A DNA stretch of 64,000 bases from Acidobacteriaceae bacterium TAA 166 (GTDB lineage: Bacteria; Acidobacteriota; Terriglobia; Terriglobales; Acidobacteriaceae). The notes under the pieces are model-generated. The model made no database searches, was not told where the DNA came from, and saw only the letters and a list, made by a program, of their open reading frames with translations. The stretch spans positions 1,666,001 to 1,730,000 of the forward strand of contig ATWD01000001.1 in NCBI GenBank assembly GCA_000421065.1, in the 5' to 3' direction. Every line of letters begins with the position of its first letter. Positions within the stretch are counted from its first letter, which is position 1. The position numbers were made by a program, and so were the translations under genes. Positions 1 through 64,000 of the stretch are shown here, in pieces.

Positions 1-22
1 CTCCAATGAGCGCCGGATTGCA

Positions 23-679
23 TCACTTGCCCTCAACCCTTAATCCGAGGATCGAACAGGCCTCTCGCAAATCAGCATCGTCAGGGGCAATGCTGGCCGC
101 AATCTGACGGGAGTGAATCTGGAAGGGCTCGAAGATCGCCCAGTTTTCCAGGTCGTGCCCATAGCGCGAGCGGTAGTAGATTCCGTCGAGATTCGCTTCG
201 TTCACCTTAATGGAGGCGAGTTGTGTCAGCCGTCGCGGCTCGGCCTGTTGCAGGACAGAGACATCGAGATCCCTGATCCCAAGCGCGAGACAATCGGATG
301 CCAGTTCTTGTCGCAGGTATCCTACCCATCCCGCCGCATAGATATCGGCGTAGTTGCCATGGACCCTGCACTCGCCCATGAGACGGGTATCGCACCAGTC
401 GCTCGGGACTTCTCCGAGCGGCATAAAGTCGTCCTCTCCGCCGATGGATTGCAGTTCCGCGAGCAAGGCGAGATCGACGCGGAAACGTGCCAGCGTCTCC
501 ACAAAGCACGAGACTCGTTGCGAAGACGCATAGAGGACGCGATAGTTGCCGTTCGGATCGTCGAATCGATTGCCAAAGGTTCCATCTGGCTGTGCGCGTG
601 ACCAGTCGGGCGGTTCCCAGGGATCTGGTCTCCGCCCGAGTCGAAAGATGGTGGCGGCAGGGGACTTTGTCTCCAGCAA
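23..679 (-). CDS. RES-domain toxin
   Basis: Protein of 218 residues matching the RES family, toxins of type II systems that degrade NAD+ or ADP-ribosylate a target. Visible family features are the N-terminal FRLGRRPDPWEPPDW stretch, a central YASS...CFVETLARF segment, and the late GIYYRSRYGHDLENWAIFE block that carries conserved Arg and Ser residues. The reading frame opens with TTG two bases beyond the stop of the upstream antitoxin, with an AGGAG eight bases before it, so translation is probably coupled. Both genes form one operon read toward the window edge. The family call is firm; the exact chemistry is inferred from relatives. Confidence 0.85.
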   Translation of the reverse strand: MLETKSPAATIFRLGRRPDPWEPPDWSRAQPDGTFGNRFDDPNGNYRVLYASSQRVSCFVETLARFRVDLALLAELQSIGGEDDFMPLGEVPSDWCDTRLMGECRVHGNYADIYAAGWVGYLRQELASDCLALGIRDLDVSVLQQAEPRRLTQLASIKVNEANLDGIYYRSRYGHDLENWAIFEPFQIHSRQIAASIAPDDADLREACSILGLRVEGK

Positions 680-680
680 A

Positions 681-1079
681 TCAGGCTCCTGCGATGAAGG
701 CTCTGGCGGCCCCCAGTACTTCAGGAGCGATGCGACTCAGATCCTCCTCTTTCAGCAGCCGTAAAGGAACACGATCTCCCAGCTCCGGATTGATGCCGGT
801 GAACCATGCCTGAACGACACGCGGAGAATCATGCTCACTCAGTGTCCGGGCGACCTGATAGGCAAAGCGAAGGCGAGCTTCGACATCTCCATAGGGCGTT
901 GTGCCGGCAATCCAGCGATCGACCATCCTGACATCCTTGATGCTCGCAAGATAGGCGGTCAGCTTTCGCCCGAGGATCTCCGCCAGCCGTTTCACAATCT
1001 CTGGCCAGGTAAGCGTGAGCGCCTCCCGGTGTGCCGCAAGATCCGGTCGTGGAAGAGCAACAGCAGTGGCAGCAGCCAT
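681..1079 (-). CDS. Xre/MbcA/ParS-type antitoxin (DUF2384)
   Basis: Protein of 132 residues immediately upstream of the RES toxin. The C-terminal half (about residues 85-130) reads VVQAWFTGINPELGDRVPL...APEVLGAARAFIAG, the toxin-binding domain of MbcA/ParS antitoxins, in which the C-terminus enters the active site of the RES toxin. The N-terminal half is predicted to be a helix-turn-helix that binds the operon promoter. The short AT-rich palindrome at 1130-1142, just upstream of its ATG, is a candidate autoregulatory operator. Gene order antitoxin then toxin is the usual one. Confidence 0.85.
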   Translation of the reverse strand: MAAATAVALPRPDLAAHREALTLTWPEIVKRLAEILGRKLTAYLASIKDVRMVDRWIAGTTPYGDVEARLRFAYQVARTLSEHDSPRVVQAWFTGINPELGDRVPLRLLKEEDLSRIAPEVLGAARAFIAGA

Positions 1080-1129
1080 AAGAAAACCTCCTGCACCAGT
1101 GTATCAAATCGCAATCTAATACCATCAAA

Positions 1130-1142
1130 ATTACAATGTAAT
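1130..1142. promoter_or_regulatory. Palindrome between antitoxin and imuA genes
   Basis: The sequence ATTACAATGTAAT is an inverted repeat (ATTAC-AAT-GTAAT) in an unusually AT-rich patch between the divergent antitoxin and imuA genes. It could be an operator for the Xre-type antitoxin, or for the SOS regulator of the imu cassette; the sequence alone does not decide. Confidence 0.35.
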
Positions 1143-1269
1143 TACGTCAAAATATCAATCACCTCTCTTTCCTGTCCTCTCGCCTGTCCGCACAGAGGGA
1201 CGAATCACATTGACAACCTGATTTGGCGAGGGGAGAATCATATTCTCGAAAGGCGAAGAAAAAGAGAAA

Positions 1270-2055
1270 ATGAAACCCTCCGCTACTGCTCTCCGCATGG
1301 AAATCGAGGCCAATCTGGCTCATCGCATTCCTGCGGCACTCAGCCCGCGCCCTGTCGTGGAACAGGAGTCTATCTTATGCGGAATCAGTGAAATAGACGT
1401 TCTCGCAGCGTTTCCCCGCGGAAGCCTGGTCGAGGTCTGCGGCCCACCCAGTTCAGGGCGCACCACAATTCTGCATGGAATTCTCGCGCAAGGGACTCAG
1501 GCAGGCGAGGCGTGCGCTCTGATTGAAGGCTCCGACGCCTTCGATCCGGTGCGGGCGCAACAGAATCACATTCAGCTATGCAATCTGCTGTGGGTACGAC
1601 CCGATCCTCGGATCGAAACCACTTGCAGTCGCGGGCGCAGGCTGGGGGTTCTCGACAAGGCATTGATGGCGGCCAACTTCCTCCTCCAGGAAGGCGGTTT
1701 CGGGATCCTCGCCCTGGACCTCGCCGGGAACGATCTGAAGGAAGTAGGACAGATTCCCCTCGCGACGTGGTTTTGTCTCCGCCGCGCCGTCGAGGGCACA
1801 CGAACCTTGTTGCTCGTTCTCGCGGAGCAGGCGAACACCGGCAACAACGCCGCGAGGGTTCTCAAGGTGAACTGCGCCAGCCTCAATGTTCAAGGACCGT
1901 CGCAGCAGGAACCTTCCTGCGCACATCGTCATGGCGAGTCTCTGTTCGACGCGATATCAAGTGAGGTCGATACCATTCGCGGGCAGGCCCGCAAGTCCGT
2001 CCAGTCTGCGCAACGCACCGCTGGCTTCACAACCCATTTCAGCGCGTTTGCTTAG
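1270..2055 (+). CDS. imuA: ImuA-like RecA-family protein of the mutagenesis cassette
   Basis: Protein of 261 residues with a RecA-like fold: CGISEIDVLAAFPRGSLVEVCG leads into a modified Walker A at GPPSSGRTT (about residue 57), followed by a Walker B-like FGILALDLAG. ImuA proteins are SulA/RecA-like partners that recruit ImuB and DnaE2 during translesion synthesis. It ends nine bases before imuB, and the gene order imuA-imuB-dnaE2 is diagnostic. Expression in relatives is under LexA control; I did not identify a clear LexA box here. Confidence 0.85.
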   Translation: MKPSATALRMEIEANLAHRIPAALSPRPVVEQESILCGISEIDVLAAFPRGSLVEVCGPPSSGRTTILHGILAQGTQAGEACALIEGSDAFDPVRAQQNHIQLCNLLWVRPDPRIETTCSRGRRLGVLDKALMAANFLLQEGGFGILALDLAGNDLKEVGQIPLATWFCLRRAVEGTRTLLLVLAEQANTGNNAARVLKVNCASLNVQGPSQQEPSCAHRHGESLFDAISSEVDTIRGQARKSVQSAQRTAGFTTHFSAFA

Positions 2056-2063
2056 GCGCCGCC

Positions 2064-3569
2064 ATGTTGTATGGCTGCGTTCATGTTCCCAATTTCCTCT
2101 GTCAGGCTGCGGTCCGTCCTGATCCCTCGCTCCAGGATCGCCCGGTGGCGGTAACCTCTGGGCTTCCTCCGCTGATCCGCATCGTTGCCTTCAACGCCAA
2201 GGCGCGGGCCATGGGCCTGATCCCTGGCATGACGCGAACGCAGGCCGAGAGCATCGACGGCCTTGTCCTGCGCGAACGTCTCGCGGCTCTCGAAGAGGAG
2301 GCGCATCGGGCTCTGCTCGGCGTGGCAGAACCGTTCTCTCCGTGGGTCGAGGATGTCTCAGACGACACCATCGTCCTCGATCTCAGCGGACTGCGCAATC
2401 TTCTCGGTCCACCCGAGGCAATCGCGCAGTCGATTCGCGGCCACGCGCGCGACCATGCACTCTATGTCACAATCGGTGTCGCCGCGAATGTCGATGCGGC
2501 CATCCACGCCGCCCGCGCCACGCGAGGCATCCTGATCCTCCCCCCCGGTGCAGAGGCCAAGACTCTGAGCCGCTGTCCTCTCTCTGTCCTCCATCTCGAT
2601 GCCGATATCGCCGCAGTCTTCGATCGCTGGGGCATTCGCACCTTCGGGCAGCTCACAGCCCTCCCTACCGTCGCCCTGAGCGAACGGCTCGGACAAGCCG
2701 GACTCCAGTTGCAACAGATGGCGCGCGGAGCTTCGCCTCGCGTGCTCGTTCCCACCCGCGAGGCACTGGAATTTGCCGAGAGTATGGAGTTCGAACACGC
2801 AGTCAGCGATCTGGAATCGCTCGCCTTCGTCTTTCACATGCTGCTTGAACGCCTTTGCGAGCGATTGACGAACTATGCGTTAGCAGTATCCGAACTTGAA
2901 CTCGATCTGACACTCGACCGGTCGCACGATGAAGTCAACACCGACAGCGACACCGTCCACCGATCGATCAAGCTGCCCGTACCCACCACGGATACCAAAC
3001 TCCTGCTCAAACTGCTGCAACTGGACCTTGACGCGCATCCTCCCGGAGCGCCCATTGCCAAACTTGCACTTCGGATTGAGGCGGCGAAACCGCGCCGGAT
3101 TCAGGAAGGAATGTTCGTTCCGCGCGGTCCATCGCTCGATCGCCTCGAAGTTACGTTGGCGCGCCTTCGCAAGCTCGTGGGGCAGGATCGGGTTGGCTCT
3201 CCGGAGGTCATCGAACAACACACCATTCTTCCATTTCGCATGGTGGCGTTCCGGCCCCCTCTTAAAGAGGCAAAGGCGACGCCGCGCGTTCCCCCACGCA
3301 TCGCGCTCCGAGTCTACCGTCCTCATCCTCCAGCTCGGGTGCAGAGCCTGCGCGGCGCACCCAGCACCGTCGCCTTTCGTGGCCTGCGTTATCGCGTGCT
3401 TGAGGTGGCCGGTCCATGGCGGCGCTCGGGACAGTGGTGGCTTGAAGATCGCTGGGCTCGCGACGAGTGGGATCTCGCTCTCTCGCGAGGAGGCACCCAG
3501 CGCCTCTTCGTTCGTGTCTACCGCGACCTGATCGAGGGCGGTTGGTTCGTCGAGGGGGAGTATGACTGA
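2064..3569 (+). CDS. imuB: ImuB, Y-family polymerase-like protein
   Basis: Protein of 501 residues related to DinB/UmuC polymerases. It starts MLYGCVHVPNFLCQAAVRPDP, where active Y-family enzymes carry a metal-binding DxD motif; the acidic residues are missing, as expected for ImuB, which is catalytically dead and serves as an adaptor between ImuA, the sliding clamp and DnaE2. Palm and fingers segments (VAVTSGLPPLIRIVAFNAKA, VEDVSDDTIVLDLSG) and the little-finger region (about 240-390) can be followed. Its stop codon overlaps the dnaE2 start by one base (TGATG), giving translational coupling. Confidence 0.93.
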   Translation: MLYGCVHVPNFLCQAAVRPDPSLQDRPVAVTSGLPPLIRIVAFNAKARAMGLIPGMTRTQAESIDGLVLRERLAALEEEAHRALLGVAEPFSPWVEDVSDDTIVLDLSGLRNLLGPPEAIAQSIRGHARDHALYVTIGVAANVDAAIHAARATRGILILPPGAEAKTLSRCPLSVLHLDADIAAVFDRWGIRTFGQLTALPTVALSERLGQAGLQLQQMARGASPRVLVPTREALEFAESMEFEHAVSDLESLAFVFHMLLERLCERLTNYALAVSELELDLTLDRSHDEVNTDSDTVHRSIKLPVPTTDTKLLLKLLQLDLDAHPPGAPIAKLALRIEAAKPRRIQEGMFVPRGPSLDRLEVTLARLRKLVGQDRVGSPEVIEQHTILPFRMVAFRPPLKEAKATPRVPPRIALRVYRPHPPARVQSLRGAPSTVAFRGLRYRVLEVAGPWRRSGQWWLEDRWARDEWDLALSRGGTQRLFVRVYRDLIEGGWFVEGEYD

Positions 3570-6500
3570 TGTACGTCGAGCTTCATGCCCGATCGTCCTT
3601 CAGCTTCCTTGAAGGAGCCTCCACTCCCGAAGCGCTGGCCGCGGCCTGCGCTGCCGAAGCCATTCCCTCGATCGCCTTGCTGGATCGAGATGGGCTCTAC
3701 GGTTCTCCACGTATGCATGGGGCGGCACAACGACTCGGCCTGAAGGCGCACGTCGGAGCTGAGGTCTCGCTCGAAGATCCGCTCTTCGGCGAAGCGGCCA
3801 GATGCCGCTATCCACTCCTGGTCGAATCTCGCACCGGCTATCAGAATCTTTGCCGCCTCATCACGCGGTACAAGCTACGCGAGCGTTCCAAGGGGGAGGG
3901 TGCGACTACCACTTCGGAACTTGAGGAACACGCAAGCGGCCTGATCTGTCTTACCGGCGGCGCGGAAGGGCCACTCGCTGAAGCCCTGATCCGCGGAGGC
4001 TATGACGAGGGCCTGCGTTGCGTCGAGCGATTGACCCGCACCTTCGGGCATCGCAACGTTTACGTCGAGTTGCAGCGTCATCGGCGGCGCGAGCAGGAGG
4101 CGCGGAACCAAGCCGCCATCGGCATCGCCCGTAAGCTGGGACTTCCGCTGCTCGCCACCAACGGCGTCTGCTATGCCTCCCCCAAGGAGCGCCAGATTCA
4201 GGACGTGATGACGGCCATCCGACTGAGGACAACTCTCGAGGGTGCCGGCCTGCATCTGGACGGAAACGCTGAACGGCATCTGCGTTCGCCGAAAGCGATG
4301 GAGCGTCTCTTTGCCGATCTGCCCGAGGCGATCCGGAATACCGGCGATCTCTCCCAACGGCTCCAGTTTCAACTCAAGGATCTCGGCTACGAGTTCCCCC
4401 GCTATCCGGTAGGCCCCGGCGAGACGATGCAATCGTTCCTTCGCGCCCGTACCGCCGAAGGCTTCCGCCGCCGCTACGGCGTCAAGGGTGCGGGCCTGCA
4501 GAGAAAGGCGCAGGCCCAGATCGAGCACGAGCTCAACCTGATCGAGAAGCTCAACCTGGCAGGCTACTTCCTGATCGTCTGGGACATCATCCGTTTCTGC
4601 GAAGACGAGAACATCCTCGTGCAGGGCCGCGGCTCTGCAGCCAACAGTGCCGTCTGCTACGCGCTCGGTATCACAGCCGTCGATCCGGTCAGTATGGGGC
4701 TGCTCTTCGAGCGCTTCCTGTCGGAAGAACGCGGCGAATGGCCCGACATCGATCTCGACCTTCCCAGCGGCAGCCAGCGCGAAAAGGTCATTCAGCACCT
4801 CTATCGCAAGTACGGCCGCGAGGGTGCGGCGATGACCGCGAACTGCATCACCTTCCGTGGCAAATCTTCCGCCCGTCAGGTCGGCAAGGTCCTTGGATTC
4901 GAAGGCGAGATTCTCTCGAAGATCAGTTCTTTGGTCGGTCGATGGGAGTGGAACGATCCTGCCGAGACGTTGGCGGCCCAGTTCTCCCAGGCCGGTCTCG
5001 ATGTCAGGAACCGGAAGATCGCCCAGTTTCTAAGCCTGTGTCTCCGCATGCAGGATCAGCCACGTCACCTGGGGCAGCACTCCGGAGGCATGATCGTCTC
5101 CGCAGGACTGCTCAGCTCTGTCGTGCCGATTGAGCCCGCGACGATGTCCGGTCGCACGGTGATCCAGTGGGACAAGGACGACTGCGCCGATCTCGGCCTC
5201 ATCAAGGTTGATCTCCTCGGTCTGGGGATGATGGCGGTGCTCGAAGATTGCCGTGTCCTGATCCCCAAACACCACGGAGAACCGCTCGACCTGGCGCAAC
5301 TGCCGCCTGACGATCCTGCAGTGTTTGCCACGCTGCGTAAGGCCGACACGGTGGGGATGTTCCAGATCGAGAGTCGAGCGCAGATGAGCAGTCTGCCACG
5401 CACCCGGCCGGAGGTCTTCTACCACATCGTCATTCAGGTGGCGCTGATCCGCCCCGGCCCGATCGCCGGTGAACTGGTCAACCCCTATATCCTGCGTCGG
5501 CTCGGACGCGCGGCGATCCGCTACGTCCACGCCGCCCTCAAGCCCTACCTTGAGCGCACTCTCGGCGTCCCCATCTTTCAGGAACAGATTCTTCGTATGG
5601 CCATGGTCGTCGCCAACTTCACCGGGGGAGAAGCCGACGAGCTGCGCCGTGCGATGGGAAGCAAGCGTTCTCATGCCCGCATGCAGGCGATTGAACAGAA
5701 GCTGCGTGACGGTATGACTGCCAACGGCATTTCGCTCGACGCGCAGGAGGAGATCCTGCAGGCCATCCGCTCTTTCGCGGAGTTCGGTTTCCCGGAGTCC
5801 CACGCGGCCAGCTTCGCGCTGATCGCTTATGCCAGCGCGTACCTGAAGGAACACTTCCTCGCCGCGTTTACCTGTGCCCTGCTCAACAATCAGCCGATGG
5901 GTTTCTACAGCCCGGCGACGATCGTCAAGGACGCGCAGCGTCACGGTCTGAAGGTACTGCCGATCGACGTCAATCGTTCGGACTGGCAATGCACGCTCGA
6001 AGCATCGGATGATCCGGTACCGGAACAACAGCTGCGCATGGGACTGTGCTACGTGCGCGGACTCCGCAAAGCCGCCGGAGAGTTGATCGTTCTCGAGCGC
6101 CAGAAGGGAGTCTATGCGTCGGTCGACGATCTGGCTCGACGTGTTCCCGAATTGGAACGGGATGAACTGGTCGCGATCGCCGGCGTCGGTGCGTTGAACT
6201 GGACCTATCGGGAGCCGGAGAAGAAGCATCGTCGCGCAGCCCTCTGGGATGCGCAGCGCGCCGCGCAATCGCCTGGCCCTCTCTTCGACCAGCTGGACAT
6301 CGAGAGGCGCGAGTCGCCACTTGAGCGGATGACGGACGAGGAACGTATCGTTGCGGACTATCGCGGAACGGGAGTGACCCTGGGTCCGCCTGCCCTGCAC
6401 TACTGGAGAGAGAAGCTCGATCAGGCTGGCGTAACCGCTGCCTGCGATCTGGAGGGATTTGCGGATGGAACGTACGTCAAGATCGCCGGCGGCGTCATCG

Positions 6501-6745
6501 CGCGTCAGAGGCCCGGTGCGGCCAAGGGCTTCCTCTTCATGAGCCTTGAGGACGAGACCGGTATCGCCAATGTGATCATCCGGCCGGACATTTACAAGAA
6601 GGTGCAACTGACCGTCACCACCGAGTCCTATCTGGTCGTGGAAGGACCGTTGCAGAACATGGATGGCACCCTCTCGGTCAAGGCCGTCGGGGTCAAGCCG
6701 TTACATGTGACCGAAGCCCCCGTCGCGTCACGCGACTTTCATTGA
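3569..6745 (+). CDS. dnaE2: Error-prone DNA polymerase III alpha subunit DnaE2 (ImuC)
   Basis: Protein of 1058 residues, the usual DnaE2 length. Domains in order: N-terminal PHP domain (starts MYVELHARSSFSFLEGAS), polymerase core with the catalytic aspartates in PDIDLD (residues 392-397) preceded by GRGSAANSAVCYALG, tandem helix-hairpin-helix near 780-880, and a C-terminal OB fold (DGTYVKIAGGVIARQRPG). It performs translesion synthesis with ImuB after DNA damage, replacing the umuDC system in many bacteria. Last gene of the cassette; the next start lies 14 bases after its stop, so the following hypothetical gene may be cotranscribed. Confidence 0.96.
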   Translation: MYVELHARSSFSFLEGASTPEALAAACAAEAIPSIALLDRDGLYGSPRMHGAAQRLGLKAHVGAEVSLEDPLFGEAARCRYPLLVESRTGYQNLCRLITRYKLRERSKGEGATTTSELEEHASGLICLTGGAEGPLAEALIRGGYDEGLRCVERLTRTFGHRNVYVELQRHRRREQEARNQAAIGIARKLGLPLLATNGVCYASPKERQIQDVMTAIRLRTTLEGAGLHLDGNAERHLRSPKAMERLFADLPEAIRNTGDLSQRLQFQLKDLGYEFPRYPVGPGETMQSFLRARTAEGFRRRYGVKGAGLQRKAQAQIEHELNLIEKLNLAGYFLIVWDIIRFCEDENILVQGRGSAANSAVCYALGITAVDPVSMGLLFERFLSEERGEWPDIDLDLPSGSQREKVIQHLYRKYGREGAAMTANCITFRGKSSARQVGKVLGFEGEILSKISSLVGRWEWNDPAETLAAQFSQAGLDVRNRKIAQFLSLCLRMQDQPRHLGQHSGGMIVSAGLLSSVVPIEPATMSGRTVIQWDKDDCADLGLIKVDLLGLGMMAVLEDCRVLIPKHHGEPLDLAQLPPDDPAVFATLRKADTVGMFQIESRAQMSSLPRTRPEVFYHIVIQVALIRPGPIAGELVNPYILRRLGRAAIRYVHAALKPYLERTLGVPIFQEQILRMAMVVANFTGGEADELRRAMGSKRSHARMQAIEQKLRDGMTANGISLDAQEEILQAIRSFAEFGFPESHAASFALIAYASAYLKEHFLAAFTCALLNNQPMGFYSPATIVKDAQRHGLKVLPIDVNRSDWQCTLEASDDPVPEQQLRMGLCYVRGLRKAAGELIVLERQKGVYASVDDLARRVPELERDELVAIAGVGALNWTYREPEKKHRRAALWDAQRAAQSPGPLFDQLDIERRESPLERMTDEERIVADYRGTGVTLGPPALHYWREKLDQAGVTAACDLEGFADGTYVKIAGGVIARQRPGAAKGFLFMSLEDETGIANVIIRPDIYKKVQLTVTTESYLVVEGPLQNMDGTLSVKAVGVKPLHVTEAPVASRDFH

Positions 6746-6759
6746 GGAGGAGACACACG

Positions 6760-7173
6760 ATGTCTGACTTCAATCGCATCGTTGTAAACAACAACGTAAC
6801 CGGAGCGGATGGACGCCTCTTAGTCGAAGCAGGAGCCGTGGGAACCATTGTCGGACACGATTGCGGGATCGTCGATGTCCTTTTCGATGCCGGTTCCGCA
6901 TACATTGCGTTGGATGGCTCGGGCCGTCGATTCCAGGGCGTTCCTTTCATCGACACGGTGCCCGCCGACACGCCTCTTGGGCGGTATTACAGCATCCCGG
7001 AGTTCCGCAGCTATCTGTACGCGAAAGCTAAATGGGAAGAGGTGCACGCCACCTACACCAAAACCCGGACCGAAGAGAACCGCGCGGCCATGATCCGGGC
7101 CATGGATGAGAAGGATCGCCGCTTACTCATCGCGCGCCATACGCCGGAGCATCGCGCGGCCTTCGGATGGTAG
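6760..7173 (+). CDS. Hypothetical protein downstream of dnaE2
   Basis: Protein of 137 residues, starting MSDFNRIVVNNNV. The start is chosen for the strong GAGGAGGAG ten bases upstream. The N-terminal half is beta-rich with an SH3- or KOW-like feel (GAVGTIVGHDCGIVDVLFDAG); the C-terminal half is helical and charged. I do not recognise the family. Because it sits 14 bases after dnaE2, it may be transcribed with the mutagenesis cassette, but no functional link can be read from the sequence. Confidence 0.7.
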   Translation: MSDFNRIVVNNNVTGADGRLLVEAGAVGTIVGHDCGIVDVLFDAGSAYIALDGSGRRFQGVPFIDTVPADTPLGRYYSIPEFRSYLYAKAKWEEVHATYTKTRTEENRAAMIRAMDEKDRRLLIARHTPEHRAAFGW

Positions 7174-7435
7174 GACGACCACCAGCACCGTAAAGGCCAC
7201 ACCCACCGCCAGGCGATTGTCCTGTGTTCGCATCAACAAGTCAGTCTTTCCTGACCTGTCCCTGGACGCTTGGCTTCGCATTGCCTGCGGCTGACCCAGC
7301 GCCTGTCTGCCCTCCCTTTCTATTTCCATCGAGATCCGGCGCGCTCCCTGACGCGCTCTGGATGCCTTGTCCACGCGAGGGGCGAAGGCAGCTCGTCGCA
7401 TTCCATCCACCCCTAAACGATAGGAGTCAATACTC

Positions 7436-9085
7436 ATGGCAACCCAAGCGCTCGCAATCGCGAACGAATACCGAAGCCTGCCTCTGGTCCAGTTGCAGGA
7501 ATCCCCCACCAACCCCCGACGCCGTTTCGACGCTCGAGGTCTCGAGGAACTGGCAGCGAGCTTTCGCTCGCAGGGGGTCTTACAACCTCTGCTGGTACGA
7601 CCGAGCACCGATGAAGGCTTTGAGGTCATCGCCGGTGCTCGCCGTCTGCGGGCGGCACGCATGGCCGAACTCGAAGCCGTCCCCGTCCGCGTCGTTGAAC
7701 TCTCGGATGCTGAAGCGATCGAGGCCCAGGCAATCGAGAACCTGCAACGCGAAGAGATCCATCCGCTCGAAGAGGCTCTCGCGTACAAGAACATGCTGGA
7801 TCTCGACGCCGCCCGATTTTCTGTAGCGGGCATCGCCGAGAAGGTCGGAAAGAGCCCGGCATACATCACCCAGCGATTGCGATTGACGGAGCTCGTTGAT
7901 TCTGTCGCGCAGGCCTTTCTTGAGGACCAGATCGGGGTCGGGCATGCTTTGGAGATCGCGAAGCTGCAACCCTCGGAACAGGAACGCGCCTTTGCGGCCT
8001 CCTTCCGCGAGACGTGGACCGGTTCGACGAATACACGCGTGCTCCTGCCGGTGCGTGCGCTCGTCGGCTGGGTCGAACAGAACATTCTGCTCGATCTCGG
8101 CTCGGTTCCATTCGACAAGGCGGACGAGAGCCTGCTGCCGGAAGCGGGCAGCTGCGCGACCTGTCCCAAGCGAACCGGCTTCAACACGCTGCTCTTTGGG
8201 GACGGCGGTCCGGACAGTTGTACCGATGCCGTCTGTTTCAACGGAAAGATGAGCAACTTCATCACCATGCAGGTCAACGCCAGGCCGAACCTCGTCCAGA
8301 TCTCTACGGGCTGGGGAGCTGCCTCGGGAAGCGGCGTGCTCGCGCGCGGGCACTATGTTCCGCTTCAGCTCGGAAAGAAAGGTGCCAGGAAGGGACCGCT
8401 CGCTCCGAACCAGAAACCCTGCAAGCACATGAAGGAAGCGATCGTGGCCGAGGGTGCCGAACGTGGCATTCTGACCAAGGTCTGCTCAGAACCGACGTGT
8501 GCGATCCACTTTCCGGATCGGCGCTTGCCGGATCCCAAAGAGATCGAGAAGCAGAAGGAGGCTCGCCGCAAAGAGTTGCTTAAGCGGAAGGTCGAGGCCA
8601 CAGTGCGCCATCGCCTGCTTGCCGAGGTTCTCAAGAAGGTGGGTGCGCCTCTGGATCGAGCCGATCTTGTGCTCATTCTGCAGTCACTCCTGGATCAGGC
8701 CAACCCCGTTCGACGCGAGACCCTGGCGCGGCGTTCGAAGTTGCCGCCGGCGCAGCTTACGACGTCCACCAAAGTCCATGGTGAGTTGGTGCGGTTGCTC
8801 AAGCGGTCCGACGAGATTGCTCTCTCGAAGCTGTTGGTCGAGTGGGTGCTCATGGATGATGTGGAAAGCAACACCGCACGAGAACCGGAGTATCTCACGC
8901 AGGCCGCGAAGCAGCATCGTATCGACGCTACGAAGGTACGCAAAGCTGTGGAGCAGGAGTTCGCTGCCAAAGAAGCGAAGGCTGCGGCCAAACAGGAGAA
9001 GGCGGAGAAGCCATCGCCACCTTCCACCCACAAGCCGCCGGCGGCCAAGAAGAAGACTACCGGCAAGAAGCAACTTGCTGCTTAG
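7436..9085 (+). CDS. ParB/RepB/Spo0J-family protein
   Basis: Protein of 549 residues. The first 110 form a ParB nuclease/CTPase domain with NPRRRFDARGLEELAAS, GVLQPLLVRP, the GARRLRAARMA version of the GERRxRA box, and IENLQREEIHPLEEA. A helix-turn-helix follows (SVAGIAEKVGKSPAYITQRLRL, about 125-150). A cysteine cluster (CATCPKRTGFN...CTDAVCFNGK, about 240-275) and a lysine/alanine-rich tail make it longer than chromosomal ParB and resemble plasmid or mobile-element ParB-like regulators. No parA lies next to it, so a role in partition is unproven. Confidence 0.88.
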   Translation: MATQALAIANEYRSLPLVQLQESPTNPRRRFDARGLEELAASFRSQGVLQPLLVRPSTDEGFEVIAGARRLRAARMAELEAVPVRVVELSDAEAIEAQAIENLQREEIHPLEEALAYKNMLDLDAARFSVAGIAEKVGKSPAYITQRLRLTELVDSVAQAFLEDQIGVGHALEIAKLQPSEQERAFAASFRETWTGSTNTRVLLPVRALVGWVEQNILLDLGSVPFDKADESLLPEAGSCATCPKRTGFNTLLFGDGGPDSCTDAVCFNGKMSNFITMQVNARPNLVQISTGWGAASGSGVLARGHYVPLQLGKKGARKGPLAPNQKPCKHMKEAIVAEGAERGILTKVCSEPTCAIHFPDRRLPDPKEIEKQKEARRKELLKRKVEATVRHRLLAEVLKKVGAPLDRADLVLILQSLLDQANPVRRETLARRSKLPPAQLTTSTKVHGELVRLLKRSDEIALSKLLVEWVLMDDVESNTAREPEYLTQAAKQHRIDATKVRKAVEQEFAAKEAKAAAKQEKAEKPSPPSTHKPPAAKKKTTGKKQLAA

Positions 9086-9207
9086 GCGGGTTGCAGCTTA
9101 CATCGCGACGGAGTATCGGCCAGCGAGCCGGTGCGCCGTCGCTTCCTACCTAAGCTTGCGTGGTCTCTGCCTCGCCGAGCCGTTCTCACTCAAGGAGACT
9201 CCCTTCC

Positions 9208-9864
9208 ATGACTTCCGTCACGTACAGCGAACTCATCGACCGAGTGGTCGAGGCCCTTCGGACTGAAAGATCGATCGAAAACATCACTTATCTGCTCCAT
9301 GCCGCCGGCCCACTCCTCGGTAAGGGGATTGTGTACACCGGCAACCAGGCTGGGGAGCCCAGCTTCGATGTCCTGGACTACGCGGCCGAAGCGCATACTC
9401 CTGGTGTTCCTCGGCTCGCCAATCCCGAAGGATTTGAGATCCACGCCTACGGTGGGGCGGCGGGCAGTTACGATCTGTTCGGAGGGATTCTGGCTGCTGC
9501 GCTCATCGCGCACATTCCCGAGATATGCAAACTCGCGAAACCTCTGATCCCGGATCAATCGCTGGATAGGATCGAATTCAGAATCGACTATCGTACCTGC
9601 CGATCCGAAGAAGCCTGCGCCATCCACTACTGGGAGGTTGAGCTGACGTCGAACGCAGCCGTCGACCAGGGCGCCTTCCTCACGATTGAGGAGGACGATC
9701 AGACTCCGCTGGCGAGTTTCCTCTCGGAACTCTTTCAGCCGCTCTTCGACGCCGTGGGTTGTTCCGCGATGGAACCGGCGATGGGCCAAGACCTGTGGGA
9801 CCGGGGCCAGCTCCCGATTGCTATCCTGCGTCGGCCGGATGAGCCGGAGAAGATTGCCTTCTAA
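9208..9864 (+). CDS. Hypothetical protein
   Basis: Protein of 218 residues starting MTSVTYSELIDRVVEALRTE, with AAGGAG nine bases upstream. No transmembrane segment or signal peptide is visible; alternating hydrophobic and acidic stretches suggest a soluble alpha/beta protein. I do not recognise it. It lies in a + strand series of unrecognised genes after parB, of the sort found in plasmid or integrative-element backbones. Confidence 0.65.
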   Translation: MTSVTYSELIDRVVEALRTERSIENITYLLHAAGPLLGKGIVYTGNQAGEPSFDVLDYAAEAHTPGVPRLANPEGFEIHAYGGAAGSYDLFGGILAAALIAHIPEICKLAKPLIPDQSLDRIEFRIDYRTCRSEEACAIHYWEVELTSNAAVDQGAFLTIEEDDQTPLASFLSELFQPLFDAVGCSAMEPAMGQDLWDRGQLPIAILRRPDEPEKIAF

Positions 9865-10167
9865 AAGCTCATGGCATGCAGGTGAGTCGGTATCCGCCGG
9901 ATGCCGTAGTCGGTAACCTCTCCTGCCAATATCCTCGTATCGTTAGGGGGTGTGGCGCATACGGCACAAAGTCCTCTCGTTGTGGTGCGTATAGTGCTCG
10001 ATATTTTGCAGGAATTATGCGCTTTTGATGCGCATTTCGCATCGAACGGCCATACTGGTTGATCTATCGCATGGAACGCTGTTTCATGCAGCCTTGTGAA
10101 CGCCATGACGAACATGCTGTCCAATCCCTGCAACGGAGTAAGCCTCGCAATGTAGACCCGGAGTTTT
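9865..10167. other. Intergenic stretch with iterated ATGCGC half-sites
   Basis: No gene is supported here. At 10017-10043 the hexamer ATGCGC recurs in both orientations (ATGCGC-TTTTG-ATGCGC-AT-TTCGCAT), giving two overlapping hairpins or a cluster of operator half-sites. Position just upstream of the DNA-binding protein at 10168 suggests an operator for that protein or for the ParB-like protein. Confidence 0.4.
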
Positions 10168-10896
10168 ATGATGGAGACGAACGAGCCCCTTCGCTCACAA
10201 CCGCCTCTTCGTCGTCGCCAGCGTTACGAGTGGCCGCCAGAAGCGGAAAAGCTAGCCCGGCAAAAACCTCGCATTCATCCTTCGAACCTTATCGAGCAAT
10301 TGCATGCGATGACGGGATATCCCCGCGATGCCTGCTGGCGCTTCGCGGGCAAGTTCGGCATCCAGCGGCCCACTCACTACCACCAGTGGTCCCAGCGCGA
10401 TCAGCAGAAGGTGCTGGAGATGTCCGAGATGCGGCCCGTGTCCGAGATTGCCAGGCACTTCGGGGTAACCACCAAAGCGATCTACCACATCATCGCGCAG
10501 AACCACCGGCAGGTGTCGCGCCGCTCCGAGTGGTTCGGTGTCCATGCCGTTGCGTCCTATCTGACCGTCAAACCCGCCCGCGTCCACACCTGGATTGACT
10601 CCGGAAAACTCAAGTGCGTGATTGAGGAACATAAGAGCCTCAAGTACACCATGATCTCGGGTGCGGAGCTGGTGCGCTTCTGCAAGGCCCACCGAGGCGA
10701 GCTGTTGCGTCAACGCATTCCGGAGAAGCGCATCCTGTTTCTCACCGACTACGTTGTCGCTGGCGATGTCTCCGACGACTATGGTGCCCGATCCAGCAAG
10801 CTTGAGCGGGAAGCCTTCGAGCGCGGAGAGTATCTGAGCCTGCAGGGGGAGGGACCTTCCGCAGACTCAGACGGGGAGGATGACGACGATGAATAA
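10168..10896 (+). CDS. Putative DNA-binding protein with helix-turn-helix segments
   Basis: Protein of 242 residues. The segment RPVSEIARHFGVTTKAIYHII (about 90-110) is a clear helix-turn-helix, and a second MerR-like helical pair, WFGVHAVASYLTVKPARVHTWIDSGKLK, follows at about 125-155. The C-terminus is strongly acidic (GEDDDDE). The start has tandem ATG codons with GGAG six bases upstream. It is probably a regulator of the surrounding element; family not recognised. Confidence 0.7.
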   Translation: MMETNEPLRSQPPLRRRQRYEWPPEAEKLARQKPRIHPSNLIEQLHAMTGYPRDACWRFAGKFGIQRPTHYHQWSQRDQQKVLEMSEMRPVSEIARHFGVTTKAIYHIIAQNHRQVSRRSEWFGVHAVASYLTVKPARVHTWIDSGKLKCVIEEHKSLKYTMISGAELVRFCKAHRGELLRQRIPEKRILFLTDYVVAGDVSDDYGARSSKLEREAFERGEYLSLQGEGPSADSDGEDDDDE

Positions 10897-10950
10897 AACT
10901 GTCTGTAGAACGCGGCCAACCTGCGGACGACTTGGCAGGTCGAGGCGGCG

Positions 10951-11352
10951 ATGGAATCGATAATCTACGTGTCTACTGCGGACACAGAGGGGAACATCTC
11001 TGTCGTTCGCCTGGCGGAGAATCCGTCACCCTCTCCTGAAGTCGCGGCTCCATTTCCCCAGCAATTCACAACCGTTTCCGTAGAGATCGCTGAGCAACTC
11101 GCGTGGCTTCTGCTCTATGACTGTCTCCATGAGGATCAGAGGGCGGATCGGCTGCAGCGCCATCTTACCGAGCTTCTGATCTGGCCGCTGGTCCAACGGA
11201 AGAACTGGATTCTCACGAACGATGAGATCGAAGCCGCCGTCCAGTCGATCGAGCTTCTTGAAGGATGGCTTTGGCTCGACGGCGGTTACTACCTCGACCA
11301 GGATCCGGCGCTCGAATTGAAGCCAGCCGATCGTTCGCGAGGTGGGGTATGA
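10951..11352 (+). CDS. Hypothetical protein
   Basis: Protein of 133 residues, soluble, starting MESIIYVSTADTEGNISVV. Tryptophan-rich helices (LAWLLLYDCLHEDQ, WPLVQRKNWILTNDEIEAAV) suggest a compact helical fold. Its stop codon overlaps the next start (ATGA at 11349), so the two are a translationally coupled pair. Family not recognised. Confidence 0.6.
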   Translation: MESIIYVSTADTEGNISVVRLAENPSPSPEVAAPFPQQFTTVSVEIAEQLAWLLLYDCLHEDQRADRLQRHLTELLIWPLVQRKNWILTNDEIEAAVQSIELLEGWLWLDGGYYLDQDPALELKPADRSRGGV

Positions 11353-11666
11353 GCAGCCACGCCCTTGCCCCCCAGGATCCGCGTCATGAAGTCACGATCG
11401 GCTGGGACCCACCTTTGGCGAACTTCTTTCTGCAGGTCTGCGATCTCGAGGTCGACGATGCAATCGCCGACCCCGTGATCGTCTGGCTCGGCGCCGATGG
11501 CTATGCTACCGGGCCGGATGTCGATGCGATCCTGGAGGAGGCCGGCCGGTGGGCAATCGTTCCGGACGAACTGCGGGGTCTGCTTCTCGAAGACTGCGAG
11601 CGGGAAGGCACGCGCCCAAAATCCCGCTTTCTCGCCATGCTTTCATCGCAGAAAGAGATTCGCTAA
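11349..11666 (+). CDS. Hypothetical protein coupled to the preceding gene
   Basis: Protein of 105 residues starting MSSHALAPQDPRHEVTIGWD. The ATGA overlap with the preceding gene and the GAGGTGGGG just before the start fix this start over a longer upstream one. Sequence is acidic and soluble (DLEVDDAIADPVIVWLGADG). No family recognised; the pair probably forms one functional unit. Confidence 0.6.
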   Translation: MSSHALAPQDPRHEVTIGWDPPLANFFLQVCDLEVDDAIADPVIVWLGADGYATGPDVDAILEEAGRWAIVPDELRGLLLEDCEREGTRPKSRFLAMLSSQKEIR

Positions 11667-11693
11667 CGTTATAGGTGTGCGAAAGGCGATGGC

Positions 11694-12161
11694 ATGTTAC
11701 TGCTGAGACCTCCAACCCGCATCCCGCCCCCACCCCATCCGCTGTCCCCGACGCAGCAGGTTGGCTTCTATCTGTATCTTGCTGTGATCTTCGTGGTGAC
11801 CTTTCTGCCCACCTGGGTTGCCCTGTTTCGTCGCCGTCCCGGCTGGTGGAGGATCTTTCTGGTGAATCTGTTTCTGTCCTGGACTGGAATCGGATGGGTT
11901 CTCGCCCTGATCTTCGCGTTTCGCAATCCTGAGCGTCAGGTCACAGAGCCGTACATCTGCGGAAATTGCCTTACCGTGGCGACGCCGACGATCCGTGGCA
12001 GGCAATGGTTCTTTGGTGACGGCGCATGGAATGCGGCGAAGCTGTATAGCGCCGTCGCCCCCGCATTAACCTGTCCCCGTTGTCTGGCACCCAACCCGAT
12101 TCCGCTGAATACTCCGCGGGGTCGCGAACTCGCGGCGCGCAGTAACCGGTCTTCCTTCTAG
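11694..12161 (+). CDS. Membrane protein: superinfection-immunity-like domain plus zinc ribbon
   Basis: Protein of 155 residues. Two hydrophobic helices (about 22-45 and 60-82) and the segment LVNLFLSWTGIGWVLALIFAF match the superinfection immunity domain, first described in phage T4 Imm, which blocks DNA injection by related phages. After it come two CxxC pairs (CGNC at about 89 and CPRC at about 127), which should form a zinc ribbon. Such small proteins are widespread and their role is usually unknown, so phage exclusion is only a possibility. Confidence 0.65.
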   Translation: MLLLRPPTRIPPPPHPLSPTQQVGFYLYLAVIFVVTFLPTWVALFRRRPGWWRIFLVNLFLSWTGIGWVLALIFAFRNPERQVTEPYICGNCLTVATPTIRGRQWFFGDGAWNAAKLYSAVAPALTCPRCLAPNPIPLNTPRGRELAARSNRSSF

Positions 12162-12188
12162 CCAGGAGAGCCGGAGCACCACTGGCGT

Positions 12189-12998
12189 TTACAGTGAGCC
12201 TTGCAGTACTGGATTGATCGAAGTCTCGGGATCATCCGGGAATCCCAGGCGGGTCAGAATACGTTTGACGACACCGATGACTTCCACGTCCTGTTTGTAG
12301 CGCCACCTGCGCTGAGGCGTCGCAGTCATCGCTGACGGCACGAGGGCCAGCCAGTTCTCCTCGGCATCCAACTCGCACCAGCCGCAATGATAGCCATCGT
12401 GGGATCGGAGAAAGTAGATCGGACGCTCGAAGATCGAGTGAAAGATACGCCCTGGGTTGATCGTTCGGATCGACGTATCGATTTCTACAACCGCGCCTGG
12501 CTGCACAAAAGGGACGAGCGTGGTGTCGTTCGCCCCGAGGATTCCGTAGAGAGGCTCACGGCCGCGCGGTCGTCGTGTGAAGTTTGCTCGATCCGTCTTG
12601 GAAAGATGCGAGAGCGGAGGCAGGAGAGTGGTCTTTGGAAAGTACGCCATCCAGTCTTCAGGCGGTAAGAGCGGCCCCTCGAGCGAGATCAATCCCTTGA
12701 GGACAGCGGAGGGAATGTCAGGGAAGCGGGAATGCAGCTCCTGACCCGATTCATTCCCGGCAGGAGGTTCCTCGGCCAGCTCTTCGTGCGACACCCCATA
12801 GACCTCTTTCAGGGACTCCAGTCTTTTGTGAGCGATCGAATGGTTTTCTCGTTCGATCCTCCCGAGCCAACTCGCCGAAACCCCGCGAGCTTTGTCGCCA
12901 TACCGGTTTGCAATGACCTTGGTTAGCCTTTCCACCTGACGCAACGAGAGTTTGCGGCGGTTCCGAATTGTTCGTAACTTGTGCCCCATCTCATTCAT
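12189..12998 (-). CDS. XRE-family regulator with C-terminal S24/LexA-like domain
   Basis: Protein of 269 residues. An N-terminal XRE helix-turn-helix (KLRTIRNRRKLSLRQVERL...GVSASWLGRIERE, about 6-52) is followed by a C-terminal half with VQPGAVVEIDTSIRTI and RPIYFLRSHDGYHCGWCEL, the beta-rich pattern of S24-like regulators. I cannot place the catalytic Ser/Lys pair, so self-cleavage is uncertain. It is convergent with the membrane protein at 11694 and could be the regulator of a mobile element. Confidence 0.75.
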   Translation of the reverse strand: MNEMGHKLRTIRNRRKLSLRQVERLTKVIANRYGDKARGVSASWLGRIERENHSIAHKRLESLKEVYGVSHEELAEEPPAGNESGQELHSRFPDIPSAVLKGLISLEGPLLPPEDWMAYFPKTTLLPPLSHLSKTDRANFTRRPRGREPLYGILGANDTTLVPFVQPGAVVEIDTSIRTINPGRIFHSIFERPIYFLRSHDGYHCGWCELDAEENWLALVPSAMTATPQRRWRYKQDVEVIGVVKRILTRLGFPDDPETSINPVLQGSL

Positions 12999-13320
12999 TC
13001 GATTCGCCTCTGCATAACACTCAACCGCAAGAAGCTGGGAAAGGCTCCTCCATTATTAAGGAGCTAGCGTAGAATCCTCACCCAACCTGCACGGTTCCCG
13101 GTGTCCTCAGTGGCCGGTGGTCGCTATGGCAATGGAACCTTTCTCCTCGAGGCATGGGCTGAGGCGAACCCGGCTCTCGCAGTGATACCAAGAGCGTCAG
13201 CTCGCATGCTCTTGTGGAAAGCAATCTCAACGCCACTCGTAAATTGCTGAAAACAAGTGAATCCGTGGACGCTTCAGCCACGAAATCCTGAGGCGCCACG
13301 AGATCCTGTGGTTTTCAGGT
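12999..13320. other. Intergenic region with no recognisable gene
   Basis: I see no convincing coding sequence, RNA or repeat in these bases. An AT-rich patch near 13050-13070 could hold the promoter of the XRE regulator. Confidence 0.4.
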
Positions 13321-13632
13321 CTAGGCAATAATGTTCAAGTGATGGGGAATATCGAGTGAGCCATGCAGGACGCGGATGATTCGCATCGGGTGCGAGTTCG
13401 GGTCGTACACAATGACATAGTGACGAAACCGGGGTATCGTCCAAAAGCGAACAGGCAAATCAGTCAAATCTTGCCGGATGTGTCCGGACAACGGGGATGA
13501 GCCCAGAAATGAGCACGTCGCATACACTTCGGCTTCGACTCGATCTGCTGCATCTCGATTGTCTTCGGCGATATAAGACCAGATGGAAAATAGGTCATCT
13601 TCCGCTTGAGGCGTGAGAACGTACAAGCTCAT
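13321..13632 (-). CDS. ParE/RelE-type toxin
   Basis: Protein of 103 residues starting MSLYVLTPQAEDDLFSIW, with the classical ParE/RelE plan: helical AEDDLFSIWSYIAEDNRDAADRVEAEV, then beta strands with GHIRQDLTDLPVRFWTIPRFRHYVIVYDP and a closing MRIIRVLHGSLDIP. ParE toxins poison DNA gyrase; RelE toxins cleave mRNA; this one looks closer to ParE. The start ATG overlaps the antitoxin stop (ATGA at 13629-13632). Confidence 0.9.
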   Translation of the reverse strand: MSLYVLTPQAEDDLFSIWSYIAEDNRDAADRVEAEVYATCSFLGSSPLSGHIRQDLTDLPVRFWTIPRFRHYVIVYDPNSHPMRIIRVLHGSLDIPHHLNIIA

Positions 13633-13901
13633 GCAGTCTGACGAGAACTGAGCCACGCACGCTTTCGGTCCTGCATTCTGGCACGAACCTCTTCTTCGCT
13701 CGCCAATTCTCCGCGCTCAGCCGCAGCCCAGCCGTCGCTGATCTCACCTGCGATCTCCGTCTGACGAGACGCAAACCATGCTTCCTGTTCGTGGAGCATA
13801 CTGACCGCGCGTTCTACAAATTCATCGACCGTTTGATACGGACCGCGCTGAACATCCTGGCGGATCAATTCTTCAAGCTCGGGACGGAGATGAATCGTCA
13901 T
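13629..13901 (-). CDS. ParD-like antitoxin
   Basis: Protein of 90 residues starting MTIHLRPELEELIRQDVQRG, a ribbon-helix-helix beginning, then TVDEFVERAVSMLHEQEAWFASRQ and a charged helical tail that would bind the toxin. A longer frame to 14030 exists, but the internal start is preferred because the protein then begins at the DNA-binding strand. It forms an operon with the ParE-like toxin, which it should neutralise and co-repress. Confidence 0.85.
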   Translation of the reverse strand: MTIHLRPELEELIRQDVQRGPYQTVDEFVERAVSMLHEQEAWFASRQTEIAGEISDGWAAAERGELASEEEVRARMQDRKRAWLSSRQTA

Positions 13902-14082
13902 GGAATCATGATAATCCAGGCTCTGACCGGCGCAAAGACCTTGAGACAGGGTCTTGACGCGGAGCCGATAGACCGGTTTAACCCCGCTTTCTGCATTGAA
14001 CATTCCGAAGTATTCGCTGACGGCTGCCATCGCATCGCAAGAGAGATTGGGAAGCCCCGCTCCATCCTTCCTAAGTAGGCCC

Positions 14083-14409
14083 CTAAACTACCAACAAAGC
14101 CTTGACGACCCGGAACACCGCGTGAAGTTGTTTGTCGTCTCGATCCTGCAAGAGTTTGCCTATTGCAACCCGAAAAGCATCCGGGTCATTCGGGAGCGGC
14201 TCCAAGTCGAAGAAAACGGAGGGAGGCACGCCAATGGCGTTTGCAATCCCAACGATTACCTCCAGCTTCGGCCATCTCTGCCCTCGCTCGATCTGACCGA
14301 GGTAGTTGAACCCAATGTCCGCTTTCTCAGCAACCGTTTCGCGACTCAAATGGGCGGCTTCACGTGCAGTACGAATTTGCTGCCCAAATCGTTTGCGGTG
14401 CTCACTCAT
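14083..14409 (-). CDS. Small XRE-family regulator
   Basis: Protein of 108 residues. Residues 8-65 are a standard XRE helix-turn-helix (FGQQIRTAREAAHLSRETVAEKADIG...IERGQRWPKLEVIVGIANAIG). The short tail has no ligand domain. It is one of three XRE proteins between 12.2 and 14.8 kb, and lies next to another of the same kind read in the same direction. Confidence 0.8.
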   Translation of the reverse strand: MSEHRKRFGQQIRTAREAAHLSRETVAEKADIGFNYLGQIERGQRWPKLEVIVGIANAIGVPPSVFFDLEPLPNDPDAFRVAIGKLLQDRDDKQLHAVFRVVKALLVV

Positions 14410-14490
14410 AACTAAACGCTAGTAGCACCGCCACTTATCCCGCTACGATCTATATGGCATCACAACCCTTGAATTTGATTACGTTCCGCG

Positions 14491-14787
14491 CTATTCTCGA
14501 TCCCGAGAGGAACTCTCAGCGCTTGGAAAGACAAAGAACGGAGAATCCAGCGTGCCTTGGATCAAGGAACTCGGATCGACGCCTATTCCCTTGGCGACGC
14601 GCAAGAGCGTCCGTAGGCTAGGTCCTTGGATTCCTCGCTCCAATTCGCTGATAAATGTTCGGTTTAGTCCTGTTGCTGCAAACAAGCCCATTTGCGAAAT
14701 TTTCTTGCTCGCTCTTGCCTTGCGCATCGCATCCCCGAATGCCTTTTCAACACCATTGCGAGGTTGAACTTGTTTTCGTTTCGCCAT
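14491..14787 (-). CDS. Small XRE-family regulator divergent from the sigma factor gene
   Basis: Protein of 98 residues with an XRE domain at about 18-75 (FGDAMRKARASKKISQMGLFAATGLNRTFISELERGIQGPS). It is divergent from the ECF sigma gene, and the gap between them carries a perfect 17-bp inverted repeat (14806-14846) that is the best candidate for its operator. If so, this protein could gate expression of the sigma/anti-sigma/receptor operon as well as its own. Confidence 0.82.
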   Translation of the reverse strand: MAKRKQVQPRNGVEKAFGDAMRKARASKKISQMGLFAATGLNRTFISELERGIQGPSLRTLLRVAKGIGVDPSSLIQGTLDSPFFVFPSAESSSRDRE

Positions 14788-14805
14788 CTCGACTTTTATC
14801 GTCAG

Positions 14806-14846
14806 GGATTGACGGTAGTTACCATACCTGTAACTACCGTCAATCC
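14806..14846. promoter_or_regulatory. Perfect 17-bp inverted repeat, candidate XRE operator
   Basis: GGATTGACGGTAGTTAC at 14806-14822 is mirrored exactly at 14830-14846 with a 7-base spacer. It begins 19 bases upstream of the XRE start at 14787 and ends 72 bases before the sigma factor start. A TTGACG -35-like hexamer lies within each arm, one per strand, so a bound protein would cover both divergent promoters. Confidence 0.6.
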
Positions 14847-14918
14847 AGGGTCGAAATCTCGCCGCAAGATATTTGTACCGATGGCAACGCCCGTCGTCCT
14901 CGGGAGGCTAAGACCTTC

Positions 14919-15650
14919 GTGAGTTCCGAGGCTGCAGCCTATTTCCCGGACGCTCTGGCCAGTGGTTCAGAGGTTCGCGAAACTGCGCCCATCGGCCCAG
15001 AAACAGAGCCGACTGAGCTGGAGAATGTCCGGCAAGCCAGCGAAGTCTCTGCCGGCACTGTTATTCAGATTGCTGAATTCTCCGACGAAGCGCTGTTGGA
15101 GCGAGTCGGTCAAGGGGAAAGAGAAGCACTCGCCATCCTGTTTCGACGTCTCGCCCGTACGGTCCGTGGCGTCGCCTATCGCATCCTGCAGAACGAGGCG
15201 GAGGCGGACGACCTGGTGCAGGATATCTTTATCTTCATTCTTCGCAAGGCTGCACTCTACAAACCATCCCATGGCTCGGCCCGCTCGTGGATCATCCAGG
15301 CGACCTATCACCGGGCATTCAACCGTCGTGTGTATCTGAACACGCGGCATTTTTATACCAGCGAAACTCTCGAGCACTTCACGCCGGCGGTCACCGATCA
15401 CGGATACGAAGCCCTCTTCGTCGCATGGACCTTAGAAGGGATTTGGGGGACCGAATCAGCGGCACGGCTGCGGGAGCTTCTCTCGCCATCGCAGCTCGTA
15501 ACGCTTGAATTGCATTTCTTTGAGGGATATAGCTTAGAGGAGATCGCGGAGCGATTGGGACAGACATTGGGTAATATTCGAAACCACTACTATCGGGGCC
15601 TTGAGAAGCTACGGAAACCAGCTTTCGCACGAAAATTGCAGCCCAAATGA
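14919..15650 (+). CDS. ECF-type RNA polymerase sigma factor
   Basis: Protein of 243 residues from a GTG start with GGAGG eleven bases upstream; the frame stays open further upstream but lacks family sequence. Region 2 is seen in ALAILFRRLARTVRGVAYRIL...AEADDLVQDIFIFIL, and region 4 in LSPSQLVTLELHFFEGYSLEEIAERLG...IRNHYYRGLEKLR. It overlaps the next gene by ATGA, the usual sigma/anti-sigma arrangement. Target promoters are probably those of this operon, including the TonB receptor, in the manner of FecI. Confidence 0.88.
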   Translation: MSSEAAAYFPDALASGSEVRETAPIGPETEPTELENVRQASEVSAGTVIQIAEFSDEALLERVGQGEREALAILFRRLARTVRGVAYRILQNEAEADDLVQDIFIFILRKAALYKPSHGSARSWIIQATYHRAFNRRVYLNTRHFYTSETLEHFTPAVTDHGYEALFVAWTLEGIWGTESAARLRELLSPSQLVTLELHFFEGYSLEEIAERLGQTLGNIRNHYYRGLEKLRKPAFARKLQPK

Positions 15651-16954
15651 ACAAAACAGTGGATAGAGCATTCAATCAAGAAGTGCTGCACCCAGCAGAT
15701 CATGCCGATGACTACTTTCCCGAGCTTTGCGCGGCGTCTACCAGCGGCACCTTGACACCCGGAGAGTGGACGCAGCTTGAGGTCCACTTATCCATGTGCG
15801 AGAGCTGCAGAAAGCTCAAAGCCGAATACGACGCCGTCATCGCGACCACACTACCGGCGATGGCCGCCGATCGCTTGGAGCCGAATGACGACCATACGCC
15901 AGATTCGTGGTCTTTAGAGCAAGCCGAAGCTTCACTCATGGAGAGGATCGAGCGCGAGAACATATCGCCGGATACGAGACCCGAGCCCTCCCGTGAAACC
16001 TCCGGATGGCGTCTGCCCTGGCACTATGCCGGAGCGGCAGCCCTCATCGTGACCTCGAGCGTCATTGGTTACTACATCGGCATTCTGCATGGACACCGCA
16101 CTCTCCCAGCTACTCCAGCGGTTGCGCTCCCGGCCAACCGTGATACGGCCATACAGAAGGAAGTTCGACCAATTGGCCGCCCGACGAAAGGAACCGATGA
16201 AGGTCACTCGGCGACCGAGGCAGCGGATCTCCGTAATCAGCTTCATGTACGTCTGGCCGAGATCGCAGCACTTAGAGATGAACAGACATCGTTACGGAGC
16301 GAGTTGGCCGCACGAACTGCTGATCTGGACAACGCGGCGCAGCAACGGGCGCAGATTGCACAGCAACTAGCTCTTGCACAAACAAGCGCTCAAGACCTGC
16401 AAACCAGACTGGACGGGGCGGTGGCGCGGATCGCTCACGAGACTGCACCGGCAGACACGTTGCAGATGCGCGTCAATCAACTTACTGCGGAGCTCGACGC
16501 GAAAGACCAACAGATCGCGGAGCGCGACAAGTTGCTCGAGCATGACCGTGATATTCGAAATCTCATCGGAGCACGTGATCTGCTGATCAACGACGTCTAC
16601 GACGTAGCCAAGACGGGCAAAACGCAGAAAGCGTTTGGCCGAGTCTTCTACACCAAAGGAAAGTCCCTGATCTTCTACGCCTACGATCTCGACCAGCAGC
16701 CGGGAGTCAAGCTGGCAAGCACCTTTCAGGTCTGGGGCAGCAGAGGGATGGATCAGGAGCACGCCGTCGATCTTGGAATCCTCTATCAGGATGACCGGGA
16801 CAAGAAGCGATGGATTCTGAAATCGAGCGATCCTACAACACTGGCTCAACTGGATGCAGTCTTTGTAACTCTCGAACCCCATGGGGCGAGCGCCAGGCCG
16901 ACTGGAAAGCCGCTTCTGTTCACTTATTTAAGACTCAGTTCCAACCATCCTTAG
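15647..16954 (+). CDS. Anti-sigma factor with zinc finger, one membrane helix and RskA-like outer domain
   Basis: Protein of 435 residues. An N-terminal zf-HC2 motif lies in HLSMCESCRKLKAEYD (about 47-62), which should clamp the sigma factor. One transmembrane helix (YAGAAALIVTSSVIGYYIG, about 127-145) is followed by a long coiled coil (about 185-300) with repeated ALRDEQTSLRSELA-type heptads, then a C-terminal RskA-like beta domain (TFQVWGSRGMDQEHAVDLG). This layout suits transmission of a periplasmic signal to the cognate sigma factor. Coupled to it by an ATGA overlap. Confidence 0.85.
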   Translation: MNKTVDRAFNQEVLHPADHADDYFPELCAASTSGTLTPGEWTQLEVHLSMCESCRKLKAEYDAVIATTLPAMAADRLEPNDDHTPDSWSLEQAEASLMERIERENISPDTRPEPSRETSGWRLPWHYAGAAALIVTSSVIGYYIGILHGHRTLPATPAVALPANRDTAIQKEVRPIGRPTKGTDEGHSATEAADLRNQLHVRLAEIAALRDEQTSLRSELAARTADLDNAAQQRAQIAQQLALAQTSAQDLQTRLDGAVARIAHETAPADTLQMRVNQLTAELDAKDQQIAERDKLLEHDRDIRNLIGARDLLINDVYDVAKTGKTQKAFGRVFYTKGKSLIFYAYDLDQQPGVKLASTFQVWGSRGMDQEHAVDLGILYQDDRDKKRWILKSSDPTTLAQLDAVFVTLEPHGASARPTGKPLLFTYLRLSSNHP

Positions 16955-16977
16955 CCCCACCCCCGCCGGCCTCTCCT

Positions 16978-17037
16978 CTCTGGTTCGTAGTCACACATTT
17001 TTCTGATAACGAACCAGAGCTGCGTCTGTAGACGCAG
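16978..17037 (+). promoter_or_regulatory. Two hairpins in the leader of the TonB receptor gene
   Basis: CTCTGGTTCGT (16978-16988) pairs with ACGAACCAGAG (17009-17019), and right after it CTGCGTC-TGTA-GACGCAG forms a second 7-bp stem (17020-17037). They lie between the anti-sigma stop and the receptor start at 17079. No T tract follows, so they may set expression level or mRNA stability rather than end transcription. Confidence 0.45.
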
Positions 17038-17078
17038 TGACACACTTAACAATTCGATTTGCCCCCCAGGAGCTTCCC

Positions 17079-20000
17079 GTGAAACGCCTTAGCCTCTGTC
17101 TGCTGTTGCTGACCATTTGCGTCTCAAAATTGGGTCTGGCTCAATCCACTAATGCGACGATCAGTGGCATCGTCGTAGATCCGTCCAACAAAGTCATCCC
17201 TGACTCAGAAGTTGAGATCGTCAACGAAGCCACAGGTGTTCATTATCCAAACAAAACAAATGCATCCGGAATCTATACGGTTTCGGTTCTGCCCCCGGGG
17301 CAATACAGCGTGCAGGTATCGAAGATTGGCTTCAAGACCATTATCAAGCCTGACATCGTTCTCAATGTTCAAAGCGCGGTTGCGTTGAACTTCACACTGC
17401 CGATTGGCGCGACCTCGGAAAGCATCACCGTCGAGGCCGGCTCATCTCTTCTCAATACTAGCGACGCCTCTGTCAGCACTACTGTTCGGCAAGATCTCGT
17501 GAAGAATTTACCACTCAACGGACGTAGCTTTCAGGATTTGATCTCCCTGACACCTGGTGTTGTGACGCAAAGCCCACAGGCTGGATCCGGCCTCGCCTAC
17601 AATGGGGACTTTTCTGTAAATGGCCAAAGGACTGAATCCAACAACTACACAGTAGACGGAGTAACTGGAAATATCGCTGCTGGAAATGGTTATGGACAAC
17701 CCCAAAATGGAACCGGGGGTTCACTTGGTGGTTCAACTGCACTGGGCACAACTCAAAGCCTCATCTCGGTCGACGCGCTTCAGGAATTTCGTGTGCAGAG
17801 CTCCACTTATTCAGCGGAATACGGGCGCTCGCCGGGAGGGCAGTTCTCGTTAGTTACCCGTTCTGGCACCAACGAGTTGCACGGTAGCGCATTTGATTAC
17901 CTTCGCAACAACTTCTTCGACGCGAATGACTGGTTCAATGACCACTATGGCAAACCGACGCAGGCTCTCCGTCAAAATGATTTTGGCGGAACGTTAGGCG
18001 GTCCCTTTCGGGTCCCACGGCTCTATGACGGGAGGAATCGCACGTTCTTTTTCGTCGGATATGAAGGCTTACGCCTAATTCAACCCACCGCCGCGACGAT
18101 TCAATATGTTCCCGACTTGTTTATGCGACAGAAGGCAGCACCTGCGATTCGGCCGATCCTCAATGCATATCCGATTCCGAATGGGATCGACTATGGATCT
18201 GCAAACGGTCCGAGTCTTGCTCAATTCATCGCGCCTTTCTCGCTTCCGAGCAGCATCGATTCGACCAGCGTCCGGATCGATCACAATTTTGCGCAAAAAC
18301 TGTCAATGTTCTTCCGTTATGGAGATACGCCGAGTATGACAACTTCTCGTCCAGACTTTGCGCGTCTGGAGACCCACATTGCCACTCACACTTTCACCGT
18401 GGGCATTATGAACCAGCTTTCCGCAGCCTACACCAATGATTTCCGGCTTGGATATGACCGAGTGAATGCCACTAATGTCGGAGCAGTTGATGCTTTTGGA
18501 GGCGCAACCCCAATCGACCTCGCTGCGGCTATGGGCGCAGGCGGTTTAGCCGCAGCATATCCAGTGATGTACTTCTCTATACCAGGAATTGGAACATCGG
18601 ATTTCGCTGCTCCCAACTCTAGCAACCTCGGACGGCAGTGGAATCTAGTCGATACGTTCAGCGCATCGCTGGGTCATCATCAAGTCAAAGTCGGCGTGGA
18701 CTACAGACGAATTAAGTCTCCGCTCCGAGCCTCGACGCCTGAGATGTTTACTCTTTTCTCTAGTGCCGCGTCGATATTCAACAACGCTCCTGACTCGCCG
18801 GAGATCATCCAATCTCTACATTCCACGCCGATCTTCAACGGGACCGCGGCATTTGTGCAAGACGAGTGGCGCGTATCATCTCGCCTTGGAATCTCCATGG
18901 GTCTCCGTTGGGAACTTAATCCACCTCCAACGGAAGCACAAGGTAACGATGCGTACACATTGCTCGGAGACCTTGGGAGGCCGAGCTCATTGTCCCTTGC
19001 ACCACGGGGCACCTCTCTCTGGAAGACGTATTGGTACAATTTCGCTCCACGTCTGGGAGTAGCATGGACTGCTCATGATCAACCTGGGCGGGAAACCGTG
19101 TTTCGAACAGGTGGAGGCGTCTTCTATGACAACCTTAACCAGATCGCTGCGCTAGGATATCAGGGGCTGGGTTTCACCGCTTACAAAATCTTCTCTGGTG
19201 CTTCTCTCCCATATACTCCGGAGCAGCTAGATCTACCGGTATTGGCATCGCCACCCTACACGACCGCATCTGTCTACGGATTCCCATCACATGTACAGCT
19301 GCCATACACATTGGAATGGAACACAAGTCTTCAGCAGGCGCTCGGCAAGGCACAGACCTTCACTGTGTCTTATGTAGGAGCGAACGGTCGGCGGCTTACC
19401 GGGAAACAGCAACTCTCACTGAGCAAGCTCAATCCGCAGTTCGGGACAGTCATCTATTTCCCCGGAAGAGTCACATCAAACTATCAGGCACTTCAGGTGC
19501 AATTTCAGCGGTCTGTTTCCCACGGAGTACAGGCACTGGTTTCATATACGTGGTCCCACTCCTTGGATGTAGGCTCGACCGGAACCGCCATTCCACTTAC
19601 GCGTGGTAATTCAGACTTTGACGTTAGAAACAACGTTCAAGGGGGCCTCAGTTGGGATTTGCCAGACCTCGCTTCTAACCCGATCGCGAAGGCTATCTTT
19701 GGAAATTGGGGATTCGACTCTCGGCTGATCGCGAGAAGTGCCTTCCCAATCCCACTAACAGGGTCATCGTACACGGATCCGGGCACCGGAAGCCTCGCAT
19801 ATACGGGACTGAACCTCGTTGCCAATCAACCGATTTATCTCTACGGTCCTCAATATCCTGGCGGCAAAGCTATAAACAGCGCTGCGCTGAACCTACCCTC
19901 CGTGGGCGTCGTAGGCAACGCTCCGCGAAATTTCGCCCGGGGCTTCGGAGCCACCCAGATCAACCTAGCTGCGAGGCGTGAATTCCACTTACGTGATGCG

Positions 20001-20195
20001 GTAGCGCTTCAGTTTCGCGCGGAGGCGTTCAATGCCCTAAATCATCCGAACTTCGGGTATGTGGATCCGACATATGGAGATGCAACATTTGGACAGGCGA
20101 CTCAGATGCTCAATCAAAGTTTAGGGACAGTCGCCTCTCAATATCAGCAAGGCGGTCCGCGCTCCATGCAGTTTGCTCTCAAACTGCTCTTCTAA
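17079..20195 (+). CDS. TonB-dependent receptor, Oar-like
   Basis: Protein of 1038 residues from a GTG with AGGAG seven bases upstream. A signal peptide (KRLSLCLLLLTICVSKLGLAQ) leads to a carboxypeptidase-regulatory-like domain (ATISGIVVDPSNKVIPDSEV), a plug with LPLNGRSFQDLISLTPGVV, and a 22-strand-type barrel ending in an aromatic residue (FALKLLF). Oar-like receptors with this layout are a hallmark of Acidobacteria. Its place between the sigma/anti-sigma pair and a lasso isopeptidase suggests it imports the peptide made by the locus, or a related one, across the outer membrane. Confidence 0.92.
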   Translation: MKRLSLCLLLLTICVSKLGLAQSTNATISGIVVDPSNKVIPDSEVEIVNEATGVHYPNKTNASGIYTVSVLPPGQYSVQVSKIGFKTIIKPDIVLNVQSAVALNFTLPIGATSESITVEAGSSLLNTSDASVSTTVRQDLVKNLPLNGRSFQDLISLTPGVVTQSPQAGSGLAYNGDFSVNGQRTESNNYTVDGVTGNIAAGNGYGQPQNGTGGSLGGSTALGTTQSLISVDALQEFRVQSSTYSAEYGRSPGGQFSLVTRSGTNELHGSAFDYLRNNFFDANDWFNDHYGKPTQALRQNDFGGTLGGPFRVPRLYDGRNRTFFFVGYEGLRLIQPTAATIQYVPDLFMRQKAAPAIRPILNAYPIPNGIDYGSANGPSLAQFIAPFSLPSSIDSTSVRIDHNFAQKLSMFFRYGDTPSMTTSRPDFARLETHIATHTFTVGIMNQLSAAYTNDFRLGYDRVNATNVGAVDAFGGATPIDLAAAMGAGGLAAAYPVMYFSIPGIGTSDFAAPNSSNLGRQWNLVDTFSASLGHHQVKVGVDYRRIKSPLRASTPEMFTLFSSAASIFNNAPDSPEIIQSLHSTPIFNGTAAFVQDEWRVSSRLGISMGLRWELNPPPTEAQGNDAYTLLGDLGRPSSLSLAPRGTSLWKTYWYNFAPRLGVAWTAHDQPGRETVFRTGGGVFYDNLNQIAALGYQGLGFTAYKIFSGASLPYTPEQLDLPVLASPPYTTASVYGFPSHVQLPYTLEWNTSLQQALGKAQTFTVSYVGANGRRLTGKQQLSLSKLNPQFGTVIYFPGRVTSNYQALQVQFQRSVSHGVQALVSYTWSHSLDVGSTGTAIPLTRGNSDFDVRNNVQGGLSWDLPDLASNPIAKAIFGNWGFDSRLIARSAFPIPLTGSSYTDPGTGSLAYTGLNLVANQPIYLYGPQYPGGKAINSAALNLPSVGVVGNAPRNFARGFGATQINLAARREFHLRDAVALQFRAEAFNALNHPNFGYVDPTYGDATFGQATQMLNQSLGTVASQYQQGGPRSMQFALKLLF

Positions 20196-20270
20196 TAGCT
20201 TCGCCGTGCCACCTCCAACGGAAAATGAGTTGTCATCGGTCTATCCACAACTTTGGGGAGTCGATTGAAC

Positions 20271-22637
20271 GTGAAATTGTGCATCTGTTATACGGCACTG
20301 GCAGTTCTAAGCATAGCCTTCCTCAATGCCCAGCCACCAAACAACGTCTTTAGCGTGAAGGATGATATTGAAATGGTTCGATTCAATGATCCTTCAGAAT
20401 CAGGTAAGAACGCAGCGGCGAAGTTCTCTCCTAATGGGAGATATTTTGTGGTGGTGACTTCGAGGGGACTCATCAAATCCGACGAAACTGAATCCAGTTT
20501 GTCCATCTTTAGCGCTAACGAGACCAGGGCCTTTCTAGCCTCCCCGAAGTTATTTACGGTGCCGCGACCGCGTTTCATCATTAAGATGAAAGCAGTCTTG
20601 TCCCATGCGCAAGACGATGTATATGGTTCCGTGATCACGGAACTGCGTTGGTCTCCAGATTCTCGGAAGCTGTACTTCATTGCAGAGACGCACCGCCGCG
20701 ACCTGCGATTATATGAGATTGACCTTAAGTATGGGAGAGCGGTTCCCCTTACGCCGGAGGGGTACAGCGTCGCGCGATTTGATTTCTCTACTGAGGCCAT
20801 CGTCTATAGCGCTTGGAGAACGAGAGAAGATGATGCCACTCCTGAAGACATGAAGAATCACGAAATCAATGCCGATGCTCGTGACGTGACAGGAGAATCG
20901 CTTCGACACATATTGTTTCCAAACAGTCAACCACATCCGACAAAACGTAACTTATGGATCGTTAGACGGGGAAATAGTAGTTCTGCAACAAAGCCGATTC
21001 CTATGCTTCCTGAACGAGACATAAGCTGGTTGCCAGAAGCCTTTGCACTTTCCCCGAAAGCAGACATGCTCGTTCATCTACAACCAATTACGAAAGTGTC
21101 GGAGGGGTGGAGGCTCTATGAGCCCGCGAAGGGATTTGAGCACATGCGAGTCGACAGCCAGAATGCCGATATTACAGCGCCTGACAATCTCTGGAGATTG
21201 AAGGAGTATGCTCTGGTCAATCTCGCTAATGGCACCAGCAGACCTTTAATAGGGGCGCCTCAGGCATTCGCGTTGGCTTACGGAGCAAATAGTAGTGCCG
21301 TCTGGTCGTCTGATGAGCGCCACCTGCTCTTAACTGATACCTTTCTGCCTCTCAACAATATTAATGAACCTGAGCGAACGAAGCGTCTTGAGCCATGTGC
21401 GGTCGCGGCAATTGAAGTTCTCACTCTTGAGGCACACTGCGTCGTGTTCAGAGTCGAAGTGAACCGAGGTGAAACCGGCAATCCTCTGATCGGCAAGCCT
21501 TCATTCGGCAAGACCGACGCTGAAGTTCTGCTAATAGTTAGATCGCCAAACGCAACCGCAGAGCAAAGGAGATATCTTTTCAATAAGGGCGCATGGCGCT
21601 TAGCTTCCACGACCGCCTTGATTGAGCACAGTGCGCAACTCGGTTCGGACGAAGACGCAGCAAGCCAACCCCTGACAGTCGCCATCAGGCAATCTCTAAA
21701 TCAGCCACCGACTCTATGGGCCACCAATAATCGAACGGGACGAAGTGAGATGATATGGAATCCAAATCCACAGTTGGCCAATCTTCAGTTCGGAGAGGCG
21801 TCGATTTATCGCTGGAAAGACCGAACTGGACGTGAGTGGAATGGAGGGTTGGTCAAGCCGGTGGACTATGCTCCAGGTCAGAGATACCCTCTCGTCATTC
21901 AAATTTATAATTTCGACGGGAGTCAGTTTCTGACTGATGGAATGATGCCAACTGCATTCGCAGCTCGAGCCCTCGCAAGTGCCGGAATTGCGGTTTTACA
22001 GATCCAGAGGAGAATGCCTCATTCGTTCAATGAAGAAGAGGCACAAACTCATATTGAAGCATTCAGAAGCGCCATAGAGAATCTTGCCGAAGCCGGGCTA
22101 ATCGATCCAGAGAAGGTCGGGCTCGTAGGCTTTAGTGCCTCTGCTTGGTATGTCGAGAACGCGATCGCCCGGGAGCCGAAGCGCTTCACTGCAGCGACCA
22201 TAGCTGAAGGCATTGACATCAGCTACATGCAGTATCGACTATTGGGAGTCTCTGATCCTCCTCTCGCGGAAGAATTTGAGAAAATTATTGGCACCAAACC
22301 TGTGGGCGACGGTCTTGCCCAGTGGTATAGGCTGGCTCCCGGATTCAATCTGGATAGAGTCATTGCGCCTCTTCGGATTGAGGCGATGGAGCCAACTTCA
22401 GTGCTTGGCGAATGGGAACTCTACTCGTCTCTCAGAGCACAGGGCAAGCCTGTCGATCTGATCTACTTTCCTGAAGGACAACATGTGCATCAAAGGCCAC
22501 TTGAACGTTTTGCATCCCAACAAGGGAGTGTCGACTGGTTTCGATTCTGGCTCCAAGGATATGAAGATCCAGATCCCTCGAAACGTGCTCAATATACGAT
22601 GTGGGAAAGAATGCGGAATGGTCATCGGTTATATTGA
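20271..22637 (+). CDS. S9-family serine peptidase, Atx/lasso-peptide isopeptidase type
   Basis: Protein of 788 residues from the GTG at 20271 (an in-frame TTG at 20265, nearer the GGGGAG, is the alternative). Signal peptide, N-terminal beta-propeller (about 30-500), then an alpha/beta hydrolase domain. The nucleophile motif is GFSASAWYVENAI (Ser622) and the catalytic histidine lies in EGQHVHQRPLERFASQQG (His738), followed by the family tail VDWFRFWLQGYEDPDP. That tail is shared with lasso isopeptidases such as AtxE, which linearise the imported lasso by cutting the isopeptide bond. Next to a TonB receptor and a lasso operon, this is the expected role. Confidence 0.88.
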   Translation: MKLCICYTALAVLSIAFLNAQPPNNVFSVKDDIEMVRFNDPSESGKNAAAKFSPNGRYFVVVTSRGLIKSDETESSLSIFSANETRAFLASPKLFTVPRPRFIIKMKAVLSHAQDDVYGSVITELRWSPDSRKLYFIAETHRRDLRLYEIDLKYGRAVPLTPEGYSVARFDFSTEAIVYSAWRTREDDATPEDMKNHEINADARDVTGESLRHILFPNSQPHPTKRNLWIVRRGNSSSATKPIPMLPERDISWLPEAFALSPKADMLVHLQPITKVSEGWRLYEPAKGFEHMRVDSQNADITAPDNLWRLKEYALVNLANGTSRPLIGAPQAFALAYGANSSAVWSSDERHLLLTDTFLPLNNINEPERTKRLEPCAVAAIEVLTLEAHCVVFRVEVNRGETGNPLIGKPSFGKTDAEVLLIVRSPNATAEQRRYLFNKGAWRLASTTALIEHSAQLGSDEDAASQPLTVAIRQSLNQPPTLWATNNRTGRSEMIWNPNPQLANLQFGEASIYRWKDRTGREWNGGLVKPVDYAPGQRYPLVIQIYNFDGSQFLTDGMMPTAFAARALASAGIAVLQIQRRMPHSFNEEEAQTHIEAFRSAIENLAEAGLIDPEKVGLVGFSASAWYVENAIAREPKRFTAATIAEGIDISYMQYRLLGVSDPPLAEEFEKIIGTKPVGDGLAQWYRLAPGFNLDRVIAPLRIEAMEPTSVLGEWELYSSLRAQGKPVDLIYFPEGQHVHQRPLERFASQQGSVDWFRFWLQGYEDPDPSKRAQYTMWERMRNGHRLY

Positions 22638-22647
22638 TTTCAAGCAG

Positions 22648-22686
22648 ATGCAGATGGTTACCAATATCGCCGGTAACCATCTGCAT
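22648..22686. terminator. Perfect 15-bp hairpin between convergent genes
   Basis: ATGCAGATGGTTACC (22648-22662) is mirrored exactly by GGTAACCATCTGCAT (22672-22686) with a 9-base loop. It lies between the 3' ends of the isopeptidase gene and the precursor gene, so it can serve both strands as a terminator. There is no T tract on either side, which weakens this reading and allows an mRNA-end protection role. Confidence 0.6.
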
Positions 22687-22711
22687 TTACGGAGCTAGAA
22701 CAGCACTCGAA

Positions 22712-22846
22712 CTACTCGTCAGATTTGTACCCCGCTGAGACAGTCGGTTGTCCGCTTGCATCAGCGGGTGTGTCACCTTTGATAAGGCCCTGAATGGCGG
22801 AGTCAGCCTTCACGACTTTCTTGATTTGCGGTTGAATGTATTTCAT
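22712..22846 (-). CDS. Lasso-like RiPP precursor peptide (44 aa)
   Basis: Short gene with GAAGGTG about nine bases before its ATG. The leader begins MKYIQPQIKK, containing the YxxPx(L/I) motif that lasso leader peptides use to bind the B1 (PqqD-like) protein. The remainder is AIQGLIKGDTPADAS then GQPTVSAGYKSDE. No placement after a Thr at -2 gives a Gly/Ala/Ser start with Asp/Glu at position 7, 8 or 9 and a tail: T26 gives no acid, and T35 gives an 8-residue core with D7/E8 and no tail. Ala17 to Asp25 gives a 9-ring without the Thr. It is the last gene of the maturation operon. The precursor role is firm; the core is not. Confidence 0.8.
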   Translation of the reverse strand: MKYIQPQIKKVVKADSAIQGLIKGDTPADASGQPTVSAGYKSDE

Positions 22847-22886
22847 TGGGTTACACCTTCGGGTTGGAATTTCCGTGTAATCCAGA

Positions 22887-24830
22887 TCAGCTTGCAACCT
22901 GAACTGCGCGGATCTTGTCAGCCTCCGTCTTCGGGGGCAAAAACTGATTCTGCTGGCAACGCTGAAAACCAATACCGTTTTTTGTAAGACGTTCTTTGAT
23001 CCATAACTCGTATGCAATGGCTCTTGCGATCATTTGCCACCATCGCCCACTCCCGCCAGTGGTCGTGAGATCTAGAGCGGCTTGTAGCTTTCGGTGATCG
23101 ACGAAGCCCTCGTCGCAGATGAAGGCGTCCGCAAAGAGGCGATCTATCGTTTCACGCGAGTTATCGATCGCCGCCAGCGGACTTTGGATCACATACCCTT
23201 TGCGGCGTCGCTCCAGAACCTTATCTGGAACGATATCCTTAAGAGCACGCCTCATAAGAGAACGCCGTCGACCAGGTCGCACTAGCTGTTCGCTAGGCAC
23301 ACTGAAGAGATACTCGACCAGATCTCGGTCAAGATATGGATACCGGTACTCTGGACGCGAAAGGATTCCTGGGCGGATATGTGGCAATGTCTCCATCACC
23401 GACCACCACGCAATTCCATTACTAATTGAAGTTGGTGTAAGCCCCTTAAGATTATCCGCGATAGAATTCCGAATTGCAGTTCTCGCACATGCTTCCCTAA
23501 GGGAAGGTGCTATCCAGGGTGGCAGCGAGTTGCATTGTGCCTGTGGCGAACAATAGAGGTCGTATGCGTACTTGGCAGTATCAAAAAGCAGGTAATGAAA
23601 TGGCGTCCGATCAATAAAGCACCACTTGCAAGTTTGTTTCAGGAGCATTGGAATGTTTCCCGCAAGAAGATAGTCCGCCAATTCTGGCCGAGAACTTGGC
23701 ACTCCGCCGAGTACTTCATCTCCTCCAATGCCAGAGAGAATGCTGTGATAGGCATCCGTGCCAATAGCAGCTTGTATCTTACGTTCTTGCTCGAAGGTTG
23801 AGCTATCAGCTCCGGGGAACAAATAGATCCCATTCGAAGAATCATGGGGCTCGAAGGTTTGATCCAGAAAGGAAACTGAAACATGAGCGCCGCATTTGCC
23901 TCGTTTCGTTTCTACCGCCGCAAAATAGGGTCTTTCATCAGAACTAGACTCTGAGTCATCGTAGAAGGAGATAGTGTCAATCAGTTCTGCCGATTCATTC
24001 TGCAGCTTGCGGTTGCGATCTGACATGCAGACTATCGAAGTAGAATCCATTCCGCCGCTGAGTTGGGCAACGCTCGGGAAATCCGGAGTATCTCTCCGCT
24101 CGACGGCCTTTCCAAGAACGGCGGTAAGATGTTCCTCATACTCGTGATCGGAGTTATAACGGATCTGTGCGCTACGCATCCATTGCCAATGGGAGCAAGA
24201 CGACAATTGGTCCTCCCGGGCGACAACGTAGTGTGCAGGCAGGACAGCTCGCATGCTTTTGTATGGAGTTAGATCTCGAATTGGCTGGCCACCGAGATAG
24301 CAGGCAGCATAGTCCTCATCGACTTCAATACTTCTAGGATCAGCAAAGAAGCTGTCGAGAAAAGTAGACCACAATAGAGTGCCGTTTCTGCTCTCGTAGT
24401 AAAGTGTTCTGGTCCCGGCATGATCTCGTGCAAGGTAGAGTACTTGCTCCCTCATAGACCAGAGGGCTAGCGCCCAGTCTCCAATGAAACGCCCGAAACA
24501 AGCGGTTCCCCACCTTAAGTATGCTGCCAATATGATTTCTGAATCAGGTGTATTCTCTTTGTCCAGGTTGAGGTCTTGACACAAGTCTCGGTAGTTATCG
24601 AGACGTCCATCGATTGCCAACAAATTACCGCGGGCATCGCTGATAGGGCCACGCTCTAACTTGGACCGCGAATGAGCATGGAGGGGCTGGAACCCCATTC
24701 CCACCCGGGCCGCTATGGCGATCACGGTACCCTCGGAGATATAACGCCCGGTTGCCCGGGAGAGGCGGATCAACTCCTGTTCAGAGACCAACGCACCTTG
24801 AGGCTTACGAATTCCAAAGATGATGCTCAT
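22887..24830 (-). CDS. Asparagine-synthetase-like lasso macrolactam synthetase (C protein)
   Basis: Protein of 647 residues starting MSIIFGIRKPQGALV. The N-terminal glutaminase-like domain (1-200) lacks the catalytic Cys2 of true asparagine synthetase, as in lasso C proteins. The ATP-pyrophosphatase loop is SGGMDSTSIVC (about 248-258). In lasso pathways this enzyme adenylates an Asp/Glu side chain of the core so that the new N-terminus attacks it. It sits 13 bases after B2 and 40 bases before the precursor. Base composition in this operon is visibly less GC-rich than in the flanking genes, which hints at transfer. Confidence 0.92.
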   Translation of the reverse strand: MSIIFGIRKPQGALVSEQELIRLSRATGRYISEGTVIAIAARVGMGFQPLHAHSRSKLERGPISDARGNLLAIDGRLDNYRDLCQDLNLDKENTPDSEIILAAYLRWGTACFGRFIGDWALALWSMREQVLYLARDHAGTRTLYYESRNGTLLWSTFLDSFFADPRSIEVDEDYAACYLGGQPIRDLTPYKSMRAVLPAHYVVAREDQLSSCSHWQWMRSAQIRYNSDHEYEEHLTAVLGKAVERRDTPDFPSVAQLSGGMDSTSIVCMSDRNRKLQNESAELIDTISFYDDSESSSDERPYFAAVETKRGKCGAHVSVSFLDQTFEPHDSSNGIYLFPGADSSTFEQERKIQAAIGTDAYHSILSGIGGDEVLGGVPSSRPELADYLLAGNIPMLLKQTCKWCFIDRTPFHYLLFDTAKYAYDLYCSPQAQCNSLPPWIAPSLREACARTAIRNSIADNLKGLTPTSISNGIAWWSVMETLPHIRPGILSRPEYRYPYLDRDLVEYLFSVPSEQLVRPGRRRSLMRRALKDIVPDKVLERRRKGYVIQSPLAAIDNSRETIDRLFADAFICDEGFVDHRKLQAALDLTTTGGSGRWWQMIARAIAYELWIKERLTKNGIGFQRCQQNQFLPPKTEADKIRAVQVAS

Positions 24831-24843
24831 CGTTTGTTCCTTG

Positions 24844-25308
24844 TCAGCAGACTTCTAGAATCTGGTAGATCTCACGCATATACGGTTTGTCATTGATGAC
24901 CGCATCGCCAATTTCAACCCATGCATGAAATTCTGGCGGCAGGATTTGTGCCCCAATCACCATCTCGGCACAAGCCCCATGTCTGCGCAGCAGAACCGCC
25001 GTTGCTGCTGATCGTTGCAGGCATAAGACCCGCTTGAAATAGAAGACGCAAGCCAGGTCCATTGCATGGGAGAGCTCCTCATGTGAAAGTACCGCGCCGG
25101 ACGTTGCTTGAGACACGGGTTGATTTCGCACAATCATACGGAGAGCAGCAGAGCTGCGAAATTTCATGATGTAGTCGAAAAAGACGAGCAGCCACCAACA
25201 CTCGATTGTTGCCTTATAACGCTGGAGACCGGCAATGCAAGCATTCCTGCGTGTGCGGCCGGAGAAAAATAGGGGTCGGTCTGACGGGAGTGAGTATTTT
25301 AGTCGCAC
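24844..25308 (-). CDS. Lasso peptide B2 leader peptidase (transglutaminase-like)
   Basis: Protein of 154 residues when started at the GTG at 25308, which has GGAGG four bases upstream and overlaps the kinase stop; the frame is open to 25461 but that part lies inside the kinase gene. It begins VRLKYSLPSDRPLFF, typical of B2. The cysteine protease residues are Cys96 (CLQRSAATAVLLRRHG) and His128 (EFHAWVEIGDAVINDKPY). B2 cuts off the leader once B1 has delivered it. A hydrophobic helix (CWWLLVFFDYIM) lies near residue 40. Confidence 0.88.
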   Translation of the reverse strand: MRLKYSLPSDRPLFFSGRTRRNACIAGLQRYKATIECWWLLVFFDYIMKFRSSAALRMIVRNQPVSQATSGAVLSHEELSHAMDLACVFYFKRVLCLQRSAATAVLLRRHGACAEMVIGAQILPPEFHAWVEIGDAVINDKPYMREIYQILEVC

Positions 25309-26669
25309 AGAGCCTCCAGGAATTCTGAGGAGCACGCAAATCGGTCCATATAACGTGCGAGACTTCTCGCGAAACTCTGCGCATTTTCCGAGCTTCGCGC
25401 TTTCGAAGAAAACGTCAGGTCCCTGCCGCAAATATAAGAAGCGACGGCGATCGGTGGGCAAAGAGCAAGCGCTCGGTCGATGTGAGATCTGTCAATGATT
25501 TTGCTCCAATGCCCCTTATAGATTTGCCGCAGGTGTGGAAGCCACGTATGCGTGTCATCCACCTCTGAAGCTTGAACGCACAAGTGCTGAAACGTCAGGA
25601 AAGGACAACCGATGCCAGCTTCCGCCCAGTCGGTGAAGAAAACGTTGTGTCCGTCAAAGAGAATGTTGCCCGAATTAATATCGTTATGAAGAAGCGAGTC
25701 TGGAATGCCAATCGCTTCTATCTTTGTACAGGCGCGTTCGATGAGCTGACCGAGCTCTAAAAGGCGACTCGCATCAAGCGGACGTGCCTTTGTGGAGTGC
25801 TGGTTCGCCATTGAGCTGCCGAGATATCGAATTAGGTCCGGGATATGTGCGCGCAGCGTTGGCATCCTCTGTTCAAAGCAGCCGGAAGCGAGTAACTCGC
25901 TGGCATAGCAAGCGCTTGTGATCTGCAAGCCCGCGAGACAATGAGTAGACTCTTCAAACGCGCGAAGCTCGAGGGCCTCATGGAGAGGTCGTCCAGACTC
26001 TTCTGTAACCCAGGCATTCCAATCGGCTCTCGTGGCGACAAGGGGTGGCACGAAGGTTGAACAATATCGTGCTACGGCTTGGGTCACGGCAAATTCGTGC
26101 GTATCGGGTCCGACGGCCTTTAGCCAGTACGCTGGCCCTAAAATCGTGCCAAACCGCACGAGCGCACACGGGCTGCTTGCAAACGAACACAAATCATCTT
26201 TGTCGAACTCAACACGGTGGTCAGTTACACTTCCGCGGATCCACTCCCGAGCTTCATCGATCCATCCAAGCCGTGAAAACGGACTGCGATCTGCGGCGTT
26301 GCCCTCGAGGATATGGCGCACCGTCAGACGTTCGGAGACAGTTAGCTCACTTGCGTTGAAATGGTCGGGAGGGACTGCAACGAATCCATCAGATGCGAAA
26401 TTCCAATCCTGGGTGAAGATCTCGATGATTGCACACCGCGGCAACGTGTTAGATTCGGGCAGGAAGTCAATCACGATCGATCGTATATGCCAATCGGCCA
26501 GGAGTCTTTCTGCTAGCTGTTCTGTGGGGCGGGTCCGTTTGGCGATGGTGATGCGGGGCAGCAGGAGCGAACCTTGTCGCTGCTCGGCGAGCACCATCCG
26601 CGACCCAGGCGGTACCAGAATTACACGGAACTCAGAATGCCCATCGATTTGTTGTTGATAGAAACTCAT
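25299..26669 (-). CDS. APH-fold kinase in the RiPP operon
   Basis: Protein of 456 residues. The C-terminal half is an aminoglycoside-phosphotransferase-type kinase: catalytic loop LLHNDINSGNILFDG (H328, D330, N335) and metal-binding FTDWAEAG (D347). The N-terminal 120 residues form a separate, possibly Nudix-like, domain (RVILVPPGSRMVLAEQ) without an evident Nudix box. Some lasso operons encode HPr-kinase-like or other kinases that phosphorylate a C-terminal serine of the precursor, and Ser42 lies three residues from this precursor's end. A role in self-resistance or precursor modification is inference. Its stop overlaps the B2 start. Confidence 0.8.
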   Translation of the reverse strand: MSFYQQQIDGHSEFRVILVPPGSRMVLAEQRQGSLLLPRITIAKRTRPTEQLAERLLADWHIRSIVIDFLPESNTLPRCAIIEIFTQDWNFASDGFVAVPPDHFNASELTVSERLTVRHILEGNAADRSPFSRLGWIDEAREWIRGSVTDHRVEFDKDDLCSFASSPCALVRFGTILGPAYWLKAVGPDTHEFAVTQAVARYCSTFVPPLVATRADWNAWVTEESGRPLHEALELRAFEESTHCLAGLQITSACYASELLASGCFEQRMPTLRAHIPDLIRYLGSSMANQHSTKARPLDASRLLELGQLIERACTKIEAIGIPDSLLHNDINSGNILFDGHNVFFTDWAEAGIGCPFLTFQHLCVQASEVDDTHTWLPHLRQIYKGHWSKIIDRSHIDRALALCPPIAVASYICGRDLTFSSKARSSENAQSFARSLARYMDRFACSSEFLEALCD

Positions 26670-26699
26670 ATTCCCGCTTTCTATCGGTGAGTGCAGTTT

Positions 26700-26954
26700 T
26701 CAATTGGATAACAAGTGCTCCGACTCCAACTGGCCTAGAAAAGCGCGTACTCCACTCTGCACAATTGATGGGTCGGTGTTGCATTCACATGCAAGGTCTT
26801 GGATAGCTTGCTCTACGGTCCTTCCCTGTTGGAGTCTCTCCCATACAAAGCCGCCGGTCGAATTTAGGATTGTGATCTGATTCCGCGAAACGTCATGAAC
26901 GGCGGCACCATATTTGTCAGCAACGGTATTGAGATGAGCAGGTAACGATGGCAT
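26700..26954 (-). CDS. PqqD-like leader-binding protein (lasso B1)
   Basis: Protein of 84 residues with the PqqD pattern: beta strands around AAVHDVSRNQITILNSTGGFVWERLQ, then helices EQAIQDLACECNTDPSIVQSG and a closing FLGQLESEHLL. These proteins bind the leader peptide and present it to B2 and C. First gene of the - strand operon, with a TGAGG just before its ATG. The split of B1 and B2 into separate genes is common in proteobacterial-type lasso loci. Confidence 0.9.
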   Translation of the reverse strand: MPSLPAHLNTVADKYGAAVHDVSRNQITILNSTGGFVWERLQQGRTVEQAIQDLACECNTDPSIVQSGVRAFLGQLESEHLLSN

Positions 26955-27384
26955 GCGATGACCTCAATTCATCGGGAATTCGTGTATGACTTACAACGCA
27001 ACCCTAGGGAGCGGGTCGTGTGCCCCAGCGAATGTTCTCAAGGATGCGCCGATCAATGACCGCATACAAGGTCCAGTTGGCCCATTATTATGGGTGTCCC
27101 TGTAGGGCCATCTTCGCTCGGCCTCCGCCCATTCCATGAGGGCCAGACGCGATGAATCGGCAGCTTGAACGGCAAACCTAATAACTTATATCGCAACGAG
27201 ATAGGCGGGATAGCCAGCAAGAAATCCTCATACACACGGGACGGATTGCGATCGGCCAATACGCTGTATTTCGCTCTGTACGGCCCAGATGTGCCAGCCG
27301 AACTGGTGGCCCATTTGGGCCAGGACTATTGCCGAGGCTATGACTTCCACAATCATGATGATACGAGGCGTGGAAAGGTGCTCG
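26955..27384. other. Upstream region of the RiPP operon, no clear gene
   Basis: About 430 bases that should hold the promoter of the maturation operon. Short open frames exist on both strands (a 68-codon one at 27053-27259 on the - strand among them), but none shows a recognisable domain or a convincing ribosome binding site. Possibly remnants of a decayed gene. Confidence 0.35.
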
Positions 27385-27930
27385 TCAGTTGCTGCAATCG
27401 AGAAGGCCAAGTCGGTTGGCTCGGCCGACCAACTCAGCACGGTTGCTGACTGCGAGCCGCTCGAAGAGGCTGCTCAGTATCCGCTTGATCGTACGCGAGC
27501 TTACATGCAGTGCCGTCGCAATCTCGCCGTTGGTCCGCCCCTTTGCGATCATTCTCAGAACCCGCATCTCGCGAGCTGCAACATTCGGAGTCGCACCCAG
27601 GTTCCCATTGCCGTCTCCAAGGGCCAGATTCATCGTCCCATCCGCAAGCGGGGCACAGATGCCACGCAGGAAGACATCCGTGCTGCATGTTACAAGCTGC
27701 GGCTTGAATCTATCGATCTCGGCTTGGATCTCCTTAAGATCGTAGCTGGGAAGGTATGCGACCTCGGTACGATCGCCGAACTTCAGCGTTCGTTGCGCAT
27801 CATCGGCACTGCAAGCGACCAGCAGAACGCGCATCCGCTCTTTGATTGGATACTCAGACCCGCCTTGCCCGTCTCCGGTGTTCGTGGTCTGCTCAGGCTC
27901 GTTCGTCGCTAGGCGAGAGATCCTCTTCAT
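27385..27930 (-). CDS. LuxR-type regulator
   Basis: Protein of 181 residues. The C-terminal 65 residues are a GerE/LuxR helix-turn-helix (AREMRVLRMIAKGRTNGEIATALHVSSRTIKRILSSLFERLAVSNR). The N-terminal part resembles a shortened receiver domain beginning MRVLLVACSADDAQRTL, without a clear phospho-acceptor Asp; a start at that Met (27834) is as likely as the one given. It is read in the same direction as the RiPP operon and is a candidate regulator of it. Confidence 0.75.
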   Translation of the reverse strand: MKRISRLATNEPEQTTNTGDGQGGSEYPIKERMRVLLVACSADDAQRTLKFGDRTEVAYLPSYDLKEIQAEIDRFKPQLVTCSTDVFLRGICAPLADGTMNLALGDGNGNLGATPNVAAREMRVLRMIAKGRTNGEIATALHVSSRTIKRILSSLFERLAVSNRAELVGRANRLGLLDCSN

Positions 27931-28261
27931 CGAGAAACACCGAAATGGTTAGTGGACACATGGCGACTTGCGGCGCGTATGACATTTCGGCAGGATAGAA
28001 CGGAATTTCCGGCGTGCAAGGAAATTCCCCAAAGCGTGAAGAATCCGCCACAGTGAGACCCCTCCAGCAGAAGCATTCGCTGTCTCCGGAATAGCCTTCG
28101 ACGCACCAAATAGCAGGTGTTAAGCAACTTGGGCCGGGTATGGTGGCGGCGGCGGGGTGGTCAAATCGAACACCGCTCCGGATAGATGTTTTGAGCAATA
28201 CGCCATCGCTGTGGCGTATACACACCGGAACAATCGGATGCTTTCCCCATGTGGTCCGCAC
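27931..28261. other. Gap between two regulators, no supported gene
   Basis: A - strand frame of 122 codons (27893-28261, GTG start abutting the stop of the sigma-54 regulator) spans this gap, and ends in an acidic DEEDLSPSDERA tail. It has no recognisable domain or good ribosome binding site and overlaps the LuxR start, so I do not call it a gene. Confidence 0.3.
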
Positions 28262-30157
28262 TTAGCGACTCTTGAATTTTGTTGTATCGATCTTGAGCGC
28301 TTTGATCTTTGCGGAGAGTGTCGTTGGCGGCACGTGAAGGATTGCAGCCGCGCCTGCCTGTCCGTAGACACGGCCTTGCGTCTTTTCCAGAGCGCGTTCG
28401 ATCAGGACCCGCTCGTGATTCGCCATCTCCTTTTCCAGGGAACCTATAGGTGCGTCCTCCCCAAGCCCACCCCCAAACAGAAGCTCCTCATCAATCGCAA
28501 GGACCTCTCCAGAAGAAACGATCACCGAGGTTTCGACGACGTTTTTCAATTCTCGAATGTTTCCTGGCCAATCGTATGAACGGAGAAGATCTATCCCCCG
28601 GCTCTCAATGTTCCGAATCGTTTTTCCATGCTTGGATGCGTAGAGGGAGATGAAATGACTGACTAGTTCGGGAATGTCTTCGCGCCGCTCCCGAAGAGGC
28701 GGGACGTCAATCGGAAAAACATTGAGCCGATAGAACAGATCCTGACGAAATTCGGATATTCGCATCGCGGCCTGCAGGTCCCGATTGGTGGCAGCGATCA
28801 CTCGCACATCCACAGGAATGGGTTTCGTTCCGCCTAGCCTTTCGACAGTGTGTTCCTCAAGGACACGGAGCAGAGATGCTTGCGTCTCAAGGGGCAGTTC
28901 GCCTATCTCATCCAAAAAGATCGTACCGTTATCTGCGAGCTCGAAACGACCCAACCGCTGCCGGTCCGCTCCAGTAAAGGCTCCCTTCTCATACCCAAAC
29001 AGCTCCGCGGCAATCAGCGAGGAAGGCAGCGCAGCGCAATTCACACTGATGAATGGTTTCTTGGCGCGGCTTGAATTGTCGTGGATCGCTTGGGCGATCA
29101 GCTCTTTCCCCGTACCGGTCTCACCCGTGATGAGCACCGTCGAGTCGGTTGGCGCAACCTGGTTCACACGAACCAGCGTCCGATGGATAGCAGGAGAGGA
29201 GCCCACAATCTTCTCGAACCTAGTCTTCTGAATAGCAGCGATTTCACCTTGAAGCGCCCGCGTCAGTTCGTGCAGGGAAATGTTTTCTCGGCGAAGTTGT
29301 TCCTGCAAGATCTTCTTCTCTTCAAGGAGATCTTCAATCGTCTTCAGATGCCTCTGGAGGACGGCATGATCCTCGACCTGCTCTGTCACATCCATTACGG
29401 TTCCAATGAACTCGAGGTCTTCGCCATCTGCCGGGAAGGGACGTCCCCATACGCGAACATGCCGGATCGACCCATCGGGTTGGACCACCCGATGCTGGTG
29501 GTCAAGGCCGCTGCGATTTCTAAGAGCTTCAACCCTGGCTGATTCGAATCCGGCTTGATCATCAGGATAAACGTGCGCCATATACGCTGACGGGGAGGGT
29601 CGTACTGTACCTGGAGCGATGCCGAGAATACGAAACAACCCCGGCGTCCAAAATCCCCGTCCCGTGGATTCGTTCCACGCCCAGCTTCCGGTATGGCTGA
29701 TGCATTGCGCCTCGGTCAGATGGAGATCCCGGCGGCGCAGCTCCGACGTACGCTCGATCACCTCAGATTCCAGATGATTCCGGCTCTCTTGTAGAAGATG
29801 TTCCACGCGCCGTCGGGACTGACTGAATCGGTGAATCAGAAAACCAAGAAGAGCAAAGATGCAGTAGGTCGGAACGTCGTAAAAGTCGACGCGCAGCCAT
29901 CCGCGGGGAGAATGAAGAAAAAGACTCAACCCCAAGACAGAGAGGAGGAACGCGAGGATGCCCGGACCGGAACCTCCGTACCAAACGCTGACTGCAAGAG
30001 CCGACAGGAAGACCAACGCGAACGGATCTCGGACTCGGAAGCATTGCAGAACGAATACCGTTACAAAAGCGAGGGCTACTGATGTTATAGCCAGCCCATA
30101 ACGGGTGATCAGGAGGGGGATCCGGCGTTGCTCGGCCATGAGAGGAGATCGCGCCAT
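28262..30157 (-). CDS. Membrane-anchored PAS / sigma-54-dependent activator
   Basis: Protein of about 631 residues. An N-terminal KdpD-like four-helix membrane part (ALAFVTVFVLQCFRVRDPF, FLSALAVSVWYGGSGPGIL) precedes a PAS/PAC domain (about 140-240), a coiled coil, then the AAA+ domain with Walker A GETGTGKE, the sigma-54 contact loop GAFTGA, and FLDEIGELP as Walker B. A Fis-type helix-turn-helix (AAAILHVPPTTLSAKIKALKI) ends it. The start at 30157 has GAGG eight bases upstream; 30205 is an upstream option. Similar proteins are annotated as formate-hydrogenlyase-type activators. Its targets are not visible. Confidence 0.88.
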   Translation of the reverse strand: MARSPLMAEQRRIPLLITRYGLAITSVALAFVTVFVLQCFRVRDPFALVFLSALAVSVWYGGSGPGILAFLLSVLGLSLFLHSPRGWLRVDFYDVPTYCIFALLGFLIHRFSQSRRRVEHLLQESRNHLESEVIERTSELRRRDLHLTEAQCISHTGSWAWNESTGRGFWTPGLFRILGIAPGTVRPSPSAYMAHVYPDDQAGFESARVEALRNRSGLDHQHRVVQPDGSIRHVRVWGRPFPADGEDLEFIGTVMDVTEQVEDHAVLQRHLKTIEDLLEEKKILQEQLRRENISLHELTRALQGEIAAIQKTRFEKIVGSSPAIHRTLVRVNQVAPTDSTVLITGETGTGKELIAQAIHDNSSRAKKPFISVNCAALPSSLIAAELFGYEKGAFTGADRQRLGRFELADNGTIFLDEIGELPLETQASLLRVLEEHTVERLGGTKPIPVDVRVIAATNRDLQAAMRISEFRQDLFYRLNVFPIDVPPLRERREDIPELVSHFISLYASKHGKTIRNIESRGIDLLRSYDWPGNIRELKNVVETSVIVSSGEVLAIDEELLFGGGLGEDAPIGSLEKEMANHERVLIERALEKTQGRVYGQAGAAAILHVPPTTLSAKIKALKIDTTKFKSR

Positions 30158-30408
30158 TTCGTCAGCCTCAGGCGAACATTGTTTTCCCCGCCTCGTGCGC
30201 CGCATCTCCGCTTACGTCCATCGAGATCTCCCACAAGACACTGCGCGGAACGACCCTGGATCCGCTTATGCAGACCAATGCTGCCGCTACGGAAGCTCTG
30301 TGTCTATCTCTGTGCGGCGCTGCCTCCACCAGAATAGCGATCGTAAGCGCGAGAAAGGCAACTGCCAAGAGCCAGAGGACTGGTCCTATCCAAGTGGGTG
30401 GCCCTGTT

Positions 30409-30975
30409 CTAGACCTTCGGAGACGACGGTTCATGTTCGCCCTCCGCAGTCGCGCGCTGTTGCAGAAAGCGCTCATGGCAGTTCGTGATCATCTGATGCG
30501 CGGCTGCGCTGTCCTTCCATCCCAGAGCCTTGGTTCGCTTTCCCTCGAGATCCTTGTAAATCGAGAAGAAATGCTCGATCTCACGGAGAAGATGAGGCAG
30601 GATCTCTCTGAAGCTCTCGATCTGGGCATAGCGTGGATTGCCGGTAGCGTAAGCCAAGATCTTCTCGTCAGGAATACCCTGATCGAGCATCTCGAACATG
30701 CCGATCGGGCGTGCATGGAAGACGCAGCCGGGAAAGGTCGGTGTTTCTCCGAGCACGAGGATATCTAGAGGGTCGCCGTCTTCGGCAAGTGTCTGGGGGA
30801 TGAAACCGTAATCGGCCGGATAATGGATGGGGGAATACAGATTTCGATCTAACCGAAAGACGTGTAGCTGCTTGTCATATTCGTACTTGTTCCCGCTGTC
30901 TTTCGGAATCTCGATGACCGCAGTCACTATCTCGGGTGACTGGTTGCCGATCGGAAGATGGAGATAATTGCTCAT
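30409..30975 (-). CDS. ppa: Inorganic pyrophosphatase (family I)
   Basis: Protein of 188 residues starting MSNYLHLPIGNQSPEIV; this Met has GAGGG seven bases upstream, better than the Met at 30990. Family I residues are seen in EIPKDSGNKYEYDKQL, SPIHYPADYGFIPQTLAEDGDPLDILVL (metal-binding Asp cluster), and the late ARY/KALGWKDS region. The enzyme hydrolyses pyrophosphate to drive biosynthesis and is a classical target of fluoride inhibition. A fluoride aptamer and terminator lie directly upstream, so this copy is made when fluoride is present. Confidence 0.95.
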   Translation of the reverse strand: MSNYLHLPIGNQSPEIVTAVIEIPKDSGNKYEYDKQLHVFRLDRNLYSPIHYPADYGFIPQTLAEDGDPLDILVLGETPTFPGCVFHARPIGMFEMLDQGIPDEKILAYATGNPRYAQIESFREILPHLLREIEHFFSIYKDLEGKRTKALGWKDSAAAHQMITNCHERFLQQRATAEGEHEPSSPKV

Positions 30976-31007
30976 TTGTGTCCCTCTCAAAATGAGTGCG
31001 GGAGCAC

Positions 31008-31039
31008 AAAAAAGACACTCCTACACAACGTGTAGGAGT
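31008..31039 (-). terminator. Riboswitch-controlled terminator before ppa
   Basis: On the - strand, ACTCCTACAC pairs with GTGTAGGAGT around a 3-base loop, followed by TTTTTT. The 5' arm is the same CTCCTAC segment that forms the aptamer pseudoknot, so fluoride binding should prevent terminator formation and turn ppa on. Confidence 0.85.
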
Positions 31040-31085
31040 CATCGGTCGTCCGTTTCGGAAGACGGTTTCGGCGGATTCCAGCGCC
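31032..31085 (-). promoter_or_regulatory. Fluoride riboswitch (crcB motif) upstream of ppa
   Basis: The - strand reads GGCGCTGGAATCCGCC (P1 hairpin), GAAACC, a second stem with loop, then CGATGACTCCTAC. This matches the crcB motif except that the invariant GATGG is GCTGG and the TGATGAC is CGATGAC: the two bases that form the A6-U38 tertiary pair in the published structure are both C. The terminator overlap supports a working switch. Confidence 0.85.
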
Positions 31086-31184
31086 GTCTGCTGAAACAAT
31101 CATAGCTCTAAGAGGACTTCTACTCAAGTTTGCCGGGTACCCTGGATCTTCATGTCCCAAGGCGCCATGTAGCAAGCGTAATGG

Positions 31185-32294
31185 CTAATCCATGCGCTGC
31201 ATGAGACGCTTTGCCAGAGATTTTCTCCCGTCTTTTGCAACCACCTCGCCGTCACGCAACCATGCCGGCAGTGGGAGGAGAAGATAGGAGGAAAGGCCTT
31301 GTAGCATCGGCTCGTAGGTGGTGCGCAGCATTCTCATGGTCTCTTCGACCTCGACGCCCCCCTTCCACTCAAACCCTGAAGCCACAAGCAGATCTGTCAA
31401 TCGCTCAAACTTCTCCGCAGGAAGTCGCCCATCGGGTTGTGGCTCGGGCTCTACATCTAAAGAGAGCCCGATTTCGACGAGCATGCGGCGAGCAGCGGCA
31501 AAGGTTCCACCAGCCTGAAGAGGCGACATGTTGTCGACCCCGGCTACGATGATCGTGCAGCAATCAAGAATGACCGCCAGGGATGCAAGCCAGGACTGTT
31601 TCTCGTGTTGCGATCGGTAAAAACCCAGCATGGGATAGGAAGAATGGCTTTCGATCAACTCTGCGGCCCAACTCTCCCACTCTCGAAGCCACTCATTCAA
31701 TTCGTCCAGATTTCCTTCCGTCCCGTATCGGGACAGCACGGTTCCTGCGGTCGGGGGTGAGCCGGCGCGTGCGTCCAACTGGATCAATTGCAGATCTCGT
31801 TGCGTAAAGTGGTGGTACAAGACCGGCAAGTAGCCAACCATCAGGCCGATGAAACCGAAGCCGATTCCCGCCTCGACGAAGATGAGAACATGGGAGCCAA
31901 ACGAACGGGGCGCCGGGGTCTCTGCTCCCAAGGTAAAGAAAGCGTCACCGCTCATGTATAGCTCGTGAGCAAGAGTCGTCGTCGCAGCAGAATTCCCGCT
32001 GACCTGAAGGGCGTAATGTAAGAAACCAAATCCGGCGATGAGGCCAACAGCCCAGCAGGCAAACAGCAATACCATCGACAAAGGACCGTAGATGCCGAGA
32101 AAGCTTTCACGAGCCGTCCCCACTGGAAGGAGAGCTCCCAAACGAGACCAGACTGCCCAGGTCGCCCGGTAGAAATAGTGCACAAATCGAAATTTGCGCT
32201 CCACACGTCTTGGAAGCAGGACGACCTCGAAGGCGTCCTGAAGGGAGGCCATGATCAGGATCAATCCAACGAATGCTGCAAGACGGTAGCTCAC
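31185..32294 (-). CDS. Potassium-channel-like membrane protein
   Basis: Protein of 369 residues. Transmembrane helices are visible near 1-20, 70-100 (LSMVLLFACWAVGLIAGFGFLHYAL) and 140-168 (VLIFVEAGIGFGFIGLMVGYLPVLY). Between the last two lies a pore-loop-like segment MSGDAFFTLGAETPAPRSFG, with TLGAE where potassium channels have TVGYG, so ion selectivity is uncertain. The C-terminal half is soluble. It lies downstream of the YkoP-like gene and its fluoride riboswitch, with a 400-base gap, so cotranscription is possible. Confidence 0.75.
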   Translation of the reverse strand: MSYRLAAFVGLILIMASLQDAFEVVLLPRRVERKFRFVHYFYRATWAVWSRLGALLPVGTARESFLGIYGPLSMVLLFACWAVGLIAGFGFLHYALQVSGNSAATTTLAHELYMSGDAFFTLGAETPAPRSFGSHVLIFVEAGIGFGFIGLMVGYLPVLYHHFTQRDLQLIQLDARAGSPPTAGTVLSRYGTEGNLDELNEWLREWESWAAELIESHSSYPMLGFYRSQHEKQSWLASLAVILDCCTIIVAGVDNMSPLQAGGTFAAARRMLVEIGLSLDVEPEPQPDGRLPAEKFERLTDLLVASGFEWKGGVEVEETMRMLRTTYEPMLQGLSSYLLLPLPAWLRDGEVVAKDGRKSLAKRLMQRMD

Positions 32295-32694
32295 GTTTGA
32301 GAAGTATACTGACGCGGATGGTTCTGAGGGGAGTTCCGGCTCTCTCTAAACCCTTCTCTTTTCAGGAACTCGGCCGGCCTGGCAAGGTCCCGAAGGGAAC
32401 CTCACCCGTCAAGTCCTGAGACGATCAGGCATGGGAGTCCGGTGGAACCGCTGCCATCATGCTCCGCAACCCCTCCGGATACCGCCGTTCGAGCCAAGAT
32501 CAAGCAGCCGTTGATCCGCGATGCTGCATCGACCAAGCGCTCACCCATGACGAAGTAGGCAAGCGTGGCGGCTACCCAACGCAGCCTTGCCCATCGACTT
32601 CCCTCGGTAGCTACTATGCTGAACCTCAAGCTTCCCGCCGCTCTTCAGCCGCCTGTTCATTACAAGCCATAGACACGGAAGAACGGCGACCAAA
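32295..32694. other. Gap between YkoP-like and channel genes
   Basis: A - strand frame at 32402-32629 (75 codons, TTG start with GGGAAG upstream, one weakly hydrophobic stretch) is the only candidate gene; I cannot support it by family resemblance. No aptamer or repeat was found. Confidence 0.3.
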
Positions 32695-33381
32695 CTACGG
32701 AAGGACGTGTATCGTCCTCCCATAGATGCGTAAGAAGTCGGATCTGGAGATCCAAAGCTCTGCTCGTCGTGGCGCTCGCTTTCCTTTCCGCACCCCATAT
32801 GGATGAAAGGCCCACATCAGTCCGCAGATGAGAAAATTCTCGAAGTAGTCGTGAACTTGCTGCGGGAGCGAGCGCTTCGGGTAGTGAATGGTAAAGCCAA
32901 GACCATGGAAGACCCTTTCCGCGCGGTCTAACGAGATCGTTAATGAGGCGTGGACTCCCTCGAAGTCCGCCAAATCGTCGTTGGCCATTGCCCAGTCGGC
33001 CAACAGCATGAGAGAAAAGCGAATCCTTCGTTGCAGGCAGAACCCCCAACCGAAGAGCTCATGTGGTCCCAGACAATGAATGAGGTGCTCGTTCCAAAAA
33101 TGTAATTCGAGTATCCTGTCGCCCGGCTCGATCACAATTGCATCGGGAAGAACAATCTCCGATGAGCAACTGTAGATGGATACCCTCAAGATGCAGTCGG
33201 AGCGCTGCGAAAACTCCCGTATGCCGGAGCAAAATCTCAATACTAGGTCGATGGCTCGCACTCCAGAGACGCCAACCTCCCGCGCATAGCGCGAGAAAGG
33301 TTCGGCAAATAAGCGCCAACGTACGGAGTTGCTGGATTGTATCGGGATGGAACTGGGCAGTTGTTTAGTGCGGCGTGACAT
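32695..33381 (-). CDS. YkoP-like domain protein
   Basis: Protein of 228 residues. The middle part reads AIVIEPGDRILELHFWNEHL, resembling the YkoP domain (GD.I.ELHLNNE pattern) found fused to or near polysaccharide deacetylases and of unknown biochemical role. No signal peptide. The start MSRRTKQLPS is chosen because GGAGGGG stands four bases before it; that site is enclosed in a hairpin formed with the end of the fluoride aptamer, which makes this the regulated start. Only first gene of its operon; the channel gene follows after 400 bases. Confidence 0.7.
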   Translation of the reverse strand: MSRRTKQLPSSIPIQSSNSVRWRLFAEPFSRYAREVGVSGVRAIDLVLRFCSGIREFSQRSDCILRVSIYSCSSEIVLPDAIVIEPGDRILELHFWNEHLIHCLGPHELFGWGFCLQRRIRFSLMLLADWAMANDDLADFEGVHASLTISLDRAERVFHGLGFTIHYPKRSLPQQVHDYFENFLICGLMWAFHPYGVRKGKRAPRRAELWISRSDFLRIYGRTIHVLP

Positions 33382-33403
33382 AGACCCCTCCTGACATGCA
33401 TCA

Positions 33404-33449
33404 GAAGGGGTCATCAGTCCGGGGACATTTCGGGGCGAACCCCATCGCC
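33404..33449 (-). promoter_or_regulatory. Fluoride riboswitch (crcB motif) with RBS-masking platform
   Basis: The - strand reads GGCGATGGGGTTCGCC, CCGAAAT, a minimal GTC-CCCG-GAC stem, then TGATGACCCCTTC. At 46 bases it is the shortest aptamer here. The pseudoknot strands have covaried: GGGG in the P1 loop faces CCCC where the others have CTCC. The distal GACCCCT then pairs with AGGGGTC (33383-33389), which contains the ribosome binding site of the YkoP-like gene, so control is translational. Confidence 0.9.
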
Positions 33450-33727
33450 ATTAACAAATCTCAGTTGACTCCAGAGGATGCCAGTTCCTTCCGGCCGTGT
33501 CAATAGCGTGTCCGCCTAACTCCCTGGTTCTCCAGAAGTGGCACTAACTCGACATCGGTTCAACCCGTGGCGATGAGACCTCCAGCCGACGGCAGGCCCC
33601 TGATCCCAGAAACCCGGTTGGGCTGCGAGCCGCAGGATTCCTCGGCCGAATCTTTCCGCGAGTTCGTCAGTGCTCCGGAAAAGGCTGGTGAACGCAACCT
33701 CCACACCAATTCAAAAGGAGTTTGAAA

Positions 33728-34000
33728 ATGTCTCCCATTGAGACCATGCGTCTGAACGTAGCAGCAGGGTATGGCAGGCTCCGTCGCAGTCCCATTCGAT
33801 CTCTGTTCAACTTGATGCTTCGACTCGCGGGAGCATTCTTCGTAACAGAAACTGGACGACGGGACCACGTATCCGATTACATCGTCTTTCCGCTGACTCT
33901 CTTCGCAATCACGTCAATCTCAGTCCTCTGCCATGTCGCCTGGAAGTGGTGTGACGAGCGACCCTTCCTCTCATCGGATCCTAAGCTTAATCGTCGTTGA
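33728..34000 (+). CDS. Small membrane protein
   Basis: Protein of 90 residues starting MSPIETMRLNVAAGYG, with AGGAG eight bases upstream. Two hydrophobic stretches are present: SLFNLMLRLAGAFFV (about 30-44) and DYIVFPLTLFAITSISVLCHVAW (about 52-74). Family not recognised. It is the first + strand gene of the fluoride island and lies upstream of the riboswitch at 34177, which it does not share. Confidence 0.6.
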   Translation: MSPIETMRLNVAAGYGRLRRSPIRSLFNLMLRLAGAFFVTETGRRDHVSDYIVFPLTLFAITSISVLCHVAWKWCDERPFLSSDPKLNRR

Positions 34001-34176
34001 GATGTACTTCAGTTCGTTCCGAGAATGCCGGTCCACGACCCTTATCAAGGGGATGCAGTTATTTATTTCCTGGAGGATGGCCGAATAACGGCTCTTGAGC
34101 CGGCCGATATGTTGCAATCGCGTTAATCGTGCTGATACTATGGTGGCCGCATCGATTGATGTCAACCAGATGCGAC

Positions 34177-34257
34177 GGCGAAGGAGTTCGCCAAAACTGC
34201 TGTTCCATCCTGCTCCTTGATGGTCAGATGATGACTCCTGACGAGGCTCTCGTCGGG
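34177..34257 (+). promoter_or_regulatory. Fluoride riboswitch, GAAGG variant, with hairpin
   Basis: Aptamer 34177-34242: GGCGAAGGAGTTCGCC, AAAACTGCTG, a long second stem (CCATC with GATGG), CAGATGATGACTCCTGAC. GATGG is replaced by GAAGG, and the P2 closing pair becomes G-A (CAGA before TGATGAC); both changes recur in the aptamer at 61121. CCTGACGAG (34237-34245) pairs with CTCGTCGGG (34249-34257), but no T tract follows. It precedes the metallophosphoesterase/CFA-synthase operon. Confidence 0.82.
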
Positions 34258-34342
34258 GTGTCTCCTGCCCGTGAGAACCTCGATCAAATTTTGAAGCCGC
34301 ACAAGGTTTCCTGAGAATCCTTGTGCCTCGAGGGTTGGGCCA

Positions 34343-35074
34343 ATGAAGATCGTTGTCATCTCTGATATCCACGCCAATCTGGCCGCCATCAAGGCTCTTC
34401 CCGAAGAGGAGTATGACTTGCTTTGGTGTCTTGGGGACCTGGTCGGGTATGGTCCTCGCCCCCACGAAACCGTTCGGTGGGCAAACAGCAATGTCGACGC
34501 GATCGTTCGTGGCAATCATGACCACGCCGCAGGATTTTCCGTAACTCCGGAGTGTTCGCCTGCTTTCCGAAATCTCGCGGCTGCCACGCACCACTATACC
34601 GAGGAGGCCTGCACCAGGGCGGATTGCGAATTTCTTCGCGGTCTGCCCCTCCGTAAGCAAATCATGATCGACGAAACAAAGTTTTATCTTGTGCACGCTT
34701 CTCCAATGGATCCTCTGTTTGGGTATCTTCCCGAAGACTCGGAGCAGTGCTGGAGCGAGCTGTACGGAGTCGATGCAGACGTTCTCTTTGTCGGGCATAC
34801 GCATAGACCCTTCATCCGGCAATTTGAAGGTTGCGTCGTAGTTGCCCCTGGCAGCATCGGGCAACCCAAAACGGGGCGCCCACTCGCCTGTTACGCGGTA
34901 TGGGAAGACGGGCAGATCGAGCTTAAGGAGTACGAGTACCCGATCGAAGAGACGATCGAGGAGATCGCCCAGATGCCTATTTCGGAACGCGATCGCCGGA
35001 CACTGGTTTCGATCCTTCGGACTGGCCAATTTCCTGCTCAACGAAATGAGTTGGGGATATCGATTGGCTCCTAG
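34343..35074 (+). CDS. Calcineurin-like metallophosphoesterase (YfcE/MJ0936 type)
   Basis: Protein of 243 residues with the full set of metallophosphoesterase motifs: SDIHANLAA (D8, H10), CLGDLVGYGP (GD), VRGNHDHA (GNHD), HASP, and FVGHTHRPF (GHTH). The family holds phosphodiesterases of broad specificity that use two metals such as Mn2+ or Ni2+. It is first in a five-gene operon after the GAAGG-type fluoride riboswitch. A likely role is hydrolysis of a phosphodiester or nucleotide during fluoride stress; the substrate is not readable. Confidence 0.88.
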   Translation: MKIVVISDIHANLAAIKALPEEEYDLLWCLGDLVGYGPRPHETVRWANSNVDAIVRGNHDHAAGFSVTPECSPAFRNLAAATHHYTEEACTRADCEFLRGLPLRKQIMIDETKFYLVHASPMDPLFGYLPEDSEQCWSELYGVDADVLFVGHTHRPFIRQFEGCVVVAPGSIGQPKTGRPLACYAVWEDGQIELKEYEYPIEETIEEIAQMPISERDRRTLVSILRTGQFPAQRNELGISIGS

Positions 35075-35105
35075 GGGCGGAGTCGTTTCATACAAGGAGG
35101 ATTTG

Positions 35106-36389
35106 ATGATGCAGGTATCAGGAGAAGAGCAACGAACAAAAGTATTCAATAGCCTCTTCAGCAACTACGTTGGTCCGACATTTGCGGTTCATCTATGGGA
35201 TGGATGGCGCTGGCATTCTTCAGAGAACCAAAAGCCCGCATGCACGATTGAAGTCCTCAGTTCTGATGCTCTCGGCCTGCTGATTGAGAACCCCGATGAA
35301 GTCGGCCTTGGAGAGGCATTCATTCGGCGCGAAATCGATGTGAAGGGGGATCTCTTCTCGGTCTTCTCGGTCGGGGAGCATGTGTTAACCCGTCCCACCA
35401 CTCTTCGGCAAGAGCTCCTGCAGCGCCTCGCAGTCACTTTCGTGGGTGTCGGGAACCTGTTTCGCAAGGGTATGCGCCACTCGCTCTCGCGAGATCGTTC
35501 CGCAATCCAACACCACTATGATCAACCGTTCGAGTTTTACAAATCCTGGCTTGGAAAGACCTTGACGTATTCCTGCGCCTACTTCCACGAGGCCGAAGAA
35601 CCTCTGGACTCGGCTCAAGAGCACAAGATCGATCTGATCTGCCGTAAGCTTCGGCTTCAACCATTCGAACAATTTCTGGACATCGGATGCGGATGGGGCA
35701 GTCTCATCCTTCACGCGGCGAAAGAGTACGGAGCTTATGCGCAAGGGATCACGCTGAGCAAGGAGCAGGCGCGCGTGGCGGACGCACGTATCGAGGAAGC
35801 ACATCTTACCCAAAGCTGCAAGGTAGAGCTGCGGGATTACCGCACGCTCAACAAGGTGTCGCTCCCCTTTGACAAGATCGCGAGCGTCGGGATGTTCGAG
35901 CATGTTGGCCTGAAGAATCTACCCCAATACTTCAGTACGGTACGCCGGGTCCTCAAGCCCGGGGGCACCTTCCTCAATCATGGGATCGCCCGCGCCCATC
36001 ACTCTCCTGCGCGGAAGTCGTCGTTTATCGATCGCTACGTCTTTCCGGATGGAGAGCTGGTCACCCTGTCTCAGGCTCTTACGGCGGCTGAATCCGCGGG
36101 ATTTGAGGTAAGAGATGTCGAAAACCTGAGAGAGCATTACGACCTCACCCTCCGCCACTGGGTCGAAGAGCTTCAACGGCATGCTGATGTGGTTCTTGAA
36201 ACTGTGCCGGAGTCTACCTACCGGATCTGGCTTCTTTACATGGCCGGCTCCGCCGCTGCATTCAGGAGAGGTGACATTGAGCTCTACCAGACATTACTCA
36301 GTCGCACCGACCGGGGGCAGAGCCATCTGCCTTTGACGCGTGAGGACTGGTATCTTCCGTCCATTTGCGACGAGGGAATCAAAGTATGA
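35106..36389 (+). CDS. cfa: Cyclopropane-fatty-acyl-phospholipid synthase
   Basis: Protein of 427 residues; the start has AAGGAGG five bases upstream (a second ATG follows at once). The SAM-binding motif is DIGCGWGSLILHAAKEYG, followed by GITLSKEQ, the carbonate-site region VGMFEHVGLKNLPQYF, and ENLREHYDLTLRHWVEEL near the C-terminus, all typical of CFA synthases, which methylenate unsaturated acyl chains in membrane lipids. Cyclopropanation lowers proton permeability, which would limit entry of HF; that link is inference. ATGA overlap with the next gene. Confidence 0.92.
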   Translation: MMQVSGEEQRTKVFNSLFSNYVGPTFAVHLWDGWRWHSSENQKPACTIEVLSSDALGLLIENPDEVGLGEAFIRREIDVKGDLFSVFSVGEHVLTRPTTLRQELLQRLAVTFVGVGNLFRKGMRHSLSRDRSAIQHHYDQPFEFYKSWLGKTLTYSCAYFHEAEEPLDSAQEHKIDLICRKLRLQPFEQFLDIGCGWGSLILHAAKEYGAYAQGITLSKEQARVADARIEEAHLTQSCKVELRDYRTLNKVSLPFDKIASVGMFEHVGLKNLPQYFSTVRRVLKPGGTFLNHGIARAHHSPARKSSFIDRYVFPDGELVTLSQALTAAESAGFEVRDVENLREHYDLTLRHWVEELQRHADVVLETVPESTYRIWLLYMAGSAAAFRRGDIELYQTLLSRTDRGQSHLPLTREDWYLPSICDEGIKV

Positions 36390-37348
36390 ATGCAGCCACT
36401 CCGAACGCCTCTAATGAATCGATAGAGAGCCTGATTCGCGGGCTCGAATCGCTGCAGGACGGTGCGCGAGCAGAGAATATGCTCATCACTATCGGTCAGC
36501 CTGCGGTTCCTCACCTGACAGATTTTCTTCTGCACACACGCCCAAGGACGGTTGCCGAACCGCGCGTCAGAGCGGTACGCGCATTGGGAGCACTGGGAGC
36601 CTATCCTGCCCTGGTCAAGTATTTCCGCGAAGGCGAACTTGCCTCCGACGCGCAGGTACTCTTCGCGGAAGATGCGGTGCGCAGTGCCGTCGCCAACGAG
36701 CTCCTCCGTTGGAAGACTGAAGAGACGTTCAGCGTCCTGTTACAAGCCGCTGAACACCGCGCTACGGAAGGATTGCTGTTTGCATTCGGAGAGTTTTGCC
36801 GGCCGGAGAGTGTGCCTCTCCTGTTTCATTCTTTGGAGGACGACCTTTGCCGCGAAGCCGCGATGGCGGCATTGCGCAAGCTCCCGGAGCAAGCGCGAGC
36901 TTATGCGGTCCAGTCGCTAAAAGACCTGACGAACATTCAGATCCGAGGAGGAAATGCGCGATGGCGTTGCCGCGCCACCATGAAACTGCTGCGGGACCTG
37001 GGTGTATCGATGCATGACTGGCAAAAGATTCATGGCTTCCTCTTCGAGGAGGATGCCGGAATCGTGTTGAGTGCAGCGCAGATCGGCTTGAATGCCGCTC
37101 CACCGTCTGAATATCCGGCAATCTTGCAGGCAGTGATACGTGTTGCGGACCGCTTCAACTGTTTCGAGGAGCAGGAGGCTACGGACCTGTTCTTGTCGAG
37201 TGGTCCCCTGGCACGCAAAATGGCATCCCTCGCAGAACAACAACGCCTCGACCGTGGGGAAGAACCGCGCTGGCAGCTCCCGTCTTGGCGAATCCTACGA
37301 CATGTGATCGATGGAAGCAGCAAAGGGAGGCACTATGGAACCGCATAA
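36386..37348 (+). CDS. HEAT-repeat-like protein
   Basis: Protein of 320 residues made of paired helices: RVRAVRALGALGAYPALVKYF, EDAVRSAVANELLRWKTEETFSVLL, ESVPLLFHSLEDDLCREAAMAALRKLP. These fit HEAT or PBS-lyase-like repeats, which act as protein-protein scaffolds. No enzyme motif is visible. It overlaps its neighbours on both sides (ATGA upstream, 14 bases downstream), so it is certainly part of the operon. Confidence 0.75.
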   Translation: MNAATPNASNESIESLIRGLESLQDGARAENMLITIGQPAVPHLTDFLLHTRPRTVAEPRVRAVRALGALGAYPALVKYFREGELASDAQVLFAEDAVRSAVANELLRWKTEETFSVLLQAAEHRATEGLLFAFGEFCRPESVPLLFHSLEDDLCREAAMAALRKLPEQARAYAVQSLKDLTNIQIRGGNARWRCRATMKLLRDLGVSMHDWQKIHGFLFEEDAGIVLSAAQIGLNAAPPSEYPAILQAVIRVADRFNCFEEQEATDLFLSSGPLARKMASLAEQQRLDRGEEPRWQLPSWRILRHVIDGSSKGRHYGTA

Positions 37349-38150
37349 AATTCAGTTGCTAGTCTCTGACGTGGATGGGACCCTTCTTAACGCACAGAAG
37401 GAGTTGACCGAAGCGACGCGCAACGCGATCAAACGCCTGCGCGAGGCTGGTGTTCCTATGTCCCTGATCAGCTCCCGCCCAGCCCGAGGATTGAAATGGC
37501 TGATCGATGAACTTGAGTTGCAACATGCCTGCGCGGCCTTGAATGGGGGCGTGATCGTTGATCCCCAGTTGAATGTTCTCTCGACTTATCCTCTGCGCGC
37601 CGCATTGACCCAGGAGATTCTCGGCCTCATCGAGGCTCAAGGACTCACTCCCTGGGTCTATACCGAGACCAGTTGGTACGTGCCTGGGTTGGAGGCCGAA
37701 CACGTGCGCCACGAGATGAACGTCGTACGGTTTGATCCCCTGGTTTTCGAGACACTCGCGGATCTCGATGGACCGATCATCAAGATCACAGGAATCAGCG
37801 ACAATGACGCGGCGACCGTTGCCTGTCAGGATCGACTCAATCGCAAGTTCGGAGATCGCCTGTCGCTCTCGTGTTCTCTTCCGAATCGGTTGGAGATCAC
37901 ACATCATGACGCCAACAAAGGCAGTGCGATTGAAGTGATCGGTGCAACGAGCAACACAACTGCTGACGCGATTGCGACTGCCGGAGACGGTGAGAATGAC
38001 ATTCTAATGTTCCGAAAGAGTGGCTTCAGCATCGCCATGGGGCAGGCGCCGGTTGAAGTTCGGCGCGCCGCCAGTGTTACGGCGACCGCTAACTCTCAGG
38101 ATGGATTGGCCTGGGCCATCGAGGAATATCTTCTCAAGCACCGCGGATAG
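37335..38150 (+). CDS. Cof-type HAD-IIB phosphatase
   Basis: Protein of 271 residues; start chosen for the GGGAGG five bases upstream. HAD motifs: VSDVDGTLL (nucleophile Asp and general acid Asp), SLISSRPARG (motif II), ITHHDANKGSAIEVI (motif III Lys) and TAGDGENDILMFRKSG (motif IV). Cof-type enzymes dephosphorylate sugar phosphates, pyridoxal phosphate or flavin precursors. HAD enzymes mimic their transition state with fluoride-metal complexes, so extra copies under fluoride control make sense, but this is inference. Confidence 0.9.
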   Translation: MEPHKIQLLVSDVDGTLLNAQKELTEATRNAIKRLREAGVPMSLISSRPARGLKWLIDELELQHACAALNGGVIVDPQLNVLSTYPLRAALTQEILGLIEAQGLTPWVYTETSWYVPGLEAEHVRHEMNVVRFDPLVFETLADLDGPIIKITGISDNDAATVACQDRLNRKFGDRLSLSCSLPNRLEITHHDANKGSAIEVIGATSNTTADAIATAGDGENDILMFRKSGFSIAMGQAPVEVRRAASVTATANSQDGLAWAIEEYLLKHRG

Positions 38151-38221
38151 GTATGCGAGCAATGTGGAGTGAGGCATACGGGCAGTGACATTCCGGCTGG
38201 CGATGTTCGTCGGAGGCTTTC

Positions 38222-39124
38222 GTGATTCAGAAATCAAGCGAAGAAGATCCAACAACGAGAAACCACTCCGTGATGGCACACCCTCGTGATGTCCGATCCG
38301 GCTATCCCATTCATCCCTCATCGGAGATTCCACAGGGATTTAGAATTTCTGTTCCCCGAAACGAATGGCGCAGGGCGATCCTCATCCCCGGGAATAGTGG
38401 GCTTCCACTCTCGGAGAGATACCCGTCGCGCGTTTATATACTCACCCCGAACCTTCTAACCATCGTTAGCCACTCCGAATCCGGCACGCCTTCGTTCACT
38501 ACAATGATCGCCGATCTGGTGGATATCTCTTCTCGCAAAGAACAGGGATCGGGGGAACTCGTCTTCACAACGGTCGACCAGTCCGCCCGTTTCCGTTATA
38601 GCCCGATCCAACACCAGTGTGTCGATTTCTTTTTGCTCGGATTGCGCTCCTTGTGGCTTCCTACGACCACGACATATCGACACGCGATAGCATGGCCTCC
38701 CGACTTTTCCGTATGGCATCGTTTTGTGCTCGAGAACGAATTGGATCCCGGCGAATCGATGATTAGGATGCTGGCGCAGTCTCGACTCGAACCAAACAGA
38801 GCATGGCCCCTTCTCCATCGCGCCAATCGCCTGGAGACATCGTGTCTGGCGCTGACAGACCGTCGCTTGATGTGGTTCAGGTTCACGGAGCATCCGGGTA
38901 CTTGCCCGTCCAGTGTGACTGTGCTGTATGTGCCGCGGGAGTTTGTCAGAGCTGTCTCTACGAAGCCGGGAGCATTCCATTCTGAACAAGTTGACTTGGA
39001 GATTCATCTCAAGCCATCTCACCGCTGGAGGCTATCCATACAGACGAAGCAGACACTCTCGCTGAGGGCGTTGCTCAAAGAACTGTCCTGTCCATTCGAA
39101 GACGCGATTCCGCATACAGAATGA
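38222..39124 (+). CDS. Hypothetical protein ending the cfa operon
   Basis: Protein of 300 residues from a GTG with GGAGG five bases upstream; the ATG at 38273 is an alternative. It is rich in beta-type stretches (RVYILTPNLLTIVSHSESG, SSVTVLYVPREFVRAVS) and Arg/Trp, suggesting two PH-like barrels that might lie at a membrane surface. I do not recognise it. It follows the HAD gene by 71 bases and is the last gene before the next riboswitch. Confidence 0.65.
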   Translation: MIQKSSEEDPTTRNHSVMAHPRDVRSGYPIHPSSEIPQGFRISVPRNEWRRAILIPGNSGLPLSERYPSRVYILTPNLLTIVSHSESGTPSFTTMIADLVDISSRKEQGSGELVFTTVDQSARFRYSPIQHQCVDFFLLGLRSLWLPTTTTYRHAIAWPPDFSVWHRFVLENELDPGESMIRMLAQSRLEPNRAWPLLHRANRLETSCLALTDRRLMWFRFTEHPGTCPSSVTVLYVPREFVRAVSTKPGAFHSEQVDLEIHLKPSHRWRLSIQTKQTLSLRALLKELSCPFEDAIPHTE

Positions 39125-39185
39125 CTGTATCGTTTGCAGCGGCGAATCGCTTGATATAGAGACCAAACCTCCCTAGAATGGAGGA

Positions 39186-39239
39186 GGCGATGGAATCCGC
39201 CTCAACTGCTTCCGACATGGAAAGCTGATGACTCCTACC
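39186..39239 (+). promoter_or_regulatory. Fluoride riboswitch (crcB motif) before LysR-sthA operon
   Basis: GGCGATGGAATCCGCC, TCAACTGC, a stem closed by GCTTCC/GGAAAGC, then TGATGACTCCTACC. All positions agree with the crcB consensus. The 3' ACTCCTACC is shared with the terminator described next, giving a transcriptional ON switch. Confidence 0.93.
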
Positions 39240-39263
39240 TAACCGGGTAGGAGTTTGTATTTT
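39231..39263 (+). terminator. Riboswitch-controlled terminator
   Basis: ACTCCTACC (39231-39239) pairs with GGTAGGAGT (39246-39254), followed by TTGTATTTT. Mutually exclusive with the aptamer pseudoknot. Confidence 0.85.
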
Positions 39264-39390
39264 CCCACCTAAAACGCAGCCGCACACGGTATCGCTCGAC
39301 GTGTGTGAAGAACGGTCAAGTATGTTCGCCCCCGCTCTGGGGAGGACGATCAGCTGGCCTCGTGTGTATCGAAAGGTGGTACTTGCCTTT

Positions 39391-40335
39391 ATGAATCACG
39401 ACCCTAGACTCTACTTTCTCGCTCTGGCAGAAGAGCGGGACCTGAAGCGCGCAGCCCTCCGCTGGGGTGTGACGCAGCGCCTGATCCGGATCTCGATCGC
39501 ACGCCTGGAGAGGGATTATGGGACTGCGCTTTGTGTGATTGAGGCGAAGAAGGCGAGTCTAACCGAAGCAGGCAAGCGGCTTCAGCGGTCACTATGCTGC
39601 GTGGACGTCGATGACGATATTTTCCGAAGGATCGGTGTCATAGAGGACACCCAATCCGAACACGGCATCTCGGACTGGATGCTGCGCGCGGCCTATAACG
39701 CATGGCCTTTTATCAACATCGAACTCTCGCGCGGCAACCTCAAAGAGCAGGTCGCAAGAATCGATTCCGGAGCTACCGATATTGCCATGCTTTATGGCTG
39801 GCCGACGGTTGACTTCTCCAAGCTGACCTATCGGAAACTCTACGATCAGGACATGGTGGCTTTTCTGGCGCAGGAGCCGGCAACAGAACCTGGTCCGATT
39901 GCTCTCGCATCGCTACGTCAAAAGACCTGGATCGTGCCATCACCCACGATCGTGCCAGGTATTGAGGATCTTCTCTCCTGGGAGTGCAGGAAGGAAGGAT
40001 TTTGCCCCCGGCGCTCTTCGGTACGTCTCAAATCTCATTTTCTCGAAGCGATTCGTTACGAGAGAGCGGTAGGTTTCGCGCCTGCTAATTTTCTGGCGGT
40101 TCTTCCTCCGGAGATTGCGACGGTTCCTCTCGTCAAGCGAGTCACCATCCCTTTCGGATGTCTCCACAGAACCCACGAACCCTCCACGTCAGTCCACCGA
40201 CTGATCAACCTGATGTGCCGATTGACCTCCCTGCCAGAAGAAGCTCCACAGCCACCATTTCGGCCGCATGAACGCGCAGCTCACTCTGAAGCTTGTGAGA
40301 AGGAGGCCGATCAACCGGCATACGTCGCTGTCTGA
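39391..40335 (+). CDS. LysR-family transcriptional regulator
   Basis: Protein of about 314 residues. The start given puts the LysR helix-turn-helix first (PRLYFLALAEERDLKRAALRWGVTQRLIRISIARLERDYG), as in most family members; the frame is open from a GTG at 39301. The effector-binding half has ISDWMLRAAYNAWPFINIELSRGN and IAMLYGWP. The recognition helix is less canonical than usual. A regulator under a fluoride riboswitch could pass the signal to promoters elsewhere. It is followed 98 bases later by sthA. Confidence 0.82.
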   Translation: MNHDPRLYFLALAEERDLKRAALRWGVTQRLIRISIARLERDYGTALCVIEAKKASLTEAGKRLQRSLCCVDVDDDIFRRIGVIEDTQSEHGISDWMLRAAYNAWPFINIELSRGNLKEQVARIDSGATDIAMLYGWPTVDFSKLTYRKLYDQDMVAFLAQEPATEPGPIALASLRQKTWIVPSPTIVPGIEDLLSWECRKEGFCPRRSSVRLKSHFLEAIRYERAVGFAPANFLAVLPPEIATVPLVKRVTIPFGCLHRTHEPSTSVHRLINLMCRLTSLPEEAPQPPFRPHERAAHSEACEKEADQPAYVAV

Positions 40336-40433
40336 TCGAGTTGTTGTCCGTCCGAGGCGCGAAAAGACAGCCAGCGAAACCAATCAACCGTACAAGAGTT
40401 ACCAATCGAGCCTTCGGAGGCAATGCAATCCTC

Positions 40434-41828
40434 ATGAATACATATGACCTACTCGTAATTGGTTCCGGACCTGCAGGACAGCGTGCGGCTATCGCAGGCG
40501 TCAAGAAGGGTAAGCGTGTCGCTCTCGCAGAGACACGAAATGTCGTGGGCGGAGTTTGCATCAACACCGGCACGATTCCAAGTAAGACTCTTCGCGAGGC
40601 CGTTCTCCATTTTTCCGGATATAACTATCGATCCACTTACGGACTGAATTACCGCGTCAAGGAGAAGATCTCGATGGATGACCTCACATTTCGCGTCCAG
40701 CATGTGATCAAGACCGAGATCGAGGTGATTCAGGCCCAGTTGTCCCGGAACGGAGTCGAGGTTCTGAATGGGACCGCATCCTTTCAGGACTCGCATACGG
40801 TGAAGATCACCGGACCGGCAGGGATGAGTCCCGTGCAAGCCGAACATATCGTGATCGCGGTCGGGACTAAACCGGCAGCCTCAACCAAAGTCTCCATCAA
40901 TGGCCGGAACATCATCAATAGCGACCAGATCCTTGAGCTTCAGGAACTACCCAAAACCCTTCTTGTTGTGGGTGGGGGCGTCATCGGCGTCGAATATACC
41001 TGCATGTTCGCGGCGTTGGGGATTAGAGTGGTGTTGATTGAAAAGAGACCAACCCTGCTTGAGTTCGCTGACCACGAAATCGTTGAAGCGTTGAGTTACC
41101 ATCTGCGCGACAGCCGGGTCACGATGCGACTGAATGAAGAGGTGGAGAGCGTTGAAGAACAGGAAGATGGAACCGTAGTCGCGAATCTCGAAAGTAAGAA
41201 AAAAGTCTCTGGGGGCGCTCTTCTCTATGCGGTCGGCCGGTCCGGAAATATCGACGAGCTCAACCTGACGGCCGCCGGAATCGAAGCAGACTCGCGAGGA
41301 AGAATTCCCGTCGACAAGGACTATCGCACAAAGACCCCGAATATCTTCGCGGTTGGAGATGTCATTGGATTCCCCAGTCTGGCCTCCGTGTCGATGGAGC
41401 AAGGCCGAATCGCGGTCGCCCGGATATTCGGCGATGAGACCGTGCGCTCCCATGCTGAGGCTTACCCCTATGGCATCTATACGATCCCCGAGATCTCATT
41501 CATCGGGAAGACAGAGGAACAGCTCACCGAGGAGGACGTCCCTTACGAAGTAGGCGTAGCCTATTACCGCGAGATTGCCAGAGGCCAGATTAGCGGCGAT
41601 ACCACCGGGCGCTTGAAGCTCATCTTTCACCGAGAAACCCGAGCGATCCTTGGAGTGCACATTATCGGAGAGGGAGCCACCGAACTGGTACACATCGGCC
41701 AGGCTGTGATGGTCCTGAATGGAACGATCGACTACTTTGTGGACACGGTTTTCAACTACCCGACGCTTGCAGAATGCTATAAAGCCGCCGCCTTCAATGG
41801 AATCAACCGGCTTGCCAGATTTGACTAA
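40434..41828 (+). CDS. sthA: Soluble (Si-specific) pyridine nucleotide transhydrogenase
   Basis: Protein of 464 residues, a flavoprotein disulfide-reductase relative. The FAD motif is VIGSGPAGQRAAIAG, and the region that holds the redox disulfide in lipoamide dehydrogenase reads GGVCINTGTIPSKTLREAV, lacking the second cysteine, which is the mark of SthA. The NAD(P) motif is VVGGGVIGVEYTCMFAALG, and the FAD second motif is IFAVGDVIGFPSLAS. It exchanges reducing equivalents between NADPH and NADH. Expression with fluoride suggests rebalancing redox cofactors when glycolysis (enolase) is inhibited; that is inference. Confidence 0.93.
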   Translation: MNTYDLLVIGSGPAGQRAAIAGVKKGKRVALAETRNVVGGVCINTGTIPSKTLREAVLHFSGYNYRSTYGLNYRVKEKISMDDLTFRVQHVIKTEIEVIQAQLSRNGVEVLNGTASFQDSHTVKITGPAGMSPVQAEHIVIAVGTKPAASTKVSINGRNIINSDQILELQELPKTLLVVGGGVIGVEYTCMFAALGIRVVLIEKRPTLLEFADHEIVEALSYHLRDSRVTMRLNEEVESVEEQEDGTVVANLESKKKVSGGALLYAVGRSGNIDELNLTAAGIEADSRGRIPVDKDYRTKTPNIFAVGDVIGFPSLASVSMEQGRIAVARIFGDETVRSHAEAYPYGIYTIPEISFIGKTEEQLTEEDVPYEVGVAYYREIARGQISGDTTGRLKLIFHRETRAILGVHIIGEGATELVHIGQAVMVLNGTIDYFVDTVFNYPTLAECYKAAAFNGINRLARFD

Positions 41829-41969
41829 ATCTAAACGGGACGGCCACGGAGAACCCGACACGGAGTTCACATCAGCCCACAGGTCCTTGAATGATAAGAC
41901 GTTGCCAGGCCCTCTCCAGCGCTTGACACGAAAACTTCCGAACCGCTACGCTTTCTCTGACGATTGAAC

Positions 41970-42052
41970 GGTGATGGAATCCACCGAAACCGCTGACGTT
42001 CCTTTAGAGTGAAATCAGCTGATGACTCCTATGAAGTCTTCTTTCATGGAGT
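41970..42052 (+). promoter_or_regulatory. Fluoride riboswitch (crcB motif) with hairpin
   Basis: Aptamer 41970-42033: GGTGATGGAATCCACC, GAAACC, GCTGA...TCAGC stem, TGATGACTCCTATG; full consensus. ACTCC-T-ATGAAG pairs with CTTTCATGGAGT (42041-42052) with one bulge. The T tract after it is weak. The next gene starts 80 bases on. Confidence 0.92.
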
Positions 42053-42131
42053 GCGTCTATGCTTCCTCTGCTTGTTCGGAACTATCTCGCCGCAACTACC
42101 CACACTTCCATCGACGACGTGAGAGGCTAAT

Positions 42132-43481
42132 ATGCCAGGCTCTCATGTCTTTGTCGCGTCTTCGGAGGTTGAGGCGATTGTTCGATCGCTTCCAGCCACT
42201 TTTCGTTCTTATAGAGGCCCGTGTTTCTCCCTTCGGTTCTGGGATGGCACAACATGGACATCGTCTTCGAATCCAGCGATGTTTATCATCTCGTTCAAAA
42301 ATGAACGCGCCTGGAAGAATTTCTGTTCTCCCATGAGCGAGACTGTGCTGGCAGGATTGTTCATCGCCGGCGATATCGACGTCGAGGGAAGCCTTGATGT
42401 AGCTATCCGCTCTTACAGGTTCGTACACGGTGCGGTGGATCGAGGACTACGCTCAACAATAGCCTCGATGGCCAGATGGTTCAGGGGCCTGTGGAGATTG
42501 GTACGAGCCTTTGTCACCCTCAATTCAGCTCAGGATGAACAGGCGGACGAAATATCATCCTCGATTCGCCCCGAAAGGCCATACGAGTGGTACCGGCTCT
42601 GGCTGGGCAAATCTATGGTTTTTTCCACGGGCTACTTCCTGACGTTCAAAGAGGACCTCGACCAGGCTCAAGATAACGGGCTCGATCATGCATGCAACAA
42701 GCTGCAGTTCGTCAAAGGCGACCGGTTCCTGGATCTCAGCTGCGGTTGGGGATCTCTCCTCCTACGCGCCGCATCCCGATATGAAATCACTGCGCACGGC
42801 TTCTCACGCGACAATGAGCAGGTTACGGCGACAGAATTCCGACTCCTTGAGGCTGACCTTACGACTCGCTGCAATGTCCACTACGGAAGCTACAAGGATC
42901 TGGCGAAGATCACGATTCCATTCAGTAAAATCGCCAGCCTCGGGCTCTCGGAACATGTCGAGCGAGGGCAGATATCGGAGTATTTTCGATGCGTCTACGG
43001 AAAGCTTCGCGAAGAGGGTCTGTTTTTAGCTGACTTCCTCACATGCTCTACGCATCCTGCGAATTTCTCTCCTTTCTTAGCGGGCATGGGAGTTTTCGAG
43101 CGAGAGTTTCCCAGACTCTCTTCCATCCTTGATTGCGCAGAAGCCGCCGGCTTTTCTGTCGTCAGTGTTGAGGAGATGAAGGACCACTACGAAGAGACAC
43201 TGCATCTGTGGTTTCGCGGATTGGCGAAACATCGACATGAGCTGGCACGATCGGCAAGGAGAAAATCGGTCAGGGCCTGGGAGCTGTATATCGCGTGCTC
43301 CGGAGAATCGCTGAGGGCTGGTCGCACGTCGCTTCATCAAATCCTCTTTCGGAAATCGGCCTGTGACGCAGCAGAAAAGCCCCCGTCGAGTAACCGTGAG
43401 CAACGGGGGGATGACCTCGATCTCCTACCCGATATTTCACGCTTGTCGGATCGAGCGAGCCGATCCAGGGATCGATGGTAG
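42132..43481 (+). CDS. CFA-synthase-like SAM methyltransferase, degenerate
   Basis: Protein of 449 residues, similar in plan to the cfa product at 35106, with GAGAGG five bases before its start. The SAM loop is DLSCGWGSLLLRAAS (first Gly of GCGWG lost), the FEHVG segment reads LGLSEHVERG, and the late helix is EEMKDHYEETLHLWFRGLAKH. Changes at the substrate and carbonate sites suggest either a different lipid methyl transfer or loss of activity. It begins the operon after a fluoride riboswitch and is a paralog of the operon at 35106 in the same regulon. Confidence 0.82.
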   Translation: MPGSHVFVASSEVEAIVRSLPATFRSYRGPCFSLRFWDGTTWTSSSNPAMFIISFKNERAWKNFCSPMSETVLAGLFIAGDIDVEGSLDVAIRSYRFVHGAVDRGLRSTIASMARWFRGLWRLVRAFVTLNSAQDEQADEISSSIRPERPYEWYRLWLGKSMVFSTGYFLTFKEDLDQAQDNGLDHACNKLQFVKGDRFLDLSCGWGSLLLRAASRYEITAHGFSRDNEQVTATEFRLLEADLTTRCNVHYGSYKDLAKITIPFSKIASLGLSEHVERGQISEYFRCVYGKLREEGLFLADFLTCSTHPANFSPFLAGMGVFEREFPRLSSILDCAEAAGFSVVSVEEMKDHYEETLHLWFRGLAKHRHELARSARRKSVRAWELYIACSGESLRAGRTSLHQILFRKSACDAAEKPPSSNREQRGDDLDLLPDISRLSDRASRSRDRW

Positions 43482-43523
43482 ACCGGTCAAAGCAGTTCTT
43501 CTTGAAGAAGGAAAGGTCTAGCG

Positions 43524-43790
43524 ATGAAATCTTCCGGCACCTCAATAACGACCACGATTCGATCGGTTGCGGCGATCGTTGTAAACCGACCCCATTTTTG
43601 GATTTCTCTCATCGGGTTTGTGTTCAGTGTGTGGGGCTCCTTGCTCAACCACGCCACACTATATGGCTTTGGCTATGGATTCTTCGGCATCGTCCTGGCC
43701 TCGTGCCTCTTTACGGCCTGGAAAGAATACGAACGAGAGAAAGACAGGGCATTACACGGCCGTCGGCCACGCGAGGAGAACTTCGACTAA
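43524..43790 (+). CDS. Small membrane protein
   Basis: Protein of 88 residues, with GAAAGG upstream. Hydrophobic stretches HFWISLIGFVFSVWGSLL (about 24-41) and LYGFGYGFFGIVLASCLFTAW (about 46-66) give two membrane helices, followed by a charged tail (KEYEREKDRALHGRRPREE). Not recognised. It lies 42 bases after the CFA-like gene and should be cotranscribed with it. Confidence 0.65.
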   Translation: MKSSGTSITTTIRSVAAIVVNRPHFWISLIGFVFSVWGSLLNHATLYGFGYGFFGIVLASCLFTAWKEYEREKDRALHGRRPREENFD

Positions 43791-43854
43791 ACGCATGCTC
43801 GATAGCCGAGCTGGATCGATGGCGACTCCCAGGGAGCAATGACACGGCACGCTC

Positions 43855-44139
43855 ATGTATCTTCCAAAAATTTACGAGCCCGAAGAATTTGGCTACCGTT
43901 TGCGATACGCCATCCGGACGATTCTGCGCGATCGTATTGTCGACGAGGGCCTGTTCAACACCTGCTTTGAAATGGGCGATGGAGAGAGGATCATCGTCAC
44001 CATCCTGCGACGCGGACTAAAAAATCCCAGGCTTCGCATCGCGCTCGAAGGGAGCCACTTGATCAATCTCAACACCTGGCTGTCTCGTTACCCGGAGTTC
44101 GCAATGAAATATCAAACGGATGATCCTCTTGGGGAGTAA
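43855..44139 (+). CDS. Hypothetical small protein
   Basis: Protein of 94 residues starting MYLPKIYEPEEFGYRLRYAIR. Mixed alpha/beta, basic, no membrane helix; a GGxxxxPRLRIALEGSHLI segment suggests a small substrate-binding or RNA-binding fold but no family is recognised. Last gene of the + strand operon started at 42132 and convergent with the efflux operon. Confidence 0.6.
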   Translation: MYLPKIYEPEEFGYRLRYAIRTILRDRIVDEGLFNTCFEMGDGERIIVTILRRGLKNPRLRIALEGSHLINLNTWLSRYPEFAMKYQTDDPLGE

Positions 44140-44185
44140 CGGTTGCGAAAGCGAATGCGAAACGCTGGCGGCCTCGTACCTAACC

Positions 44186-45205
44186 TCATTGTTCCTTCTT
44201 AAAGAGCAGCACCTTTGCTGGCTGCGCAGCCGTTGCCGGCACGGCAACCGCATAGGCGTTTATGTCCGGGAGGAAGATGCCGGTTCTTGCTTCAGTTCCG
44301 GTCTCTAAATGCTGTATCGGATGTAGGGATGATGCCGGACCGATCTGATAGACATTCAGTGCCCCGTCTCCAGGAACGAAAAGACGTCGGGACTTTGGGT
44401 CGAAACCAAGATCATCCGGATTACTCGGCGTCGGAACGAACGTGCGGAGAGCTCCCGAGACAGCATCAAGCTCCATCAGAATACCGGGATCGCTCGCGAT
44501 GACGAACAGGGACTGGCTTTCCCGATCAAAGGCAATCGGCGAGTTTTTGTGGCCTTTGGGTATCGGCCAGGTGCCGGTTCGTTCGAGAGTATCGCTGTTG
44601 AACACGCCGATTGCGTCCTGATCGGCAATATTGACGAATAGCCGCTTGTGCTCGGCGTCAAGGGCCATCGGTTGCAGATGCAATGCCGGCACTCGCACAG
44701 TCCGAAGAACAACTCCCGAGTCAGGGTTGATGATCTGGAGTGTAGAGTCCGGCTGACTCACCCGGTCGCCTCCCGCAGTGACAAAGAGACGGTTTCCGGT
44801 GTGATCCAGCAGAATGCAATTCGCCCCAAGGGCAAGATTCACGTTCCGTAGTTTCTTCAACGTGGATTGCTGCAACAGCGCCGACGCCTGTTTGCCACTG
44901 TCGGTGACGAGAATCTCATCCGCTTTCGCTCGAACGAGTACGCTATGAGGGCTCGTAAATCCTTTTACGGAACTCAAACGCGTACCGCTTTGGAGATCCA
45001 TGACCTCGAGCGTTCCGTTGTCAGACGCGGCAAGATAAAGCCGATGCAACGCGGCGTCATAGGCAAAGTGATCGAATCCTCCCTGCACACCGGGAAGAGC
45101 GATTGTCTTGACGAGGTGGTATGGCCCTGGGGAGGTCTGCGACCACGCGGACGTTGTGCCAGAGACAATCGCGATTCCAAGAAGAAGAACTGCGTTCCTA
45201 TTCAT
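44186..45205 (-). CDS. Secreted YncE-like beta-propeller protein
   Basis: Protein of 339 residues starting MNRNAVLLLGIAIVSGTTSAWSQ, a clear signal peptide; a longer frame exists but the overlap-free start suits the operon. Repeated propeller blades are visible (GGFDHFAYDAALHRLYLAA, HLQPMALDAEHKRLFVNIA, NPDDLGFDPKSRRLFVPG). YncE-type propellers are periplasmic and may bind DNA, metals or quinoproteins. It is the last gene of the RND operon, seven bases after it, so it probably acts in the periplasm with the efflux pump. Confidence 0.85.
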   Translation of the reverse strand: MNRNAVLLLGIAIVSGTTSAWSQTSPGPYHLVKTIALPGVQGGFDHFAYDAALHRLYLAASDNGTLEVMDLQSGTRLSSVKGFTSPHSVLVRAKADEILVTDSGKQASALLQQSTLKKLRNVNLALGANCILLDHTGNRLFVTAGGDRVSQPDSTLQIINPDSGVVLRTVRVPALHLQPMALDAEHKRLFVNIADQDAIGVFNSDTLERTGTWPIPKGHKNSPIAFDRESQSLFVIASDPGILMELDAVSGALRTFVPTPSNPDDLGFDPKSRRLFVPGDGALNVYQIGPASSLHPIQHLETGTEARTGIFLPDINAYAVAVPATAAQPAKVLLFKKEQ

Positions 45206-45212
45206 GTCCGAG

Positions 45213-48200
45213 TCAAAGACCTTTCCTGCGGAGGGAGTAAAAGAGCGCGGGTGTAATAACAAGCGAAAGAACCATCGAAATCGCGACACCTCCAATAACG
45301 GCAATCGCGAGGGGTTGAAGCAACTGCGCTCCGGAACCAACCCCCACCGCCAACGGCAGCATGCCGCACACGGTTGCAAGAGCAGTCATGATGATCGGTC
45401 GAAGACGACGGCGGCCAGCGTGATAAATGGCGTCGCGCAGCTCGTATCCCTGCTGCGTGAAATGCGACTCAGAATCGAGCATCAGTATTCCGTTCTTGTG
45501 CACAATGCCGATCACCATGATGATGCCCATGAATGACGAGATATTCAGTGTCGTGCGGGTGAGGAACAGAGCGAAAAGGCTTCCCGAAGTGCAAAGAACT
45601 GTGGCTATCAGGATCGCGACAGGGTGGGAGAAAGAGCGAAACTCGAAAACGAGAATGATGAAGATCAGAAACATCGACATCAACAGAACGCGCGTGAGAC
45701 CAGCGAAGGACTCCTGTTGGATCTGATATAGCCCTCCAAACTCGACTTCGGTGCCAGGCGGCAGCGCGACTTCCTTGGATAAACGCGCTTGAATCTCGTT
45801 CATCGCGGAACCGAGGTCGCGTCCCTCCAGGTGCGCGGTGACCGCGTCGAGGCTCCGGAGGTTTTCACGCCGGATCTCGGTCTGACCTCCCTCCAGCTCT
45901 TCGTGTGCTATGGAGGAGAGTGATACGGTCTTTCCGGTTGGGGAGGTGATGAGCTGATCCTGCAGGTCGCGGAAGGTCGCGCGGTCTGGCTTTGGATAAC
46001 GCACGCGAAGCCCAATGAGGCGATCTTCCTGAATCATGTTCGAGGATAGCTTTCCATCGAGGATCGTGGATTCGAGGTCCGCGACATCCTGCACGCTGAA
46101 TCCAGCGAGCTGAGCTTGCTGGAGGTCAACGCGGAAGTTCATGCTCGGGCCGATCTCGACCGTTTGATTCTCGACATCCACCACCCCTTTTACCTTGGGA
46201 AGCCAGTCTTCAATGGCCTTCGCGGCGGCTTTGTATGCTTGCTCATCATGGTTGTAGACCTTGATTTCGATTGGCTCCGGAGACCAGGCGAGATCACCGA
46301 CGAGGTCCTCCAGAATGTGTGGAAACTCAACCTGGATCGCGGGTTCCGATTGCGTGATCTTTTGTCTCAGCTCAGTGGTAACGTCTTCCAGGGATCGCGA
46401 GCGTTTCTTTCGCAGTTTGATGAGGAAGTCTCCCTTGTTCGGCTCCGCGATCGCCAGTGCAAGCCGAGCTCCGGTACGTCTCGAATAGCTTTCAACCTCC
46501 GGAGTTTGCCGTAGAAACGTCTCGACATGATTGAGGATGCGGTTCGTCTCTTCAAGCGAGGATCCCGGAGGGGTCCGGTAATCGAGAACGAACGCGCCCT
46601 CATCCATCTGGGGCAGGAAGTCGCTGCCAAGGATGTTGTAGAGCAGTACGCTGACCCCAAATACCGCGACGGCAATTGCCATTATCGTTTTGGTATTTGC
46701 TAGGCTCCACGAGAGAATTACCTCGTACCTGCTGGAGAGACTACGCAGAAGGGCACCTTCCTCCTGTCTTTCGGCCTGCTCCATGGTGAGGTTCTCTGAC
46801 GGTCGACTTGGCTTGAGAAAAATGCCGGCCAGAACAGGCGTGAAGAAAATAGCAAGGACAAGCGAAGCTGCCAGTGCCGTCACCAGCGTCATGGCGAGCG
46901 CCCGGAAGAATACCGCAGTAATGCCTCCAAGGAAGACCAAGGGGACGAACACGACGATGGGCGTAAGGGTCGATCCGATGAGAGCCGGGGTGAGCTCGCG
47001 GATGGCCGTACTGGATGCTTCCCAGGGGGACGCCCCCATCGCCAGATGAATGGAGATGTTCTCAACAATCACAATGGCGTCATCGATGACGACTCCAATG
47101 CAGGCGGCAAGTCCGCCCAGAGTCATGAGGTTGAAGCTCATGCCTCCCAGCTTCATGAACGCGACCGCAATGAGGACCGCGATCGGGATCACGACTGCGG
47201 CTACGATGGTAGTCCGCCAGCTTTTGAGAAACAGGAGCAGTACGATCACTGAGAGGAAGAGACCGATCACGATACTCTCAGTGACGCCGTCGATCGACTC
47301 GCGAACGAGCTGCGATTGATCGTAATAGGTGGACAGGTGAATTCCGGGGGGCAGCGTCTCTCGGGCCTCGTCTAGCGTTTTATTGACCGCGTCGGCAATC
47401 TGAACAGTGTTGCCATCAGGCTGTTGTAAAACGTTCACCAGGACGGAGGGTCGGCCATTCGCCGTAACGATGTTGTAAACAGGCTCTTCGCCGGGGCTCA
47501 CCGTTGCAATGTCCTTGATAAGGACCGGCGTCCCTTTGACTACCGCTACGACAACGTTTTCGACCTGCTCCTTGCTTGTAAGCAGTCCGGTCACGGTCGT
47601 GAGATAGAGATGGAAGTTCTCCTGCATCATGCCGGCGGGTGCGATGAGATTGCTGCTACGGATGGCCTCGACCACCTTGGTCAACGGCAGATTCAGGCTA
47701 TTCAGCTTCGAGGGGTCCACGAGGATCTGCAGCTCCGGCCTGCGCCCTCCGACAATCCGAGTATCGGCAACTCCGGGAAGGCGATAGAGCCGGGGCGCAA
47801 GGTCGTAATAGGCGATGGACCAGAGATCGGATAACCGATGGCTATCGGACGTCATGCTGAATCCGACAATGGGAAATACCGAGAACGTAAGGCGATTCAC
47901 GTAGAAGCGGGCCGTCGACGGAAGTGTAGGAGCTATCTGCGCCAATCTTCCTTGAACCAGATGCAGCGCATTGAGAATATCGACATCCCAACGAAAGAAG
48001 ATGTTGATTTCTGTCGACCCCCGTCCAGTAACGGAACGCACCGTTGTTACGCCCGGAACGAATCGGACTGCCTCCTCGATCGGTCGGGTGACCGTGAGCA
48101 TCTGCAGGTTGATTGGCGTGATACCGTTGTCGACCAGAATCACGATGCGTGGAAAGTTTGTCTCCGGAAAGATAGAAACCGGGATAGACGGAATACTCAT

Positions 48201-48284
48201 TGCCCCGGCTATGGCGAAGCTCAGAATGACGAGTACCAGCGCACGGCCGTGCGCTTTGACGAACTGGGCGAGCGCACTGGTCAT
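45213..48284 (-). CDS. RND efflux permease (HAE1/AcrB-like)
   Basis: Protein of 1023 residues, the standard RND length, with 12 expected membrane helices: one near the start (LVLVILSFAIAGAMSI), two large periplasmic loops, and helix groups around 330-530 and 850-1010 (GGLAACIGVVIDDAIVIVEN; GIIMVIGIVHKNGILMLD). The TM4 DDA motif, needed for proton relay, is present. It exports organic or metal substrates with the HlyD and TolC partners encoded just upstream (ATGA overlap with hlyD). It lies in an operon with a fluoride riboswitch at its head. The substrate is unknown; F- itself is not a known RND substrate. Confidence 0.93.
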   Translation of the reverse strand: MTSALAQFVKAHGRALVLVILSFAIAGAMSIPSIPVSIFPETNFPRIVILVDNGITPINLQMLTVTRPIEEAVRFVPGVTTVRSVTGRGSTEINIFFRWDVDILNALHLVQGRLAQIAPTLPSTARFYVNRLTFSVFPIVGFSMTSDSHRLSDLWSIAYYDLAPRLYRLPGVADTRIVGGRRPELQILVDPSKLNSLNLPLTKVVEAIRSSNLIAPAGMMQENFHLYLTTVTGLLTSKEQVENVVVAVVKGTPVLIKDIATVSPGEEPVYNIVTANGRPSVLVNVLQQPDGNTVQIADAVNKTLDEARETLPPGIHLSTYYDQSQLVRESIDGVTESIVIGLFLSVIVLLLFLKSWRTTIVAAVVIPIAVLIAVAFMKLGGMSFNLMTLGGLAACIGVVIDDAIVIVENISIHLAMGASPWEASSTAIRELTPALIGSTLTPIVVFVPLVFLGGITAVFFRALAMTLVTALAASLVLAIFFTPVLAGIFLKPSRPSENLTMEQAERQEEGALLRSLSSRYEVILSWSLANTKTIMAIAVAVFGVSVLLYNILGSDFLPQMDEGAFVLDYRTPPGSSLEETNRILNHVETFLRQTPEVESYSRRTGARLALAIAEPNKGDFLIKLRKKRSRSLEDVTTELRQKITQSEPAIQVEFPHILEDLVGDLAWSPEPIEIKVYNHDEQAYKAAAKAIEDWLPKVKGVVDVENQTVEIGPSMNFRVDLQQAQLAGFSVQDVADLESTILDGKLSSNMIQEDRLIGLRVRYPKPDRATFRDLQDQLITSPTGKTVSLSSIAHEELEGGQTEIRRENLRSLDAVTAHLEGRDLGSAMNEIQARLSKEVALPPGTEVEFGGLYQIQQESFAGLTRVLLMSMFLIFIILVFEFRSFSHPVAILIATVLCTSGSLFALFLTRTTLNISSFMGIIMVIGIVHKNGILMLDSESHFTQQGYELRDAIYHAGRRRLRPIIMTALATVCGMLPLAVGVGSGAQLLQPLAIAVIGGVAISMVLSLVITPALFYSLRRKGL

Positions 48285-49513
48285 CGGGCAACACCTGAAG
48301 GATTTATCGCCGTTCCATCCGGCAATCCATATTCGCCCACGACGATGATGGTTTCGCCACTCTGCAGGCCCTTCAGAATACGGATGCGCCCGTCATCGAG
48401 AGGCTGCGCCTCGACCTCTCTCACATGCGCGATGTTTTTCGCGTCCACAACATACAACTTTCCCTTGGCGGTTCCTTCGGTCATCTCAACTGCTCCGCTC
48501 GGCACAACCACGGAATTCTCAGCTGTACCTACGGCAACTTCGACTCGTCCGAAAACTCCCGCCTTCAGAATGCCCTTCGTATTAGGAACTTCGCACCAGA
48601 CCTCGATCGTGCGGCGGGCGGGATCGACTGCCTGATTCACGGCTGTAACCCGTCCGTTCTGCGGTGGGACTGAATCGCCGTTGGAGTGAAAGGAGCACGC
48701 CTGGCCCACTCGGACCGGTCCTGCTTTATCGGCATCCACCTGTGCCCGTGCCACTGCTGAGGAAAGATCCATAACCGTGAACATCGGCGTGCCGGGTGAC
48801 GCCAGATCGCCGGGAAAGACCATCTGGTCGGTCACAGTTCCGTCAACTGGACTGCGGATGTCGGCGAAGCTCAAGTTCGCTCCTGCCAAATCTTCGCGGG
48901 CCTTGGATTGTGCGAGCGAGTTCTGTGCAAGACGGAGGTCGTCGATGCTGGTGCGTCTCTCGACGACCTCAAGGTTCTTCTGTGCTGCGTCTGCATTTGC
49001 TTTGGCCTGGGCAAGGTCGGCCTCGCTGACCTGCAGCTCTCGACCTGAGATCGCTCCTTGCTCGAACAAAACCTTCCGCCGCTCATAGACCTTTTGCGCA
49101 AGGTCGAGTGCAGCCGCCCGCGCATTTGCTTCACCGCGTGCCAGCGTAAGCTGGGCGGGGATCGTTCCTCCCTGGGTTCGTTGCAGCTCCGCTTCTGCAC
49201 TTGATTTAGCGGCAGCCGCGTCAGCGCTCTGCGCGGCAAGGTCGCGTTTGTCAAGGCTTGCCAGCAGTTGCCCCTTGCGCACGGTCTCGCCCTTGTGGAC
49301 CAGCACCTGTTGAACTGAAGCCGTAATTCTGGCGGAAAGATGGGCTTCCGTCTTTCCAAAGACGGAAGCCGGCGCGCTCACGGTCAATGAAATATTTGAA
49401 GCCGAGACCTTTTGCGTCGTCACCGCGATCACAGGCTTTCTGGTCGTGTCATCGTTCGCTTTGCATCCTGAAAAGAAAAGGCAGATCAGAAGAGCTGCAA
49501 ATAGTGGCTTCAT
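48281..49513 (-). CDS. RND periplasmic adaptor (HlyD/AcrA family)
   Basis: Protein of 410 residues. An N-terminal lipoprotein-like signal with lipobox LFFSGCKAND (Cys near 17) anchors it. Barrel-sandwich strands (LSARITASVQQVLVHKGETVRKGQLLASLD), an alpha-hairpin coiled coil (about 100-200) and the second lipoyl half (FADIRSPVDGTVTDQMVFPGD) follow. It links the RND pump to the TolC channel. It overlaps both neighbours by ATGA. Confidence 0.93.
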   Translation of the reverse strand: MKPLFAALLICLFFSGCKANDDTTRKPVIAVTTQKVSASNISLTVSAPASVFGKTEAHLSARITASVQQVLVHKGETVRKGQLLASLDKRDLAAQSADAAAAKSSAEAELQRTQGGTIPAQLTLARGEANARAAALDLAQKVYERRKVLFEQGAISGRELQVSEADLAQAKANADAAQKNLEVVERRTSIDDLRLAQNSLAQSKAREDLAGANLSFADIRSPVDGTVTDQMVFPGDLASPGTPMFTVMDLSSAVARAQVDADKAGPVRVGQACSFHSNGDSVPPQNGRVTAVNQAVDPARRTIEVWCEVPNTKGILKAGVFGRVEVAVGTAENSVVVPSGAVEMTEGTAKGKLYVVDAKNIAHVREVEAQPLDDGRIRILKGLQSGETIIVVGEYGLPDGTAINPSGVAR

Positions 49514-50907
49514 TGTCCGCTGGCTACTTTCAGCGCTAGTTGCGCGTTGAGGTAATTGGCACGAGTTGTGTAGTAGTCGATTTGGGCTTGCACGAGGCTG
49601 CTTTGTGCCGTTACGACGTCGAGTGCAGGTCCTTCACCACCTTCGAAACGCAAGCGGCTGAGGCGGAGATTGTCTTTTGCAAGAGCCACTGCGCGGTCTG
49701 TAATTGCGATCTGTGCGAAGGTGTCTCGCACACTGCTCAGAGCGTCCTGATACTCCTTGGAAAAGAGCCGCTGTCCGATTTGGAAGTCGGTCCGTGATTG
49801 CGCAGCTAGCGACCGGAACTGTTGCTGCTCACTTCGTGCTCTCAGAAAGTCGAAGACGGGGATGTTGAAATGGACAAAGCCGGCGTAGCCGCGATCCCGG
49901 CTGGTGACGCGAGTCGTATCGATGCCATATTGAAAGTTCAGATTCAGTTGTGGGAGCATCTGCGAGCGGGCGCGTCGGGCATCCGCTTCAAAACCCCTCT
50001 TCTCCGCCTGGAAGATGAACAGCTCCGGGCGATTCAAATAGCTTCCAGGCGTTTCAACGAAAGCCGGAGATGCTAGTTGACCGTCGAGGACGTTAACAAG
50101 CTCAAGATGCGTGTTTGTATCCTCTGTCCAGAAAGAGGCCAGATCATGATTCGCAATCTCTGACTCCAGTTCGAGCGAGCCGACGGTCCTCTCAAGAAGG
50201 GCTGCTTCCAGAGAAGCTTTTGTCAGGTCAGCCTGTGATGCTTCGCCGCCATCCACAAGGTGTTTGACTCGATCCTCGAAGTCGCGGGCTGTCTGCCAGT
50301 TCTCGTTGGCTGTCTCCGCCAGCTTCCGAGTCAATAGGAGTCGATAGTAGGACGCTGACACGGATCGTTCGAGGTCTCTCTCCGACAAACGTACGGAAGC
50401 CTCGGCGACTTGTCGGTTGGCATCCGCCCTGTCGTAGAGCGCACGCAGTCTTCCCGACGAATCGACCTCGAGCGAGCTATTCGCCACAGTGGTGTATTCA
50501 TGGACTCCATTCAGCGCTACGAAGCTGAATTGATTGGGATCGTAAAGCAGTGGGCTGTTGTAGGTGAATGTGTTTTGAATGGTGAGATTCGGAAGGAACG
50601 CTGCTTTGGCGCCGCGTACCCCAAACTTTGCACCGCGCAACTGTTCTTGAGCTCGCCGCACGGACGATGGAGCGCTCTTCGCCAAAGCAAGACATTGATC
50701 GAGGCTGAGCGCGGTCAGCGCGGTCGGCGCGGTCTGGCCGGTCGCCAGTGCCGCAACGCAAGTCAAGATAGCAACGCAGCTCAGCGAGCGTCCTGGACAA
50801 GCAGATTCGTGACGATGGGTTCTGGGAGGCGAATGGAATAATGCCGACCGGCAAACGGTCGTAAAGCGAGGCAAGAAGGCGCTGAGTTCAAACTTCCTAA
50901 GACGCAA
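49510..50907 (-). CDS. TolC-family outer membrane efflux protein
   Basis: Protein of about 465 residues. The mature part begins ALSLDQCLALAKSAPSSVRRAQEQLRGA and shows the duplicated OEP pattern of coiled coils (about 90-280 and 300-460). The start is uncertain: the TTG at 50907 is preferred because GGGAG stands five bases upstream, within the hairpin formed with the fluoride aptamer. An N-terminal extension (about 45 residues) then precedes the signal-like CVAILTCVAALATGQ. First gene of the four-gene efflux operon. Confidence 0.85.
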   Translation of the reverse strand: MRLRKFELSAFLPRFTTVCRSALFHSPPRTHRHESACPGRSLSCVAILTCVAALATGQTAPTALTALSLDQCLALAKSAPSSVRRAQEQLRGAKFGVRGAKAAFLPNLTIQNTFTYNSPLLYDPNQFSFVALNGVHEYTTVANSSLEVDSSGRLRALYDRADANRQVAEASVRLSERDLERSVSASYYRLLLTRKLAETANENWQTARDFEDRVKHLVDGGEASQADLTKASLEAALLERTVGSLELESEIANHDLASFWTEDTNTHLELVNVLDGQLASPAFVETPGSYLNRPELFIFQAEKRGFEADARRARSQMLPQLNLNFQYGIDTTRVTSRDRGYAGFVHFNIPVFDFLRARSEQQQFRSLAAQSRTDFQIGQRLFSKEYQDALSSVRDTFAQIAITDRAVALAKDNLRLSRLRFEGGEGPALDVVTAQSSLVQAQIDYYTTRANYLNAQLALKVASGQ

Positions 50908-50910
50908 GAG

Positions 50911-50978
50911 GACTCCCAGATCTGCATCGTAGGAGTCATCAGCCAGCAAGCTAGCGGTTGCGGTGGAACCCCATCACC
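50911..50978 (-). promoter_or_regulatory. Fluoride riboswitch (crcB motif) of the efflux operon
   Basis: Aptamer 50929-50978 on the - strand: GGTGATGGGGTTCCACC, GCAACC, GCTAG-CTTG-CTGGC, TGATGACTCCTAC. GACTCC of the aptamer pairs with GGAGTC at 50911-50916, which includes the only good ribosome binding site for the tolC-like gene, so control should be translational. Confidence 0.92.
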
Positions 50979-51128
50979 TTGTCAAAATGTAGGTTCAGGG
51001 TAACAACCGCAAAGATAAGGGTCAACCAATCCACGGAATGCTGGCAGGGCAATTTTGCCTCCCAGGTGGATATTCGCGCAGAATTAACGGTGCCAACCTG
51101 GGAAGCTGTCATACCGCATCCGACACCT

Positions 51129-51251
51129 CTAATGTCGGAAGATCCCCATCGCCGAACGCAACGTCTGAGCGATTCCCCAAAGAAACGGCGCCATCACCAA
51201 CGCCCACGCCCCGACGATCTTCCATGTTGCCGTCTTTGCTTCAGCTTCCAT
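51129..51251 (-). CDS. 40-residue single-helix membrane peptide (MFS small-subunit-like)
   Basis: Peptide of 40 residues starting MEAEAKTATWKIVGAW, with GGAGGGG three bases before the ATG. One membrane helix, WKIVGAWALVMAPFLWGIAQTL, resembles the small proteins annotated as MFS transporter small subunits, which normally sit beside an MFS gene of the oxalate/formate type; none is here. It is the sole gene after a fluoride riboswitch and terminator, so the cell makes this peptide when fluoride is present. Confidence 0.72.
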   Translation of the reverse strand: MEAEAKTATWKIVGAWALVMAPFLWGIAQTLRSAMGIFRH

Positions 51252-51330
51252 CTTCCCCTCCACTCCTTCGGTTGGGCAGCGTACGCCGCACGTTCCTTGG
51301 TGAGGCAAGATGGCAGGCCCAAAAGAAAAT

Positions 51331-51354
51331 GACTCCGGCCACTTGCCAGGAGTC
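51331..51354 (-). terminator. Riboswitch-controlled terminator before the 40-aa gene
   Basis: On the - strand GACTCC-T-GGC, a short loop, then GCC-GGAGTC followed by ATTTTCTTTT. The 5' arm is shared with the aptamer pseudoknot. Confidence 0.82.
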
Positions 51355-51399
51355 ATTAGCCTTCCGTTTCGGAAGGCGGTCACGGTGGATTCCATCACC
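51346..51399 (-). promoter_or_regulatory. Fluoride riboswitch (crcB motif), TAATGAC variant
   Basis: The - strand reads GGTGATGGAATCCACC, GTGACC, GCCTTCCG-AAA-CGGAAGGC, TAATGACTCCTGGC. The usual TGATGAC has A for its first G; the same change occurs in the aptamer at 55221. Confidence 0.9.
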
Positions 51400-51526
51400 T
51401 TTCGGCTTTCGCCGAATGCCAGAAAGTTAGCACAGGCGCATAGCAAGCTGCAAACAGAACAGTGCTGGCTGAGCAGATTGCCGGCCAGCGACGATCACTG
51501 TCGCAAAACCATTCACAGCTCGGGCA

Positions 51527-51781
51527 TTAGGGACCTTCGTCGTTTGACTTGGTCGACCGCGGTTCTCCCCATATCGTGGGGCGTCCCAGCTGCCACCATT
51601 CACGAAGTCCTACGAAGAACAGCGCGGCAAAAAAGCCGCCTCCCAGAAGAAAGATGGGACCACGCTTAAAGTAGTATTCAACGACGCAAAATGGGAGGCC
51701 GAAGAGCCCGGCCCTGAAGTTCATCTGCTGGAAGGCCGTCATGCGTTTCGGTGGGGTCTTCATCGGCTTGCCGTTGTCCAT
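51527..51781 (-). CDS. Small membrane protein downstream of the CLC operon
   Basis: Protein of 84 residues starting MDNGKPMKTPPKRMTAF, with AGGTG six bases upstream. Two hydrophobic stretches, NFRAGLFGLPFCVVEYYF and GPIFLLGGGFFAALFFVGL, separated by a short basic turn, give a hairpin-like membrane protein. It follows the DUF6062-like gene by 13 bases and is likely in the CLC operon. Not recognised. Confidence 0.65.
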   Translation of the reverse strand: MDNGKPMKTPPKRMTAFQQMNFRAGLFGLPFCVVEYYFKRGPIFLLGGGFFAALFFVGLREWWQLGRPTIWGEPRSTKSNDEGP

Positions 51782-51794
51782 AATTGCACCTGTG

Positions 51795-52349
51795 TTATCG
51801 ATATAAACCTCTCTGGCCTGCGAGGAACTCGGCGGCGTGACCCAAAATGCCCCAACCGGCGCCTTCGATATCCATCCCCTGCTGTTCCTGAAGACTTCGC
51901 ATGAGCTTGTCACGATACTGAGCAGTTGCCTTATCGATCGTATGCACATGGAGCGCCGGGGCAATCTTTCGCAACTCAAGACTGTGTGGGATGCATATCT
52001 CGCCGTAGATATGGAGCCATTGCGCAGCTGTCATCGTCTTGAAGGAGTTACAGACCAATCGGAGCTGGGATACGCCTTCTTTCTCGATACGAGTACAGAT
52101 ATCGCAACTTGTAATGATACCCAGTGACACCGACGACAGCAGGGTCATGAACACCTGAGACGCATCGAGACGATCGTGAATTGCCGCGATAGCCCAGGCA
52201 TGAAAGTTACATATTCCGGTTGGTCTCGGATTCAGGCTGGCCTGAACACACTTCGCTTGGTAATTTCTCATGTAACGGCAAAGTGGGCATCCTGGTCCCG
52301 AGGTTGCATCAAAGACGGACCGGTACGGCTCGATTTTATGAGACCTCAT
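51795..52349 (-). CDS. Cysteine-rich protein, DUF6062-like
   Basis: Protein of 184 residues with AAGGAG nine bases upstream. Paired cysteines in CPLCRYMRNY (about 21), a TGICNFHAWAIAAIHDR Cys/His motif (about 44-60), and CDICTRIEKEG (about 81) suggest one or two metal sites. The same plan (CSIC, FCPLHTWQYE, CPMCEQ) is seen in the gene at 63274, making them paralogs inside this region. Function unknown; the FH/LH motif recalls DUF6062 proteins. It follows the CLC gene by 97 bases. Confidence 0.65.
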   Translation of the reverse strand: MRSHKIEPYRSVFDATSGPGCPLCRYMRNYQAKCVQASLNPRPTGICNFHAWAIAAIHDRLDASQVFMTLLSSVSLGIITSCDICTRIEKEGVSQLRLVCNSFKTMTAAQWLHIYGEICIPHSLELRKIAPALHVHTIDKATAQYRDKLMRSLQEQQGMDIEGAGWGILGHAAEFLAGQRGLYR

Positions 52350-52446
52350 CGATGTGGTCTCCTTCGCTTAGGAGTGCCAGACCTCTGAACAGGCGAGATC
52401 TGCGTTATGCGAATAATCTCGCGAATGCTACATCACACAACAGACT

Positions 52447-54222
52447 CTAGTCATCGTCATCCTTTTTAGTGAAGGTATCGGAATGCTCAATTTCAAGAGC
52501 AGCCTCAAGTTCTTCGCGCTCGATCTCCGCTTCGTACTTCGCCTCTTCACCCCGCAGAAAGACGGTACGAACGGACTTGAGATGATCACGATTATGCTTC
52601 AGGAACGATTGCAGATCCTCTTCCTCACCTACGAGTTCCAGACACTGCGGTAATCGGGCCGGAGGCATGTCACTTGTGTCCATGACAAGGTCCTGGTTCT
52701 TAAGGTATCCGCCAATGACACGGTGCAAAAGGGCTTGTTCGATGCCATGATCTTTCGCCTGGCGAAGCAGGTAGGCTCCGAGACTCTGCGGTGCGAGCTT
52801 CTTCCACCATGAATCGGCACGCCGCATCTCCGATGCGGAAAAATAAAGCCTGAGTACACTGAGATGATCCATACGACTCCCTTCTAGAAAACCAAAATCA
52901 TCGATCTCCGCGAGAAGACTGTCACCCGGCCCCTCTCGCATCTTTGCCACTAAAGCGAGTGACATTCCTTCCTCTGCCGAGTGATCGAGGTGTTTGCTTC
53001 GACCGACGCGCTGCGCATGATAGATACCGGCATGACCGGAAAACAGATAGCTAACGACACAGGCGATTCCAGCGTAGGCTCCCGCTTCTGCCCCGAAGAG
53101 TTCCATCGCCATCAATGTCGATGAGATGGGAGTATTCGCTGCTCCGGCGAAAACGCCGACAAATCCCATTGCAGCGAGAAGAGAGGGAGGCAACGGGAGG
53201 ATCCGCGAAAGCGCATTCCCAAGAGTGGAACCAATGAAGAAGAGTGGAGTGACCTCGCCACCCTTGAAGCTGGCTCCGAGCGTTATGGCGGTGAATGCGA
53301 ATTTCCCCGCAAAATCATAGACGGGCAGCTTTGTATTGAACGCTGCAACGATGGTGGGGATACCCAGGCCGATATATTTGGTCGTTCCAAGTGCAAACAC
53401 CGCAGCCGTGACAATCAGGCCGCCAACGAAAGGACGGAGTGGAGCCGAAGCGATGTATCTTCTGGCGATATGCGCGACCCCGTGGGTCGCTTTCGCAAAG
53501 GCCATCCCGACCAACCCAAACGCGACGCCCGCGATCATCGCGGAGACAATTCCTGTGAGATTGAGAGTTGGGACCTCCGTCACACGATAGATCGTGTGAT
53601 GGACACCCCAGGCTTTGGTGACAAGATCGCCGATGAAGGCCGCAATGAAGCACGGGCCGATGGCGTCATAGCTGAGCTTACCGATGGCAAGCACCTCAAT
53701 ACCGAAGACCGCGCCAGCGAGCGGTGTCCCGAATACAGAAGCAAATCCTGCGCTGATACCCGACATCAATAGAATTCGGCGATCGGTATCAGTCATTCGA
53801 AAGGGCCGCGTCAGTTGGTCTGCCAACGACGCCCCGGTTTGAATGGCGGTACCTTCCCGACCTGCGGAACCTCCAAAAAGATGAGTCAGGATGGTGCCGA
53901 GGAGGATAAGGGGCGTCATGCGGATCGGAATGACCGCACGCGGATCATGAACCTCTTCGAGGATCATGTTGTTGCCTGCTTCCACCGTGCTCCCAAGGTA
54001 CTTGTACAAGTAGCCAACGAAGAGGCCAGCGGGCGCCAGAAACAAGATCATCCAGATGTGTTTCTCGCGGAAGTCTGTAGCCCAGACCAGAGACACCAGG
54101 AGAAATGCCGATGCCGTGCCACCCATGACGCCGGCAAGCGCGGCCGGAGGAATCCAGCGCACCAGATCGACCAGCAGCCGAAACTGCTCACCAAAGACTT
54201 TCCTAAACGGTATTTCGGGCAA
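52447..54222 (-). CDS. eriC: CLC-type fluoride/proton antiporter (CLC-F)
   Basis: Protein of 591 residues. The start is a TTG; it is chosen because AGGAGG stands four bases upstream and no ATG is near. About 12-16 hydrophobic helices fill residues 15-420, with the anion-site loop FGGSAGREGTAIQTG; fluoride-specific CLCs have GREGT/V here instead of the chloride-type GREGP. The GSTLGNAL and GFVGVFAGAANTPIS segments match the same clade. A C-terminal domain of about 160 residues ends in an acidic tail. It expels F- in exchange for protons. A translationally acting fluoride riboswitch lies directly upstream. Confidence 0.93.
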   Translation of the reverse strand: MPEIPFRKVFGEQFRLLVDLVRWIPPAALAGVMGGTASAFLLVSLVWATDFREKHIWMILFLAPAGLFVGYLYKYLGSTVEAGNNMILEEVHDPRAVIPIRMTPLILLGTILTHLFGGSAGREGTAIQTGASLADQLTRPFRMTDTDRRILLMSGISAGFASVFGTPLAGAVFGIEVLAIGKLSYDAIGPCFIAAFIGDLVTKAWGVHHTIYRVTEVPTLNLTGIVSAMIAGVAFGLVGMAFAKATHGVAHIARRYIASAPLRPFVGGLIVTAAVFALGTTKYIGLGIPTIVAAFNTKLPVYDFAGKFAFTAITLGASFKGGEVTPLFFIGSTLGNALSRILPLPPSLLAAMGFVGVFAGAANTPISSTLMAMELFGAEAGAYAGIACVVSYLFSGHAGIYHAQRVGRSKHLDHSAEEGMSLALVAKMREGPGDSLLAEIDDFGFLEGSRMDHLSVLRLYFSASEMRRADSWWKKLAPQSLGAYLLRQAKDHGIEQALLHRVIGGYLKNQDLVMDTSDMPPARLPQCLELVGEEEDLQSFLKHNRDHLKSVRTVFLRGEEAKYEAEIEREELEAALEIEHSDTFTKKDDDD

Positions 54223-54227
54223 AGAAC

Positions 54228-54294
54228 CTCCTACGTTCTGTAGGAGTCATCAGCACCGGCAGGGAGCCGGGCGGTTCAGGCGAACCCCATCGCA
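54228..54294 (-). promoter_or_regulatory. Fluoride riboswitch (crcB motif) masking the CLC-F RBS
   Basis: Aptamer 54240-54294 on the - strand: TGCGATGGGGTTCGCC (first P1 pair lost), TGAACC, GC-CCGGC...GCCGG-TGC stem, TGATGACTCCTAC. CTCCTAC then pairs with GTAGGAG (54228-54234), which holds the AGGAGG site before the TTG start. With fluoride the pseudoknot forms and the site is freed. Confidence 0.92.
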
Positions 54295-54400
54295 TGAGGA
54301 TTTTCATTCCAAGTCTACATTGCGTTATTACCCGGGTCAACGACACGATAGACAGCTTTATCCCTTATTGAGCGGTATTCGTTCTCGCCCTCTACGGCGT

Positions 54401-55168
54401 TCAGATCGCGGCCTTCGATATCGTTCCTCCAGGACTCCCCTTCATCCTGTAATCGAGGTAGAGGATGTGCACCTTGATCTGGTCTTCGAGCCTGTATCGT
54501 GGTTGTTTGGCCATCTCGACCATCTGCACGATTGCTCCCGGATTACCATGGCTCATCTCGACCATCTCCTGCAAAGAGGACTCCAGATTGCCGGCGACGA
54601 GTTTGGAGTCGGCTGCTTGTCGACGAGCGAATTCGAGGGCGACGGGCTCCGGCCAGTTCTTCAACTCAAGTCGTTCGCTCTTGTCCGAGCACAACGATCG
54701 CAGCGAACCAATGTCCTCCATATGTTGCGAACGAGCTGCGAAGATAACTGGCGTTCTCCCGTAATAATTCAGCTCCTTGATGAGATGGCTGAGCGCCATC
54801 GTCGGGCTTTGCACGTGATCGATCATCAGGATGCGATTTCCTGTTTCAAGATTTCTCTGAGCCAGTCCTTTCAAGGAAAGAACGCTCATCGACTGAAGGT
54901 TTTTCGCTCGAGCCCCCCGTGCAGGCCGGCTTTGCTCCAGGGCATCGAGCAACGCAAGAAGAAACTCGCGTGGTGCGTGCCCTTTCGAGATGTACAAAAT
55001 ATCCTCGCTGCTCGCGGCAATCTGTCGAAGAAGTCTGGTTTTACCGACTCCCTGGTCACCGAACAATAGTAGAGACTTTCGCTGGGCGATCCGTTGCCGG
55101 AGCTGTCCGAGCTCCAGCGTACGTTCCAGGAGAGCGTCATGGCTGAGGGTATTTTGAGGCTTCGACAT
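54401..55168 (-). CDS. AAA ATPase (ORC1/TniB-like)
   Basis: Protein of 255 residues starting MSKPQNTLSHDALLERTLELG, with AAGGAG five bases upstream; an alternative ATG at 55207 lies closer to the riboswitch hairpin. Walker A is LLFGDQGVGKTRLLRQI (about 38-54) and Walker B is NRILMIDHVQSP. The motif after it, VIFAARS, is the sensor-1 region. Such single-domain ATPases resemble TniB or ORC-type proteins; no transposition genes are near. It is the only gene directly behind its own fluoride riboswitch. Confidence 0.8.
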   Translation of the reverse strand: MSKPQNTLSHDALLERTLELGQLRQRIAQRKSLLLFGDQGVGKTRLLRQIAASSEDILYISKGHAPREFLLALLDALEQSRPARGARAKNLQSMSVLSLKGLAQRNLETGNRILMIDHVQSPTMALSHLIKELNYYGRTPVIFAARSQHMEDIGSLRSLCSDKSERLELKNWPEPVALEFARRQAADSKLVAGNLESSLQEMVEMSHGNPGAIVQMVEMAKQPRYRLEDQIKVHILYLDYRMKGSPGGTISKAAI

Positions 55169-55207
55169 GAGGCTCCTTTGGATTTGTCGTCGCGGGAGTG
55201 ACGACAT

Positions 55208-55282
55208 GACTCCTGCGATCGTAGGAGTCATTAGCCTTCCATTTCGGAGGCAATCCGGAGAGCCGGGGCGGATTCCATCGCC
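55208..55282 (-). promoter_or_regulatory. Fluoride riboswitch with an extra hairpin in the junction
   Basis: Aptamer 55221-55282 on the - strand: GGCGATGGAATCCGCC, then an inserted CCGG-CTCT-CCGG hairpin, ATTGCC, a short GAAA-capped stem, and AAGGCTAATGACTCCTAC. The standard junction AACC is replaced by the insert plus ATT. TGACTCCTGC/GTAGGAGTCA (55207-55230) forms a near-perfect palindromic stem with no T tract. The TAATGAC variation is shared with the aptamer at 51346. Confidence 0.82.
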
Positions 55283-55349
55283 AATTAAGAGGTAGCATAG
55301 TCCGTCCGACATACGCAACGATATCGTCGATCTTCCGTTGAGTCAGGGG

Positions 55350-55526
55350 TCATCTTTGGAGAACCTGACGAATCTCGACGATGACGCTCGAAATGACAAG
55401 GTATCCGAACAAGCCGATACCGATAAGGGCAGCGACACTTCCTGAACGTCTGGCATAAACAATGCAAATCGGCAATCCAATCAGTCCAACTATAAGGAAG
55501 ATCCTATTCAGGACCAATGCATTCAT
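55350..55526 (-). CDS. Small membrane protein (58 aa)
   Basis: Protein of 58 residues starting MNALVLNRIFLIVGLIGLPICIV, with a near-perfect GGAGGTGAT just before the ATG. Two membrane helices are likely: IFLIVGLIGLPICIVYA and VAALIGIGLFGYLVISSVIV. Not recognised. It lies at the 3' end of the dynamin/crcB operon, 104 bases after the second dynamin, and could be part of it. Confidence 0.65.
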   Translation of the reverse strand: MNALVLNRIFLIVGLIGLPICIVYARRSGSVAALIGIGLFGYLVISSVIVEIRQVLQR

Positions 55527-55630
55527 ATCACCTCCGTATCGCATCACGACACATCATCTTGTGTTCTAACCTGATCCAGAATTGAACCCGGTATCTTGGC
55601 GCCCAATGTCCTCCGTGACTTGTAGGATCA

Positions 55631-57283
55631 TCAGGTTAAAGCGGACACGCAGGACTGAAGCGCCTCAATCTTTCTCCGAAGTTGAACGTCCGTATCCGGT
55701 GTCTCTAACATCTTCACAAGCGTCTGGCGTGCGTCTTCGATCTGCGATGTGAGCGAGCGCTCCAATACCTGAAAGCTTCGCTCCATACGCTCCAGGTAAT
55801 CGAAGCGAATTCGTCCAGAGTTCCGGTCGAGCCTATCCGGCACGCTGGTCATCGCGCGTCGAAACACGACTGGACGTTGCAAGAAGGGAGGAAGAGCGAG
55901 GAGCAAACCATCGAGCGAGATGAAGATCCGCTCGACAGAATATGAGACCCTGCTGTCCATCGCCAGACCACAGTGGACCTGGAGCTTCGTCGGTGGCAAG
56001 TCGACCAGTGAGCTCATGCCCACAAAAAGCCTGTTCAAGATGGAGTTTGCTTTTTCCGTATATCTTGAGACGATCTCCTCAAGCAGCATGGATACTTGAG
56101 CGTCCTCCTGCATTCTCCAGTCGCGGAAGATTATGGCGACCTCTTTATTGAAAAACTCCTCAAGCAGCCTTCCCAGCGCTCGACCTGAAGAATGTGGATT
56201 CGCTTGTTTGAGACTCAAGAGGCGTTCTTCAAGATAGGGTGTCGACGTCTTGACGTGCATGTCGAGATCAATGCCGATCTTCTTCATCAGGCTAAGCCGT
56301 TCTTCTCGAAGTAAAGCCCGGATTGCGACCGTCTCTCTTTCCGTTTCGTTGAGGAGCTGCCGGATCTGCATTCGCTTGTCTTCGATTTCAACCGCCGTCA
56401 CAGCGGAGAACCTTTCACTCAGCGACAAAGCGAACGATGCAATATTGAGGGCTTGACCGGCGTCTCTAAGGATCGACATGAAAAGCGTCGCGTCGTGGCC
56501 ATACTTGGCGAAATGACGCAGATGTTGTTCGAAACGACACAATCCAGTCGAAGGTTTAGAACTCTCAATAGCCTCCTCGTAGAACCGCGTCGTCAGCGGA
56601 AATACATCGAAGTCCACCAAGCCAAGCCGATTCTTTAGTTCGTCTCGCAAAAAGGTGCAGGCAGCCTGCGCCTCGTCATCAGACACCAGGTCTACCTTAT
56701 TCAGAATGAACATGAGTCGCGGAATGTCTTTCTGGATATCACGGATGAAGTTTGCTTCTACTTCCGTAATAGGTGGGTCGATCGAGAAGACAATGATGGC
56801 AGCATCTACCCTCGATAAATAGCCCAGGGTTGCGAGGGTATTGTGCGAATAGGTAGAGCCAAAGCCTGGCGTATCCACGAGGACAAGGCCATCCTGCAAG
56901 AGTTGACTAGGGTAGAACAGTTGGAGGGAACCCACCCCCTTACGGTTCCCCGGATTTCTCGCCTCCGTGACATACTCTACGATCTCGGAGAGTGCTATCT
57001 CCTCTACGACAGAACCACGTTGATAATGGACGTTGGCTTTCGGAACTGCTCCGTACCGGATTTCGGTGACAACGGAGGTCAGAGGAAGAACTCCTGTTGG
57101 CAGAATTCTTTCACCGAGCAATGCGTTGAGAAGCGAGCTCTTGCCGCGTTTCATCTGTCCAAGGACTGCCAGGCGAACTTCATCTGCCCTAAGCTTCTCC
57201 TTTAAGTCGAGGATCGCCGGCCGCAGCCGCTGTAGCGAACTGGATTCAAAAGTGCCGGAGATCTCGTCGAGAAGAGCCTCCAT
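55631..57283 (-). CDS. Dynamin-like GTPase B
   Basis: Protein of 550 residues starting MEALLDEISGTFESSSLQRL, with AAGGG five bases upstream. GTPase motifs: VLGQMKRGKSSLLNALLG (G1), LPLTSVVTEIRYG (G2), LVDTPGFGS (G3), ILNKVDLV (G4). The rest (about 240-550) is alpha-helical with long amphipathic coils, as in the stalk of bacterial dynamins. These proteins remodel or protect membranes and often come as pairs that hetero-oligomerise. Its partner is the 709-residue GTPase at 58860 in the same operon. Confidence 0.9.
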   Translation of the reverse strand: MEALLDEISGTFESSSLQRLRPAILDLKEKLRADEVRLAVLGQMKRGKSSLLNALLGERILPTGVLPLTSVVTEIRYGAVPKANVHYQRGSVVEEIALSEIVEYVTEARNPGNRKGVGSLQLFYPSQLLQDGLVLVDTPGFGSTYSHNTLATLGYLSRVDAAIIVFSIDPPITEVEANFIRDIQKDIPRLMFILNKVDLVSDDEAQAACTFLRDELKNRLGLVDFDVFPLTTRFYEEAIESSKPSTGLCRFEQHLRHFAKYGHDATLFMSILRDAGQALNIASFALSLSERFSAVTAVEIEDKRMQIRQLLNETERETVAIRALLREERLSLMKKIGIDLDMHVKTSTPYLEERLLSLKQANPHSSGRALGRLLEEFFNKEVAIIFRDWRMQEDAQVSMLLEEIVSRYTEKANSILNRLFVGMSSLVDLPPTKLQVHCGLAMDSRVSYSVERIFISLDGLLLALPPFLQRPVVFRRAMTSVPDRLDRNSGRIRFDYLERMERSFQVLERSLTSQIEDARQTLVKMLETPDTDVQLRRKIEALQSCVSALT

Positions 57284-57347
57284 CGCAACCCTTCGATCTG
57301 TTGTTTTCTCACCCACGAAATGGGGTCTCTCGCGCCTTCCACAGTTC

Positions 57348-57689
57348 TTACCTGGGAGAAGCAGTAAATAGGACGACATGAACATCGGAGATCGCTACAA
57401 TTCCTTCGGCGACCATAGAATCAAGGTGAGGCAACAACGACTCCACCTGCAGTGGAGTGTCGATCACGCTGACCATGATGGGAGCGTCTTTTGAGAAGGG
57501 CCAGCTCCTTGAGTGATGTATACGCGCACTGGTCCCGAAGCCTTCCAGTCCCCGGTAAACCGTTACACCCGCAATGCCTAACTCCAGACATTTGGCGAGG
57601 ATTGCTTCGTGGACCGGCCTGTCGTGCCATTTGTCAGATTCACTTAAATGGATACGCACCATCTTGGCTTCAAATTCCTTCTTAGCCAT
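57348..57689 (-). CDS. DUF190 protein
   Basis: Protein of 113 residues, single DUF190 domain: RIHLSESDKWHDRPVHEAILAKCLELGIAGVTVYRGLEGFG and HSRSWPFSKDAPIMVSVIDTP. DUF190 has a PII-like ferredoxin fold and is very often encoded with crcB, so it probably takes part in fluoride handling; PII likeness suggests ligand sensing. It lies two bases after the tandem DUF190 gene. Confidence 0.9.
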   Translation of the reverse strand: MAKKEFEAKMVRIHLSESDKWHDRPVHEAILAKCLELGIAGVTVYRGLEGFGTSARIHHSRSWPFSKDAPIMVSVIDTPLQVESLLPHLDSMVAEGIVAISDVHVVLFTASPR

Positions 57690-57690
57690 A

Positions 57691-58413
57691 TCAACCTCCT
57701 TCTTCTGTTGCTTCTCCAGGGGCCGCGCTGCCGTATCTGTACTTGATGATGTCGACGTCCGAGGTTACGGCCATCCCCTCGCGCACCATCTTTTCGAGCA
57801 CTGGCATGAAAGCTGCGATCCGGTCCTCGCAGTCGATGACCGAAAGCATCAGGGAGGCATTATGGGACATCGTCTTTTGCTCATGCAACTCGCGATGCAC
57901 TCCGTAGCCAAGGATGCCCTTGTAGACGGTGACGCCGGCCATGTCATTGGCACGTAGAGCCTCGACAAGCGCCTCATGAAGTGGTTTGCCGTCCCATCGA
58001 TCTGCTTCATCGATGTAGATACGCAGCAGCTTCGCCTTGCCTGAAACCTTCCGATGGGGGAGTTCGATGTCGGGGCTTACCTTCACAAGCGCAGGCTTCG
58101 CGATGAAAGTCTCCTGAATCTCAATCATTCCTGGGCCAGCGAGTTCCGAGAGTTTCCCCAACAGCTCGTCGACTTTTTCTTTCGTTTCGATAAACTCGAT
58201 CTTCACAGGAAGGCGGTCCGATAGCTCGACGGTCGATGCGGTATGCAGGTGATGGTCTGCTCCGAAGCCTGCAACTCCTTTCAGAACGGTTGCTCCGGAT
58301 ACGCCGCGATAAAACAGGAAATCCAGGATGCTCGCTTCCGTCGCAGCGCCATGGTGGGTGGACCCTTCGCTGAGATAGATCGATACTTTGAGTGCTTTGC
58401 CGGCTTCTAACAT
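57691..58413 (-). CDS. Tandem DUF190 protein
   Basis: Protein of 240 residues made of two DUF190 repeats: ALKVSIYLSEGSTHHGAATEASILDFLFYRG...GVAGFGADHHLHT (1-110) and KLLRIYIDEADRWDGKPLHEALVEALRANDMAGVTVYKGILGYG (about 128-220). The second repeat is closer to the separate single-domain protein that follows, pointing to duplication and fusion within the operon. Likely acts with CrcB as a PII-like subunit or sensor. Confidence 0.9.
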   Translation of the reverse strand: MLEAGKALKVSIYLSEGSTHHGAATEASILDFLFYRGVSGATVLKGVAGFGADHHLHTASTVELSDRLPVKIEFIETKEKVDELLGKLSELAGPGMIEIQETFIAKPALVKVSPDIELPHRKVSGKAKLLRIYIDEADRWDGKPLHEALVEALRANDMAGVTVYKGILGYGVHRELHEQKTMSHNASLMLSVIDCEDRIAAFMPVLEKMVREGMAVTSDVDIIKYRYGSAAPGEATEEGG

Positions 58414-58475
58414 TGATACCTCCTGCTACTACGGAAACGTCTCAGCCATGACGAGCCATGCGAGAACGTTGTTTC

Positions 58476-58856
58476 TTAGTGCGAGAACGCTTTTGCCAAA
58501 GCGACCCCGAGTGCCACAGCGACCAGACCAGAGATCAGGCTGACGGTGACATAAAGAATGGCAATCCAAAACGTACCGTGACTCAGGTTAGAGAAGGTCT
58601 CCCATTCGAAAGTCGAAAAGGTCGAGTATGCCCCGACAAAGCCGATGGGAACCAGGAAGCGCCAGGACGGACTGAGATCTGCATGATGGTTCAGAAACTC
58701 CAACGACAAGCCGATGATGAAACAAGCTGTGATGTTGATAACTAACGTTCCATAGGGAAACCGGGTACCCATCCGGCCGGCTACGGTCGTGCCGACCCAA
58801 AAGCGAGCTGCCGAACCTAGTGCGCCGCCAAGCATGATGAAGAGATACTTCTGCAA
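58476..58856 (-). CDS. crcB: Fluoride channel CrcB/FluC
   Basis: Protein of 126 residues with four membrane helices and the family signatures GGALGSAARFWVG, FPYGTLVINITACFIIG (conserved Asn), and GFVGAYSTFSTFEWE (the polar track phenylalanines and Thr/Ser). FluC works as a dual-topology dimer that lets F- leak out. The start is a TTG with GGAG eight bases upstream, four bases after the stop of dynamin A, so translation is coupled. Enclosed between dynamin and DUF190 genes and behind a fluoride riboswitch. Confidence 0.96.
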   Translation of the reverse strand: MQKYLFIMLGGALGSAARFWVGTTVAGRMGTRFPYGTLVINITACFIIGLSLEFLNHHADLSPSWRFLVPIGFVGAYSTFSTFEWETFSNLSHGTFWIAILYVTVSLISGLVAVALGVALAKAFSH

Positions 58857-58859
58857 GAT

Positions 58860-60989
58860 TTATGCTCCTATCTGTTGAGCAATTTCTTTAGGATCTCTGC
58901 CAGAATCCGTCCATTGCTGCAAAAGTTCAAGATCCTGCTTCATCTTAGTGATATCCGATTCGGCGCTGCTGTGTCCGCTCAACTCCTGAATCTCGGCGCG
59001 GTAACCGTCAGCATAGGAGCTGATCAGAAGTTCCAGCCGCTGGCTGAATTGACGCATCCACTGCCAGAGCACATGACTGTAGTCTTCCAACTCATGCTTG
59101 AGCAAAGCGTAGGTCGCGCGGTGTAGCTTCTTTCGGATCTGAGCTCGCATGATGACCGTTCCAAACGCTGCCCAAAGGCCCACATCGATGTCGTTGGGGA
59201 GCGTTGCGATCTCGAATCGGGGCATGTCCCGTAGAAGCGAATCGAGATCCTTCTCGTCGGGAACATCCACGCGGCCGAGATCTTGAGCGACATTCCTTAG
59301 ACGAGATATTGCGTCTTTTCCGACCTCGCGTGCCGCTGTCGTAAGAGGCTCGATCTGACTGCTGACAGCGGTATGCAACATCTCCGAGAGGTCCATCGAT
59401 TGCAACGTGTTCTGGTTCGTCTGGCGGAGCGCGTTCGTTGCTTCATCAGCAACTTGAGTGAGCACTGAATCAGCAGCCCCCCTTATCTCATTGACTTGCC
59501 GATCGAGCGACGCGGCCAACACGCCGACACGCCCTGTAATGTCCCGTAGAGCCGCCTCCTGTTTCGACAGATCTCCAGTGTTGGAGACGTCGTGTCTCTC
59601 CTGTCTCGTGATTCGAGAACGCAAAGTCGAAATCAACGCGTGTCTCAGGAGTTCAACCTTACGGCTCACGGACTCATCTCTGAGCCTGCGCGCCTGCTGG
59701 AAACGGGGAAGGAGTTCCTGCTGAAAGAATTGATCCAAAAGGGCGGCGGAGCCAGGCATCGCGCTAACAGCATGTACGGCGATATCGCGATGCAGCTCGC
59801 GCCTGAGCTGCTCCTGAATGTACGAGACCGCATGCTCCAGATCGCTCTCGCTGAGTAAATCAGATTTGCTGAGCAGCACGAGCGATGGAATTCCAGCCTC
59901 TTCGATGATGCGCAGTGTCCCGACGTCCTCCTCGTTCAGTGTGCTTCCAGCGTCGACGAGGACGAGGGCAAGATCGCAGGACGGCAGATAGGCAAGCGTC
60001 TCCGCCGCTCCGCGTTTCGCCAGCGAGCCGAGGCCCGGGGTGTCTACAAGAACGATCCCTTCACTGAGCCTGTCCGAGGGAACCTGGATCATGGCCCGGG
60101 CAACATTCTTTTGGTTTCCGGGATTACCTCGTTCGGAGACCAGATCGGCAAACTCCTGGATGGAGACTTCATGCTCGGAGCCAGTGCCAAAGGTCACGAC
60201 GGCTTTAACGGCTGGGCCGTATTGCAATCGCGTAGGCACGGCTGTGATCGGATTGATTCCGACAGGCAATAAATCGTGACCCAGCAATCGGTTCAGCAAG
60301 GAGGACTTGCCGGAGCTGACCCTCCCGAACAAAGCGACCTCGAAGTTATTGTCTTCTAACCGTGACGTCAAGCCGTCAAGACGAGGTCTGAACTCGACCA
60401 TGCCATGTCGGGTAGCGATCTCTTCCACCATACGAAGCAGCTGAACCTCATGGCCTGCCGCCTCCAGATGATCAAACCGCACCTTCAGGTTGGAGTTCTG
60501 TCCTTGATAGATGTAGCTACTGAGCCCCTCGGAAAGCGCTCGCAGTTCGCGGACAACGCCCGTGAGCTCGAGTGCGACCTCTGGCGCCACGCTTCCGGAA
60601 CCACGCATCGTGCTGGGACGGAGCTCATCCAAGGCAATATCAACGAACGTGGTCCGGGCAATAATGGCCCGTGTGGCGGGGATCGTCGGAGCAGGAATAT
60701 CGATGTGTTGCCAGGCAAGCGTCCGGATCAACTGTGTTCGAAGACGGCGGATATAGTCCTCGATCACCCTGATCTGTGCGGGGCTCAGATCCAGAATGTA
60801 TTTGGGAAAGGGTGACTTTGAGCTTGCAGATTGCAGGATTTCTTCGATTCCCTCCAGCAGGTCATCAATGTGCTGACAACTCACGCGGAGGTACAGCTGC
60901 TGTGAGCTGTTCATAGACCCCGTCGCCTCGTTGCTCGAAAGTGGAGTGCCTGCGGGATCTGATTGCGGATTTGTACTGATTTCTGTCAT
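58860..60989 (-). CDS. Dynamin-like GTPase A
   Basis: Protein of 709 residues starting MTEISTNPQSDPAGTPLSS; this ATG has GCGGAG seven bases upstream. The N-terminal 190 residues are helical; then the GTPase domain: VALFGRVSSGKSSLLNRLLG (G1), NPITAVPTRLQYG (G2), VLVDTPGLGSLA (G3), LLSKSDLL (G4). A long helical stalk follows with two weakly hydrophobic patches near 610-660 that may touch membrane. First gene of the operon dynamin A-crcB-DUF190x2-DUF190-dynamin B, 130 bases after a fluoride riboswitch. Confidence 0.9.
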   Translation of the reverse strand: MTEISTNPQSDPAGTPLSSNEATGSMNSSQQLYLRVSCQHIDDLLEGIEEILQSASSKSPFPKYILDLSPAQIRVIEDYIRRLRTQLIRTLAWQHIDIPAPTIPATRAIIARTTFVDIALDELRPSTMRGSGSVAPEVALELTGVVRELRALSEGLSSYIYQGQNSNLKVRFDHLEAAGHEVQLLRMVEEIATRHGMVEFRPRLDGLTSRLEDNNFEVALFGRVSSGKSSLLNRLLGHDLLPVGINPITAVPTRLQYGPAVKAVVTFGTGSEHEVSIQEFADLVSERGNPGNQKNVARAMIQVPSDRLSEGIVLVDTPGLGSLAKRGAAETLAYLPSCDLALVLVDAGSTLNEEDVGTLRIIEEAGIPSLVLLSKSDLLSESDLEHAVSYIQEQLRRELHRDIAVHAVSAMPGSAALLDQFFQQELLPRFQQARRLRDESVSRKVELLRHALISTLRSRITRQERHDVSNTGDLSKQEAALRDITGRVGVLAASLDRQVNEIRGAADSVLTQVADEATNALRQTNQNTLQSMDLSEMLHTAVSSQIEPLTTAAREVGKDAISRLRNVAQDLGRVDVPDEKDLDSLLRDMPRFEIATLPNDIDVGLWAAFGTVIMRAQIRKKLHRATYALLKHELEDYSHVLWQWMRQFSQRLELLISSYADGYRAEIQELSGHSSAESDITKMKQDLELLQQWTDSGRDPKEIAQQIGA

Positions 60990-61095
60990 CGCATTCTCCG
61001 CCAACTTCCATTCACGCAGTCAATATTCCGGCAGCCGTGACTCCACGCCGGCAGATGAAAGCGTTCGATTGTGAAGGGATCTTGTCGAGGCGAAG

Positions 61096-61178
61096 AACCT
61101 CCTCGGCAGGGGATCCCTGCGAGGAGTCATCATCTGTCTCCCGGAAGAGACAGCAGTTAAGGGTGAACTCCTTCACCC
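61096..61178 (-). promoter_or_regulatory. Fluoride riboswitch, GAAGG variant, of the dynamin-crcB operon
   Basis: Aptamer 61121-61178 on the - strand: GGTGAAGGAGTTCACC, CTTAACTGCTGTCTC-TTCC-GGGAGACAG, ATGATGACTCCTCG. Same GAAGG and CAGA changes as the aptamer at 34177. CTCCTCGCAGGG then pairs with CCCTGCCGAGGAG (61097-61109), giving a strong stem. No clear T run follows. The start codon lies about 100 bases on. Confidence 0.85.
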
Positions 61179-61374
61179 GCTAACCATCTGCAACTACTTG
61201 ATATTGAGATGCCCACCTTTGTCAAGGAGTTCTCTGAGCATCCGTTCAGATCGATTGGCCAGAAAGCCAGCCTTTCGACAATAGCCCGGAGACTTTCGGC
61301 TGCTGGCGATAACGTCAGGGGTGCTTGTCTTGACAAGGCGCGGGCATAAATCTACACTTGCGCCCGACAGTTTC

Positions 61375-61420
61375 AGGGATGAAGCCCCTCACCGCCGACA
61401 GGCTGATGGCTTCTGCGGAA
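61375..61420 (+). promoter_or_regulatory. Probable recoded fluoride riboswitch
   Basis: AGGGATGAAGCCCCT, CACCGCC, GACA, GGCTGATGGCTTCTGC. The GATG in the first loop, ACCGCC junction and GCTGATGG all match the crcB motif, and the pseudoknot strands are GAAGCC with GGCTTC, a full covariation from the GGA.TC/GACTCC type used by the others. CTTCTGCGGAAG makes a small hairpin after it. It is divergent from the aptamer at 61121. The only + strand gene beyond it starts at 61898, so the target is uncertain. Confidence 0.6.
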
Positions 61421-61897
61421 GTGCGATGGACCTAGCATCTGCACTTGCACGGAGGTTCGCTTGACGGTGAGTCCCATCAAACCCCTTCAACACGCTTGTC
61501 ACTCGATGATTCTCGATGCAGCCTGTCCCGCTGCACAGTTTCATGGATGGCTTGTCGGCTTCACGCTTACGTCCTTTTTTTCACGTCCAGATCCCATCCG
61601 CCCAGCCCCTTTGGATCGATCCGGGGTATCCGCAGTATCGATTTGCGTTCCTGCGCGTTGGCGCGATTCCTTTGTAGGAAGTCTGCATCCTCCGTAATCC
61701 AGCGCGGATTTTCGGCTAGCTCACCTCTCGCCCAACGGCACAGTTTTGGATCTCATAGCCCCGATTCAAACTCATTCCGGTCTGCTGGTTGTACGAACCG
61801 ACTGTGAATGCCTGCTCGATGAGCGCAGAGAGTCCACGGACGGATCGGGGCAAAAGAATCGCAACTATCTTTCGTTGCACAAGGAGAGGTGAATCAA
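61421..61897. other. Region without a supported gene
   Basis: Nearly 480 bases between the recoded aptamer and the acetate-transporter-like gene. Short + strand frames (61445-61807 and 61461-61697) overlap each other, are rich in Ser/Arg and show no family features. This may be a decayed gene or a long leader. Confidence 0.4.
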
Positions 61898-62512
61898 ATG
61901 CACAGTAAATCTAGAGCGACAATAACCACCACCATCGGATTCATGTGTCTGGCGCTAACCGATTGGATGCTTTCGATGTCGAATGCGGCCTGGTTCCCTC
62001 GAACCTATGGCCATGGAATGGCGATGTTATATCCCTTAGGGATCGTCCTTGGGGTGATGGGTATTTTGGCCTTCATCGAGGAACGAGGTCTTGATGCCAT
62101 CATCTTCTTTGGCGGAGCCGGGTTGTTCTGGTCGACGCATCTCTATCTGTCGACGACAAGCGATGGTTCCTCTATGGAGCCAGGGAGCTATGCCGGATGG
62201 TTCCTTTTTATCTGGGCCGTATTTTTCTGTTACGTCTGGTTTGGCTCATTCAAGAGTGGAGTTATCCGCTTCCTGTTCCTTTTGGGTACGTGGCTTTCAC
62301 TGCTTGCCCTGGCTATCGGCAATTGGGGTGACGGACATCGCTTCGGGCACGGTTTCATCGTGCTCGGGGGCTATATCGGGCTAGCAACGGCGATTCTCGC
62401 AGCAATCACGTCTGCCTGGAGCGTCATCGGCCACGGGGTAAAAGTCGATGACCGGGGCCATGACTCGCTGTTGCATAAGGAGGAGCTCAAAACCAGAGAG
62501 GCCATTGGCTAG
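61898..62512 (+). CDS. GPR1/FUN34/YaaH (SatP-like) acetate/succinate transporter family protein
   Basis: Protein of 204 residues with AGGAGAGG before its ATG. Six membrane helices: ATITTTIGFMCLALTDWMLS, MAMLYPLGIVLGVMGILAFI, LDAIIFFGGAGLFWST, AGWFLFIWAVFFCYVWFGSF, FLFLLGTWLSLLALAIGNW, and GGYIGLATAILAAITSAW, in the order seen in SatP. The canonical NPAPLGL motif at the start is not conserved, so substrate is uncertain; a weak-acid or acetate channel is likely. A recoded fluoride aptamer lies 480 bases upstream. Confidence 0.8.
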   Translation: MHSKSRATITTTIGFMCLALTDWMLSMSNAAWFPRTYGHGMAMLYPLGIVLGVMGILAFIEERGLDAIIFFGGAGLFWSTHLYLSTTSDGSSMEPGSYAGWFLFIWAVFFCYVWFGSFKSGVIRFLFLLGTWLSLLALAIGNWGDGHRFGHGFIVLGGYIGLATAILAAITSAWSVIGHGVKVDDRGHDSLLHKEELKTREAIG

Positions 62513-62543
62513 AATGAACTACCGCTGTCGCCGCGATCCGAGC

Positions 62544-62570
62544 AAGGCCCTCAGTCCAACTGGGGGCCTT
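62544..62570 (+). terminator. Strong hairpin after the SatP-like gene
   Basis: AAGGCCCTCAGT (62544-62555) pairs with ACTGGGGGCCTT (62559-62570) with one G-T pair and a 3-base loop. No T tract follows. Confidence 0.5.
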
Positions 62571-62764
62571 ACATAGGCTGGGATACCGGGACGGGAAGTC
62601 AATTTCCCAGCCGGGTCCTGAAGGTGCATTCGACCGATCTACTCGCGCCGACGAATATAGTAAGTTGGCACCACCAAAGGCACCGTGAGACACCTCCGCC
62701 TGGCGATGCATTCTGCTCAGCGGAGGTTCGCCGCGAGAGTCCCTGAAAGAGAGCTGGGAAATAG

Positions 62765-63241
62765 ATGCAAACCTCACGGATCGATAGCCGGGTCGACATC
62801 GAGAAGAACATCCATCGCCACGGTCGGGATCGCATCTTGATCAAGGTTGGGGAACACGCCTTCATCGCAAAATTGGAAGAAAACCTGGCTCCCAATACCT
62901 GCGCACTCTTTCGGCGAATGTTGCCACTACGGAGTTCTTTGGTGCACTGTCGCTGGAGTGGCGAATCCATGTGGGTTCCCTTTGAACCGAACGCGATTCC
63001 GATTGCCTATGAAAACCAGACAAGTCATCCGATACCAGGCCAGCTTCTTATCTATGCCCAGGAACTCAGCGAGCCAGAAATCCTGATGCCTTATGGAGCA
63101 TGTACCTTTTCGAGTAAGGTCGGACAACTCGCAGGCAATCACTTCCTCACGCTGCTGGAAGGGACTGAGCAGCTTGGAGATCTAGGGCGCACCGTCCTCT
63201 GGAAAGGCGCACAGGAGATCCTTTTCGAGGTACCTGGTTAG
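62765..63241 (+). CDS. DUF3830-like protein
   Basis: Protein of 158 residues. The pattern RILIKVGEHAFIAKLEENLAPNTCALFRRMLP followed by HCRWSGESMWVPF and GQLLIYAQELSEPEILMPYGACTFSSKVGQLAGNHF matches DUF3830, a cyclophilin-like beta barrel of unknown role, often beside small-acid metabolism genes. No membrane segment. It follows the SatP-like gene by about 250 bases. Confidence 0.8.
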   Translation: MQTSRIDSRVDIEKNIHRHGRDRILIKVGEHAFIAKLEENLAPNTCALFRRMLPLRSSLVHCRWSGESMWVPFEPNAIPIAYENQTSHPIPGQLLIYAQELSEPEILMPYGACTFSSKVGQLAGNHFLTLLEGTEQLGDLGRTVLWKGAQEILFEVPG

Positions 63242-63273
63242 GACATCTTCAAACACAAATACTTTCGACCCAT

Positions 63274-63996
63274 TCAGAGAATGCTCTCGACGACCCACGG
63301 AGACGTAACGCTACGGTGCCCGGCCAGCAATATGAGCGCCAACATAGCTGCCTGACGCTCCTCGGCGCTGGTAAGATGGCGGCGCAGTCCTTCGAATTTA
63401 ACCGCATACCGCTGCAGGTCTTCGGCCGTTCGCTCTAACAGACTAGCCTGCGAACGAACCAGCTTCCGTGCGGGAACTTCGTCTCCGAGAGCTTCCACTA
63501 CCATCGACAGATGGTACAGGCAGGACACCGGCAAATGCTTCTCGTCGGTCTCTTTCCATTCCCGGATCTCTTTGGCCAATTCCTCGACCGCCTGCCGCTC
63601 AGAGGCTGCTCGCTGTTCACACATAGGACAGGAAGTTCTGGTTGGAAACAATTTAGCAATTGCCTGATGCATAGCGGCAGTATCCGCGGAGACGCTGGCC
63701 GCGCGCTGAAGCTCCTTCGCGATCCGGTGCGTAACGGTTGGATATGCTTCGCAGACGCCTTGCGGCGATGCGATCGTCTCGTATTGCCAGGTGTGCAAGG
63801 GGCAGAAGCCGCCCCTCTCAGCATGGTCACGCTGGACCTCAGGATCGATCGTGAGGTCATATTGGTAGTGGCTCAAGAACTTGAACCCTGCCTTCAGGAT
63901 GATGCCGCAGATAGAGCAACCCGTGCTCTTCTGGACCTGCAGAAGCGGGAATTCGAGGATGTTTTCTTCCCCGCCGACCTCGGGCGTATATTCCAT
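63274..63996 (-). CDS. Cysteine-rich DUF6062-like protein (possibly cut at its start)
   Basis: Protein of at least 240 residues, reading in from the window edge; ATG at 63996 may be the true start, with AGGA just before it. Motifs CSICGIILKAG (about 27), GFCPLHTWQYE (about 68) and CPMCEQRAASER (about 120) give paired cysteines and a His. The same plan is present in the gene at 51795 within the CLC operon. The two are paralogs about 11 kb apart. Function unknown. Confidence 0.7.
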   Translation of the reverse strand: MEYTPEVGGEENILEFPLLQVQKSTGCSICGIILKAGFKFLSHYQYDLTIDPEVQRDHAERGGFCPLHTWQYETIASPQGVCEAYPTVTHRIAKELQRAASVSADTAAMHQAIAKLFPTRTSCPMCEQRAASERQAVEELAKEIREWKETDEKHLPVSCLYHLSMVVEALGDEVPARKLVRSQASLLERTAEDLQRYAVKFEGLRRHLTSAEERQAAMLALILLAGHRSVTSPWVVESIL

Positions 63997-64000
63997 TCCT

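Follow-up and report, generated by a model that had tools for sequence, protein, structure and literature searches.

Fluoride riboswitches are described as aptamers at which the ligand activates expression (PMC2864571, PMC13273304), and their known associates include genes for exporters, pyrophosphatase, enolase, HAD-type proteins and formate hydrogenlyase (PMC11139923) as well as mutS and K+ transport genes (PMC2864571). One fluoride island has been reported as horizontally acquired and under riboswitch control, with induction by fluoride seen in experiments, and in the same account the GI3 RND pump genes were not induced by fluoride (0.9- and 1.4-fold) (PMC5533749). At least 10 fluoride riboswitches have been reported in the genome of Methylobacterium extorquens DM4 (PMC6785547).

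Here we analyze 64,000 nucleotides (hereafter, the window) of the genome of Acidobacteriaceae bacterium TAA 166, which very probably carry a fluoride-resistance island where nearly every predicted transcription unit is led by its own fluoride riboswitch. Fluoride toxicity hampers work on organofluorine degradation, and to our knowledge bacterial fluoride survival beyond export is poorly known. With 11 sensors in the locus and 20 in the genome, this organism provides a list of the genes that one cell likely keeps under fluoride control.

Results

The Rfam covariance model RF01734 has 11 matches in the window, spanning 30.4 kb (31026–61422). A sequence-only reading had placed aptamers at 11 positions, all of which are RF01734 matches, and the covariance search it proposed, with at least nine sites expected above threshold, returned nine at or above the 34-bit gathering score (range 34.6–56.3 bits). 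The other two fall below it: 61122(-) with 31.0 bits (E 6e-5) and 61366(+) with 25.3 bits (E 0.005). Between 29000 and 64000, at E up to 2, all 11 matches belong to the RF01734 family. The dense fluoride-riboswitch regulon claimed by that reading is supported, and it is larger than the window shows: the whole genome has 20 matches (25.3–57.7 bits), 16 at or above threshold and four below, namely 61122, 61366 and two sites outside the window. Just beyond the window, two further aptamers, 66567(-) (below threshold at 32.6 bits) and 66829(+) (57.4 bits) in window coordinates, bring the cluster to 13 in 35.9 kb. The same search that gave 20 matches here gave zero to three in each of 61 congeners, and the highest count among 150 relatives is six.

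With so short a motif, and with two window matches under the gathering score, one might read most matches as chance hits. This is contradicted by the covariance search and can practically be set aside: E-values reach 1e-13, nine of the 11 sites exceed threshold, the aptamers covary, and the clustering was approached in none of 20,000 draws of 19 random contig positions (maximum 5 per 36 kb). Our own model R1 likewise found no match (E up to 0.5) across 80 kb of neighbouring chromosome.

Pair counts on an alignment of the 20 aptamers reveal covarying pseudoknots. Pairing is 90.1%, compared with 84.7% when shuffled, and both sides change in 8 of 14 pairs; four of five measures were reached by 0/500 shuffles and the fifth by 70/500, and sliding the partners lowers pairing to 32–51%. 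P1 is paired in 95.0% of cells and the pseudoknot in 90.8%; four of the six pseudoknot pairs have both-side changes, and one of the six is not standard in 8/20 aptamers. The long-range pair, which sits beside the ligand site in the published structure, is A-U or U-A in 19/20 aptamers (A-U in 18/20), and at 31026, the pyrophosphatase aptamer, both positions are C. Six aptamers, 31026 included, deviate from the usual GAUG, so their affinities may differ from those of the others. At 61366, two pseudoknot pairs depart from the commonest letters on both sides, so this below-threshold site is probably real.

The 3' strand of the aptamer is ACUCC in 17/20. A rival hairpin that takes up this strand is reached by at most 2% of shuffles at 14 of the 20 sites and at most 9% at 18; in this 400-shuffle test of all 20 aptamers, no convincing rival hairpin was found at 66567 or 61366. 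Promoter-like hexamers upstream, assessed as a set of 20 leaders, give a summed score of 141, whereas the highest of 200 shuffled sums is 129, and in four leaders the best -10-like hexamer lies over 50 nt away from the aptamer. We propose that, when fluoride is absent, the 3' strand would pair further downstream, for example with GGAGU, and so create a terminator or mask the ribosome-binding site, and that bound Mg-fluoride would keep this strand in the pseudoknot, allowing expression. With a riboswitch for nearly every unit, rising cytoplasmic fluoride would likely switch on the whole set together.

The aptamer at 31026..31094 (-; 34.8 bits), with a terminator-like downstream hairpin (0/400 shuffles, then TCTTTTTTG) and U-run, leads an inorganic pyrophosphatase gene (30409..30975, -; PF00719, E 2e-57). 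The aptamer at 33398..33458 (-; 42.9 bits; 0/400 shuffles) has the pseudoknot GGGGU/ACCCC and a rival strand that overlaps the ribosome-binding site; its target encodes a YkoP-domain protein (32695..33381, -; PF22790, E 3e-13; start from AGGAGGGGTCTATG). The unit possibly includes a potassium-channel-like protein (31185..32294, -), which has no Pfam match and matches, at 87%, a protein named 'two pore domain potassium channel family'.

On the forward strand, a GAAG variant (34168..34247, +; 34.6 bits; 36/400 shuffles) is followed by genes for a calcineurin-like phosphoesterase (34343..35074, +; PF12850, E 6e-23), cyclopropane fatty acid (CFA) synthase 1 (35106..36389, +; PF02353, E 4e-92), a HEAT-repeat protein (36386..37348, +; PF13646, E 2e-6), a HAD-type hydrolase (37335..38150, +; PF08282, E 4e-51) and a 300-aa protein without Pfam or NCBIfam match (38222..39124, +; 7 homologues listed, itself included). 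After the aptamer with a terminator-like hairpin at 39177..39244 (+; 56.3 bits; 1/400 shuffles) come a LysR-type regulator (39301..40335, +; PF03466 and PF00126) and a Si-specific NAD(P) transhydrogenase of the SthA type (40434..41828, +; NF003585, 649.7 bits, cut-off 465). The aptamer at 41961..42038 (+; 50.8 bits; 4/400 shuffles) precedes CFA synthase 2 (42132..43481, +; PF02353, E 3e-48) and a 181-aa protein (43475..44020, +) that no Pfam or NCBIfam profile matched.

The reverse-strand aptamer at 50923..50987 (-; 53.8 bits; 32/400 shuffles) has as its target unit 44186..50907 (-), encoding an outer-membrane protein, an HlyD adaptor, an RND pump (PF02321, PF16576, PF00873) and a beta-propeller-like protein (PF25174 far under cut-off); the first start is uncertain, at 50766 or 50907. 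Next to it, the aptamer at 51340..51408 (-; 42.4 bits; 24/400 shuffles), with a terminator-like hairpin, then ATTTTCTTTTG, stands before a 40-residue MFS transporter small subunit (51129..51251, -; NF047966, 37.7 bits, cut-off 24). At 54234..54303 (-; 41.9 bits; 0/400 shuffles) the rival strand overlaps the ribosome-binding site of a TTG start, and the gene behind it encodes a CLC-F fluoride/proton antiporter (52447..54222, -; PF00654) with a weak C-terminal DUF190 match (PF02641, just below cut-off). Its closest solved structure is 6d0j (E 6e-60), and ClcA chains match at E 1e-10 or weaker; by these comparisons it is nearer characterised CLC-F than ClcA. A 184-aa protein without Pfam or NCBIfam match (51795..52349, -), possibly in the CLC-F unit, has one distant match beside an aptamer. 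The aptamer at 55215..55291 (-; 37.5 bits; 1/400 shuffles) precedes an AAA-type ATPase (54401..55168, -; PF13401 and others).

The GAAG variant at 61114..61186 (-), below the Rfam threshold over 61122-61177, scores 50.1 bits with R1, a model built from this aptamer among others. Its target unit (55631..61004, -) encodes a dynamin-like GTPase (58860-61004, -; PF00350), CrcB/FluC (58476-58856, -; PF02537; TIGR00494, 104.2 bits, cut-off 80.45), a DUF190 protein (57691-58413, -; PF02641) and a second dynamin-like GTPase (55631-57283, -; PF00350). The weak aptamer at 61366..61422 (+), with pseudoknot GAAGC/GCUUC, lies 467 nt from a membrane protein with distant acetate-transporter similarity (61889..62512, +; NF038013, E 1.8e-6, below cut-off). 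The window ends within a third dynamin-like GTPase, whose C-terminal part (63274..64000, -) has a DUF6062 match (PF19538); the gene extends to window coordinate 64986 (PF00350 at C1:1730366-1730842) and lies in the 66567(-) unit with enolase. This enolase and a Hyf-like operon are located just past the window end. The products named by the sequence-only reading are present: CLC-F, CrcB, pyrophosphatase, two CFA synthases, transhydrogenase, RND pump and dynamins. Targets also include two pyrophosphatases (of four in the genome, two are aptamer-led), a second enolase (62% identical), the Hyf-like complex and a MutS pair.

The CLC-F and CrcB exporters would remove fluoride, the extra enolase and pyrophosphatases would stand in for inhibited enzymes, and the transhydrogenase and Hyf-like complex would tune redox and proton balance, and the CFA synthases and dynamin-like GTPases would likely restrict HF entry and restrict or mend damage to the membrane.

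We compared the targets with 60 riboswitch loci of other Acidobacteriota, counting matches on the same strand within 7 kb downstream of an aptamer. All matches of CrcB (32/32), CLC-F (16/16), DUF190 (18/18), MFS (6/6) and AAA (7/7) lie there, as do 9/10 for enolase and 20/21, 22/23 and 21/22 (overlapping sets) for the three dynamins, versus 3/49 for 54 control genes. RND (1/7) and HlyD (1/6) matches are seldom near an aptamer, the sigma-54 regulator never (0/3), and CFA1, CFA2, YkoP, HAD, LysR and the 300-aa and 181-aa proteins have zero matches in the 60 loci. Together with the Burkholderia plasmids discussed below, this comparison sets the dynamins, enolase, pyrophosphatase, the MutS pair, the Hyf-like complex and the DUF190, MFS and AAA proteins apart as recurrent partners, the others being local. 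Single-riboswitch operons might have accumulated without integrated function, with only exporters, enolase and pyrophosphatase mattering and the rest bystanders, as the unmatched YkoP, LysR, HAD and 300-aa proteins and the single RND match near an aptamer would have it; we consider this improbable, because other genomes repeatedly place dynamins, the MutS pair, the Hyf complex, MFS, AAA and DUF190 next to aptamers and a Burkholderia plasmid has cfa behind crcB and its aptamer.

The dynamin-like proteins show a strong association with fluoride aptamers. The Dynamin_N GTPase domain is at or near full length in the three copies (profile positions 1-168, 2-167 and 1-147 of 168; 95–108 bits), and of 70 full-length dynamin domains found in other Acidobacteriota genomes, 55 have a fluoride aptamer no more than 5 kb upstream. 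None of the papers searched joins the two terms. The list of new fluoride-response candidates, expected earlier to be large, is shorter, since many targets are already known riboswitch associates; our candidates would rank dynamins first, CFA synthases second, and then the proteins seen beside no aptamer elsewhere. Should the dynamin link prove functional, bacterial dynamins would gain a defined inducer and a role that can be tested.

Discussion

How did so many aptamers come together? No integrase or repeat bounding the island was found; a tRNA-Val adjoins an integrase gene at window coordinate 161.9 kb, and its ends have no repeat in 200 kb. For half of the aptamers (10/20) the nearest relative lies within this genome, and the 55215 aptamer is 94% identical over 68 nt to that at 152386, before the second pyrophosphatase, the two preceding unrelated genes and being alike inside the aptamer only. 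Horizontal transfer of aptamer-gene units, together with local copying of aptamers before new genes, probably built up the island. The same observations, with the four below-threshold aptamers and an aptamer on C2 that precedes a decayed CLC-F gene, would also suit a partly passive array, its aptamers having been duplicated along with promoters in rearrangements and several having stopped switching their genes. We regard this as unlikely, though worth weighing: most copies keep the pseudoknot and the rival-hairpin pairing, and the pseudoknots at 33398 and 61366 have changed in a compensatory way, which suggests selection.

The resistance island that we favor resembles described systems in several respects. 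It shares an exporter, a spare enolase and a spare pyrophosphatase with the fluoride island of PMC5533749, for which one riboswitch and one operon are described, compared with 11 aptamers in our window; CLC-F, dynamin, Hyf, CFA and MutS are absent from the island genes described in that account. Like M. extorquens DM4, the present genome holds many fluoride riboswitches (PMC6785547). The island aptamers match the crcB motif (RF01734) in sequence, P1, P3, pseudoknot and terminator overlap, and differ from its usual state in having 20 matches per genome and in varying the otherwise conserved GAUG in six. M. extorquens belongs to a different phylum from the present bacterium, and the original source of its figure is presumably Baker et al. 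2012.

A locus of such aptamer density is not unique. The sequence-only reading had ranked this one among the densest, and 11 aptamers in 30.4 kb is dense indeed, but a Burkholderia cenocepacia plasmid (NZ_CP073671) has 11 in 30.7 kb and a B. multivorans plasmid (NZ_CP143553) 10 in about 31 kb. Like the island, these plasmids carry CLC-F, CrcB, DUF190, the MutS pair, the Hyf complex, dynamin, MFS, two PPases, two enolases and a CFA match (annotated cfa in B. multivorans; unannotated and in two pieces in B. cenocepacia). SthA, YkoP, LysR and RND are unmatched on them, and the Burkholderia kits differ in being plasmid-borne, in belonging to Pseudomonadota and in their aptamer scores (46.9–58.1 bits versus 25.3–57.7). 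An overlapping gene set with 10–11 aptamers on plasmids of such distant bacteria suggests that the island is likely a shared, exchangeable fluoride-defence kit. More tentatively, and with somewhat less than even confidence, we propose a class of fluoride islands exchanged across phyla, whose unit would be an aptamer plus a gene and in which dynamins with CFA synthases would be a core arm of fluoride defence not recognised before, one that would rebuild and repair the bilayer against HF entering through lipid.

Fluoride aptamers in the window and genome

A covariance search of the window with RF01734, the Rfam model of the fluoride riboswitch (crcB motif), identifies 11 aptamers between 31026 and 61422, distributed over both strands; nine score above the gathering threshold of 34 bits and two below it. 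The sequence-only reading had noted about eleven aptamers here and set at least nine matches above threshold as the level of support, which the search reaches. The whole genome (6.14 Mb, three contigs) carries 20 aptamers, 16 of them above threshold: the 11 in the window, 66567(-) and 66829(+) just beyond it, five in a second cluster at window coordinates 147-161 kb, and two single ones, on contig 2 and at another place on contig 1. Congeners (G001-G061 in a genome search by kinship labels) have 0-3 RF01734 matches each, and 12 of the 61 have none. The maximum among 150 relatives is six aptamers, compared with 20 for TAA 166 in the same stricter-filter search. Counts for a phylum set of 395 genomes are lower bounds at 12, because only the best 12 candidates per genome were scored (TAA 166 itself gives 12 there). 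Throughout, Acidobacteriota refers to genomes labelled as relatives or phylum of TAA 166 in these comparison sets.

An alignment of the 20 aptamers supports the expected fold. Pairing reaches 95.0% in P1 and 90.8% across the six pairs of the pseudoknot, but the structure was drawn from known family features, which biases the pairing percentage by itself in its favor, so that compensatory changes are the stronger evidence. Both sides have changed in four of the six pseudoknot pairs. At the weakest site, 61366, the pairing strands are GAAGC and GCUUC, and at 33398 they are GGGGU and ACCCC; 17 of the 20 aptamers have ACUCC as the 3' strand. Of five whole-structure measures, four were never matched in 500 shuffles and one, further pair types, was matched in 70; pairing falls to 32-51% when the partners are slid out of register. 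One pseudoknot pair is non-standard in 8/20 aptamers, and the pyrophosphatase aptamer 31026 has C and C where the other 19 have A-U or U-A.

Genes associated with the aptamers

Genes and starts were called with a custom gene caller and ORF lists, and identified by Pfam, NCBIfam, and PDB searches; their assignment to aptamers rests on order, strand, and distance. The window encodes a pyrophosphatase (30409), a YkoP protein (32695), a run of phosphoesterase, CFA synthase, HEAT protein, HAD hydrolase, and a 300-aa unknown (34343-39124), a LysR regulator with SthA transhydrogenase (39301-41828), a second CFA synthase (42132), an RND pump unit (44186-50907), a 40-aa MFS small subunit (51129), CLC-F (52447), an AAA ATPase (54401), and dynamin, CrcB, DUF190, and dynamin (55631-61004). 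A membrane protein with distant similarity to acetate transporters (61889) is the candidate target of 61366; the gene caller places no gene in the intervening 61423-61888. Just outside the window lie a dynamin with a DUF6062 match, an enolase, and a Hyf-like complex followed by a dehydratase gene. The second cluster contains MlaE, MFS, ChrB-like, cation-efflux, and phosphate-transporter genes, a second pyrophosphatase, a second phosphoesterase, DUF211, a GDSL lipase, and a MutS pair. The profile searches thus recover the targets listed in the sequence-only reading (CLC-F, CrcB, pyrophosphatase, two CFA synthases, transhydrogenase, RND, and dynamins), and together with the 20 aptamers genome-wide they uphold its interpretation of the locus as a dense fluoride-riboswitch regulon.

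Elsewhere the genome encodes a second enolase (62% identical) and two pyrophosphatases besides the aptamer-led pair. The two island CFA synthases are the only full-length CMAS matches genome-wide; contig 2 has two partial ones. CLC-F finds its best named matches in Granulicella, Edaphobacter, and Acidobacteria; one homolog was found for the 40-aa protein.

Predicted switching and promoters

Competition between the pseudoknot and a terminating stem has been described for fluoride riboswitches (PMC13273304, PMC2864571). In most leaders here, the 3' pseudoknot strand could pair alternatively with complementary downstream sequence. A complement at least as good occurs in ≤2% of shuffles for 14 of the 20 leaders and in ≤9% for 18 (400 shuffles of the downstream stretch, with a 3'-strand pattern broadened after an earlier version missed the leader at 155906). 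Two sites, 66567 (110/400 shuffles) and 61366 (246/400), have no convincing rival hairpin. Four leaders (31026, 39177, 51340, and 155906) have a terminator-like hairpin followed by a U-rich run, and in five (33398, 54234, 148421, C2:195572, and C1:3415535, the last two named by contig) the rival strand includes a ribosome-binding-site-like AGGAG just 5' of a start codon; the remaining 11 leaders fit neither type clearly. We infer that fluoride switches these genes on. Promoter-like hexamers in the 90 nt 5' of the aptamers give a summed score of 141.4 over the 20 leaders (shuffled mean 119.8, maximum 129.1, 200 shuffles), a set-level signal in line with separate transcription starts. A sigma-54 promoter was rejected, as the pattern is absent from the 200 nt scanned 5' of each of the 20 aptamers.

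Recurrence beside aptamers in other Acidobacteriota

Forty-nine proteins from both clusters served as queries against 60 riboswitch loci of other Acidobacteriota, which were hand-picked from match lists with a preference for multi-aptamer loci or long contigs. Because the loci were chosen around aptamers, the comparison describes position relative to aptamers rather than genome-wide frequency. Aptamers were located with R1, a custom fluoride-aptamer model (90 matches at E up to 0.05, of which 89 were used and the weakest, 19.4 bits in locus L124, dropped), and a gene counts as near when it lies on the same strand, downstream, within 7 kb. By this measure CrcB is near an aptamer in 32/32 cases, CLC-F in 16/16, DUF190 in 18/18, MFS in 6/6, AAA in 7/7, enolase in 9/10, HyfC in 4/4, HEAT in 3/3, and phosphoesterase in 4/5. 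The three dynamins, which match largely the same genes, give 20/21, 22/23, and 21/22. Smaller counts come from the MutS proteins (1/1 and 2/2, one locus), each pyrophosphatase (1/1), and SthA (1/1, 6.3 kb away). RND (1/7), HlyD (1/6), the sigma-54 regulator (0/3), and DUF211 (0/1) are rarely or never near one. As a control, 54 genes from between the clusters gave 3 near an aptamer among 49 matches. Within the 60 loci there was no match to CFA1, CFA2, YkoP, HAD, LysR, the 300-, 181-, and 369-aa unknowns, the beta-propeller, outer-membrane, 40-aa, and 204-aa membrane proteins, the dehydratase, or the MlaE, ChrB, cation-efflux, phosphate-transporter, and 92-aa proteins.

Searches of the 150 relatives and 395 phylum genomes (overlapping sets) extend the dynamin association. 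They yield 25 and 46 dynamin domains of at least 57 bits, one in common and TAA 166 excluded; with the best 22 and best 8 candidates per genome scored, the total is at least 70. Fifty-five of these 70, spread over 42 of 49 genomes, have a fluoride aptamer upstream on their own strand (median 690 bp, at most 4.9 kb), with 13 of the links (11 phylum set, 2 relatives set) coming from regions extracted because they contain dynamins. The comparison for chance linkage is the control genes of the 60-locus search. The linked aptamers comprise 40 above the Rfam threshold, five weaker RF01734 matches, and 10 found with R1. Among the 15 unlinked domains, those of G100 and G196 start at a contig start, that of G315 follows an enolase match close to the beginning of a contig, and others form tandem clusters in G049, G271, G206, and G496, so some acidobacterial dynamins lie outside the fluoride response. 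One congener region (L180, G049:C5:150001-168000) has three same-strand dynamin genes without a fluoride aptamer in front, the best R1 match being 13.7 bits on the other strand; this trio is a different dynamin system and a contrast case.

Assembly of the array and a decayed CLC-F gene

Two aptamers that precede unrelated genes, AAA (55215) and the second pyrophosphatase (152386), share 94% identity over 68 nt but not outside this stretch. For 10 of the 20 aptamers the closest relative is in TAA 166 itself, which supplies 20 of the 145 compared; the nearest relatives of others, the enolase leader among them, are leaders in different genomes. Judged by pairwise identity of these short sequences, local copying is shown to account for part of the set.

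On contig 2, a well-conserved aptamer (C2:195572-195641; L027:9572-9641) precedes a CLC-F gene of which only fragments are left, adjoining a gene that we take from its sequence to be uvrB. Of 24 relative loci searched, five, all from congeners, have a CLC-F match of 409-424 residues next to the uvrB-like gene. The ancestral exporter has apparently decayed here; two intact CLC-F copies, with 75% identity between them, are present at other sites in the genome.

Neighboring DNA

ARAGORN finds one tRNA-Val (L026:1853-1929) with an integrase gene beside it. Its ends have no second copy in 200 kb, so we claim no island boundary there. The region L026:1853-4903 (window coordinates 161.9-164.9 kb), with the tRNA, the integrase gene called in two pieces, and a TrbI match, is probably the remains of another mobile element adjoining the second cluster. 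Within the window, 1270-9085 encodes a RecA-like protein, a Y-family polymerase, a 1058-aa protein presumably resembling DnaE2, and then ParB; by gene content it is a candidate mutagenesis cassette with plasmid-like neighbors. Pfam identifies sigma factor, TonB-type receptor, S9 peptidase, asparagine-synthase-like, and phosphotransferase-like genes at 14919-26669, a combination that resembles a lasso-peptide cluster with an isopeptidase. G+C is 0.605 in 1-12000 vs 0.535 in 12001-30000. Left of the window, L029:16934-19831 encodes SIR2-like, nSTAND ATPase, and TPR proteins in a defense-like architecture.

Plasmid counterparts and known systems

Plasmid searches with a dynamin and with CLC-F return the same three Burkholderia records, two of which were examined in detail. 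NZ_CP073671, a B. cenocepacia plasmid typed as conjugative, carries 11 aptamers (48.8-58.1 bits) within 30.7 kb. NZ_CP143553 from B. multivorans carries 10 above threshold, one of them followed by crcB and an annotated cfa gene; given these numbers, we dropped the idea that the locus is unique. Identities to island proteins are, for example, 74% for HyfC, 53-56% for enolase, 40-54% for MutS, and 26-28% for dynamin, by which the two sets are related yet diverged. A 41-kb stretch of a Caballeronia plasmid carries three aptamers with MutS, Hyf, and CLC-F. On a Lichenicola plasmid a dynamin adjoins an aptamer-led crcB in the opposite direction, and so is not behind that aptamer. Because these plasmids carry related aptamer-gene sets, the fluoride kit crosses phyla.

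Word searches of the literature collection used here found no paper that joins fluoride riboswitches to dynamin and none that joins them to cyclopropane fatty acids, and 'dynamin' is absent among the matches listed in a wider search. Precedents for a fluoride-riboswitch regulon on an exchangeable island are DM4 (Methylobacterium extorquens) and E. cloacae GI3. Beyond these, as far as our searches show, the new elements are the extent of the regulon in an acidobacterium, a multi-riboswitch kit in common with plasmids from a different phylum, and the positional association between dynamin-like GTPases and fluoride aptamers.
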